From positions 1 through 36,867 of the IMG/VR virus record IMGVR_UViG_3300045836_000068: 36,867 bases of DNA, one strand, 5' to 3'. How positions within the stretch are numbered: the stretch's first letter is position 1; each line of letters opens with the position of its first letter. The notes beneath the pieces are model-generated. The model ran no database searches. It saw only the letters and a program-made list of their open reading frames with translations, and was not told the DNA's origin. A program made the position numbers and the translations under genes. Origin of the DNA: a virus. Positions 1 to 36,867 of this stretch are shown here, piece by piece.

Positions 1-1
1 C

Positions 2-154
2 GAGGAACTGCTACGCGAGATTGCCGCGCTCAAGAGGTATGACCCGAACGGCGTCCGCGGTTTCGCCAAATCGACGCTCACCGTCAACGTGCCGAAGGAT
101 TTGTTTGAGCGTATCGACGCCGGCATCGCAGCGCAGAAGGAGAGGGGGGAATGA
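2..154 (+). CDS. Partial early phage protein, C-terminal 50 residues
   Basis: The frame is open from the window edge and ends at TGA 152-154, so only the C-terminus is visible. It starts with an acidic/basic helical stretch (EELLREIAALKRYDP) and continues with a segment containing TLTVNVPKDLFERIDAG. The alternation of a short strand and a helix (VNVPKDLFERID) is reminiscent of ribbon-helix-helix or antitoxin-like DNA-binding proteins, but this is only a hint. The next gene starts inside its stop codon (ATGA, 151-154), which indicates translational coupling and one operon with the excisionase-like gene and the integrase. Function unknown. Confidence 0.6.
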   Translation, partial: EELLREIAALKRYDPNGVRGFAKSTLTVNVPKDLFERIDAGIAAQKERGE

Positions 155-369
155 CCGAAGAACTCAAGATCGCCATCCGAGCCGTGCAGATCTACGCTGA
201 ACGGCACCCCAGGCCGCCGCACGTGAACATGACGCAGGCTGCTAAGATGCTTGGCCTGAGCCTGCCGACGGTACGCAAACTGGTCCAGTCCGGCAAGATC
301 AGATTCGACAAATGCGGGCTGATCCCGATCGAACAGATCGACGCTCTTCTCGAATCAGACTACGCATAA
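151..369 (+). CDS. Small HTH protein, probable excisionase-like (Xis/AlpA type)
   Basis: A 72-residue protein whose centre reads as a MerR/excisionase-type helix-turn-helix: MTQAAKMLGLSLPTVRKLVQSG, followed by a short wing (IRFDKCGLIPIEQIDALL). This is the usual pattern of small phage DNA-bending or excision factors (Xis, AlpA, DNA-binding domain of the SinI/excisionase family). It lies directly upstream of the integrase on the same strand, the usual place for a recombination directionality factor. The AUG overlaps the stop of the preceding gene, and a purine-rich tract (agaaggagagg) just upstream serves as Shine-Dalgarno. The HTH fold is fairly clear; the excisionase role comes from position and size. 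Confidence 0.7.
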   Translation: MTEELKIAIRAVQIYAERHPRPPHVNMTQAAKMLGLSLPTVRKLVQSGKIRFDKCGLIPIEQIDALLESDYA

Positions 370-582
370 ACTCCCCACGACGACCGTAGGACCGCGCCAG
401 CAAAGGAATGCGGTTCCGGTCCCGGGCACCACGGGCTATTTTCGATAGATTGCGTTTATCGCAAACTCGTTGAAAATCAAAGGGCCGCCCGGCAATCACT
501 GTGTATACGAACAGCAGTGATTTGCCAATAGATTCGAACTTCCGTAGACTTGGCTCCCCAAAAGTTACGCACGGGGTTACGC
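370..582 (+). other. Xis-int intergenic region, candidate attP/int leader
   Basis: A 213-bp non-coding gap in an otherwise tightly packed genome. It holds an imperfect inverted repeat (ggcaatcactg at 491-501 against cagtgatttgcc at 515-526), a small palindrome (ttgcg/cgcaa, 450-454 and 460-464), and two direct copies of gttacgc (564-570 and 576-582) next to the integrase start. Integrase arm sites and the attachment core often lie beside int. The 3' side of int has no space because int and the lipase gene overlap at their stops, so this is the best place in the window for attP. No duplicated att core can be seen, so the assignment is inferred. Confidence 0.35.
491..526. repeat. Imperfect inverted repeat upstream of int
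   Basis: The left arm ggcaatcactg (491-501) pairs with cagtgatttgcc (515-526) with one bulged T, leaving a 13-base loop. No T-run follows, so it is not a canonical intrinsic terminator. It could be an integrase or excisionase binding site, or an RNA hairpin in the int leader. Confidence 0.45.
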
Positions 583-1578
583 ATGGCGTCGATCAAGCCT
601 CATAAGGATGGCTGGCGCGTCCAGGTCTATGTGAGCGGCGTCCGGGATTCCAAGGTATTGCGCACGAAGCGCGAGGCTAGCGCATGGGGAGCGGCGCGCG
701 AGCTTGAGCTACGCACGATCAGGGATCAGCCGGCCAGCGAACGTCACACAGTTGCCGACGTGCTGCGGAGGTACGCGGAAGAAGTGTCCGTCAAGAAGCG
801 CGGAGCGCGCCCGGAGCAGTTGCGGCTAGCGGCATTCATCCGGGACTTCCCGGACCTCGCCGAGTTCGTGCTAGCCGACTTCAAGACTCCGCAGTTGGCC
901 CAATGGCGAGACGCTCGGATCAAGACCGTATCGTCGGCTGCGGTCAATCGAGACATAAACCTGCTGCGCAATGCGCTGTCGATTGCGCGCCAAGAATGGC
1001 ACTGGATGGATCACAACCCATTCGAAGGGTTTCGCCTGCCTCCCGAGGCCGCGCCGCGCACGCGCCGCATCTCATGGCGCGAGGTCAAGACGATCGTGCG
1101 CTGGCTAGGCCATCGCCCTGGCGTCGCTCCCGTCAGCAAGTCGCAAGAAGTCGCCCTCGCCTTTCTGGTGGCGCTGCGCTCGGCCATGCGAGTGAGCGAG
1201 ATCCTCTCGCTGGGCCGCGGCACGCTCGATATGAAAAAGCGGGTGGCGACGGTGAGCCACAAGATGGAATACCTGACCGGCAAGCCGCGCCAAGTGCCGC
1301 TCACCCGCCAGGCGATTCGCTTGCTGCGGCCGGTGGCCGAGCGAGAGCGGTGCTTTACAGTCACATCCGATTCGCTGGATGCTCTGTTCAGGAAGGCCAA
1401 GCGCGCGCTCGGCATCGAGGATCTGCATTTTCACGACAGCCGGGCCGAGGCGCTTACGCGGCTTTCACGCCGCGTCGACGTCATGACGCTTGCGAAGATC
1501 AGCGGGCACAAGGACCTGCGACTGCTGCAGGAGGTGTATTACCGGGAATCGAGCGAGGATATAGCGGCCAGGCTCTAG
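583..1578 (+). CDS. int: Tyrosine-type site-specific integrase
   Basis: A 331-residue tyrosine recombinase that would insert and excise the phage genome at attP/attB. The N-terminal part (about 1-50) looks like the arm-type binding domain (basic, strand-rich, HKDGWRVQVYVSG). Residues about 55-150 form the SAM-like core-binding domain. The C-terminal catalytic domain shows Arg203 in MRVSEIL, the H-x-x-R box as HDSR (His284, Arg287), His309 in ISGHKD, and the nucleophile Tyr319 or Tyr320 in VYYRES. The ATG at 583 was chosen over an upstream TTG in the same frame because GGGG lies six bases before it and the protein then starts like other phage integrases. It is convergent with the lipase gene and overlaps it by four bases. 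The family assignment is secure; the target site is unknown. Confidence 0.93.
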   Translation: MASIKPHKDGWRVQVYVSGVRDSKVLRTKREASAWGAARELELRTIRDQPASERHTVADVLRRYAEEVSVKKRGARPEQLRLAAFIRDFPDLAEFVLADFKTPQLAQWRDARIKTVSSAAVNRDINLLRNALSIARQEWHWMDHNPFEGFRLPPEAAPRTRRISWREVKTIVRWLGHRPGVAPVSKSQEVALAFLVALRSAMRVSEILSLGRGTLDMKKRVATVSHKMEYLTGKPRQVPLTRQAIRLLRPVAERERCFTVTSDSLDALFRKAKRALGIEDLHFHDSRAEALTRLSRRVDVMTLAKISGHKDLRLLQEVYYRESSEDIAARL

Positions 1579-2168
1579 GCCGGCACCGGAGCCAGGGCAG
1601 CTATAACGCGCGCGAGCTGATGATCTCTTAGGTTCGGAAACGGAAACGATGGTGTGCCGATGATCTCCAGGGCGCCTGCGTGCCGCCAGCCTGGCGGAAG
1701 TTCCGGCACGAGATCGGCCCCGTTCTTGTACAGGTGCAGGGGCACCTTCGCGAGCAGAGCGCGCGGCGCGAGGCTGGTGCTTACGCGCGGCGGCTCGAAG
1801 GCGTAGACGGCTGCCGGGGAATTCCCGGAACTCGTCATCTCAATCGCACACATCAGCGCGAGCGCCGCGCCCAGGGAGTGACCTACGAGCGTCACCGGCT
1901 GACCGTTGATGGCCGCGAGCACGTCGATTGCGATAGCCTGCCACGCTTGCCAGAATCCGCGATGCAGGTCCCCAGCGCCCGCAACCGGCTCGGCGATGGC
2001 GTCCAGGTCGGCGATGACGCACTCCGGGTTGTCCGTGCCCGGGAAGGCAATGACGAGCCCGGCCGGCGTGCGCCGAACGATCGCGCGCGAGGCGCTATCC
2101 GCTTGACCGATATCCGGCGCCGCGGTGTAGGCCTCTTGCGCGAGCAACGCGAAGTCGTGCGGCGTCAT
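1575..2168 (-). CDS. Class 3 lipase-like alpha/beta hydrolase
   Basis: A 197-residue protein with the hallmarks of the fungal-type lipase class 3 fold: an oxyanion strand AFPGTD (about 41-46), the nucleophile elbow GHSLGAALA with Ser98, a likely acid in KNGADLVPELPP (Asp152), and a likely catalytic His in LRDHQLA (His183). No signal peptide is visible. It is the last gene of the leftward late operon. Its ATG overlaps the TGA of the lipoprotein gene (ATGA), so it is translated with the lysis genes. Lipolytic enzymes are known in lysis modules of mycobacterial phages (LysB), where they cut outer lipids. Here a role in breaking host membrane lipid at lysis is plausible but inferred; it could also be a lysogenic-conversion enzyme. 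The start at 2168 is preferred over more upstream in-frame codons, which run through the overlapping gene. Confidence 0.82.
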   Translation of the reverse strand: MTPHDFALLAQEAYTAAPDIGQADSASRAIVRRTPAGLVIAFPGTDNPECVIADLDAIAEPVAGAGDLHRGFWQAWQAIAIDVLAAINGQPVTLVGHSLGAALALMCAIEMTSSGNSPAAVYAFEPPRVSTSLAPRALLAKVPLHLYKNGADLVPELPPGWRHAGALEIIGTPSFPFPNLRDHQLARVIAALAPVPA

Positions 2169-2443
2169 TTGGCGGGAGCCGCTGCGACTGGAGCAGAAGC
2201 CGAACCAGCCACGGCCGCTTGATCGGCAGCGCAGAACACGCCGTTCGCCGCGGCGGCCGCACCGAGGCCCACGTTGGCCGTGCCTACGGCGGTCGCCGCG
2301 AGCGTGGGCTGCACCACCTTGCAGCCGTTGGCGATGAGCGTGGCGGCGTTGGCAAGTGATTGGTTCATCTGCTCGGGTGTCACCGTGTTGCAAGCGGAGA
2401 GCGTGGCGGCGGTGAGGATCGAAACTGCAAAGGTCGTTTTCAT
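2165..2443 (-). CDS. Small phage lipoprotein
   Basis: A 92-residue protein with a type II signal peptide: basic start MKTTFAVS, a hydrophobic run, and the lipobox LSAC with Cys18 as the lipidated residue. The mature part is alanine-rich with two further cysteines (Cys41, Cys71) that could form a disulphide, and a Pro/Ala-rich tail. It would sit in the periplasm, anchored in the outer or inner membrane. Position between holin-like and lipase genes, with ATGA overlaps on both sides, fits an outer-membrane disruption role like an o-spanin. It is longer than typical Rz1 and less proline-rich, and no i-spanin partner (Rz) is apparent. The lipoprotein call is secure; the spanin role is speculative. 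Confidence 0.8.
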   Translation of the reverse strand: MKTTFAVSILTAATLSACNTVTPEQMNQSLANAATLIANGCKVVQPTLAATAVGTANVGLGAAAAANGVFCAADQAAVAGSASAPVAAAPAK

Positions 2444-2676
2444 TGCGGGGCCTTTGGGGCTGGTGGGAAAGAAACCGCCGTCGGCGCTTGTGGCGCTTGC
2501 TGTGCGGAGGGGGTGCCGGTCGCCTGCAAATTGGCGATGGCGTGATAGAAGCCGAGCGCGCCGAGGGCGTACTTGATCGCCTCTATGAGATCGGCATCCT
2601 TGTGGCCGGTGACGACGAGCCCTGTCCACAATGCGAACAGAAGAACGCATACGGCGAACTTCAGATACGTGTTCAT
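2440..2676 (-). CDS. Small membrane protein, holin candidate
   Basis: A 78-residue protein with a strong N-terminal transmembrane segment (about residues 5-25, FAVCVLLFALWTGLVVTG), then an amphipathic to hydrophobic helix (about 30-50) and a Pro/Ala/Gln-rich hydrophilic tail. Size and location directly after the endolysin gene fit a holin or pinholin. The ATG at 2676 has an excellent Shine-Dalgarno (GGAGGTT). Its start overlaps the endolysin stop and its stop overlaps the lipoprotein start. The holin role is inferred from context; two other membrane proteins of the cassette compete for it. Confidence 0.65.
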   Translation of the reverse strand: MNTYLKFAVCVLLFALWTGLVVTGHKDADLIEAIKYALGALGFYHAIANLQATGTPSAQQAPQAPTAVSFPPAPKAPQ

Positions 2677-3155
2677 AGCGAACCTCCAGCCGCCAGATAG
2701 GCGGATTGCAATGCGTCGATCGAATTGGTGTGCTGCCCGTACGGGGAACCCGGCAAGCTGGCCCAGACGCCATTGCAGGCGGTGATGGCAGATGCAAATG
2801 CGCCGGCATCGATCAGCGGTAGAGCGTGGCGCTCGCGGATCTGCTGAAGCGCGTATAGGTCCTGCGAGAGCGGAGAGAAGTCCGGAAGGTTCAGCAGCTT
2901 TTGATACACCGTCCACCAGCGCGAGAGGATCTGGTATCGGCCGGCCGCCGTCGATCCGATCCGCGCGTTGAACTCGTTCGGATGGCAGCCGTAGTTGCTG
3001 AAGGTCAACGGATCTTCTGGCGTCGAGCCGACCAGGACGTTGTAGCCGTCGTCGGTGATGGCCAGCAGCGACGCGCCAATCTCGGAGAACGCTATGGCAT
3101 CCAGGAAGGCGCAGCGGTTGATCCCGCCGGCCTGAGCGGGCGTGATTCTAGGCAT
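2673..3155 (-). CDS. R: Lambda R-type endolysin (lytic transglycosylase)
   Basis: A 160-residue peptidoglycan-cleaving enzyme closely resembling lambda endolysin R in length and motifs: AFSEIGAS with the catalytic Glu25 (lambda Glu19), DDGYNVLVG, then STAAGRYQILSRWW, DFSPLSQD, LQQIRERHALPLID and VWASLPGSPYGQ. R enzymes cut the MurNAc-GlcNAc bond to give 1,6-anhydro products. There is no signal peptide or SAR anchor, so export should depend on a holin hole, as in lambda. The start at 3155 was chosen because the following residues (MPRITPAQAGG) align with the family N-terminus. It overlaps the preceding membrane-protein gene by eight bases and the holin-like gene by four. Confidence 0.9.
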   Translation of the reverse strand: MPRITPAQAGGINRCAFLDAIAFSEIGASLLAITDDGYNVLVGSTPEDPLTFSNYGCHPNEFNARIGSTAAGRYQILSRWWTVYQKLLNLPDFSPLSQDLYALQQIRERHALPLIDAGAFASAITACNGVWASLPGSPYGQHTNSIDALQSAYLAAGGSL

Positions 3156-3528
3156 GACCTTCCCCCTCGGTGAGTGCGCGCAACACGCGCGGATCTCGCA
3201 GAAGCCGTAGCAGATCGGCCTGCATGTCTCGCTGGGCTTGGGCGATGGCAAGTGTCGCAGCGGTGTTTGCGCGAATCTCCGTGACCATCTCGAAGATGGC
3301 TTTCAGCATCCGCTCGCACAGTTCGGCCGACGCTTCGGCCACGACCATCAGCACCGCACCGGCGGTCGACGATTCGATCGACAGAATCAGGTTCGTCAGC
3401 CCGAAGTCGCCGTCGTATCCCAGTCGAGCGTGCGAATAGAGCGAGCACACGACGAACGCGCACAGCAGCCACAGGAAGTACTTCGGGTTTCTGATGGCGA
3501 TGTAGATGCGAAAGAGCTTGTCAGCCAT
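3148..3528 (-). CDS. Membrane protein of the lysis cassette (DUF1003-like pattern)
   Basis: A 126-residue protein. An aromatic hydrophobic helix (about 17-32, YFLWLLCAFVVCSLYS) is followed by the stretch DGDFGLTNLILSIESSTAGAV, which resembles the second membrane segment of DUF1003 proteins (a pattern of the form F-LLNLVLS-A-PVILM). The C-terminal half (about 65-126) is a long charged helix, probably coiled coil. Two membrane passes with a cytoplasmic helical tail are likely. It is tightly overlapped with the endolysin gene downstream and the coiled-coil gene upstream. A holin, antiholin or holin partner role is possible. The DUF1003 likeness was judged by eye. Confidence 0.6.
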   Translation of the reverse strand: MADKLFRIYIAIRNPKYFLWLLCAFVVCSLYSHARLGYDGDFGLTNLILSIESSTAGAVLMVVAEASAELCERMLKAIFEMVTEIRANTAATLAIAQAQRDMQADLLRLLRDPRVLRALTEGEGHA

Positions 3529-3868
3529 GGCCGCGCAACCCCAGCCAGCCGAGCACGAGCTCGCCAACGAAGAGAGCCACCATCGCCCAGCTCATGCGCC
3601 GGTTAAATCGGCTCTCGCGCTTCGCATCGCGCTCGTCGTGCTCCCCCTCGATCTGCGTAATGCGTTCGCGGTAGTGATCGAAGCGGTCGCGCAGATCGGC
3701 TCGAAGATCGCGTATGTCTTCGCGCGTGGCGAGCGTCGACCGCATCTCTTCCATGCACTCGTCGAGGCGCTCGAGGTGCTTTTCGTGCCGTTCGATCGAT
3801 TCCTGCAGCGCTTCAATCGCGGCCTGCTGACGCTTATCGGCTTCGTGTAATTCTTCTGGCGTAGGCAT
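3521..3868 (-). CDS. XhlA-like coiled-coil protein with C-terminal membrane anchor
   Basis: A 115-residue protein. Residues about 5-90 form a long, highly charged helix with heptad character (EALQESIERHEKHLERLDE, then alternating Arg/Asp/Glu), followed by one hydrophobic segment at the C-terminus (about 93-110, MSWAMVALFVGELVLGWLG). Coiled coil plus C-terminal anchor is the layout of XhlA-type accessory lysis proteins. It is the first gene after the fibre gene and overlaps the next membrane protein by eight bases. The ATG at 3868 with AAGGG six bases upstream is preferred over an upstream TTG that overlaps the end of the fibre gene. Confidence 0.65.
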   Translation of the reverse strand: MPTPEELHEADKRQQAAIEALQESIERHEKHLERLDECMEEMRSTLATREDIRDLRADLRDRFDHYRERITQIEGEHDERDAKRESRFNRRMSWAMVALFVGELVLGWLGLRGHG

Positions 3869-3887
3869 GATTAACCCTTTTTCTTTA

Positions 3888-5225
3888 TCAGTTGTATTCG
3901 TAGACAACGACTAAGCCGGCACCGCCATTGCCACCAGCCGCAGCTGCGCCGGTAGTGGCCTGAGCGGCTCCCCCACCGCCTGCACCTTTCGACGCCGAGC
4001 TACCGCCCGCTCCGTTAACACCAAAGGCCCCACCAGATCCGATCGGAGACGCAGCGCCCACACCCCCAAAGGAGGTGCTTTGGTTCGGGCTCGTCATGCC
4101 GAACCCGCCTGGTGCGCCCGAGCCAGAGAAGATGTTGCCGGCCGTTGTGACCGTGCCGCCTGTGGGAGGCTGAGTAAAAGTCACGGTTGTGAACGCGCCG
4201 CCCGTATTGCCGCCGCTACCGCCGCCGCATACGATCAGCGTGCCGAAGCTAGAGGTTCCGCCTGCCGTGCCCGCATTGGCTCCGGCCGCGCCGCCGGATC
4301 CTCCCGCGCCAACCGTTACGGTCACACCGGAGAAAGCGGAGGTGATGCGCCCTACGCTGTACGCGCCCGCCGCGCCGCCGGCCGCCGCATCGTAGTTGCT
4401 GGCACCAGGCGAACCCACCCCGCCGCCGCCACCACCACCGCCGAGGACGGCAACGATGACGCTGTTCGTCCCGGGTGTCGGTGTATAGGTGCCGCTCGAA
4501 GTGAAGACCTGAACGCCAATCAGCGTGCCGGTCGGATATCCCCATACCGGATCGGACGACGCACCCGCACTGATGAGCGCTTGGCCGGCCGTGCTCGGGG
4601 CGACCTGCGTAATCGCGCCCGTCCCATTTCCGACTTGCACCGCATGCGCTGTACGCGTTGCAAGCCCGCTGCCGCCTTGCGATACGGATAGCGGTGTCGT
4701 CAGTCCGGAGAGCGAAGTGATATTCGCGTTCGCGCCGCTCGTAGCGATCGACGAATTGCACTGAAAGCCCGAGCCGTTCGTCCACTGCAGCGCTTGCGCC
4801 GCGCCGTTGCAGCCGGCCACAGAAATCGCGGTAACGCTTGCCGTCGAACCCGTCGCATTCCCCAGCAGCGTATTGGCGCCGGCCTGCGCCAGGTTGCCGT
4901 ACGTGATGCCGTTAGTGAGCGACTGGAAGGCATACGTGCCCGCGCCGGTGCGCGTCAGAAAGCCCGTTGACGAGAAGCCGCTGATGTTGTCGAGCGCCGT
5001 ACCGCTTGCGGCACTAGCGTTCGTGCCACCGTTTGCTACTGGAAGGATCCCAGTGAGCGCAGTAGCAGAGACGTTCCCCCAAGTCGGAGCACTCGATGCG
5101 CCGCTGGAGATAATCGCCTGACCGGACGTCGATCCGGTTGGTGTGAGCAACTGAACCGGAATCGTCGTCGCGCCAAACGAAACCGAGGCAAAAAGTGCGA
5201 GAAGCGCAGAGATCATGCGTTTCAT
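3888..5225 (-). CDS. Glycine-rich tail fibre-like protein with Sec signal peptide
   Basis: A 445-residue protein. It starts with a textbook signal peptide (MKRMISALLALFASVSFGA, cleavage likely after Gly18 or Ala19). Next come fibre repeats rich in Ser/Thr/Gly/Asn (TALTGILPVANGGTN, LSVSQGGSGLATRTAHAVQVG). The C-terminal third is very rich in glycine (a GGGGGGGG run after VAVLGG) and ends LVVVYEYN. This C-terminus matches the glycine-rich fibre-tip domains of many phage tail fibres, in which polyglycine helices pack around receptor loops. A Sec signal on a fibre is odd, because virions assemble in the cytoplasm. AAGGAA lies six to seven bases before the chosen ATG. It may be a receptor-binding fibre or an exported adhesin. 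Confidence 0.78.
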   Translation of the reverse strand: MKRMISALLALFASVSFGATTIPVQLLTPTGSTSGQAIISSGASSAPTWGNVSATALTGILPVANGGTNASAASGTALDNISGFSSTGFLTRTGAGTYAFQSLTNGITYGNLAQAGANTLLGNATGSTASVTAISVAGCNGAAQALQWTNGSGFQCNSSIATSGANANITSLSGLTTPLSVSQGGSGLATRTAHAVQVGNGTGAITQVAPSTAGQALISAGASSDPVWGYPTGTLIGVQVFTSSGTYTPTPGTNSVIVAVLGGGGGGGGVGSPGASNYDAAAGGAAGAYSVGRITSAFSGVTVTVGAGGSGGAAGANAGTAGGTSSFGTLIVCGGGSGGNTGGAFTTVTFTQPPTGGTVTTAGNIFSGSGAPGGFGMTSPNQSTSFGGVGAASPIGSGGAFGVNGAGGSSASKGAGGGGAAQATTGAAAAGGNGGAGLVVVYEYN

Positions 5226-5237
5226 GTTTTATTCCTT

Positions 5238-7727
5238 TTAGTAGCGTGCCTTGATGGTCATTTTCGAAAGCGCTCCGCCGCCCTCAGTCACGGTGCCGCC
5301 GCTGGTCTGAGTGACGCGGATATCAACGGTGTCGCCAGAATTGAGATCGCCAATTTCGATGAACCCACCACCGAACCACTGATAGGTCGTCGTCACATAC
5401 CGCATCTTCTGCGCTCCGTTCACATAGACGTCGACCGTGACAGCGTTCGCCGTCAGCGTGGCAAAGTAGACGGCGGCATGGACTTCCACGTCCTTGAGCG
5501 CTTGCGGAGCCGTGAATTGACCTGTCGAGGTGTTGTAGCCGTTGGAAAAACGCCCGGTAGTGTCGGCGTTATTCAACACGCCCGTGTATTTGACAACGGT
5601 CAAAGCACCGCTCGTGAAGGGCTGGCTTGCCGTGGTATTGACTTCGAGAATCCGGCGGTGCGAGAAATGAACGATGCCGCCAGTGATGCCGGATAGCCCC
5701 TGCACGAAGTTCGGGCCGAACGACACGTCATCGCAATACACGTCGCACGAGCCGCCGCACGAGATATTGGCGAACGTGCGCGCGACCGTAGCGTGAAAGT
5801 AGTTGCCATGAAAAATGAGACGCCCGATGAACGTGTTATCGGTCTGCACGAAGGCGAAGGCGTTCTGCGTATGAACGCAGTTGCAGCCGATGAACTGAAT
5901 GCACCCTTGCTGCGGCGAGCCGTTGCCGCTCGTGTTCAGGGTGGTAGCCAGCGGGCAGGCCGGCTCCAGGACGGCGTTGCACACAGAAATGTTGCCGTAG
6001 AGCACGATGCCTTGAGACACCGACACGAGCGGCTGAATTTCGACGAGCGAGCCCGTCGATACCGCCGGATGCAGCAATTCCCCGCCGGTGATGTTCACCG
6101 TCGCGCCGATGGCGATGACCGTCTTTTGCGTGAGCGCTTGCCATCCCGCATTGCCGGAGCCATAGCCCGAGATCAGGTTGGCGCCCTGCACGTTCACAAC
6201 CGTCTGCACGCCCATGGCCTGCAGCGCGACCGGGCAGCCGTACGTGTAGCCGCCGCGCATGTTGATCTCGCTGACCTGATCATCGGGGCGCGCCGTGTTG
6301 CCGAAGGCGTAGCCGACCTTAGCCGCGACGACCGGCATGTTGGCGAAGTCCAGATATGCGACGGTCTGGCTCGATCCGGTTGTGTATGCGTGAACGCCGT
6401 AGCTGTAGTTCGTGTTGTAGGCAGCGTTGATGACGAGCCTGCCATTGATCGTGACGTCGGACGAGTTGATCAGCTCGAGCACGCAATCTGTGGCTGACGT
6501 CGCGATGCCAACGAGCGAGCCGCGGCCCTGCAGTGCCATGCCGTTTGCACCGGAGAGCGTGACCTTAGTCACCGAGAAATTGCCGGTGACGTCGAGCGTC
6601 AGATTGCTGGCCTTTGCCCAGGCGAAGGCATTCATGATCTGCGTCGATGCATCCGTGCCATCCGTCTTCGCGCCAAACTGACCGAGGCTAACCACATGCG
6701 TTTGAGCGAGCAGCCAGCAACCGGTAGCGCCGCCGTACGTGGAAGCTATGATCGTGCCGCCGTTTGCCAGCGACTGCGAAGTCGATGCACTGTAGTAATA
6801 GCCCCCGCCACCAGCATCGCCGGGCAGGTAGTAGCCTGTAGCGAAAGCTCGCGTGTAGATGGCGGGGTTGAGCGCGGCCATCTCTGATAGCGAGCTACAC
6901 ATGCGTCCGAGCACGTTGCCCCACGAGAGCTGTGCATCGCCCACCGTTCCTGCAGCTGGCGTGTAGATTGAAAGCGTCGTGCCGCCAACGACGTCGACGT
7001 TCTGCACGCCTACCGGAATCGCTGCGTTGAATACGATCTGCGTGCCGCTGATCGTATAGCTGTCCTTCTCCTGATAAGCCCCGTCGAAGGCCACAAAGAC
7101 ATTCGCTACATTGCCGTACGCCTTTGAGAGATTGAGCGTCGTCGTGACGCCCGCGGTAAAGTCCGTGCCAGCTTTGAACCCCGGCTTACCATTGCTGCCG
7201 AGTTCCGCCGTCAGGTTGCCGGCACCTACGCTTGCCGTGATCGGATAAGTCGCTACGTTGCCGTTCGCATCAAATCCGACCAGCGTCAATGCGCGCGCGG
7301 GCGCGGGTGGAAACGTCAGATTCAGCGTGGGATCGCTGGAAGGCGTTTGCAGCGAATTGGCGATCTGCTGGGCAAGTTGCTGGATGGCCAGCATCTCGTA
7401 ATCGAGCGCACCCTCGACCGCATCGGGGAAATAGTTCGACTGGTTCTGCAGGTCGGTCAACTGCTGCAGCGGTACCGTGCGCACGAGAGTAAGCGTCGTG
7501 CCCTGGGCGATCGGCGACCCCGAGAGTGGATAGGTGATCGTGCCGCCGTTCGGCAAGCCCAGCCCGGAAACCGAGAACGACGAAGACGGGATCGTCGTCA
7601 CAGAGCCACCAGACGTCAGGGTAAGCGTGATCTGAGAGACGTTGCCGATCTCAAAGTTGAACGGCCAGACGGTCGTGGATCCGTTGCCCTGCCAAATGGC
7701 TTTGTTGCTCGTTGTCGAGATCGTCAT
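5238..7727 (-). CDS. Tailspike with T7-type N-terminal anchor and beta-helix
   Basis: An 829-residue protein. Residues about 1-125 match the N-terminal anchor domain found on podovirus tailspikes: GNGSTTVWPFNFEI, GTTLTLVRTVPLQQLTDLQNQ and the helix FPDAVEGALDYEMLAIQQLAQ. From about 345 the pattern GQFGAKTDGTDASTQIMNAF marks the start of a right-handed pectate-lyase-like beta-helix, typical of depolymerase tailspikes. The C-terminal part (about 690-829) looks like a beta-sandwich trimerisation or carbohydrate-binding domain. It should attach to the tail and bind or cut surface polysaccharide; the catalytic residues cannot be named from sequence alone. Translation start is unusual: the strong Shine-Dalgarno serves a three-codon frame just upstream. 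Confidence 0.88.
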   Translation of the reverse strand: MTISTTSNKAIWQGNGSTTVWPFNFEIGNVSQITLTLTSGGSVTTIPSSSFSVSGLGLPNGGTITYPLSGSPIAQGTTLTLVRTVPLQQLTDLQNQSNYFPDAVEGALDYEMLAIQQLAQQIANSLQTPSSDPTLNLTFPPAPARALTLVGFDANGNVATYPITASVGAGNLTAELGSNGKPGFKAGTDFTAGVTTTLNLSKAYGNVANVFVAFDGAYQEKDSYTISGTQIVFNAAIPVGVQNVDVVGGTTLSIYTPAAGTVGDAQLSWGNVLGRMCSSLSEMAALNPAIYTRAFATGYYLPGDAGGGGYYYSASTSQSLANGGTIIASTYGGATGCWLLAQTHVVSLGQFGAKTDGTDASTQIMNAFAWAKASNLTLDVTGNFSVTKVTLSGANGMALQGRGSLVGIATSATDCVLELINSSDVTINGRLVINAAYNTNYSYGVHAYTTGSSQTVAYLDFANMPVVAAKVGYAFGNTARPDDQVSEINMRGGYTYGCPVALQAMGVQTVVNVQGANLISGYGSGNAGWQALTQKTVIAIGATVNITGGELLHPAVSTGSLVEIQPLVSVSQGIVLYGNISVCNAVLEPACPLATTLNTSGNGSPQQGCIQFIGCNCVHTQNAFAFVQTDNTFIGRLIFHGNYFHATVARTFANISCGGSCDVYCDDVSFGPNFVQGLSGITGGIVHFSHRRILEVNTTASQPFTSGALTVVKYTGVLNNADTTGRFSNGYNTSTGQFTAPQALKDVEVHAAVYFATLTANAVTVDVYVNGAQKMRYVTTTYQWFGGGFIEIGDLNSGDTVDIRVTQTSGGTVTEGGGALSKMTIKARY

Positions 7728-7728
7728 G

Positions 7729-7753
7729 TCAGGTCTTCATGGTTTTTCTCCTT
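7729..7753 (-). promoter_or_regulatory. Three-codon leader frame at the tailspike RBS
   Basis: On the minus strand AAGGAG (7753-7748) is followed after seven bases by ATG AAG ACC TGA (7740-7729). One base later the tailspike ATG begins at 7727. The tailspike start is 20 bases from AAGGAG and in another frame, so ribosomes should load at the tripeptide frame (Met-Lys-Thr) and reach the tailspike by re-initiation. This could set the tailspike dose. Confidence 0.5.
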
Positions 7754-7807
7754 GTGCTGTCCAATGTGCGCGGATAGGTCGTGTGAAGGATGTACCGTTC
7801 TCGGCGC

Positions 7808-10800
7808 TCAAGGCTGGGTTTCGGATTGGGCTTCGGCTTCTTCTTGCATCTGCTGCATCCGCTCTAAATCTTCGAGCGGGGCGATTTGCTGGAACTTCGA
7901 GAGGCGATTGCGGTTGAGCCGTGCTTGCGGGTTCATCGCGTATTTTATGGTCGCCCGCTGCTCTTGGGGTGTGAAATGCGCGCCTTCCATCTTCTCGATT
8001 GCGTCCTGCATGTCGCCGTTCTTGATGTCTTGCTTGATGCCAGGCATGGCGCGCGTCACTTCGTCCTGGTGCCGCTTCTCTGCGTCGAACATAACACCCA
8101 CTTCGGGGCCGCCGGGCGCGCCCTTGGAGAACGTCATGCCGAGCAATGGACCCACGGTCTTGAGCGCATCCACCTCGTCGCCGTGGCCGCTCATGAGGTG
8201 ATAGCCCGCGACGATCGAATCGACCGGTACTTGCTCTTGCAGAATGTTCCAGGTGATGTTGCCGACGGCGTCGAGCATTCCCTTAAGGCCCGGCTCGTTC
8301 TCGTCGTAGACCTTCTGGCCGAAGCCCTTGTCGTTCGTGAAGGCTTGGATGAGCGGCCGCGCGATCGTGCCTTGCTTGCGCTTGAGCATCTCGATCGGGC
8401 TTGTGAGATAGCCCTGGAATTCCTCGCCGATCTTGCCGGTCGGCAATCGCACGTAGACCGCGGTGCCGTCCGGTTGCGTCTTGAAGAAGATGCGGTTCTC
8501 CTTACCCGGCTCGTTTCGCGACTGCGGAAACAGTGTGTCGAGCCGCAATGCATCCGCCGGATTGGACTCGGCGCGCGTGAGGTAATCCTTGAAGCGCATC
8601 GCGTAGCCAGCGAGGATCGACGGTACGCTTTTGTCGCGCTGAATAGCGTCCATCGCGTTCTGCATGATGGCGTTGCCGGCGTACTGTAGCGCAATGTCCA
8701 TGACGAACGCATGTATCGCCTTTTGCCGTGCTGCGCTGACTGCGGCCACACGCCCCGCTTCCCCGGCGTCGCGCAGGATCTGCGCTTGCACGTCGCGCGG
8801 CAGGCCCGTGAAGACGTCCTTCATGGCACCCAGGTTGCCAAGAGTGAACGTGCGGGAGAAGAGTGCGAGGTTCGCGAACTTGCGCGCCATGGCGCTCATC
8901 GCCTCGTTCGGCAGCGCGCCGGCGTAGCGATTCGCAAAGTGCGCTGCCAGGCGCGAGGCTGTCTGCGGACCGACGCCCTTGCGGATCATGTCGCGCTCTA
9001 GGTTCGTGAACAGGCCCATTTGCAGGTCGGCCACGCGATCCCACAGCAGCGTGTTGTGCCAAACATCGCCGGCCTTGTCGACGGCCGCCTTGATAGCGTT
9101 GGCCGCTCCTTCGGCACCCTCGAACCCGGCTTTTGCCGCAAGCGTAGCCGGCGCGGCGGCAACCTGCGATGTAAGGCTGCGCCCGGGCTTGATGTCCGGT
9201 TCTTCGATGAGGCCGGTGATGTCCTGATTGAAGAATCGATGCCCGATCGGCACGAGCCCCGCGTCGAGCGCGCGGCGCATCGTCACCGGGTCGTGTTTCG
9301 CGGCATTGCCTTCGAAATAGACGCGGCCAGTGAGCACCTTGCCAGGTAGCGCCGGCAGCGCGCGCCCCCACTCCACCATGTTGTGGATGAGCGGCGAGTA
9401 CATGATGACGCCCATCGTCTTGCCCTTGAGCGCCATCAAGCTGTTATAGATAGCGCCCGACTTCTCGGTCATGATCGCTTTCAGCGGCCCCTCGAACTCC
9501 TTGCTGATGTAGAGCGGCACGCGCTCAAACGTCTTCGTGCCATCCTCGGCAGAGGCGAATCGGTACGTCTTGAATGACGGATGATCGACCGTGAAGAACT
9601 CGGGCTTTTCGCCGGTGCTCACGAGTTCCTGCCCGGTTTGCAGGCCGATCTCCTTGATGCGGTTGACGAGCTCACGCCCGGCGATCGCCTTCTCGATGCG
9701 CGCCATTGCCATCGGCATCGTGCGAATGTCCCGCACGACCTGCGCGCCCTCGCCGAACTTCGCCTGCGCCGCCGCTTCCGTCTCGGCCGTCGTCGCATGC
9801 TTGCGCCCCTTCAGGGAACCGGCGCTCGTCGAGATATTGCCGCCGCGTCCTTCGGCGCTCGCTGCGCGCTCCATCGGCGGCGCACTCACCTCGCCGTCCT
9901 TGCTGATCATGGCGATCATGCGCGGCGTCCAGTAGGCCACGCCTTCGCCCTGGAACATGCCGACGTCGCGCGCGCGCTGAAGCAGCGAATTGCCGTACTG
10001 GCTGAGCGTCTCGACCGTATTGCGCTCGTCGTCGGTCAACCGGCCAAGCCCCTTGGTCGGGTCGACGATGCCGTGCGTGCGCAGATCGTTCTCCTCGTCG
10101 GCCGCGTTCCACATCTTCTCGCGCTGCTCTTTTGTGTAGCCGCGCTTGAGCAAGTCGTCGAACGCAGACCACTGCCATTGCGCCTTGCGCATCGCGTTGG
10201 CGGCGTCCTTGGCGACAGCCATCGCGCGATCAGAGCCGGCCGCCATTGGCGCGGTCTTCATCTGGATATCGCGCACCCCGGCCTCGAAGGCCGTGCCGAC
10301 CTTCTGCCCGACGTCCGTTTGCATGACGCGGCCGCCCAGATCCTTGAGCGCTTCGATCGCTTCGTGCGGCGCCAGGCCCGAGTGCATGAGGGTGATATCG
10401 CCCTTGCCTGCTTCGTAGGCGTGGGAGAGAGTCGGCTCGATGCGTCCGAGCAGGTCAGGCTCTCCCTGCGCTTCCGGTTTTTCACCCTCAGCCGCGGGGG
10501 TTTGCTCCGGCGATAATTCGGCGGGTTTCTGCGCTATTTCCGCCGCAGATGGCGCTTCCTCCTCAATAGGCCCGGGCACCGGCGTTTCCGGCTCCAGCGG
10601 CCGAATCGCTTTCATCGCGTCGCTGACCGGAACGCCAACCTGAGCCCGGCGCATGTATGGCTGAAACGCTGCTGGCACCGAGACGTCCGGATTTTTCATC
10701 TCTTCGCCGATCGACGGATCGATGCGCGTTTGCTCGAGCGCCGTGGCGGGGCTGATGCCGGTCTGCGAGTACGTCGCGCGCAGGCTGCTCTCCACCGATG

Positions 10801-11563
10801 CCACCGTCTCCGGCTTGGCGTCGGCTCCAGCAATCTGGCGCGCCGCGTTTTGCATGTCAGCGCTCGTGACGCGCTCGCCGGCCATCTTGCGGCCCAGTTC
10901 GCCGAGTAGCAAGGCGGGCAGCGTCTGGATCGCAGCAGAGGTAAGAGCGCCGGCCCAGGCGGCTGTCTTCGGCCCCGCTCCGTGCGCTTGCAGAAAGTCG
11001 GCAACGTTGTAGCCGGCGGGCAGGCTCTTCTCGTTCAGGTATTCGAGCGGGGCCTGCGCGGCGCTGGCGAGCCGCTGGCCGGCTTGGGTATGCGGCTGGT
11101 ATGTGAGAGCGTGCGAGACGTTCTCGGCGATCTGCTCGGGGTCCACGTTCGCGCCTAGCGCCTTCGCAGCAAGACCGGCCGCGCCGGAAACGATGTAGCC
11201 GGGAAAGCCGAAGATCGCACCGGTTGCGACGTTCGCGGCAGCTTCGAGCGGCCCTACCACCGTCCCGATATCCATGGCATCTTGCGCACCGGCTTTCCCG
11301 AGAGCATGCCCGAACGCGGCCAATCCAGAGGTCGGCAGCCCGTTGCTCGTGTTGTGGGCGTCGATCAGTGCATTGCCGGCCGCTTGCGCAAAACTGCGGT
11401 TTGCCTCAGCCATGTCTGGCTCGCCCTTCGGTGCGCCCAGATAATTCGTGATCTCTTGAGGGCTGAACCCGGCCTGAGAGAGCTTCGTGCTTTCGCTTGC
11501 GCGATAGTCACTGATCTCCTCGGGCGAGAACCCGGCGGCCATGAGCTTATCCATCGTGCCCAT
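7808..11563 (-). CDS. Very large internal virion/ejection protein
   Basis: A 1251-residue protein in the position of T7 gp16-type ejection proteins, after the transglycosylase-bearing ejection gene. The N-terminus carries two short repeats of the form AGFSPxEIxxY (MAAGFSPEEISDY and SQAGFSPQEITNY), often seen in large virion proteins of Burkholderiales podoviruses. The middle has a Pro/Glu-rich linker (about 325-370) and the rest is mainly helical with amphipathic and moderately hydrophobic stretches (for example GALTSAAIQTLPALLLGELG), fitting a protein that crosses or lines the cell envelope during DNA entry. No enzymatic motif was found. ATG follows the previous gene in a TGATG overlap. The role comes from gene order and size. 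Confidence 0.75.
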   Translation of the reverse strand: MGTMDKLMAAGFSPEEISDYRASESTKLSQAGFSPQEITNYLGAPKGEPDMAEANRSFAQAAGNALIDAHNTSNGLPTSGLAAFGHALGKAGAQDAMDIGTVVGPLEAAANVATGAIFGFPGYIVSGAAGLAAKALGANVDPEQIAENVSHALTYQPHTQAGQRLASAAQAPLEYLNEKSLPAGYNVADFLQAHGAGPKTAAWAGALTSAAIQTLPALLLGELGRKMAGERVTSADMQNAARQIAGADAKPETVASVESSLRATYSQTGISPATALEQTRIDPSIGEEMKNPDVSVPAAFQPYMRRAQVGVPVSDAMKAIRPLEPETPVPGPIEEEAPSAAEIAQKPAELSPEQTPAAEGEKPEAQGEPDLLGRIEPTLSHAYEAGKGDITLMHSGLAPHEAIEALKDLGGRVMQTDVGQKVGTAFEAGVRDIQMKTAPMAAGSDRAMAVAKDAANAMRKAQWQWSAFDDLLKRGYTKEQREKMWNAADEENDLRTHGIVDPTKGLGRLTDDERNTVETLSQYGNSLLQRARDVGMFQGEGVAYWTPRMIAMISKDGEVSAPPMERAASAEGRGGNISTSAGSLKGRKHATTAETEAAAQAKFGEGAQVVRDIRTMPMAMARIEKAIAGRELVNRIKEIGLQTGQELVSTGEKPEFFTVDHPSFKTYRFASAEDGTKTFERVPLYISKEFEGPLKAIMTEKSGAIYNSLMALKGKTMGVIMYSPLIHNMVEWGRALPALPGKVLTGRVYFEGNAAKHDPVTMRRALDAGLVPIGHRFFNQDITGLIEEPDIKPGRSLTSQVAAAPATLAAKAGFEGAEGAANAIKAAVDKAGDVWHNTLLWDRVADLQMGLFTNLERDMIRKGVGPQTASRLAAHFANRYAGALPNEAMSAMARKFANLALFSRTFTLGNLGAMKDVFTGLPRDVQAQILRDAGEAGRVAAVSAARQKAIHAFVMDIALQYAGNAIMQNAMDAIQRDKSVPSILAGYAMRFKDYLTRAESNPADALRLDTLFPQSRNEPGKENRIFFKTQPDGTAVYVRLPTGKIGEEFQGYLTSPIEMLKRKQGTIARPLIQAFTNDKGFGQKVYDENEPGLKGMLDAVGNITWNILQEQVPVDSIVAGYHLMSGHGDEVDALKTVGPLLGMTFSKGAPGGPEVGVMFDAEKRHQDEVTRAMPGIKQDIKNGDMQDAIEKMEGAHFTPQEQRATIKYAMNPQARLNRNRLSKFQQIAPLEDLERMQQMQEEAEAQSETQP

Positions 11564-13743
11564 CAGTTCACCCCCGTGCGTGTCAGATAAGCCTCGGGGG
11601 ACTCGCCGGGCATACGCGGGGCGACGCCTTGCGGCTGGATGCCGTTTGCCGCAGGCTTGGCGATGCCGACGCCCTTGGGCGGCAGGAACGACATGACGCG
11701 CTCGGGCTTGAGCACGTAATCCGGGTTGGTCGGATCGAACAGGGATTGCGGGTCTTTGCCGGCCTTCCGGTATGCCGCGATGTTCTGGTCCAGTGCGTAG
11801 CCGAAGCGATACGCGGCTTCCTGGCCGAGCTCGGGATTGGCAGCCACTTGCAGGTTCGCCGACAGCATGCGCTGCGCCGTTTGTTTGACCTGGTTCGTTT
11901 GCTTCAGGAACGGGTTCGCTTCTGGCGAATTCAGATCCTTCATCTGCGTGATAAGGCGGTTGGCGTCCGTGTAGTTCAAGCCGTGCGCGATGAGCGGCGT
12001 AATCTGCGTCGGGTCCGTGATCTTGTTCGGGTCGCCAGTCGGCAGGTTGATGCGCGAAAGCGTGTCGTTGAACACCTTCGGATCGGACGGCGTGTACTCG
12101 CCCGAGGCCCGGCGCAGGTTGCTGCGGAACACCTCATTCACGCTCAACTGATCGCGCGGCGTGAGCAGCGCGTAGGTCTGCTGCAGCGCAGGCGGCAACG
12201 CGCTTACGGACTGCGCGCCCGACTTGATCGTCGCGTCGAGCACCTGCGTCATGTTGCCGTAGTCGACGCCGCGCGAGGACTGCAACTGCTCGGACCATTG
12301 CCGCTGAGCCTCGGAGACGACGCGGTTCGCATAGGCTCCATCGCCCGGGCGACGCTGCTCGGCGGCCGCACGCGCCGCGCTGATAACGGCACCTTCGCTG
12401 CTGGCAATTTGATCGGTCGTGAGCGGAGCCGGCGCACCGCCCCCGTACAGCCGCCCGCGCACCGCGGCGAGGTTGGCAACGTACTGATCCGTGTTCGGCC
12501 CTTGCGCGTTCGTCGAGCCGCCGTAGTAGGCCCGGTCCACCTGGCCGCCGACCGCATGCGCTGTCGCGCCGGCTTTCACCATCAGGCGTGCCATACCGTC
12601 GATCGCCTGCGCCGGATCGCGCGGGTCGACCCCGAGCGCCTTGGCCGTATCCGGCATCAGTTGCGCCAGCCCGATCGCGCCTTGGCTGCTGACCGCATTC
12701 GGGTTCATGCCCGACTCCGCCACCGCGCGCATCTTAAGCTCGGTCGGATTCAGGTTGTATTGCGCCGCCACCTTGTTGAAGATCGGGTCAAACCCAGACG
12801 GCTTTTTGACCTCGGCCGCGATCTGCTCGATCCGGTTCTGGTCGTAGGGCTTGACCGTCGGCGCGTTGTAGTTGGGCGGCAGCGCACCCGGGTGAGCCTG
12901 CCCGAGGGCGCTTGCTACCGCGCCCGACGCATCGCTCGCGGCGTATTGCGTCTGCGTCGTCTCGTTCAGCACGCGCTCGAGGCTATAGCGCTGCGCCGGA
13001 TCGATCATGCCGACGTTCGCGTTGTAGAACTTGGACGCGGCGATCGGGTCGCGCAGCGCAAGCTGCTGCGTACGATCGACGTAAATCTTCGAGAGATCGG
13101 CCTTACGCTGCGCCTCGGCCGCCTCGTTGTCCAGCCCCATGATGCGCGACGAGCGCAGGCTGGCCTCCTGTGTGGCCGCCAGCGCGTTCGCCCAGACGTT
13201 CGGATCGTCCGCGCCGTTCACCGCGGCCTGCTGATTGAGTGCGACCGACGAGCGCGCCTCGGTGTGGTCGTAGACGATCTGCTGCTGCGCGGCGTGCGCG
13301 CCCATCCGATCGACGGCACCGCGCAATGCCCATCGGCCCATCTGATCGAACATGCGTTGCGCCGCGGGGTTCAGTTGCCCGCGCGCGTTGTCGAACGCCT
13401 GCTGCAATTGCTGCTGGTAATTGCCCTGCTGCTGCACCGCGTCTTTGCCGAGCAGCGTATTAAAGCCGGTGACGCCCTTGTCGGCGTTCCCGTTCATCAG
13501 GTCGCTCGCCTGCGTCTGGAACGTGTTGAGCGCCGACATGCTCTGCCGCTCGTTCGCGTACTGCTGCATCAGCAACGTCGTCTGCGACGTCTGCTCGCCG
13601 GCCTGAGCGAGCGTTTGCCCCATGCCCTGCACCGCGCGACCTTCGAGCGCACCGAAATCCTCCGGGCTCGCGTCGATGCGCCGATACGGCAGCGCGCCTT
13701 GAGAAAAGACGCTCTGTTCGGTAGGAAGCGGAATCGAAGGCAT
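11563..13743 (-). CDS. Internal virion protein with lytic transglycosylase (SLT) domain
   Basis: A 726-residue protein. The N-terminal half (about 40-290) is helical and Gln/Ala-rich. Residues about 318-405 carry a soluble lytic transglycosylase domain: AVAESGMNPNAVSSQGAIGL with the catalytic Glu343, followed by AQLMPDTAKALGVDPRDP and a final AYYGG. It should be packed in the virion and ejected to open peptidoglycan for DNA entry, like the muralytic domain of T7 gp16, here on a separate, smaller protein. The C-terminal region (about 420-726) is helical with a Pro-rich tail. Translation is coupled on both sides (TAATG and TGATG). Confidence 0.88.
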   Translation of the reverse strand: MPSIPLPTEQSVFSQGALPYRRIDASPEDFGALEGRAVQGMGQTLAQAGEQTSQTTLLMQQYANERQSMSALNTFQTQASDLMNGNADKGVTGFNTLLGKDAVQQQGNYQQQLQQAFDNARGQLNPAAQRMFDQMGRWALRGAVDRMGAHAAQQQIVYDHTEARSSVALNQQAAVNGADDPNVWANALAATQEASLRSSRIMGLDNEAAEAQRKADLSKIYVDRTQQLALRDPIAASKFYNANVGMIDPAQRYSLERVLNETTQTQYAASDASGAVASALGQAHPGALPPNYNAPTVKPYDQNRIEQIAAEVKKPSGFDPIFNKVAAQYNLNPTELKMRAVAESGMNPNAVSSQGAIGLAQLMPDTAKALGVDPRDPAQAIDGMARLMVKAGATAHAVGGQVDRAYYGGSTNAQGPNTDQYVANLAAVRGRLYGGGAPAPLTTDQIASSEGAVISAARAAAEQRRPGDGAYANRVVSEAQRQWSEQLQSSRGVDYGNMTQVLDATIKSGAQSVSALPPALQQTYALLTPRDQLSVNEVFRSNLRRASGEYTPSDPKVFNDTLSRINLPTGDPNKITDPTQITPLIAHGLNYTDANRLITQMKDLNSPEANPFLKQTNQVKQTAQRMLSANLQVAANPELGQEAAYRFGYALDQNIAAYRKAGKDPQSLFDPTNPDYVLKPERVMSFLPPKGVGIAKPAANGIQPQGVAPRMPGESPEAYLTRTGVN

Positions 13744-14279
13744 TAGCCGAACACCCCTTGCGAGTTAAATGTCGTCCACTTGTTCGCCACCGACGACGCG
13801 CCCCCGATGAGCGAGGAGAACGCGCCGAGCGCGCCGGCTGACGAGGCACTCGCTGACTGAGACTCGAGCAACGATGCCTGGCCCGAGAAGTCGTTGCCCT
13901 GTGCCCGGAAGCCGTATGCCGTGCGCGCCGCATTGTTGCGGATCGTCTGCGCGTCGAGTTCGCCCAGCGCCGCGGTGTCGCCTTGAATGCGCCGCGACGA
14001 GCCTTGATTGGGGTCGATGCCGGCGGCCGCCGTAATGGCGCGCTGCTCGGAGATCACTTGCGCGGTCTGCTCCCGCTTGGCCGCTTCCTGCTGCTCGCCC
14101 TGCTGAAGCGCGACCTGTGCATTTTGGTCCGCGATCTTTTGGTTGTTCAGCGCGACTTGCGCCTGATAATCGGCCGCCTGAGACTGCGCAGACGCCGACT
14201 GCGCGGCGCCATAGGCTGAGACACCCGCCGAGACGGCGGTTAGAGCGAGTGCGGCATAGGGTAGTGCGGCGACGCCCAT
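13743..14279 (-). CDS. Small internal virion protein (T7 gp14-like position)
   Basis: A 178-residue protein that starts with a hydrophobic/Ala-rich segment (MGVAALPYAALALTAVSAGVS), continues with a long Gln/Ala-rich helix (about 25-95) and ends with a Gly/Ser/Ala-rich region. The pattern MG-(hydrophobic)-GAAQSASAQSQAADYQAQVA is typical of virion or ejection proteins of podoviruses in the T7 gp14 position, whose N-terminus can insert in the outer membrane on ejection. It stands directly before the transglycosylase-bearing protein and is coupled to it by TAATG. The gp14 equivalence is from order and composition. Confidence 0.7.
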   Translation of the reverse strand: MGVAALPYAALALTAVSAGVSAYGAAQSASAQSQAADYQAQVALNNQKIADQNAQVALQQGEQQEAAKREQTAQVISEQRAITAAAGIDPNQGSSRRIQGDTAALGELDAQTIRNNAARTAYGFRAQGNDFSGQASLLESQSASASSAGALGAFSSLIGGASSVANKWTTFNSQGVFG

Positions 14280-14717
14280 TTAGTTTTTCTCCATCCAGAA
14301 ATGCCGAAGCCCATCGCGCTCGGGCTCGATGTTAAATCCCAACCATTCGATCCAGGCGAGCGCCCGGGTATAGCGCGCGTCGGTAAAGTTTTCCAATCGA
14401 TAGGCGACGTCGAGCGCTCGATTCAAGATGCGCCGCGTGGCACGACCGAATGCGATCGGATGGCGTTCAACCGCGTCGGTCGTCAGTATCCAGGGCACGC
14501 CCACGCCGCTCGCGAGATCCGGCATCGAGAGCCCCAGGACCGCCGCTGGCTCGCCGTCGATCACGATGCATTCGCTCGCAAACGAATCGCGCATCGAGCG
14601 CTCGATTGCCTCGACGCCGTCCAAGCCGAGCAGGAGCACCTCGGCCGCGTCGCCAGCGCGCAGCCGTGCGCCGACATAGCGTGCATCCTCCAGCGTCGCG
14701 GTGCGTAACGTGAGCAT
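14280..14717 (-). CDS. gp13-like virion assembly protein (GNAT-like fold)
   Basis: A 145-residue protein with the layout of T7 gp13-type proteins (DUF2833), which are built on a GNAT acetyltransferase-like fold: an N-terminal strand and helix (LRTATLEDARYVGARLR), a central beta-hairpin (ECIVIDGEPAAVLGLSM), PWILTTDAVERHP, and the ending ALAWIEWLGFNIEPE. In T7, gp13 is needed for assembly of internal proteins. Lying between the nozzle and ejection genes agrees with that. The acetyl-CoA loop is not clearly conserved, so catalysis is doubtful. Neighbours overlap or abut (TGATG upstream; stop adjacent to the next ATG). Confidence 0.75.
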   Translation of the reverse strand: MLTLRTATLEDARYVGARLRAGDAAEVLLLGLDGVEAIERSMRDSFASECIVIDGEPAAVLGLSMPDLASGVGVPWILTTDAVERHPIAFGRATRRILNRALDVAYRLENFTDARYTRALAWIEWLGFNIEPERDGLRHFWMEKN

Positions 14718-17700
14718 CAGGTATCCCCCATCGAGAGGTAGGGCATAAAGCCCAGCACAGTCGCCGGCAGGGGATTGTCTTGCACCACGGCAATCTGGCC
14801 TTTCTCGTTAAAGTTCGGGTCGAGGTTTATGAGTTCGTCCCCCGTCACCATCGGCTCGGGAAAGCCCATCGGGATTGTCGTGCGTTCCTTGATCTCGTAG
14901 AGCGCCTGCCCGAGCGGCCCGACTTTCAGCCCGCGCGTGTTGGCCACACGCAGGATTACGCGGCTGATCTTCTTGCGCTTGCCCTGCACCGTCGGCTCCT
15001 GCTGACTCGCGACATCGATATAAAGGCTGTCGATCTCGGCCGTGTAAGGCAGCCCCACGACGATCGCATCAGCCGCCTCGGTAAGCGTGATCGATCCGTT
15101 CACCACCGTCTGCTGAGGCTGCACCCCGCCGTTTGCCAAGCAAGCTACCGTGCGTCCTTCCAGGTGATCCAGGCCCGAGACGGTCTTGACCGGCATCGTC
15201 ATCGACCATTGGCCCGCCGGGACCGGCCAAGGGCTCGTCAAGGGTTGCTCCAGATTCACGGTGATCTGCGTCGCGGAGTTGACCTGCGTCACGGTACCGA
15301 CGCCGCCGGATATGCGCACGGTCTTGCCGACGTCCTTCGCTGCGTCGAATACGGATGCTGAGGCGTTGATCGTTATGTTCTGCTGCACAATCGGCGTGAT
15401 GACAGCACCTTTCCCGACGCCGGTCGGATCGGTGACGACGATCTCCGGGCGGATCCAGCCCGAGCCAGGCGTGCACGTAGCCGCGGTGATGACGCCGGCT
15501 ACGATCGTAAGCGTAACGCCCGAGCCGCTGCCGCCTGCCTGCGGAATGGTTGCGCCGCCATCAATGACGGTCGCCACGGTCTGCGCAGAATAGCCGGAGC
15601 CGCCGTAGACAACGTGAGCGTTTGCGGCCAGCGTCGATTGCCCCTTTTCGGACGAGGGCGTCGCTGTCGCCTGTGGGTAGCTGAGCGGGTAAGCCAGCCC
15701 GGCATCCACGAACCACGCCTGCGTGATATCGGTGAACACTCGGCTCGCCATGCGCTCGACGTAGTTCACGTACTGACCGTTCACGAGGCGCTGCACGACG
15801 AGATACACCGCGTTTTCGCCATTCTCGACTATCGAACAGATCGATTTGACCAGGCCGTCTGTGACGTGCTGGGCCCAGGCGATGACGTTCTGCGATGGCA
15901 GATAGGTGAGAGAAAGCAGGATGCCGTCGTCGCGCACGCACCAAAGGATGCGAAACGGCTGCTCGGCCCACGCCCATTCGACAATCTTGTGGCCGAACAC
16001 GAAATGATTCGAGAGCAGCGTGAGCTCGTTATCGGCCCGGAACAGATTCTTCAAGAAGTCGTACTGCATCGCGCGCACGGTCGATTGCAGGTTTTGCACG
16101 AACAGAATCTCAAAGTCGATCACGATCGGCGGCACATCCGAACAGCCGTACGCGCTTTGCGGCCGCGCCATCACATTGGATGGCGTCATGGCCTGCGTCG
16201 TGTCGCCCGTGTCGATGCGCCACACGTTCGAGCTTGTCATTGCGAGCAGAACATTGAGCGGCACCAGATGCTTGATCGCGTTGACCTGCTGCGCCTCGAG
16301 CGATACATCGATGGAGTCGTCCGCGCGCGTCGGGCTCGAATAATCCATGTTCGTGTAGTCAGCGCTGCGCGACATGACCAGGCGCACCGGTTGCGATGCC
16401 GTGCCGCCGTACACCTGTCGGCCCTGATAGTAGGTCGTGGCGCCCGGCCAGTTCGTACCGGAGAACGGATTGTTCGCGAGAGGCGGCGTCTTCGTGAAGT
16501 CGGGCGTGATGTTCGAATCGACGAAGCTCGTGGTCGTGGTCGATCCGACGAACCCGAATAGGGATCCGCTCGAAGCGCTACTACCCGGAACCTCGGCCTG
16601 CCGATAGACGTTGTACGCCGTGATGCCGGAACTGCTCGACGCGGTCCACGAAACGGTTTCGTGCACGCCGGCCGTCGTCGACATCGTATTGGAGTTGGCC
16701 GCTGTCGCCACGGCGCTGGCCGCGCTCTCCGTCACGCCGTTGGAGCCGACGGCAGTGATGACGTAGTTGTAGCTCGTGCCGGCGCCGGTCGCGGACGGCG
16801 TGGCTGTGGGTGAGGTCGGTGCGCTCAGGGCAGGTTGAAACGCGAGCGGCGTAAAGGTCCAAGCGTTATCGGCGGTGCGCGTGAGTTGCGACTGTTGATA
16901 GAGCGAGTGCGTGAGCGTCATCACGTCGGCGCTCTGCGTGAATTTGAGCACCGCCAGGTCATTCGGATCGTACGGCACTGCCAAGGTATAGACGGTCGAA
17001 AGCGAACCGCCCCCGCCGTACGTGCCGTAGTTCGTGGTGTCGATCGGATTGCCGAACAGGTCGTATAGCTGAAACGTCTTCGTGCCGGTGTTCAGGTTCG
17101 TCACGATGGCAAACCGCCCCTGCAATCGGGGCAGGCCAGTGATGCCCGAGAGCCATACCCAATCGGTCGGGCTCGGATCGCTGCCTGTGTACGTGACGAC
17201 GCCGGGTTTGGAGTTCGATATCGCAGTGATCGACTGAGCCGGATTAAGCACCGCAGCGCCGTTCGTGAAAACGCGCATGCGCCCGGTATTGGCCGATGCC
17301 GTCCCGCCCGATGTGTACGCATGCGTAAAGGTGCTTCCAACGAGGTCGACATGCGAACCGTCAACGACCGAAATCGGCCAGGTCCCATTGGCCTCGACCG
17401 TGCCCAGCACGCCCGAAACCGTCAGGCGGTTGCCGTACATGAGCCCGGCGGTGGAGTTCAATTGCAAACGAATTGCGCCGCCGTTGTTTGCCGCGCCGGT
17501 GACGGTACCGGAGAATGCGGGCCCAGCGCCGAAGCACAGCGCGTAGGTCTGCAGCGTTGAGAACGTGAAAGGGATCAGGCGCGAGGTCAGCGTCGAATCG
17601 AGGCACTGCAATGCGTATTCAGTGCCGGCGCGATTGCTCGCGCCGCCGCGGAAGTCGACAAAGAAGTTCTTCATCAGCGCCGCGCCGCTGTGGTACTTCG

Positions 17701-17776
17701 CCATGTCGACGCGGTCCCACAACTGCGGCGACAGTTCCCCGGAGCTAAAGCTGAACTGATTGATCGGCTCGCTCAT
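14717..17776 (-). CDS. Tail nozzle (T7 gp12-like tubular protein B) with Fn3-type insert
   Basis: A 1019-residue protein. The N-terminus (FSSGELSPQLWDRVDMAKYHSGAALMKNFFVDFRGGASNRAG) closely follows the signature of large podovirus nozzle/tail tubular B proteins. The beta-rich N-terminal half includes a fibronectin type III-like module at about 325-420 (APTSPTATPS, YNYVITAVGSNGVTESA). Later parts include VAWAQHVTDG and GRTVACLANGGVQ, which are common in this family. It is expected to form the distal tube of the short tail. The TGA of the adaptor gene is immediately followed by this ATG or vice versa with no gap. The family call is strong; the Fn3 module is a likely surface-exposed addition. 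Confidence 0.85.
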   Translation of the reverse strand: MSEPINQFSFSSGELSPQLWDRVDMAKYHSGAALMKNFFVDFRGGASNRAGTEYALQCLDSTLTSRLIPFTFSTLQTYALCFGAGPAFSGTVTGAANNGGAIRLQLNSTAGLMYGNRLTVSGVLGTVEANGTWPISVVDGSHVDLVGSTFTHAYTSGGTASANTGRMRVFTNGAAVLNPAQSITAISNSKPGVVTYTGSDPSPTDWVWLSGITGLPRLQGRFAIVTNLNTGTKTFQLYDLFGNPIDTTNYGTYGGGGSLSTVYTLAVPYDPNDLAVLKFTQSADVMTLTHSLYQQSQLTRTADNAWTFTPLAFQPALSAPTSPTATPSATGAGTSYNYVITAVGSNGVTESAASAVATAANSNTMSTTAGVHETVSWTASSSSGITAYNVYRQAEVPGSSASSGSLFGFVGSTTTTSFVDSNITPDFTKTPPLANNPFSGTNWPGATTYYQGRQVYGGTASQPVRLVMSRSADYTNMDYSSPTRADDSIDVSLEAQQVNAIKHLVPLNVLLAMTSSNVWRIDTGDTTQAMTPSNVMARPQSAYGCSDVPPIVIDFEILFVQNLQSTVRAMQYDFLKNLFRADNELTLLSNHFVFGHKIVEWAWAEQPFRILWCVRDDGILLSLTYLPSQNVIAWAQHVTDGLVKSICSIVENGENAVYLVVQRLVNGQYVNYVERMASRVFTDITQAWFVDAGLAYPLSYPQATATPSSEKGQSTLAANAHVVYGGSGYSAQTVATVIDGGATIPQAGGSGSGVTLTIVAGVITAATCTPGSGWIRPEIVVTDPTGVGKGAVITPIVQQNITINASASVFDAAKDVGKTVRISGGVGTVTQVNSATQITVNLEQPLTSPWPVPAGQWSMTMPVKTVSGLDHLEGRTVACLANGGVQPQQTVVNGSITLTEAADAIVVGLPYTAEIDSLYIDVASQQEPTVQGKRKKISRVILRVANTRGLKVGPLGQALYEIKERTTIPMGFPEPMVTGDELINLDPNFNEKGQIAVVQDNPLPATVLGFMPYLSMGDT

Positions 17777-18529
17777 TCAGATCACCAATGTGAGCGGGAA
17801 CGGGTCGACAAACCACCCCGCGCCTGGCATCTGTGCCCAATCGCTGAGGATGCCGCGCACGCGAATCCAATCTGGCGTCTGGTCGATGATCGTGGGGCCT
17901 TCGTTGCCGTTCATGCCGGCCGCCTCCCGCGTCATTGCCGCGGCGTGCTGAAACAGCGACATGGCGTGCTGCTTGTCGCCGGTGAGCGGTCCAGCCAGCC
18001 GCGCTGCTAGGTAGTAGGTCAGCGCGTCGACGAACATCGGATCGAACAGATTCGGGTTCGACACGCGTACGGTGTAGACGAGCTGAGCCTGCGGCACGTT
18101 GGTCAGGATGACCGGGATGGCGTTGCCGGTGACGTCGTTGTCCTGCGCCACGATGAAGCGAGCCATCGGCATCTGAGGCTGAGGCGGCTGCCAGTCGCCG
18201 TTGATCGATGCGCCAGCCGGGTTCGTCATCTGCGGCAGCACGCCGTAGGCGAGCACGCAATCGGACGGATAGGCGTATTCGTACATCCACGGCTGAGGAA
18301 CCGGCTGAGGCGGCGTAAGTGTCGCGTCGTTGAGCAGCGCGAGATTGATCTGCTTACGCGCGAAGTTCCAATGCGCCGCGCGCAGCACCGCTTCCTTCGC
18401 CTGCTCGTAGTGTCTAGCGCATGCCTGTCCCTCGGCCGAGTTCTCGCCAATCGCAGAGATCGATGAGCGGCAATGTGCCGCGTCAAGCGCGAGATTGCAG
18501 ATCGCTACATCGGAGGTTGCCACGCCCAT
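17777..18529 (-). CDS. Tail adaptor (T7 gp11-like tubular protein A)
   Basis: A 250-residue, mainly helical protein with the family pattern: SDVAICNLALDAAHCRSSISAI near the start, GQACARHYEQAKEAVLRAAHWNFARKQ (the conserved ARxxYxxARxxxLRxxxWNFA region), WMYEYAYPSDC, and FVDALTYYLAARLAGPLTGD. These proteins form the ring joining portal and nozzle. It is followed without a gap by the nozzle gene, the same order as in T7-like and BPP-1-like phages. Confidence 0.87.
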   Translation of the reverse strand: MGVATSDVAICNLALDAAHCRSSISAIGENSAEGQACARHYEQAKEAVLRAAHWNFARKQINLALLNDATLTPPQPVPQPWMYEYAYPSDCVLAYGVLPQMTNPAGASINGDWQPPQPQMPMARFIVAQDNDVTGNAIPVILTNVPQAQLVYTVRVSNPNLFDPMFVDALTYYLAARLAGPLTGDKQHAMSLFQHAAAMTREAAGMNGNEGPTIIDQTPDWIRVRGILSDWAQMPGAGWFVDPFPLTLVI

Positions 18530-18532
18530 CGC

Positions 18533-18874
18533 TTAGCCCTTCCCGTACAGCTTGTTGGCGTTCTTGCTGTAGCGTTCGGCCGCGTCTTCCTTCGCCTCCT
18601 CGTCTGGCAACTCCTCGAGCGCCATCTGCTGAATCTGCACGCTCATGCACTTGTCGACGCCGTACTCGATCGACTCGGACGTGCGGCACACCTCGCCGCA
18701 CACGTAGAACGCGATCTGAGAGCCGAGCGGGGGCAGTTCCTCGATGCCGAGCTTTCGCAGTTCGACGAGATCCAGCGTGAGGCGCAGACCGCACGGATAG
18801 GGGTTCGTTGCGTATTCCTCGGGCGAGTAGTCGTCGGGCCCGCGTGCCATATCGACAATCTTCGAATCAGCCAT
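18533..18874 (-). CDS. Small structural protein, possible capsid staple-like
   Basis: A 113-residue protein with a small beta-barrel-like pattern: CGLRLTLDLVELRKLGIEELPPLGSQIAFYVCGEV, then MSVQIQQMALEE, and a charged helical C-terminus. This sequence of LRLTLD-(helix)-LGI-ELPPxGS-(strands)-VxIQxMxL is common in small phage head proteins, some of them called capsid staple or decoration proteins. Mature residues include several cysteines. The ATG at 18874 has a GGAG-type signal (AAGGAGCCCAGC). The structural role is likely; the staple name is tentative. Confidence 0.6.
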   Translation of the reverse strand: MADSKIVDMARGPDDYSPEEYATNPYPCGLRLTLDLVELRKLGIEELPPLGSQIAFYVCGEVCRTSESIEYGVDKCMSVQIQQMALEELPDEEAKEDAAERYSKNANKLYGKG

Positions 18875-18884
18875 GCTGGGCTCC

Positions 18885-20144
18885 TTACGGTGTGAGCGCG
18901 TAAAAGAAGTTGGTGCCGTCGCAAAACGACGTGTAATGGCTAGGGGGCGTGGACACAGGCGTGAGAACACCGCCGACGAGGTGCCCCGCAATGACCTGAA
19001 CCGCCGGCTGTTTGCCAAAGAGCGTCTTGTACATTTGCGTGGCGCGCGGCGTTGGGATGGCGTTGATCGTTTGGCTGTCGACCGTTTGCGACTTATTGAC
19101 CGTCCAGCTTGAGCCGCTGCCGCCCGTAATCTGGGTCCCCGGCAAAATCGGAATGTGGTTCACCGGATCGGCGCTGACGATGAAATGGTTCGTCGCAAGG
19201 TGGCCGCTACCTTGCGTGAAGGTCCCGGTCGTGAGTGTTGTGCCGGAAATCGAGCCGGTGAAGATCGGCAGGTCCGTTCCCTGCATAGGCGCGTTGGGGC
19301 CGCCGGACCACGAATTCCAATAGCAGTGATGGTCGACGTTTCCTTGGCTGAACCAGAAGTACATCGCCTTGATGAACTCCGGATTGTCGCCGTGTCCGTT
19401 CGAACCACGATCGCAGGACCACTCCGGATAAGCTTCCGGCTTATTGTGAGCTTGAGCAAAAGACCGCAATTCGCTCAGTCCGCCAGCAATAACGCCACTG
19501 CCGCCATTGAGCAACGTTGACCATCCGCTGTTGTACGAGTCGTAGAAGTCGCCGCCGATGATGTCGACGTATGAGTCGCCAGGGTAAGCAACGCTCCAAT
19601 CGGAACTTGAACTGGACGGATCTATATTCCGACCTGAAGACGGGCACCACAAAAACCTCACATTTGGTGCATTCGCCCGAATAAGCGGCACCACGCGCTT
19701 CCACGCGTTCTTAAAATCGGTGATCGTATTCCACGCCGAATTACCGCTGCCGTATCCCCATTGATACCAGTCGCCGTTGAACTCCCACCCAAGACGGATC
19801 ACGACCTGGCTGTGCAGGCTTCCGAGGTTGTTGTTTAGGTTCTGGCCAAGCTGCGTCCAATACGTGTCGCCTGCGCCGGCCGCCACATCGGATAGCTTGA
19901 CTCCAGACGAACTGACGCTAGTGAACGGGCACAGTCCAATCGACAGAATCTCCTGGAAGTTCGGCCCCTTCGACAGCCACGTCTTGGTCGCGCTCATGAA
20001 CGAGGGCGACGCGATATGCGCCCACGTGTCGTAGGCGCCGAACACCGTGCGCGTATAGATCTGCTGCCCGAGCCACGTGCTGAACGAGTCGTACTGCGAC
20101 GTCGTGGTGTCGGATACAGAATGCATCCCGATCCTGGCCGTCAT
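18885..20144 (-). CDS. GH26-like glycoside hydrolase, accessory virion or secreted enzyme
   Basis: A 419-residue protein. Residues about 1-290 read as a (beta/alpha)8 glycosidase close to family GH26 (mannanases and related endo-enzymes): the acid/base motif RLGWEFNGDWYQWG with Glu121, the YPGDSYVDIIGGDFYD stretch (188-202) common in GH26, and a likely nucleophile Glu241 in AYPEWS. The C-terminal 120 residues are beta-rich (TGSISGTTLTTGTFTQGSGHL) and could bind sugar or attach to the particle. It has no signal peptide. The start overlaps the stop of the collagen-like gene (ATGA), so both are made together. It lies between head and tail genes where an enzyme is not expected, so it may be a polysaccharide depolymerase. 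GH26 identity is likely; substrate unknown. Confidence 0.75.
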   Translation of the reverse strand: MTARIGMHSVSDTTTSQYDSFSTWLGQQIYTRTVFGAYDTWAHIASPSFMSATKTWLSKGPNFQEILSIGLCPFTSVSSSGVKLSDVAAGAGDTYWTQLGQNLNNNLGSLHSQVVIRLGWEFNGDWYQWGYGSGNSAWNTITDFKNAWKRVVPLIRANAPNVRFLWCPSSGRNIDPSSSSSDWSVAYPGDSYVDIIGGDFYDSYNSGWSTLLNGGSGVIAGGLSELRSFAQAHNKPEAYPEWSCDRGSNGHGDNPEFIKAMYFWFSQGNVDHHCYWNSWSGGPNAPMQGTDLPIFTGSISGTTLTTGTFTQGSGHLATNHFIVSADPVNHIPILPGTQITGGSGSSWTVNKSQTVDSQTINAIPTPRATQMYKTLFGKQPAVQVIAGHLVGGVLTPVSTPPSHYTSFCDGTNFFYALTP

Positions 20145-21076
20145 GGGTTCACCACTTGGACGGAGTAGCTTTCGACCGCGATGGTGTCGGCCGCGTTGGC
20201 GAGCGTCGCGGTGAACACCAGGTTTTGCGCAACGGTCGTATCCACCGACAGGACGGTCGGCGCAGTGCCCGTCGTCGTGTACGAGTTGATCGATGGCCAG
20301 ACGATCTGCTGATTCGTGACGTTCCGATTGGCGATGCGGATCTTCACGCGCACGCCGGCTTGCGTCGTTTGGGTTGTCGTGAGAACGGTCTGACCGCCGA
20401 AGGTCACAGCGACGGTCTTGTTGTTCGCGTTGTTCGTGAACGAGAACTGCACGTCGACTTCGAGCGCGCCGTCTGTCGTCAGCGTGTTGCCCTGGATCGG
20501 GATCGTAACTAGCGCAGTCGTGGAGGTCGTGCCGGTGACGGAATGGCTTGCACCGTCCTGCGCGATGGCCTTGCCAGAGCTTGATCCGGCTGGACCTTGC
20601 GGACCTGTCGGACCTTGCGGGCCAGTCGCGCCGGTTGCCCCCGTCGCCCCCTGCAGGACGAGCAAGCCCCAGTTCGAGGTATTCGTCGGCAGGACGTTCG
20701 ACGTGTTGGCGACATTGCACACATAGCCAGAGCCGTTGTAGGTAACGAAGTCGTTTACCTGATACGTGGCCGCCGCACTGTAGGCGCCCCGGTAGTTGAC
20801 GCCTGCTCCTGCGGGACCTGCTGGGCCTGCGGGGCCTGCGGGGCCTTGAACGCCCTGCGGTCCTTGTCGCCCAACCACCGGTATCGGCGTCGTCTCCGGC
20901 GGGATCTGATTGCCCGCCATGTCGCGTTCGACATTGTTCTGATCGACGTACCCGACCACAAGTCCATTCGGATCGACGAGCCAGCCGATATGCGGAACAA
21001 CGGTAAGCTGCGCGTTCGCAAGCAGCGATGAGCACAGAAGCAGCGATGCTAGGAGGAACTTCTTCACGAATTTCAT
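20141..21076 (-). CDS. Collagen-like protein with Sec signal peptide
   Basis: A 311-residue protein. A signal peptide (MKFVKKFLLASLLLCSSLLANA, cleavage likely after Ala22) precedes a short beta domain (HIGWLVDPNGLVVGYVD). Then comes a collagen-like Gly-X-Y run at about 72-92 (GPQGVQGPAGPAGPAG), a small domain with the pattern RGAYSAAATYQVNDFVTYNGSGYVC that resembles chitin-binding-like CBM5/12 modules, a second collagen-like run at about 143-165 (GATGATGATGPQGPTGPQ), and a beta-sandwich C-terminus (about 170-311). Collagen repeats are used for trimeric stalks of phage fibres. The signal peptide suggests export instead of direct virion assembly. The gene is coupled to the GH26-like gene by ATGA. 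Confidence 0.8.
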   Translation of the reverse strand: MKFVKKFLLASLLLCSSLLANAQLTVVPHIGWLVDPNGLVVGYVDQNNVERDMAGNQIPPETTPIPVVGRQGPQGVQGPAGPAGPAGPAGAGVNYRGAYSAAATYQVNDFVTYNGSGYVCNVANTSNVLPTNTSNWGLLVLQGATGATGATGPQGPTGPQGPAGSSSGKAIAQDGASHSVTGTTSTTALVTIPIQGNTLTTDGALEVDVQFSFTNNANNKTVAVTFGGQTVLTTTQTTQAGVRVKIRIANRNVTNQQIVWPSINSYTTTGTAPTVLSVDTTVAQNLVFTATLANAADTIAVESYSVQVVNP

Positions 21077-21079
21077 GGC

Positions 21080-22120
21080 TTAGTTCCCCAGGTATTCAAC
21101 CGCAAAGCGCGCGGCGTATTGCATAGCCGTTGTTCCCGCCGACGCATACCCCGTCGTGGCAATCTGGATGTTGGTCCCCGCCTTCGCATAGACAGTCACA
21201 TTTCCCTGCGAAGAGGTGTTGATCGTGTTTCCCGTCGAAGTCGCGCCTACGTTTGCGCTCGGCGTGCCGCCGCTATCGGAGTCGGTCCAGAAGACAGTTC
21301 CTTGGGGCATCGTCGAGGAAGGGGTACCCCCGCTTGCCGCCGTGGTGACGATGCCGGTGAAGACCACGCGATACCGGCCGGCTTGACCCACAGGAACCGC
21401 ATAGATCGTTTGCTGCGCAACGTTTGCCGTTTGAGCCGTGAAATTCAGCGTGGCCACCGTGATCGGGATGCCGAGGCTCGCCGTCGAAATCCCGTTGTAG
21501 CTCGTGATCGTGCCGGGAACCGCGAGCGTCGAGGGAATCGAAAGCGTGACGCTGCCCGCGCCGTTCGCCACCGAAATCTGATTGCTCGTGCCGGTGAGCG
21601 TCGCTTTTACAGGAGCGGCCCCCGTCGAGCCGATCAGCAGTTGCCCATTCGTCGGCGCCGCGGTGGTCGTCAAAAGACCGCCGGTGCCGGAGTAGAGAAA
21701 GCTGTTGGCAGTCAGGCCGCTATCGGTGACGCTCGATCCGGTCAAAGCCGTGAACGTACCTGCCGCTGCGGCTGTGCCGCCGATCGCCGGCGGCGAAGCG
21801 AGGTAGGTCGTAAATCCCGATCCGCTCACAGCACCGGTTGCCGAGAGCGTCGTGAAGGAGCCCGCTGCGGCGGCCGTCCCGCCGATGGCGGGCGGCGACG
21901 CCAGATATGTCGTGAAGCCCGCGCCGCTGACCGTGGACGACGCGGATAGCGTTGTGAACTTACCGGAGGATGGTGTCGTGTTGCCGATCGCGGCGCCGTC
22001 GATCGTGCCGCCGGTGATGCTCGCAGTGCCTGAGGCGCTCCCGCCGCTGGCAACCGCGCGTAACTCCGCGTGAGCGCCGACGCTCATGAAGAGCATCAGC
22101 GCAAGAAGGGCCCTCTTCAT
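21080..22120 (-). CDS. Repeat-rich fibre protein with Sec signal peptide
   Basis: A 346-residue protein starting with a signal peptide (MKRALLALMLFMSVGAHA, cleavage after Ala18). The N-terminal part has fibre repeats, including a 34-residue unit (GFTTYLASPPAIGGTAAAAG followed by FTTLSATGAVSGS) present nearly twice at about 68-122. The C-terminal part (about 225-346) resembles the terminal head domain of many phage tail fibres (VPVGQAGRYRVVFTGIVTTAA, FWTDSDSGG, ARFAVEYLGN). A good Shine-Dalgarno (GGAGGG) precedes ATG 22120, and the start overlaps the stop of the 113-residue gene (TGATG). Probably a fibre or adhesin; exported according to its N-terminus. Confidence 0.75.
   Translation of the reverse strand: MKRALLALMLFMSVGAHAELRAVASGGSASGTASITGGTIDGAAIGNTTPSSGKFTTLSASSTVSGAGFTTYLASPPAIGGTAAAAGSFTTLSATGAVSGSGFTTYLASPPAIGGTAAAAGTFTALTGSSVTDSGLTANSFLYSGTGGLLTTTAAPTNGQLLIGSTGAAPVKATLTGTSNQISVANGAGSVTLSIPSTLAVPGTITSYNGISTASLGIPITVATLNFTAQTANVAQQTIYAVPVGQAGRYRVVFTGIVTTAASGGTPSSTMPQGTVFWTDSDSGGTPSANVGATSTGNTINTSSQGNVTVYAKAGTNIQIATTGYASAGTTAMQYAARFAVEYLGN
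21755..21919 (-). repeat. Near-tandem 102-bp coding repeat in the fibre gene
   Basis: The 34-codon unit encoding GFTTYLASPPAIGGTAAAAG plus linker occurs nearly twice with a 102-bp period. The peptide core is identical, while the DNA differs at many third positions (for example tacctcgct against tatctggcg). This points to an old duplication kept by selection on protein. Confidence 0.7.
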
Positions 22121-22461
22121 CACAAGCCCTCCCCGACATAGATACGCAAGGTCGCAGTACCGCTGCCGGCGCAAATCGCGCTGATGTTGCAAGGGACGGT
22201 CGAACTCGGCAACGAGAGGCCCACATCCGATCCGGCGAGCACCTCGGTGCCGGTTCGCGCGGCATTCGATGACCCGACCGCCGGAACAGCGGCTACAGCG
22301 GTCCCCGTGCTCAGGTGGAGAAAGGCGTGATTCGGTCCTTCGTTCACGATTCGCACATCGTTGGCGACGGCAGGAAGCGCCTGCGAGGCGCTCGCAGCGC
22401 TCGTGGCCGAAATGGTGAAGCCCAGCGCATCGGCCGGGAATGGCTGGCGTCTATCGTCCAC
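22120..22461 (-). CDS. Hypothetical structural protein
   Basis: A 113-residue protein starting at GTG 22461 with a good Shine-Dalgarno (GGAGAGGTGCGAC before the start). It is Ala/Ser/Thr-rich and predicted beta-rich (VRIVNEGPNHAFLHLSTGTAVA, CNISAICAGSGTATLRIYVGEG). The pattern resembles small phage head or fibre-associated beta-sandwich proteins that commonly follow capsid genes; the end TLRIYVGEG is typical of these. Two cysteines (in PCNISAICAG) may pair. It abuts the signal-peptide fibre gene. Specific function unknown. Confidence 0.65.
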   Translation of the reverse strand: MDDRRQPFPADALGFTISATSAASASQALPAVANDVRIVNEGPNHAFLHLSTGTAVAAVPAVGSSNAARTGTEVLAGSDVGLSLPSSTVPCNISAICAGSGTATLRIYVGEGL

Positions 22462-22476
22462 GTCGCACCTCTCCTG

Positions 22477-22785
22477 TTACGCTTGCGCGGGCTTGTCGCC
22501 GACGATCGAAAGCTGATCGATCGGATTCATGAACTCCATCCGCGCCTTGTGCTTCTCGCACATCGCTCGAGCGGCATCGTTCACCGGCTCCATGTAGTAG
22601 GCCGGGATGCCAGCGAACGGCACGATAAGCGGCCGGCGCGGCAGCGAACCGCTCTCGTCGGGCTCAGCCGTCTGATCGAATGGCATTTCTTCGGGGTTGT
22701 AGAGGCGCTCGTTCAGATACGCCTTCTCCGTGAGGCGGTACTTCGGCATTTCGCCTGTGCGGGGTTTGCTGGTGACTTCGGGCAT
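22477..22785 (-). CDS. Hypothetical phage protein in the head region
   Basis: A 102-residue protein with no recognised domain. It has a Tyr/Leu/Asn-rich region (PKYRLTEKAYLNERLYNPEEMPF), a Pro-rich strand (LPRRPLIVPFAGIPAYYMEPVNDAA) and a helical C-terminus. ATG 22785 was chosen over ATG 22791 and an upstream TTG because GGAG lies six bases before it. The sequence looks like proteins that supply small structural or joining functions next to capsid genes, but nothing specific can be claimed. Confidence 0.6.
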   Translation of the reverse strand: MPEVTSKPRTGEMPKYRLTEKAYLNERLYNPEEMPFDQTAEPDESGSLPRRPLIVPFAGIPAYYMEPVNDAARAMCEKHKARMEFMNPIDQLSIVGDKPAQA

Positions 22786-22804
22786 GTCCATCTCCAATCA
22801 GGAA

Positions 22805-22826
22805 GGGGCACCCGCATGGATGCCCC
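22805..22826 (-). terminator. Hairpin between cement gene and downstream gene
   Basis: GGGGCA and TGCCCC form a six-pair stem with a ten-base loop in the 50-bp gap after the cement gene. It is followed in transcription direction by TTCCT rather than a clean U-run. It is a weak terminator or an RNA-processing/stability element that could keep capsid and cement mRNA more abundant than downstream messages. Confidence 0.35.
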
Positions 22827-22835
22827 GTGTGGGAT

Positions 22836-23312
22836 TTAGTTGTTGACCGAGAAGCCGCTCGGGTAGCCGGACTGATAGCCGGCCGAGCTGACGATCTGAT
22901 CGGCGCGGCCGAGAACGATCGCAGCCGTCACAGCGCCCGCCGAGAACACGCCGGTACCGACCGTGTAGCTCAGACGCAGATATCGCGGCAGCGCCTTGCC
23001 AGCCGCCGGGCGCGGCACATCGACGTCAAGCAGGCGAGCGCCTTGCCCGAGCGCAGCGGCCGCATAGGCAGGCGAGGACAAATACGTGTCCCACGTCGTG
23101 TTGTCGGTCGAACCCTGGAAGTTCACCGTCAGCGTCGCGGAGTTTGTGGTCGTGAAAGCGGTGTTGACTAGGCACATGACCTTCGGCGTGATTTGATCCG
23201 CATCGCCGATGCCCATGTCGCGAGCAACACCCAGATCGATCACGTTCGTCGATACGCCCGACGAGGTGATCGCGGCTGCCGTATCGAGCAGCAGGTTTCC
23301 ATCGATAATCAT
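22836..23312 (-). CDS. Bbp16-like capsid cement protein
   Basis: A 158-residue protein. The N-terminus MIIDGNLLLDTAAAITSSGVSTNVIDLGVARDMG matches the signature of the Bbp16 family of BPP-1-like phages (IIDGxLLFSDAQAVTA-STNVIDLG). Later NSATLTVNFQGSTDNTTWDTY and RYLRLSYTVGTGVFSAGAVTAAIVLG also fit this family. Cement proteins bind the outside of the capsid shell and stabilise it. It lies directly after the major capsid gene with a 30-bp gap that contains a strong Shine-Dalgarno (AAAGGAAAC). Confidence 0.85.
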   Translation of the reverse strand: MIIDGNLLLDTAAAITSSGVSTNVIDLGVARDMGIGDADQITPKVMCLVNTAFTTTNSATLTVNFQGSTDNTTWDTYLSSPAYAAAALGQGARLLDVDVPRPAAGKALPRYLRLSYTVGTGVFSAGAVTAAIVLGRADQIVSSAGYQSGYPSGFSVNN

Positions 23313-23342
23313 GGTCGTTTCCTTTGCAATGAGGCGGCGGCG

Positions 23343-24389
23343 TTAGACGACACGCGCTTCGGTCGAAACCAACTGATCGACCGTGCGAATGGGGATGCCG
23401 CGGAACGTGGTGATCGGCTTGCCGTCCCACTCCTCGAATCGGAGCAGCAGGTTCGTCTTGTTCAGCGCTTGGATGTCGAGATACGTGCGGATCGTCCGGT
23501 TGCAGTACAGCGCGGCGCGTCCCATCGACATTTGGCCGCCCCCGGGCGCATCGGTGCGCTGCTCGGTCGACACCGAGGAAGGCATCGTCGGCACGCGGTG
23601 CACGGCGCGGATCAGAGCGTTGATGAGGTTCGCAGCCGAGCCGCCCGACAGCAGCGTCACATCGATGTTGCAGATGCGAACCGCGTAGCGCCAATCGCGC
23701 ACGGTCATCCCGAGCTCCCACTTGAAGTGAGTCCGGTATGCCTGATACGTGTTGCCGTTGGCGTCCGCGACCGGCCACTCGCCCATGTCCTTGTGCTGCA
23801 GTCCCGAGATCTTTCCCTTCGGGAAGATTCCGTGCATCGTGTTCGGCCCCCACACGACCAGCCAGATCGACGTGTTCGTCGAGCCCGTGCCGCCGGCATC
23901 GATGACGTTGTTCGCCGTCTGCGCGTTCGTCGTCGTCACCGTGTTGTAGCGCGGCGAGAGGCCCATGAAGCGCTCGGGGTTGACCGTCGTGTTGCCGTAG
24001 AAGACCGTCGAAGCCATTTGCTGGCTCATGCCTTCCATGAAGGACTGGTCTTCCGAGAGGCGGAATTCGGCCGTGTTGCCGTTCAGATCGGCGATGTCCT
24101 TATCGATCACGGAATACGATTCCATGTTGCCGATGGCGTCGACGATCTGCGCGGTCGTGCTCTTGGCGTTCGGTACGCCGTAGTTGAGCAAACGCCACGT
24201 GGCCTGCGGAATGCCCGTGCGTACCGTGGTCTTGTGGGAGGTCGGACCGTTGGCTTCGAGGACGAGCATGTCGTCCATGATTTCATTGGTCTGCGAGAGA
24301 AGCTCGACGACGACGGCGATACGGCCATCGTCCTCGACGCGCTTAGCCCAATCTGCGTAGGTAAGCGCCGTGCTGGTCAGCGTTGCCAT
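23343..24389 (-). CDS. Major capsid protein (BPP-1 Bbp17-like)
   Basis: A 348-residue protein that should form the icosahedral shell with a HK97-type fold. The N-terminus is helical (LTYADWAKRVEDDGRIAVVVELLSQTNEIMDDMLVLEAN) followed by IPQATWRLLNYGVP and YSVIDKDIADLNGN, typical of short-tailed phages of the BPP-1/epsilon15-like capsid group. The middle reads VVWGPNTMHGIFPKG, and the C-terminus ends GIPIRTVDQLVSTEARVV, with the GIPI-R pattern shared by this family. There is a strong RBS (AAGGAAAC) and a 107-bp gap to the scaffold gene upstream. Confidence 0.88.
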   Translation of the reverse strand: MATLTSTALTYADWAKRVEDDGRIAVVVELLSQTNEIMDDMLVLEANGPTSHKTTVRTGIPQATWRLLNYGVPNAKSTTAQIVDAIGNMESYSVIDKDIADLNGNTAEFRLSEDQSFMEGMSQQMASTVFYGNTTVNPERFMGLSPRYNTVTTTNAQTANNVIDAGGTGSTNTSIWLVVWGPNTMHGIFPKGKISGLQHKDMGEWPVADANGNTYQAYRTHFKWELGMTVRDWRYAVRICNIDVTLLSGGSAANLINALIRAVHRVPTMPSSVSTEQRTDAPGGGQMSMGRAALYCNRTIRTYLDIQALNKTNLLLRFEEWDGKPITTFRGIPIRTVDQLVSTEARVV

Positions 24390-24496
24390 GATGGTGTTTC
24401 CTTATCTTCAGTTCGCTATTGGTTCCCTCCGTCTCTCGTGGTCGTCTCGGATTAGGCCGTGTAGGGGTGTGCCCGTGTTCGCTCGATCGACTGGAT
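24390..24496 (-). other. 107-bp gap upstream of the capsid gene
   Basis: This is one of the larger gaps in the late operon. It contains the capsid RBS (AAGGAAACACC before ATG). No convincing -10/-35 pair or hairpin with U-run was found. It may serve as a leader for high-level capsid translation. Confidence 0.4.
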
Positions 24497-25315
24497 TTAG
24501 GATTGGGCGTTTCCGCCCGCGCTTGGGTAGAGCTTTGCTGCCGCAGATTTGCCGCCGTCGCTCGAGGTGGGATTGCCTGAGACGTGCGTGCCTTCTGCTA
24601 GCGATTTCCCGACGCGCGCGATGAAGCGAATCACCTCGGGATTGTTACCGGCGCCCGTAAAGCTGAACGCCTGACGCAGCGCCTTTTCGGCCTCTGCGTT
24701 CGGGGAGAACTGCTTGATCGCGCGCGCGATCGCAGGCAACGTCTCCGTTTCCAACTTGGCGCCCCCGAATTCCGGGTCCGCCTTGATCGTGTCTTGCCAC
24801 TGCTTTTGCGTGTCGCGCCACATCTCGTACGGCTTGGTGGACGCTTCGGTGATCGCCTTCTGGTGCAGATCGACAAACGCTTGCGCCTGCTCTTGCGAGA
24901 GCTTGGCGCTGGCAGCCGCTTCCTTGAAGGCAGCCATCTGCTCGGCATTGACTTCGATGCCTTCGGGCAGCGTGAAGTCTGCGTACTCGATCGGCTTGTC
25001 GGGCTCGGCTGGCGTCGCCGACTCGGTGGGCTTATCGGGTTCCGCGGGCTCGTTGGTTAGCGCCGGGGGCGGTTCTAGGGAAGCGGCAGCGGCGGCAGCG
25101 CTTCCACCCTGATCCCCGGATGCGTTCCCATCAATTCCCGCGCCTTGTCCAGAAACGCTGACGGAACCCGAATCACCAGCGGCAGATCCACTACCGCCTG
25201 CGCTTCCAGCGGCCCCGGAGGCTGCGGAGCTCCCGCCTGATGCACCAGCACCGCCATCGCCACCCCCCGCTTCTTCCATGAGCACCCAGCGGTGCAAGAG
25301 TCGTTTGATCAACAC
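24497..25315 (-). CDS. Putative head scaffolding protein
   Basis: A 272-residue, very acidic and low-complexity protein: a Gly/Ser/Ala-rich N-terminal half (about 15-95), a Pro/Glu/Asp/Lys linker (EPAEPDKPTESATPAEPDKP), and a helical C-terminal half (GIEVNAEQMAAFKEAAASAKLSQEQAQAFVDLHQ) ending with a Ser/Gly tail. This composition and position before the major capsid gene is typical of podovirus scaffolds. GTG 25315 with GGAG seven bases upstream was chosen; ATG 25279 is the alternative but lacks a Shine-Dalgarno. Scaffold identity is inferred. Confidence 0.75.
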   Translation of the reverse strand: MLIKRLLHRWVLMEEAGGGDGGAGASGGSSAASGAAGSAGGSGSAAGDSGSVSVSGQGAGIDGNASGDQGGSAAAAAASLEPPPALTNEPAEPDKPTESATPAEPDKPIEYADFTLPEGIEVNAEQMAAFKEAAASAKLSQEQAQAFVDLHQKAITEASTKPYEMWRDTQKQWQDTIKADPEFGGAKLETETLPAIARAIKQFSPNAEAEKALRQAFSFTGAGNNPEVIRFIARVGKSLAEGTHVSGNPTSSDGGKSAAAKLYPSAGGNAQS

Positions 25316-25316
25316 G

Positions 25317-25646
25317 TCACTTCTCCAAAGCCTCGCGCTCCATGAGCGCCCATTGCTCAAAGCACAGCGTCTTTAGCTCGCGCACGATCGTCTGCCCGAC
25401 TTCGAGCACGCCGACATTCGCGTACGTGGCGCTGTTCCCAGTGAACTGCTTCTTGTCGTACCCGCACTTGTCGTACACAAGGTGATGCATCCAGGCGCGG
25501 CCCTGTTTGGTGCTCATGATCTGCACGAGCGTGTCCGCCAGTTCGCGCTGGCGCTGCTGTACGCGCTTGTTGCGCTCCTTGACGTGGACCGGATCGCCCA
25601 GGTCAACGGAGACTTCGCGATCGTCTTCGGCGATTTCAGATTGCAT
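25317..25646 (-). CDS. Bbp19-like phage protein
   Basis: A 109-residue helical protein. The core QGRAWMHHLVYDKCGYDKKQFTGNS and VGQTIVRELKTLCFEQWALM matches the Bbp19 family of BPP-1-like phages, in which a small-residue loop S/F-TGNS-TY is followed by an -xxG-xxxxxE-LxxxxxELYxxM pattern. The exact role is not known; it is always found between portal and capsid genes. It overlaps the end of the glycosyltransferase gene by 11 bases and its TGA is next to the scaffold GTG. Confidence 0.75.
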   Translation of the reverse strand: MQSEIAEDDREVSVDLGDPVHVKERNKRVQQRQRELADTLVQIMSTKQGRAWMHHLVYDKCGYDKKQFTGNSATYANVGVLEVGQTIVRELKTLCFEQWALMEREALEK

Positions 25647-26337
25647 TGGCTTCGTTTGCCGGCGCAGCGCGCGCGGCCTCCTCGTTGTCGTGAACCACCG
25701 GGGCAAAAATTCGCTCGCCGATGTGCCCGATGTCGGCCGTCAAGTCGACGTCGAGCCAAACCTTGAAGCCCGCAGCGCGCGCGGCCGCGCAAAACCACGT
25801 GTCCTCGCCCACCGTGCAAGGCTTCAGTTCGTCGAGCAGGTAGTCGCGCAGCACCTCGGGCGTCGCGTCGTTGCGTTCGAAAGAAGGTGATCGGAAGTAT
25901 GGTCGGCCCAGGCGCTTAAACACGTCAGCCTTCACGAGCAAGCAGCCCGTCGGCAGCAGCGCAACCTCATGCACACCGCCGTCGACGACCATTTGCTCCG
26001 TGCCTGGTAGCGGCTTGACGAGCAACTCGTGCGGCGGTGTGCGGCGGATATAACTCGCCCCGACGACGTTTTTCTCAAGCGAGAGCAACCGGCCGAGCGT
26101 CCACGCGGGGAACTTGAGATCGCTGTCGAGGAAGAGGATGTAATCGGGCTCGCCCTTGAGCGCTTCCATGACGAGCAGGTCGCGCGCCTTGTGGATCAGG
26201 CTCGATCGATGGTTGATGAGCGTGAGCCGCGCATGCTCGCGGGCAGCCGAGCACAGCATCGCGAGCGACATCGCAAAGCCCGTATGCACGTGGTCGAACG
26301 TGGGCAGGCAGACGGCGACTTTCGGAAGCGTGCTCAT
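25636..26337 (-). CDS. Glycosyltransferase, GT-A/family 2-like
   Basis: A 233-residue protein with an N-terminal nucleotide-sugar binding pattern (KVAVCLPTFDHVHTGFAMSLAML), a segment with HRSSLIHKARDLLVMEAL, and the DXD motif FLDSDLKFP (Asp71-Ser-Asp73), which in GT-A enzymes coordinates the metal and sugar nucleotide. Downstream GASYIRR, PTGCLLVKADVFKRLGRPYF and GEDTWFCAAARAAGFKVWLD fit GT2-like acceptor regions. It sits inside the head operon between small unknown genes and the Bbp19-like gene, so it may modify virion proteins, or host glycans. No membrane segment. The fold is fairly sure; substrate unknown. Confidence 0.78.
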   Translation of the reverse strand: MSTLPKVAVCLPTFDHVHTGFAMSLAMLCSAAREHARLTLINHRSSLIHKARDLLVMEALKGEPDYILFLDSDLKFPAWTLGRLLSLEKNVVGASYIRRTPPHELLVKPLPGTEQMVVDGGVHEVALLPTGCLLVKADVFKRLGRPYFRSPSFERNDATPEVLRDYLLDELKPCTVGEDTWFCAAARAAGFKVWLDVDLTADIGHIGERIFAPVVHDNEEAARAAPANEANAI

Positions 26338-26528
26338 AGTTCAACCTCGACCACTCGCGTGAAGAGCGAGTGCTTGATGCCTGCGCTTTCGAGCCATTTA
26401 GCCTTATCGTCGGGGCCGCTGAAGATCGCTAATCGGCTCACGTAATCATCACGAATGCGCTGGGCCATTTCCTCGGTCGTTGCCGTGATCGGTATTGTGA
26501 TACGGATTTCTCCAAAAACTGCCTTCAC
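26334..26528 (-). CDS. Small hypothetical phage protein
   Basis: A 64-residue protein that starts at GTG 26528 with GGAGGAAGC upstream. The start overlaps the previous stop (GTGA). Sequence features: strand FGEIRITIPITA, a helix TEEMAQRIRDDYVSRLAIF, and a mixed end TRVVEVEL, so a small alpha/beta fold. No family recognised. The gene is fully coupled to its neighbours, and it abuts the glycosyltransferase gene by ATGA. Confidence 0.55.
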   Translation of the reverse strand: MKAVFGEIRITIPITATTEEMAQRIRDDYVSRLAIFSGPDDKAKWLESAGIKHSLFTRVVEVEL

Positions 26529-26740
26529 GCTTCCTCCCTGTACGGCACCGCGTTGCACCACGGAGCCATTTCCTTCATAAACGCCGAAGCGAACGCTTCG
26601 ACGTCACATTCGCGCCCAAACTGCAACGCCCGCTTCATATCGCTGGACCATCCGCCAGCCGGCGAGCCGTGATCGCGCGCCACCTTCAGCGAGAAGTAGA
26701 CGGGCAACCCATCGTCGGTGCGTTCGATGACGAAGCTCAT
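26525..26740 (-). CDS. Small hypothetical phage protein
   Basis: A 71-residue protein with no recognised domain. It begins with a beta-hairpin-like stretch (SFVIERTDDGLPVYFSL), followed by a polar loop and a helix (DVEAFASAFMKEMAPWC). Overlaps of four bases at both ends show that it is translated as part of the chain from portal to glycosyltransferase. Confidence 0.55.
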   Translation of the reverse strand: MSFVIERTDDGLPVYFSLKVARDHGSPAGGWSSDMKRALQFGRECDVEAFASAFMKEMAPWCNAVPYREEA

Positions 26741-27027
26741 TGCATCCTCGCTTGGCGTGCTTCCTGTTGAATCCGCGCAAAGTCGACCTCGACCGCACGG
26801 CCCTTCTCACCGTCTAGCAGCAACGTCGGTAGGCCCGGATGCGAGATCAGCACTGCGCCGAAGAAGTCGACGATCTGTGAGTGCTCGGTATAGCCTCGCG
26901 GCAGAGGCACCACGTAGCGCGCGCCGCGGATCGACACGCCGAACTGCTCGCTGTCGTAGGCCATCTTGACGAAGCGTGCTTCGACGGTCGTCGGCGCTTC
27001 GAGGATCTTAGGGACGTCAATCGTCAT
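26737..27027 (-). CDS. Hypothetical phage protein following the portal
   Basis: A 96-residue alpha/beta protein: KILEAPTTVEARFVKM, a small strand block (GARYVVPLPRGYTEH), a hydrophobic strand-helix part (IVDFFGAVLISHPGLPTLLLDGEKG) and a basic helical C-terminus (FARIQQEARQARMQ). GGGAG lies about eight bases upstream of the ATG. It overlaps the portal stop by four bases. Function unknown; position next to the portal suggests a role in head completion. Confidence 0.55.
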   Translation of the reverse strand: MTIDVPKILEAPTTVEARFVKMAYDSEQFGVSIRGARYVVPLPRGYTEHSQIVDFFGAVLISHPGLPTLLLDGEKGRAVEVDFARIQQEARQARMQ

Positions 27028-28814
27028 GCTGGCGCTCCCTGTCCGGTACCGAGCATCGCAGACAGCGCATTCTGGCCGCCGCCCACGTCCGTCTGGCTCA
27101 TGGTCTGCGCCGCCTGAACGCTCGCCATCGTTGCCTGGAGCATCGACGCTTGCTGCTGCTGCTGGGCACGCTGAGCGCGGATCTTTTGCACCTTCGCGTA
27201 CGGCACGATGACCTTGGCCGGCACGCCCAGCATGTCCGCATATTCATCGATCATCTCGTCGAAATCGATGTTGTCCAGCACGCCAGGATTGACCGCACTG
27301 ATGTTGCCGGCGAACGCTGCGAGTCGCTCAAAGCCCGTCGTCATCGCCGCGCGCTGAGCCTGAGCCAGCATCGAGACATACTCGGGCTGGATATGCTTGC
27401 CGACCAATTCCTTCGGGATCGGCGGCAGCATCCCGGCGCGCAGCATGATCTGAAAGCACCGATTGATCGCCGGGTCGAGCACCTCGTTCTCGAAACGCTC
27501 GAGCACCGGGCCGAGTTGGATCAGCTTCTCTTCCTTGCGCGCGTCGATCTCGGTTGCCGTGCGCACCGTATCAAGCTGGCTGATCATCAGGAACAGGTCA
27601 TAGAAGAAAACGTTCTTGATACGCCCCTTGACCTCTTCCAGGTCGGCCGTGATCGCGGGCAGACCTTGCGGATTGACCTCGTACACCGGGGAGAAGGAGG
27701 GCTTGCCGTTCTGGCCGTAGTTCGCGTACGTCACGCCGCCCTCGATGACCGAGGCCGGCTCGTTCTTCAGCGCAGGGTCCGCAACGAGCGGCGGATTGAC
27801 AAGCTTGCCGATGAGCTGTGCCTTACGCTTTTGCTCGACCTGCAATTGCTTGATGTCACCCAGCGCGTCCATGCCAGGGCCATTGCCATAGGCATCGTTG
27901 CCCACCACATCCCAGCGAGCAGCCATGAAAGGCTTCTCGTGAAAGCCAGAGAGTCGCAGCATGAGATCTTGTCCACTGCCCATCTCCCAAAATCCCTCGC
28001 GCCACGGCATGCCATCGATGCCAGGCGCACCGGGCGAAACGGTGTCGTTCGGCTCGATCGCGTGGCCCAGGATGACCTCGCGCGTCAGTTGCGCGCCGGC
28101 CGTCTCGATCGCCGAGCGTATCGACGGCGAGCAGTTCTCCTTGCCGAACTCGCGCGCAACCTGCGGGATGGTCTGGACGAACTCGCGGTAGGCAATGTCC
28201 ACGTCACCGCGCGGTCCGTTCGCAAGGTAGTACTCGCCGAGCGCCCAATTGTGGCAGCGGATGACGTCCTGATAGTCCTCGTACATGACCATCGTGCCCG
28301 TGCAGAACACGGACAGGTCCTTGTACATGACGGCCATCGACTGGTAGAAGTTGGAACCGGCGAACACCGCACGCATCGTGTTGGCCACGATGTCGAGCCA
28401 CAGCCGCACCGGGCCCCACTCGGATAGCTCGTCATCGCCGTGGATCTTCAAGCGGAACCAAGGACGACCGGGCGAGGTGATGCCCGCCATCATGCCGGCG
28501 GCAAGCACGCGCGCCGACACGGTGCCCGTCGAATCGATGATTCGCTGATTCATCGGCGAACCGCGGTTCATCTGGTTTGGCGTGATGAGCCACTTGTAGC
28601 GGCGCGGAAGGATGTAATCGCTCAGTTCCCGCCAGTGCACCCACCAGCTATACCGATCCGCGCGCAACCCGACAAGGTAATCGTCCCAATGCTGGCGAAG
28701 CTTTTGCAACTCGGCCGGGCTCTTGCCGCCGCGCCCACGGCTAGACGCCGCCATCTGAACGGGCGGCGGCTCGCCTGGCAGGCGGTTTTGAGCGAGGGGA
28801 CGATCGCCGGCCAT
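27024..28814 (-). CDS. Portal protein (T7/BPP-1-type head-tail connector)
   Basis: A 596-residue protein in the family of podovirus head-to-tail connectors. It has the conserved early helix (HWDDYLVGLRADRYSWWVHWRELSDYILPRR), the pattern NQRIIDSTGTVSARVLAAGMMAGITSPGRPWFRL, then a region with QLQVEQKRKAQLIGKLVNPPLVAD and LDTVRTATEIDARKEEKLIQLGP near the barrel. The C-terminus (about 545-596) is Gln/Ala-rich with an inferred long helix. It forms the dodecameric DNA channel at one capsid vertex and docks terminase during packaging. Confidence 0.93.
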   Translation of the reverse strand: MAGDRPLAQNRLPGEPPPVQMAASSRGRGGKSPAELQKLRQHWDDYLVGLRADRYSWWVHWRELSDYILPRRYKWLITPNQMNRGSPMNQRIIDSTGTVSARVLAAGMMAGITSPGRPWFRLKIHGDDELSEWGPVRLWLDIVANTMRAVFAGSNFYQSMAVMYKDLSVFCTGTMVMYEDYQDVIRCHNWALGEYYLANGPRGDVDIAYREFVQTIPQVAREFGKENCSPSIRSAIETAGAQLTREVILGHAIEPNDTVSPGAPGIDGMPWREGFWEMGSGQDLMLRLSGFHEKPFMAARWDVVGNDAYGNGPGMDALGDIKQLQVEQKRKAQLIGKLVNPPLVADPALKNEPASVIEGGVTYANYGQNGKPSFSPVYEVNPQGLPAITADLEEVKGRIKNVFFYDLFLMISQLDTVRTATEIDARKEEKLIQLGPVLERFENEVLDPAINRCFQIMLRAGMLPPIPKELVGKHIQPEYVSMLAQAQRAAMTTGFERLAAFAGNISAVNPGVLDNIDFDEMIDEYADMLGVPAKVIVPYAKVQKIRAQRAQQQQQASMLQATMASVQAAQTMSQTDVGGGQNALSAMLGTGQGAPA

Positions 28815-28817
28815 CGC

Positions 28818-29111
28818 TTACGCCTGCGATTGAGTAGGTGCGGTGCCCGCGGCGGTCGGAGGCTGGGCCGCACCGTCGCTAGCCGGCTGAGCTACCGGGG
28901 CTTCGGGTGCTGCACCGCTGCCGGCGTTATCCACCTCCGGCTGGGATGATTCGAGATTGGCGATGCGCTGCTCAAGCGCAATCAGCCCGTTTGCGAGTTC
29001 CAGCACCAGCGCCTGGAGCGTGCCGCGGATCACCGATTCCGCATCCGCGATGGAATGGCCGCGTGCGATGGTGTCTTTCAAGCCGGCGATGAGCTGTTCG
29101 ATTGCTGACAT
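28818..29111 (-). CDS. Small protein with N-terminal helix and disordered tail
   Basis: A 97-residue protein. The first half is a leucine-rich amphipathic helix, likely coiled coil (TLQALVLELANGLIALEQRIANLESSQ); the second half is Ala/Pro/Gln-rich and probably disordered. It lies just upstream of the portal. Such proteins may be partner or scaffold-like elements in portal assembly. No family recognised. Confidence 0.55.
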   Translation of the reverse strand: MSAIEQLIAGLKDTIARGHSIADAESVIRGTLQALVLELANGLIALEQRIANLESSQPEVDNAGSGAAPEAPVAQPASDGAAQPPTAAGTAPTQSQA

Positions 29112-29114
29112 GGG

Positions 29115-29408
29115 TCAATCTCCGATGAGTGAAGCCGTACCGAACGCGTCGCGCTTCTGATTGGCTGAAGGTGCGAATACGCCGGCTGCGGCCCCTGCTG
29201 CGGCCTTGGCGGGCGCTGCGTTGTCCTGTGGCACTTGCGGCGCAGGCGGGGGCGGCGCAAGCGCTGCGTAGCTGTACGTGGGTGCCTTGGGCATGACCGA
29301 TTGCATGACGCGCTCGGGCGCCTTGATGAAATCCTTGGGCATGACGACCCCGGTCAGCGCTTCTGTGTTCGTGATGCCGCCTGAAATCAGGGTCTTGGAT
29401 ACGCCCAC
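29115..29408 (-). CDS. Pro/Ala-rich protein ending in GTASLIGD
   Basis: A 97-residue protein with an ordered N-terminus (MGVSKTLISGGITNTEALTG), a Pro/Ala-rich centre (APPPPAPQVPQ) and a short conserved-looking end, KRDAFGTASLIGD. The next upstream gene ends in almost the same tail. Both precede the portal in the packaging region. Function unknown; the tail may be a docking peptide. Confidence 0.5.
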   Translation of the reverse strand: MGVSKTLISGGITNTEALTGVVMPKDFIKAPERVMQSVMPKAPTYSYAALAPPPPAPQVPQDNAAPAKAAAGAAAGVFAPSANQKRDAFGTASLIGD

Positions 29409-29410
29409 GG

Positions 29411-29623
29411 TCAGTCACCGATGAGCGATTGCGTGCCGAGCGTGGCGCGCTTGGTAACGCCATTCGCTCCGGTCAGCATCGTAGAAGCAGCGCCCGCTTT
29501 GGCCTGTGCTGCTTGCTCGGCCTGCTGCGCTGCGGTGGACTCAGCCGGTTGCTGAGCCTGCGGAGGCGGCGGGGGTGCCGCCGGCATCGGAGGGAGAGAG
29601 GGACCGCCGCCACCAAAGCCCAT
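29411..29623 (-). CDS. Gly/Pro/Gln/Ala-rich protein ending in GTQSLIGD
   Basis: A 70-residue low-complexity protein: a glycine run after MGF, many prolines (PPMPAAPPPPPQAQQ), a Gln/Ala helix (AAQQAEQAAQAKAGAA), then a short ordered end KRATLGTQSLIGD that repeats the tail of the neighbouring gene. ATG 29623 was chosen because GGAG lies six bases upstream; an earlier TTG is in frame. Small gene, but the good RBS, fit in the operon and shared tail support it. Confidence 0.5.
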   Translation of the reverse strand: MGFGGGGPSLPPMPAAPPPPPQAQQPAESTAAQQAEQAAQAKAGAASTMLTGANGVTKRATLGTQSLIGD

Positions 29624-29655
29624 TGCCAACTCCTATCAGTAGTTGGAACGGGATA

Positions 29656-29910
29656 CTAGGAGACTAACTCCGCTTCTTGAATACGCAGGCGCGTTTGTTG
29701 CTCACCGCAGAACCTCGTGTGCACTTCCAGGATGGCTGAGCCATAGCTGTGCGAGGGCTCGCCGCCCTCCTCCCAGCGCTGCACGGTCGAGCGCGCAATG
29801 AGCATGATCGACGAGAGCCGATAGCCCGAGACGCCAGCGGCGCGGAGGTCTGCCAGCACATGAAGCCAGCAGACGCGGTGCCGCAGGACGAGGATGTCGG
29901 TTTCCATCAT
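29656..29910 (-). CDS. Small HTH DNA-binding protein beside terminase
   Basis: An 84-residue protein with a plausible helix-turn-helix: LRAAGVSGYRLSSIMLIARSTVQRWEEGGEPSHSYG, i.e. a helix, a turn with small residues and a recognition helix STVQRWEEGG as in XRE-type regulators. Two start codons (29910, 29907) are possible. It overlaps the terminase stop (ATGA). It may be a transcription regulator of late genes or assist packaging by binding DNA. Confidence 0.6.
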   Translation of the reverse strand: MMETDILVLRHRVCWLHVLADLRAAGVSGYRLSSIMLIARSTVQRWEEGGEPSHSYGSAILEVHTRFCGEQQTRLRIQEAELVS

Positions 29911-31364
29911 TCCCCCGCAAACGGATCGTATTCTGATTGCACAGCGGCGACGCGCCTATCGCCCGGAACACCGCCCGAGTGCTGAGTCGGCATGACCGGA
30001 TAGGCAAACGTGAGCGCGAGCGCGTCAGCACGGTCAGGCGACGACAGGCCGCGCTTTTTCATCTCTTCCTTCGGTTCGAGCGCGATCACGTCGCGCCCGC
30101 TTTGCGTGATGTAGGCGTAGCGCCGGTTCGTGAGTTGCGCGTGCAGCGCCGGATCGTCAGGAATGCAGCCGGTTTTCAGCCAATCGCGCATGCTTCCCCA
30201 CATCTCCGCGACCTTATTGGCGTAGCGAATCATCTCGGAGCCTGGCATCGTCGAGCGGTCGGCCTTCGCGCCGAACTGGATGTCGTGGCAGTCGTAGCGC
30301 AACTGGCGTATGCGATCGATCACCCCACCGCCCACGCCGCCCCCGTCGACAAAGATCGCATCAGCCCGCGTCTCGTTGCGCCGCTCGATGACGCGTGAGG
30401 CGTACTGCATCGTGTCGAGGTTGCGGAAGAAGCCCCAATCGAGTGTGCGCGCGTCGCGGCCCTTCCTTGGGCAGATGACCTGCTCGTCGTCCCCGAAGCG
30501 CGCGACGTCCACACCTAGCACGAGTGCGTCTGTGATGTTCGATACGGCCTCTCGGTGGGCCGCCGCTTCGACCAGCGCCATCGGAATGAACGAAAGCGGC
30601 GAGCTCGGCGGGAACTTGCCGAACACGTTCGCCATGACCCACGGATTGTCTCGCCCGTACGAATCGATCTGCTGCTGAGCCCATTTCTTGTCGATCCGCG
30701 GGCTGCGCTTCGGGTCGTCCGGGTCGCCCGTCACATTGATGACGGTCCAACGATGTCGGTCCTTGTTGCACGCACGCCATAGCGGCCCCTCGCACTGCGT
30801 CGGGTTGCCGGCCTGCACGATGCGGCACTCGATGCCAGATGACAGCGCAGCCTCGGCCGCCACCATCACTGCGTCCGGCATAGCGCCTGTCTCGTCGAGC
30901 ACGAACAGGATGTAGTCGGCGTGAAGGCCTGCAAGCGTGTCTGCCTGCTTCTCTGGGCTCGCTGCCTGGCTCCAGGTGCGAGCCGAGGCCCACCACGTTT
31001 CAGGGTCTTGCCGATGCACGACACGAGTCTTCTGCCATTCGAACTCATGCTGCAGGAACTCGCTGAGCTTTTGCCACTTGGACAGTTCGGTCCACAGACC
31101 GTCCGCGAGGTTGGCGCCGGAGATAGACGTCGCCGCGATCTTCGAGTGCGGCCGCGTGGATAGGAAATGCCACACGAGCACGGCGAGCAGCGCGGTCTTA
31201 CCCGGTCCCTTGCAGGCCTGCATCGCGATCTGCTGATCACCGCGATCCCACGCGCCGAACACATCGACCTGCCACGGGTCGGGCACGAAACCGAAATTGT
31301 CAAAGGCGAACTGACCGATGCTCGCACGCCAGCGCCTAAGCTTTTCGACGGCCGCGTCGCTCAT
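29907..31364 (-). CDS. Terminase large subunit
   Basis: A 485-residue DNA-packaging motor. The ATPase domain has a Walker A-like loop CKGPGKTA (about 51-58), Walker B YILFVLDE (Asp157, Glu158) and a coupling motif AGNPTQ. The nuclease domain starts with LGVDVARFGDDE (Asp286), then AIFVDGGGVGGG and the last acidic motif DRADALALT. It cuts concatemeric DNA and drives it through the portal. The short small-subunit gene overlaps just upstream (ATGA). Confidence 0.93.
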   Translation of the reverse strand: MSDAAVEKLRRWRASIGQFAFDNFGFVPDPWQVDVFGAWDRGDQQIAMQACKGPGKTALLAVLVWHFLSTRPHSKIAATSISGANLADGLWTELSKWQKLSEFLQHEFEWQKTRVVHRQDPETWWASARTWSQAASPEKQADTLAGLHADYILFVLDETGAMPDAVMVAAEAALSSGIECRIVQAGNPTQCEGPLWRACNKDRHRWTVINVTGDPDDPKRSPRIDKKWAQQQIDSYGRDNPWVMANVFGKFPPSSPLSFIPMALVEAAAHREAVSNITDALVLGVDVARFGDDEQVICPRKGRDARTLDWGFFRNLDTMQYASRVIERRNETRADAIFVDGGGVGGGVIDRIRQLRYDCHDIQFGAKADRSTMPGSEMIRYANKVAEMWGSMRDWLKTGCIPDDPALHAQLTNRRYAYITQSGRDVIALEPKEEMKKRGLSSPDRADALALTFAYPVMPTQHSGGVPGDRRVAAVQSEYDPFAGE

Positions 31365-31615
31365 TCGCTGTCCTTGCGAGCGGCTTGCTCGAGCAGTTGG
31401 GCGAGCGTCATCGCCTTCTCGGTGTTAGTGCCTTGCGCATGAGTGAGGTCAGGAAGCGTCTTTTTCAGCAAAATCTCAATCGCTTTTAGGCGAGTCGGAG
31501 TCAAATCTTTCAACTTTCCAAGTGCGTGATTCTGCAAGACATTGAGCAACTGACTCACCTGGATTTTGGTGCGCACGTCCTCCTGGTGCGTTTTTCGAAG
31601 TCGAGCAGCCATCAT
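31361..31615 (-). CDS. Putative terminase small subunit
   Basis: An 84-residue helical, basic protein. RKTHQEDVRTKIQVSQLLNVLQNHALGKL and LTPTRLKAIEILLKKTLPDL fit a family of small phage proteins placed just before terminase in BPP-1-like and Burkholderia phages, regarded as terminase small subunits (DNA recognition). Two adjacent ATGs exist (31615 and 31612). It overlaps both neighbours by four bases. The role is inferred from position and family memory. Confidence 0.7.
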   Translation of the reverse strand: MMAARLRKTHQEDVRTKIQVSQLLNVLQNHALGKLKDLTPTRLKAIEILLKKTLPDLTHAQGTNTEKAMTLAQLLEQAARKDSE

Positions 31616-31812
31616 TCGCCCCTACCGGTCCACCATTTCCATCCCCGCAGGATCACCGCAGCGGGCATTGTCACGACGATCGTGGCCGCGATGAAGCAAG
31701 CCACGAGCGCCCACACGAGCCACATCACGACCCACGCGAGCCCGACGAGCTTGATGCACTGGATGATCGCTCGCCATAGCAGCGTCAGTGCGGATGCTGA
31801 TTCCTGGTCCAT
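31612..31812 (-). CDS. Small membrane protein upstream of terminase
   Basis: A 66-residue protein with one long or two short membrane segments (about 12-55: LLWRAIIQCIKLVGLAWVVMW, then LVWALVACFIAATIVVTMPAA) and a tryptophan-rich basic end (RGWKWWTGRGE). Its position far from the lysis genes makes a lysis role less likely; it may be an accessory inner-membrane protein, for example for exclusion. ATG 31812 directly follows the TAA of the RuvC-like gene. Confidence 0.6.
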   Translation of the reverse strand: MDQESASALTLLWRAIIQCIKLVGLAWVVMWLVWALVACFIAATIVVTMPAAVILRGWKWWTGRGE

Positions 31813-32280
31813 TTACGTCATCGTCCTTTGCGCCGTAATCGCAACTGCGAGCGCCGACCAAGCGTGCGATGACACCCCGTAAAGCGGGCCCGGCATCGCC
31901 TTCGTGCCGACCTGAGGTGTCTTGCCTCCTCCGGTACGCGGGAACATGTCAAGCAGCGCTTGGCGGATGTTCGGGTCTTTGGCGCGCGAGTTGCCGCACA
32001 GGTGCAGCTTCACGTCGCGGCGGTAGACGAACTGCACTGCGTCGGGCCGAAAATAGGCCTGCTGGAACCGTCCGATCCATACGCAGGTATCGAACGTCGT
32101 CTGCCCGACCGCCATGCCCATGCCGGCGATCATTTCGATTGCCAAGCCCTCGTTCCATCGGCTGACGAGTTCCAGCACGCCCGCGTTGGGCGATACGTCG
32201 CTGCTCGATACGCGGCCGTCTTCGAGGATGACCCAGCCGCTTTTGTCCGTGCCGGGGTCGATCGACAGAAGCGCGCTCAT
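31813..32280 (-). CDS. RuvC-like Holliday junction resolvase/RNase H-fold nuclease
   Basis: A 155-residue protein whose start MSALLSIDPGTDKSGWVIL is the first strand of a RuvC/RNase H fold with Asp8 as first metal ligand. Then come a second acid in LAIEMIAGMGMAVGQ (Glu49 region) and the C-terminal pattern DPNIRQALLDMFPRTGGGK followed by SSHAWSALAVAITAQ, where a third ligand region would sit; a His replaces the usual Asp pair there. Phage RuvC-like enzymes resolve branched DNA before packaging. The fold call is good; activity is inferred. Confidence 0.75.
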   Translation of the reverse strand: MSALLSIDPGTDKSGWVILEDGRVSSSDVSPNAGVLELVSRWNEGLAIEMIAGMGMAVGQTTFDTCVWIGRFQQAYFRPDAVQFVYRRDVKLHLCGNSRAKDPNIRQALLDMFPRTGGGKTPQVGTKAMPGPLYGVSSHAWSALAVAITAQRTMT

Positions 32281-32591
32281 GCCGCCTCCGCAATCAAATC
32301 CGCCACGCCGAAAATATCGAGGCCGAGCTTTTGCGCGACCAGATGTTCGATGCGGGCGCCGAACGACTGCTCCCAACCCGGCAGCATGCAGATGGCCGTG
32401 CACCCCTTCATGGCGGCAAGGTCGGCTGCCATGCATTCGAGCCAGTCGGCGTTCTTGTCTGCGTTGATCTCGGCCGGATTGATGACCTCCCAGCCGATGT
32501 TTCTCAGGTGCACGGCGGTGCGGGTGAAGAGCGGAAAGTTGAGTTGCTCAATGCCGCTCATCGGGCCGGACACGTAGATTCGACCTTTCAT
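32277..32591 (-). CDS. DUF4406-like protein (nucleoside deoxyribosyltransferase-like fold)
   Basis: A 104-residue protein with MKGRIYVSGPMSGIEQLNFPLF, WEVINPAEIN, and the conserved LEXXXXDLAXMXXCTAICMLPGWEQSFGARIEHLVAQKLGL region compressed here as ECMAADLAAMKGCTAICMLPGW and SFGARIEHLVAQ. This is the typical layout of small phage DUF4406 proteins, relatives of nucleoside 2-deoxyribosyltransferases. It may act in nucleotide modification or salvage, but this is not proved for the family. ATGA overlap with the RuvC-like gene. Confidence 0.78.
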   Translation of the reverse strand: MKGRIYVSGPMSGIEQLNFPLFTRTAVHLRNIGWEVINPAEINADKNADWLECMAADLAAMKGCTAICMLPGWEQSFGARIEHLVAQKLGLDIFGVADLIAEAA

Positions 32592-32965
32592 GCCGCCTCC
32601 GCGCGCGTACTGGCCGGGTTTTTGGCGGGAACGTAATCGCCGAATAGCGCCGTGTCGCGCCAGTCGCGGAAGGGCTTGTCCTGCCACTGCTTAACGGTCT
32701 TTTGCGAGACCTCACGTGGATTGCCGAGCTCGTACGTCATCGCCATCGTTGCGCCGCCAGAGCGGTTCGTCGTGCGAATCCTGACGCCGGTTTCCCGGAC
32801 GTAGCCTTCGTCGAGCAGGCGCTGAATCGAATGAAATACGCCGGTGGCCGATACGCCCGCTGCCTCCGCGATCTGAGATTGGGACAACTTTCCCTTCTCC
32901 AACGCAGCAAGCACGCGCTCGTCCGTCCGTTCCTTTTGCTGATCCGAGTACCAGGTTGCGCTCAT
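32588..32965 (-). CDS. Winged-helix protein
   Basis: A 125-residue protein with a winged helix-turn-helix at about 15-70: RVLAALEKGKLSQSQIAEAAGVSATGVFHSIQRLLDEGYVRETG, with SATGVFHSIQRLL as recognition helix. The C-terminus is polar and has aromatic residues (KQWQDKPFRDWRDTALFGDYVP). Probably a DNA-binding regulator of the early leftward operon. ATG 32965 was chosen because the longer in-frame extension has no RBS and overlaps the upstream gene; its ATG overlaps the upstream TGA. Confidence 0.7.
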   Translation of the reverse strand: MSATWYSDQQKERTDERVLAALEKGKLSQSQIAEAAGVSATGVFHSIQRLLDEGYVRETGVRIRTTNRSGGATMAMTYELGNPREVSQKTVKQWQDKPFRDWRDTALFGDYVPAKNPASTRAEAA

Positions 32966-33459
32966 TCTCCAGTCTCCGTGTAGTGGGTCATTGCATGGGT
33001 GGGGCCGATGATCGGGGCCGTCGGCGGCGTGAATCCGGGCAACTGCATCGGTCGTCCAACCTCCCCGCAGCGAGCTTCCATTTCCCGCTCGAGGCGCGCC
33101 AGCCACATCCTCACGACCGGTTTCATCCCCGCGGGGCACGGCGGCGACGGCGGTGTGTCCTTGCCTTCAGCGTTAAACAGCAGATCGGGCCGGTTTGCCT
33201 CGCGCAGTCGCTTCTGGATTCGCTTGAAGGTCTCGGGCCATACGTCCTTGCCGTAGCACATGCGGATCTCGCAGGCCGATTCGCCTACGGGGCGAAGCTC
33301 GGTCAGAAGCAGGTGCGTGATCTCATTGAACGACCCCGAGTCGGCACGGTAGTGGCAGAAGCACGCCCAATCGCTACCTCGTCCAAGCGATCCGAAGAGC
33401 GGACACGCATCGACGAAGCACTTTCCCCATGGCGAACCGGGATTCATCTCGACGCTCAT
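32962..33459 (-). CDS. Hypothetical early protein with conserved-looking cysteines
   Basis: A 165-residue protein. The N-terminus has four cysteines in a short space (KCFVDACPLF at 14 and 19; WACFCHYRA at about 33 and 35), suggesting metal binding or disulphides. Then a helical centre (FKRIQKRLREANRPDLLF) and a Pro-rich C-terminus. It is coupled to the replication initiator (ATGA) and may assist replication. No family recognised. Confidence 0.55.
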   Translation of the reverse strand: MSVEMNPGSPWGKCFVDACPLFGSLGRGSDWACFCHYRADSGSFNEITHLLLTELRPVGESACEIRMCYGKDVWPETFKRIQKRLREANRPDLLFNAEGKDTPPSPPCPAGMKPVVRMWLARLEREMEARCGEVGRPMQLPGFTPPTAPIIGPTHAMTHYTETGE

Positions 33460-34418
33460 GCGACCGCTCCCTGCCGCTCGAGGCGGCGAAGTTCTTCGAA
33501 TACGGCGTCCTTGAGCTGGTCATATCCCCAGCCGGCACGCGCTTTCACGCCGATTTCCTGTGCCTTGCGCTTGATGCCCGCTTCGGTGCGATGCCAGTCG
33601 TCCTGGCGCGCCTTGACTGGCTTCGGGTTGAGCAGGTCGGGGATGATCGTCGCGAGGTAGTTCGGGCCAAGCGGTTTGCCTGCGAGGCTGACGCGCGCCT
33701 TCGAAATCGCCGCGTCGAGGATTTCGTTCGTCACCCGAACGTCGTCTCCCCACGCTGCGATGCTCGGATTGATGCTGTTGGCCCCGACGACGCCGCGCTG
33801 TCGCAGGTACACCGCGATCTCGACCGCTCTCGAAACCGGAGTAGAGCCGTTCGGATTTTCTTCGGGCGCATAGGTATGAACTACCGACGACTCTTCTGAA
33901 GGGGATCCGGAATCAGGAATCAGAGAATCAGAGAATCCGGAATCAGGAATCAGCACGGCTAGACCCCCTTCGCAAGTCGGGTTCTCGTCTTCATTTCCAG
34001 GGCTTTCCCTGGGCTTTCCCTGGGCTTCGCACTCTTGGCATGACTCATCAGCCTCAGGCTTTGATGGGTTGCCAACATGATCGAGCCCAGGGCTTGGGGG
34101 TGCAGGTATCTCGCTTTTTGCCTCTCGATGGTGCGGATTTTGGTGCTTGGAAAAGGTGACGATCTGAATGTATTCACGGCCGCCGACCTCATATATCTCG
34201 ATGAACCCGTACTTTTGAAGCTCCCGTAGAAGAGGCTCAGCATCCTGGCTATCAAAGCGCAGAAGTTCGCCCTTTATCTTCTTCGGGCGATACTCGAGGC
34301 GGCCTTCCCGGTCTGCCATCATCCACAGGCCGGGGAAAATATAGCGAGCCCATACCGAGCATTCGGCTAGGTCTTCGTTCTGGTAGAAGCCGGGTTTGAT
34401 ATTTCGGGCGCGCGCCAT
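33456..34418 (-). CDS. Replication initiator/replisome organiser-like protein
   Basis: A 320-residue protein. Residues about 1-100 match the N-terminal winged-helix domain common in phage replication proteins: RARNIKPGFYQNEDLAECSVWARYIFPGLWMMADREGRLEYRPKKIKGELLRFDSQ reads as the typical start, and YIQIVTFSKHQNPHHREAKS as its end. Then comes a long acidic, Pro/Ser-rich linker (about 105-190). The C-terminal domain (about 195-285: AVEIAVYLRQRGV, GPNYLATIIPDLLNP) resembles the DnaT/replisome-loading type. It should bind the origin and recruit the host helicase. The linker DNA carries tandem repeats, perhaps the origin itself. RBS is weak. Confidence 0.82.
   Translation of the reverse strand: MARARNIKPGFYQNEDLAECSVWARYIFPGLWMMADREGRLEYRPKKIKGELLRFDSQDAEPLLRELQKYGFIEIYEVGGREYIQIVTFSKHQNPHHREAKSEIPAPPSPGLDHVGNPSKPEADESCQECEAQGKPRESPGNEDENPTCEGGLAVLIPDSGFSDSLIPDSGSPSEESSVVHTYAPEENPNGSTPVSRAVEIAVYLRQRGVVGANSINPSIAAWGDDVRVTNEILDAAISKARVSLAGKPLGPNYLATIIPDLLNPKPVKARQDDWHRTEAGIKRKAQEIGVKARAGWGYDQLKDAVFEELRRLERQGAVA
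33905..33953 (-). repeat. Iteron-like repeats inside the replication gene
   Basis: Six successive seven- to eight-base units related to GGAATCA/GAGAATC fill 33909-33953. The 19-mer atccggaatcaggaatcag occurs twice, at 33905-33923 and 33935-33953, with a 30-bp period. It encodes the repeated peptide LIPDSG in the linker of the replication protein. Tandem repeats within the initiator gene recall the lambda origin inside gene O. Confidence 0.6.
34000..34027 (-). repeat. 11-bp tandem repeat in the replication gene linker
   Basis: gggctttccct occurs at 34000-34010 and 34011-34021 and is followed by a third partial copy (gggctt, 34022-34027). The period is not a multiple of three, so it is unlikely to be selected only for the protein. 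It could be part of an origin, together with the repeats about 50 bp away. Confidence 0.55.
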
Positions 34419-34426
34419 GGCTTAAA

Positions 34427-34504
34427 TCACCGCCACACAAAAAACGGCGCGCCGAACGCGCACACGATGAGCGCGAACATGTACAGATCGACAACAAGTT
34501 CCAT
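34427..34504 (-). CDS. 25-residue single-pass membrane peptide
   Basis: A tiny frame encoding MELVVDLYMFALIVCAFGAP and then FFVWR. One membrane helix would span about residues 4-23, with a basic end. The ATG has a strong Shine-Dalgarno (GGAG, six bases upstream). It lies nine bases before the replication gene start in the same operon. The good RBS, hydrophobic composition and operon position support a real small protein; a role in membrane or phage exclusion is unknown. Confidence 0.5.
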   Translation of the reverse strand: MELVVDLYMFALIVCAFGAPFFVWR

Positions 34505-34550
34505 TTACCGCTCCGTCATATGAGATGAGGCACGAATTTGCGGCCCCAAT

Positions 34551-34781
34551 CTAGTCCTCGTCGCGCCCGATTCCCGCCACCACTGACAGGCGTCGCTCCT
34601 CTAACCTCGCTATGTGATCCCTGCCATAGACGCGGATCAGCACGAGGACTCTAATGAAGTGACACAGGTCCATGCCGGCGTCGGCCGCCAGCCTGTCCAA
34701 CTCGTCGCGCGTGTCGTCGTCAATGCGTACCTTGATCTCGCTTGTCAGCTTGCCGAGAGATCGGCTGTTTCTTCGTGCCAT
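34551..34781 (-). CDS. Ribbon-helix-helix-like DNA-binding protein
   Basis: A 76-residue protein with a basic start (ARRNSRSLGKL), a strand TSEIKVRIDDD and two helices (TRDELDRLAADAGMDLCHFIRVLVLIRVYG). Strand-helix-helix with the R-I-D-D-x-T pattern fits the Arc/CopG superfamily. RBS GGAG lies five bases before the ATG. It probably regulates the early leftward operon in which it is the second gene after cro. Confidence 0.7.
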   Translation of the reverse strand: MARRNSRSLGKLTSEIKVRIDDDTRDELDRLAADAGMDLCHFIRVLVLIRVYGRDHIARLEERRLSVVAGIGRDED

Positions 34782-34869
34782 GCCATCTCCAATTCGTTTG
34801 CTCACAGGTGGTCCCCAACAGCGTGCGTTCATCCCTGATTTTTTTTTGGGGCAGAGCGTGAAGCGAGGA

Positions 34870-35106
34870 CTAGCTGCTGTTGGTGGCGGGTTCCGTAGTG
34901 CGTAGGTACGCCCAATCGATGTCGTCGTTCAGTTGTTCGCAACGCACCGCGCCCTCCAGCAGCCGCTCGATGCGCGGGCAATGTTGCGGCGGGACCCTGG
35001 CTTGCTTGCGCCATCCCTGGATGACCTGGTGGCTTACTTCAAGCTGCCGAGCCATGTTGGCAAGAGATCCGAACTTCTCGATTGCGACGTCTACTGGGTT
35101 AGCCAT
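34870..35106 (-). CDS. Cro-like (YdaS-type) HTH repressor
   Basis: A 78-residue protein with a helix-turn-helix of the phage Cro/YdaS type: FGSLANMARQLEVSHQVIQGWRKQARVPPQHCPRIERLLEG, then a C-terminal tail DIDWAYLRTTEP that is usual for this family. It is the first gene of the leftward lytic operon and is divergent from the CI-like gene. ATG 35106 was chosen; GTG 35115 is an in-frame alternative. There is no good Shine-Dalgarno, so expression may be low. It likely binds the same operators as the CI-like protein. Confidence 0.8.
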   Translation of the reverse strand: MANPVDVAIEKFGSLANMARQLEVSHQVIQGWRKQARVPPQHCPRIERLLEGAVRCEQLNDDIDWAYLRTTEPATNSS

Positions 35107-35136
35107 GGCATTCACTGAAAATGGGATTTAGGAGGC

Positions 35137-35165
35137 ATTGTATGCAAGGGATGCTTGCGATACAA
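35137..35165 (-). promoter_or_regulatory. Leftward (cro) early promoter
   Basis: On the minus strand TTGTAT (35165-35160) and TACAAT (35142-35137) are separated by exactly 17 bp. The -10 matches five of six consensus bases. A palindromic operator fills the spacer. Transcription should start near 35130, about 24 bases before cro. Confidence 0.65.
35143..35159. promoter_or_regulatory. Operator 1, CI/Cro binding palindrome
   Basis: TGCAAG-N5-CTTGCG: almost perfect inverted repeat placed between -35 and -10 of the leftward promoter. Outer bases TGTAT and ATACA extend the symmetry. The first 16 bases match operator 2 except two central bases. Confidence 0.65.
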
Positions 35166-35177
35166 GAACAACCTGCA

Positions 35178-35206
35178 TTGATGCAAGAAATGCTTGCACC
35201 TATGCT
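35178..35206 (+). promoter_or_regulatory. Rightward (repressor maintenance) promoter
   Basis: TTGATG (35178-35183) and TATGCT (35201-35206) are separated by exactly 17 bp. Each matches four consensus bases, so the promoter is weak, as expected for a repressor-controlled maintenance promoter. The start of RNA would be at 35213-35214, at the A of the repressor ATG. Confidence 0.5.
35182..35198. promoter_or_regulatory. Operator 2, CI/Cro binding palindrome
   Basis: TGCAAG-AAATG-CTTGCA: perfect six-base arms with a five-base spacer, located between -35 and -10 of the rightward promoter. Its centre is 39 bp from that of operator 1. A further half-site (ATGCTTGG, 35202-35209) follows. Confidence 0.65.
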
Positions 35207-35213
35207 TGGCGCC

Positions 35214-35690
35214 ATGAACTTTCATAAACGCCTACGGCGCTTGCGCCGCGAAAGAGACCTGAGCTACCAAAAGATCGCCGACGCGTGCGGCGTGAAGTGG
35301 CAAACCGTTCAACAGTGGTGCCAAGACGAGGGGAGCTACCCGAAAATCGAGAACCTCGAGCCACTCGCTAGCATTCTCGAAACGACGCCTTGGTATCTCC
35401 TGTTCGGTGTAGACGGGACCGGCACCATGTCGAGCGAAGATAGTGGTAAACCCTCGCTTTCGGAGGAAGCCTCAGATTTAATCGAGTGCATAACGAGACT
35501 GGACGGGCTTGGCGCGGCAGCACGTAAATTTTTCACCCTGCATACGGGTTTGTTCTTACTTTCATTCCCAAACGGGCGTATAGAAGATGCACGGGCGGGA
35601 CGACATTTGCTCGATCAGGCCGAGAAAGAGGCAATGGAATTGGTGTCCCGCAGGCGAGCGCGCGAGGACAAAAATGCAGGAACTAAGTAA
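35214..35690 (+). CDS. CI-like prophage repressor, without peptidase domain
   Basis: A 158-residue protein from ATG 35214. Residues about 1-60 form an XRE-type HTH: FHKRLRRLRRERDLSYQKIADACGVKWQTVQQWCQDEGSYP, followed by EPLASILETTPWYLLFGVD. The C-terminal part (about 80-158) is helical and lacks the Ser/Lys S24 (LexA-like) autoprotease expected in lambda CI. Upstream in-frame ATGs exist (35142 with GGAGG, and 35121), but they would turn both operators into coding sequence; the promoter spacing predicts that mRNA starts at 35214, as for leaderless lambda cI. It should hold the lysogenic state. The repressor role is inferred from HTH and divergent position. Confidence 0.8.
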   Translation: MNFHKRLRRLRRERDLSYQKIADACGVKWQTVQQWCQDEGSYPKIENLEPLASILETTPWYLLFGVDGTGTMSSEDSGKPSLSEEASDLIECITRLDGLGAAARKFFTLHTGLFLLSFPNGRIEDARAGRHLLDQAEKEAMELVSRRRAREDKNAGTK

Positions 35691-35844
35691 GGCAGTGATA
35701 GACCTTGAGGCATACCGGCAGCTTCGGCCGCCATGTAACACGCAGTCGGACGTCGTCAGGCAGCAGCAAGACCAAGAAGTGATCGAAGAGATAGCCCACC
35801 ATCTCCTGATCGTCATACGAGCCCTCAGACGGCTCAGCCACTAG
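35674..35844 (+). CDS. Small protein downstream of the repressor
   Basis: A 56-residue polar protein with a helical C-terminus (DQEVIEEIAHHLLIVIRALRRL). The ATG at 35674 has AGGA six bases upstream and overlaps the repressor end by 17 bases. It is the last gene before a strong terminator. It could modulate the repressor or be a small regulator, but no family is recognised. Confidence 0.55.
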   Translation: MQELSKAVIDLEAYRQLRPPCNTQSDVVRQQQDQEVIEEIAHHLLIVIRALRRLSH

Positions 35845-35850
35845 AAACCC

Positions 35851-35876
35851 GTCCCGCCTCGAGCGGGACTTTTTTT
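35851..35876 (+). terminator. Intrinsic terminator after the repressor operon
   Basis: GTCCCGC and GCGGGAC make a perfect seven-pair stem with a CTCGA loop, followed by seven T residues. It stops repressor-operon transcription before the next membrane-protein gene. Confidence 0.9.
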
Positions 35877-35888
35877 GGGGTATCGAAA

Positions 35889-36083
35889 ATGCTCGCTGAA
35901 CTCGCGCTATTTCTCTTCGTACTGGTCTTCATTGTCATTCCCATCGCTCATATCATCGACCATGCAGGGTTCTCCAAGTGGTGGGCGCTTGTCGTCTTAT
36001 GGCCGGGCGTGAACATCGTTATGCTTTGGGTGTTCGCGCTCAAGCGTTGGCCCGCGGTGGACCCACCGAAGCCAGGACGCTGA
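35889..36083 (+). CDS. Two-pass membrane protein, moron candidate
   Basis: A 64-residue protein with two membrane segments (about 3-22, ELALFLFVLVFIVIPIAHI; and about 30-52, KWWALVVLWPGVNIVMLWVF) and a Pro-rich basic tail. Terminators stand on both sides (35851-35876 and 36092-36115), which makes it a self-contained unit in the lysogeny region, as is common for morons expressed from prophages. Superinfection exclusion is a possible role. No clear promoter was recognised between the upstream terminator and the ATG. Confidence 0.65.
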   Translation: MLAELALFLFVLVFIVIPIAHIIDHAGFSKWWALVVLWPGVNIVMLWVFALKRWPAVDPPKPGR

Positions 36084-36091
36084 CCTCGCCT

Positions 36092-36115
36092 TCCCGCCGC
36101 TGGCGGGATTTTTTT
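36092..36115 (+). terminator. Intrinsic terminator after the membrane-protein gene
   Basis: TCCCGCC and GGCGGGA form a seven-pair stem with a GCT loop, followed by seven T residues. It lies eight bases after the stop codon and just before the next promoter. Confidence 0.9.
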
Positions 36116-36126
36116 CGCCCCTTGAC

Positions 36127-36165
36127 GCAAGTTTCTCTTGTGTTGCAATTTTCTCTTGCTATACT
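36127..36165 (+). promoter_or_regulatory. Rightward early promoter with two operator-like sites
   Basis: A -10 TATACT (36160-36165) is preceded at 16 bp by a weak -35 TTGTGT (36138-36143). Two copies of a direct repeat, TTTCTCTTG (36132-36140 and 36150-36158), carry palindromes of the same kind as at the switch: GCAAG-N5-CTTGT (36127-36141) and GCAAT-N5-CTTGC (36145-36159). One covers the -35 and the other fills the spacer, so the phage repressor may act here too. Confidence 0.55.
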
Positions 36166-36202
36166 TGTCTCCATCAGCGCACCGGGCGCTACGGAGAACG
36201 AT

Positions 36203-36391
36203 ATGGCACACCAAACGATCGTCCAGTTTCTTCCCGCCGACATGAAGGCTCGCCTCGATGCTGGCGTGTGCATCGACTGCGGTCAGCCCTTCACGGCCGC
36301 CAACGTGCACACCGACGCCGGGTGGCGTGAAACGAAGCTCTCGCAGATGTGCGAAGACTGCTTCGACGCGCTGTTTGCCGACGAAGAGTGA
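36203..36391 (+). CDS. Small zinc-ribbon-like early protein
   Basis: A 62-residue protein with two CxxC motifs: GVCIDCGQPF (Cys23, Cys26) and QMCEDCFDALF near the end, spaced like a zinc ribbon. GGAGA lies seven bases before the ATG. It is the first gene after the rightward early promoter. Function unknown; small zinc proteins of phages often bind host factors. Confidence 0.65.
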   Translation: MAHQTIVQFLPADMKARLDAGVCIDCGQPFTAANVHTDAGWRETKLSQMCEDCFDALFADEE

Positions 36392-36399
36392 GGCGCGCC

Positions 36400-36681
36400 A
36401 TGACCCTCACCGAAACGATGACCGCCGTCGAGCACTACACGTCGCTGGCGCAGCAGGCAGCGGATCAGGCGGCCGATCGCGCGTACGAGCGCCGGGAGCG
36501 CGCCGCGGCACGCGTGACGTTTGATGACGTGCTCGAAAAGCTAGCGGACATGGATCTGATTGGCCGTGTGCTGATGTCGGCATATAGCACTGATCGCGAT
36601 TACTTCGAATCGAGGCTCGTGCATGCATTCGATGTTGCATTTGAGCGCGCCACCGATGACCGCATCGCTCAGGGGAACTGA
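36400..36681 (+). CDS. Hypothetical early protein
   Basis: A 93-residue helical, charged protein (VEHYTSLAQQAADQAADRAYERRERAAARV at its core). No recognised domain. It begins eight bases after the zinc-protein stop and belongs to the same operon. Position in the early operon suggests a role after infection or in recombination, which is not resolved. Confidence 0.6.
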   Translation: MTLTETMTAVEHYTSLAQQAADQAADRAYERRERAAARVTFDDVLEKLADMDLIGRVLMSAYSTDRDYFESRLVHAFDVAFERATDDRIAQGN

Positions 36682-36682
36682 C

Positions 36683-36856
36683 ATGATCGACACGCAATTC
36701 ATGGGCGCCGCTCCAGTGGGCCTGATCGAAAAGAGCAAGCAGGTCGTAGAGCACGTGGTCGTGTTTCTCGCCAACGGCTACATCACGTACCAGATGTTCG
36801 AGGGAGTGAGCCATTACAGCGGCGCGGTCGATTACCGCGAGGTTGTCATCCAATGA
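36683..36856 (+). CDS. Small early protein
   Basis: A 57-residue alpha/beta protein (LIEKSKQVVEHVVVFLANGYITYQMFEG). A purine-rich RBS (AGGGGAA) precedes the ATG. Its TGA overlaps a further ATG (ATGA), so another gene probably follows. No family recognised. Confidence 0.55.
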   Translation: MIDTQFMGAAPVGLIEKSKQVVEHVVVFLANGYITYQMFEGVSHYSGAVDYREVVIQ

Positions 36857-36867
36857 GCCCGCTCGTC
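36853..36867 (+). CDS. Start of next early gene, cut by the window edge
   Basis: An ATG overlaps the previous TGA in ATGA form, and five codons (MSPLV) are open to the window edge. The same coupling is used by most genes here. Too short for any identification. Confidence 0.3.

Follow-up and report, generated by a model that had tools for sequence, protein, structure and literature searches.

Predicted Sec signal peptides on tail-fibre-type proteins of a bacteriophage and their conservation among relatives

To our knowledge, tailed phages are held to build all of their fibres in the cytoplasm. What, then, are fibre-type proteins that open with an export signal doing in a phage genome? The question was raised by an earlier note on the DNA analysed here, a complete IMG/VR virus record of 36,867 bp (the window), whose genes read as those of a temperate, podovirus-type phage. 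The note had claimed that three fibre-type proteins, here P0001, P0002 and P0003, carry Sec signal peptides, and that the tailspike, the nozzle and a GH26-like protein do not. Both claims held up: the three signal peptides are present as rule-based predictions, that of P0001 being the weakest, and the other three proteins are all rule-negative. The features concerned are as follows.

3888..5225, minus strand: P0001, predicted exported fibre of 445 aa, with signal peptide, Cys-pair stem module and glycine-rich tip
5169..5225, minus strand: predicted signal peptide of P0001 (MKRMISALLALFASVSFGA), kept by essentially every full-length relative
4758..4889, minus strand: stem module of P0001 with Cys139 and Cys156, a putative disulphide, invariant over 56 exported fibres
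3900..4499, minus strand: glycine-rich tip of P0001 (Pfam Gly_rich_2), as in the cyanophage Pam3 tail fibre
5238..7727, minus strand: ordinary tailspike with a virion-binding N-terminus, directly upstream of P0001 (phrog_1640 match)
14717..17776, minus strand: tail protein, the nozzle of the earlier note, in the same structural operon (phrog_376 match)
18885..20144, minus strand: GH26-like protein without signal peptide, a conserved neighbour with an ATGA overlap with P0002
20141..21076, minus strand: P0002, predicted exported collagen-like fibre of 311 aa, with a CBM5/12 module flanked by two collagen stretches
21011..21076, minus strand: predicted signal peptide of P0002 (MKFVKKFLLASLLLCSSLLANA), kept in L046, L047 and L284; L283 has a signal-less N-terminus instead
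21080..22120, minus strand: P0003, predicted exported fibre of 346 aa, with signal peptide, repeats and C1q/TNF-like tip
22067..22120, minus strand: predicted signal peptide of P0003 (MKRALLALMLFMSVGAHA), kept in L284, L002 and L004
21083..21472, minus strand: C-terminal jelly-roll tip of P0003, residues 217-346, an AlphaFold block of pLDDT 60-91 with C1q/TNF-like matches

Signal peptides were scored with a self-written Sec/SPI rule, not with SignalP, the criteria being a positive n-region, a nine-residue uncharged core and small residues at -3 and -1. In translation, the N-termini read MKRMISALLALFASVSFG/ATT for P0001 (3888-5225), MKFVKKFLLASLLLCSSLLANA/QL for P0002 (20141-21076) and MKRALLALMLFMSVGAHA/EL for P0003 (ATG at 22120), the slash marking the predicted cleavage. 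P0002 scored 5.1, P0003 4.9 and P0001 3.4, the last of these lower because its c-region, the weakest of the three, is SFG/FGA and not A-x-A. The positive n-region, the uncharged hydrophobic core and the A-x-A cleavage site are features of the exported-fibre proteins generally, and the analysis confirmed that P0001, P0002 and P0003 each open with what is, by prediction, a textbook Sec/SPI signal peptide. AlphaFold renders residues 2-18 of P0002 as helical.

Among the 41 gene models of the window, the only other rule-positives are three small proteins of the lysis cassette (one holin-like, one a lipoprotein, one spanin-like). One small ORF of this cassette (2165-2509, minus strand) has a lipoprotein signal (MKTTFAVSILTAATLSA/C) and may encode an outer spanin or another lipoprotein. 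A lipase-like ORF with a GHSLGAALA motif (1575-2393, minus strand) adjoins the lysis genes; the same place in Xanthomonas phage PBR31 is taken by an SGNH esterase that has a signal peptide (PMC10975493).

Hydrophobic N-termini can arise in high-GC ORFs, and the three signals might on that account be products of chance or of wrongly chosen start codons. We consider this practically negligible: no spurious window ORF of at least 80 aa reached a score of 4 or more (0/119), the signals are conserved across several families, and the core composition described below speaks against it as well. The start codons are themselves well supported by what precedes them, namely good ribosome-binding sites before P0001 (AAAGGAA) and P0003 (GGGAGGG), and a P0002 ATG directly after the P0003 stop.

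Conservation was followed in the relatives of P0001. With P0001-P0003 themselves as queries, tblastn gave almost no matches, and for the first 25 kb of the window there was no nucleotide match to a named phage; the link to BcepC6B was reached via L057. A 55-residue stem module from P0001 relatives (alignment A1) served as a fresh query, and the genome-contig scan was run with a single module. Full-length P0001 relatives in viral contigs carry a signal peptide in essentially every case, with differing sequences. Of 90 distinct ORFs bearing the module, 87 were rule-positive, two more were recognised by eye (the window's own and that of L148) and one was truncated. In whole bacterial genomes the module was found in 15 of the 299 sampled from a family around a Paraburkholderia, and in only 2 of 398 in a phylum-wide sample; a search of plasmids gave no match. 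Signal peptides stand at 17 of the 20 module loci in bacterial genomes, one further locus being cut by its end and two being apparently decayed with remnants. These last, L254 and L258, are prophage copies with damaged starts in which the signal-peptide remnants are still legible. A second N-terminal type (QFTPGQ...LTAAQLN), used as a query of its own, retrieved 23 proteins containing it, all with a signal peptide. The earlier note had named the lack of hydrophobic N-termini in close homologues as grounds for giving up its claim; the homologues keep them.

Several phages have two or more exported-type fibres. A 1,823-aa protein of L043 (frame from 4383) combines a signal peptide with four Cys-pair modules, which suggests that predicted exported fibres extend beyond the P0001 family. 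Two records from unrelated hosts, L237 (OK094664, Shewanella phage vB_Sb_QDWS) and OP650936 (Hujiaoplasma phage zrk29-1), are both 47,902 bp long and have the same match; in OK094664, a hypothetical protein is annotated antisense over part of the exported fibre gene.

Independently of the rule, the cleavage site was aligned on the mature start (Q-S/T-Y-P-S-P or Q-F-T-P-G). Position -1 is Ala in 44 and Gly in 6 of 50 sequences, and position -3 is Ala in 47, Val in 2 and Thr in 1. Over 48 distinct proteins, none of the 432 core residues is D, E, K, R, H, N or Q, and a Lys or Arg lies near the start in all 48. These proteins have 47 distinct signal 15-mers, and within the QSYPSP group the identity is 0.39 for the signal versus 0.65 for the first 15 mature residues. 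The pattern looks like selection on export function rather than on sequence. The same data bear on another reading of the hydrophobic N-terminus, namely an uncleaved anchor docking the fibre into the tail or a membrane. All three proteins lack a recognisable virion anchor, as this reading would have it; against it stand the small-x-small motif at -3/-1 before a conserved mature start, the positive n-region present throughout, and the even Cys counts given next, and we regard it as quite improbable.

P0001 has both marks of the P0001/BcepC6B gp19 family, a signal peptide and a Cys pair in an AANTxLxNxxG...C...C module; P0002 and P0003 lack the module and belong to separate families. The pair (C139 and C156 of P0001) is invariant in 56 aligned exported fibres. 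The mature parts of exported fibres have an even number of cysteines in 67 cases, an odd number in 18 and none in 0, counts to which no formal probability is attached since the sequences are related; the corresponding numbers for signal-less relatives are 14, 12 and 18. In relatives of BcepC6B gp19 without a signal peptide, cysteines are about one third as dense, and neither even nor odd counts prevail. The Cys pair and the mostly even counts fit what would be expected of disulphides made in the periplasm. The argument is limited to the P0001 family, because the mature part of P0003 has no cysteine and that of P0002 only one.

What the signals would carry are fibres: shaft and receptor-binding tip domains of fibre type are present in the exported proteins. 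The C-terminal domain of P0001 is glycine-rich and related to the tail fibre of cyanophage Pam3; in P0002 a CBM5/12 module is set between collagen stretches; and P0003 ends in a C1q/TNF-like jelly roll, according to fold matches over residues 217-346. Only this part of P0003 was used, and no claims are made for its stem or for most of P0002, because AlphaFold confidence is low there; a PDB sequence search with P0002 and P0003 gave no match. Judged by sequence homology, the passengers of the P0001 family are related to solved virion fibres, their C-terminal domains being homologous to those of gp47 of 8vbx, Pam3 (7yfw/7ypx) and Klebsiella and Pectobacterium podophage fibres. The virion fibres differ, where read, in having virion-attachment N-termini and neither a signal peptide nor the Cys pair. 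Conversely, the N-terminal parts of P0001-P0003 gave no family match to a virion-attachment domain, and a signal peptide stands there instead.

The two kinds of N-terminus appear to be exchanged. The C-terminal domain of BcepC6B gp19, which also forms the tip of virion fibres in Klebsiella and Pectobacterium phages, occurs in many contigs under other N-termini (MADTFRIIPY..., MSQGF..., MAGIKIS...). In one set of about 60 relatives these N-termini and signal peptides are mutually exclusive, every protein having one or the other. The clearest case is L283. There the GH26-like gene is 89% identical to that of the window and the overlap is retained; the partner upstream of it has the collagen, CBM and tip of P0002 (69% over residues 136-307), but its N-terminus is signal-less and resembles that of the neighbouring gene, and it lies directly behind the capsid genes. 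The GH26-like gene (18885-20144, minus strand), whose product has no signal peptide, is thus coupled by start-stop overlap to the gene of an exported-type protein in the window and to that of a signal-less one in L283. In L284 the order P0003-P0002-GH26-nozzle is intact and both signal peptides are kept, although diverged. The three proteins, which the earlier note had taken as a possible set, are not co-inherited as one: P0001 lies 15 kb away and has a large family of its own, and P0003-P0002-GH26 form a separate conserved cassette.

P0001 is flanked by the tailspike and the lysis genes, just as BcepC6B gp19 and PBR31 orf035 are by tailspike and holin, and in all three phages a separate, ordinary tailspike is encoded upstream of the exported fibre. 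Among 53 cases with a long upstream ORF, the start lies at most 25 nt from the upstream stop in 41, and 11 overlap; automatic choice of the upstream ORF was noisy and several picks were spurious, so the spacing and a few hand-read loci were used. In some prophages the exported fibre lies in or beside baseplate genes (L064, L187, L199), possibly in the position of the main tail fibre; in L187 it is inside the baseplate operon and in L199 after the baseplate wedge gene. Late co-expression is suggested by this tight packing into structural operons.

The baseplate position would fit a particle-bound role too. The fibres might be exported for folding and oxidation in the periplasm and attach to virions once these are released, joining the receptor-binding apparatus, a reading to which the structural operons, the baseplate neighbours, the virion-fibre nature of the passenger domains and the distal part of P0002 under a signal-less N-terminus in L283 all lend something. 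Such assembly would have to succeed after dilution in the lysate, the N-termini show no recognisable virion-binding domain, and the window phage, BcepC6B and PBR31 each have an ordinary tailspike; we consider it rather unlikely.

The earlier note had also offered a secreted adhesin or matrix set made in lysogens or during lysis. The export design and the conservation of that design stood, and expression in lysogens is less supported, because the genes form part of operons for capsid and tail, baseplate, or tailspike and lysis, to whose genes they are often coupled. A surface or matrix adhesin made by lysogens, Sec-exported and with host type II secretion possibly taking it across the outer membrane, would resemble Legionella Lcl, a bacterial gene product that is type II secreted. 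The likeness of P0002 is to the architecture alone of a secreted collagen-like adhesin, as which Lcl is cited in PMC12239567. The collagen and CBM5/12 architecture of P0002 and the many carriers that are Paraburkholderia and Caballeronia prophages agree with such a role, which is nevertheless improbable given how closely these genes are packed against late structural ones, with starts overlapping stops.

By analogy, the closest described proteins come from the bacterium Bdellovibrio bacteriovorus, whose mosaic adhesive trimer (MAT) superfamily consists of exported trimers resembling tail fibres (PMC10769870); we do not claim membership in it for the window fibres. Shared features are the tail-fibre-like adhesin build, the mosaic tips and the signal peptide, and the tip of P0003 gives a fold match to that of the Bd2133 fibre (8ok3; Z 7.5, rmsd 3.8, 117 aligned), although C1q/TNF and other jelly rolls match it equally well or better. 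The P0003 family had no sequence match in the PDB; the likeness is one of fold. MAT fibres differ in being encoded by a predatory bacterium and not by a phage, in being much longer, and in having, all of them, a conserved beta-rich domain of about 130 aa after the signal peptide. Among phage proteins, BcepC6B gp19 and PBR31 orf035 share with P0001 the family, gene place, kind of signal peptide and Cys pair, and are annotated merely as tail fiber or putative structural protein; the genome section of the PBR31 paper (PMC10975493) does not discuss orf035 or note export. Bcep22-like fibres were considered as a precedent and rejected, BcepIL02 gp58-62 having no signal peptide. The three proteins, by prediction built for export and conserved as such, were the earlier note's best candidate for an undescribed system in the window; no description of Sec-exported tail fibres was found in the open literature, and subscription journals or preprints could hold one.

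We think it somewhat probable that a Sec signal here occupies the place normally taken by the virion-attachment domain of a tail-fibre-type protein, and that the products act as free fibres. They would very likely be translated late, with the capsid and tail or the tailspike and lysis genes; export by Sec and trimming by signal peptidase I are highly probable; and the P0001 family would then, in all likelihood, close its conserved disulphide in the periplasm, where the fibres presumably trimerise. What is observed behind these steps are sequence features: the signal peptides, the cleavage motif, the Cys pair, the fibre domains and the operon position. From them we infer export, cleavage, oxidation and periplasmic storage, and likewise release at lysis and all that follows export, when holin, endolysin and spanin would open the cell and free fibres would leave with the virions and bind cell-surface glycans.

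Free receptor-binding fibres are favoured here over decoration of released virions. The likeliest role, put forward with slightly less than even confidence, is that of soluble receptor-binding proteins coating receptors on debris and neighbours, so that progeny would be protected and rival phages hindered. Phage T5 Llp, an exported envelope protein, is a receptor-blocking lipoprotein that keeps receptors from trapping progeny; being a small SPII lipoprotein and not a fibre, it is a functional analogy only. A self-decoy, in which the exported tip equals that of the neighbouring virion fibre, was rejected: no tips are shared within the loci, and blocking of the phage's own receptor is hence not directly supported.

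Tentatively, many temperate phages of Burkholderiaceae, and a few others, may have, next to their virion fibres, a second, Sec-dependent line of soluble, disulphide-stabilised receptor-binding fibres that leave the cytoplasm ahead of lysis and act off the particle, their tips being swapped freely between anchored and exported forms. Genes of this kind currently carry tail-fibre or structural-protein annotations. If their products are exported, host-range predictions and catalogues of receptor-binding proteins that count such fibres as parts of the particle would be wrong for these phages, and the fibres would make up a novel class of extracellular adhesins of phage origin, with a possible influence on superinfection and competition.
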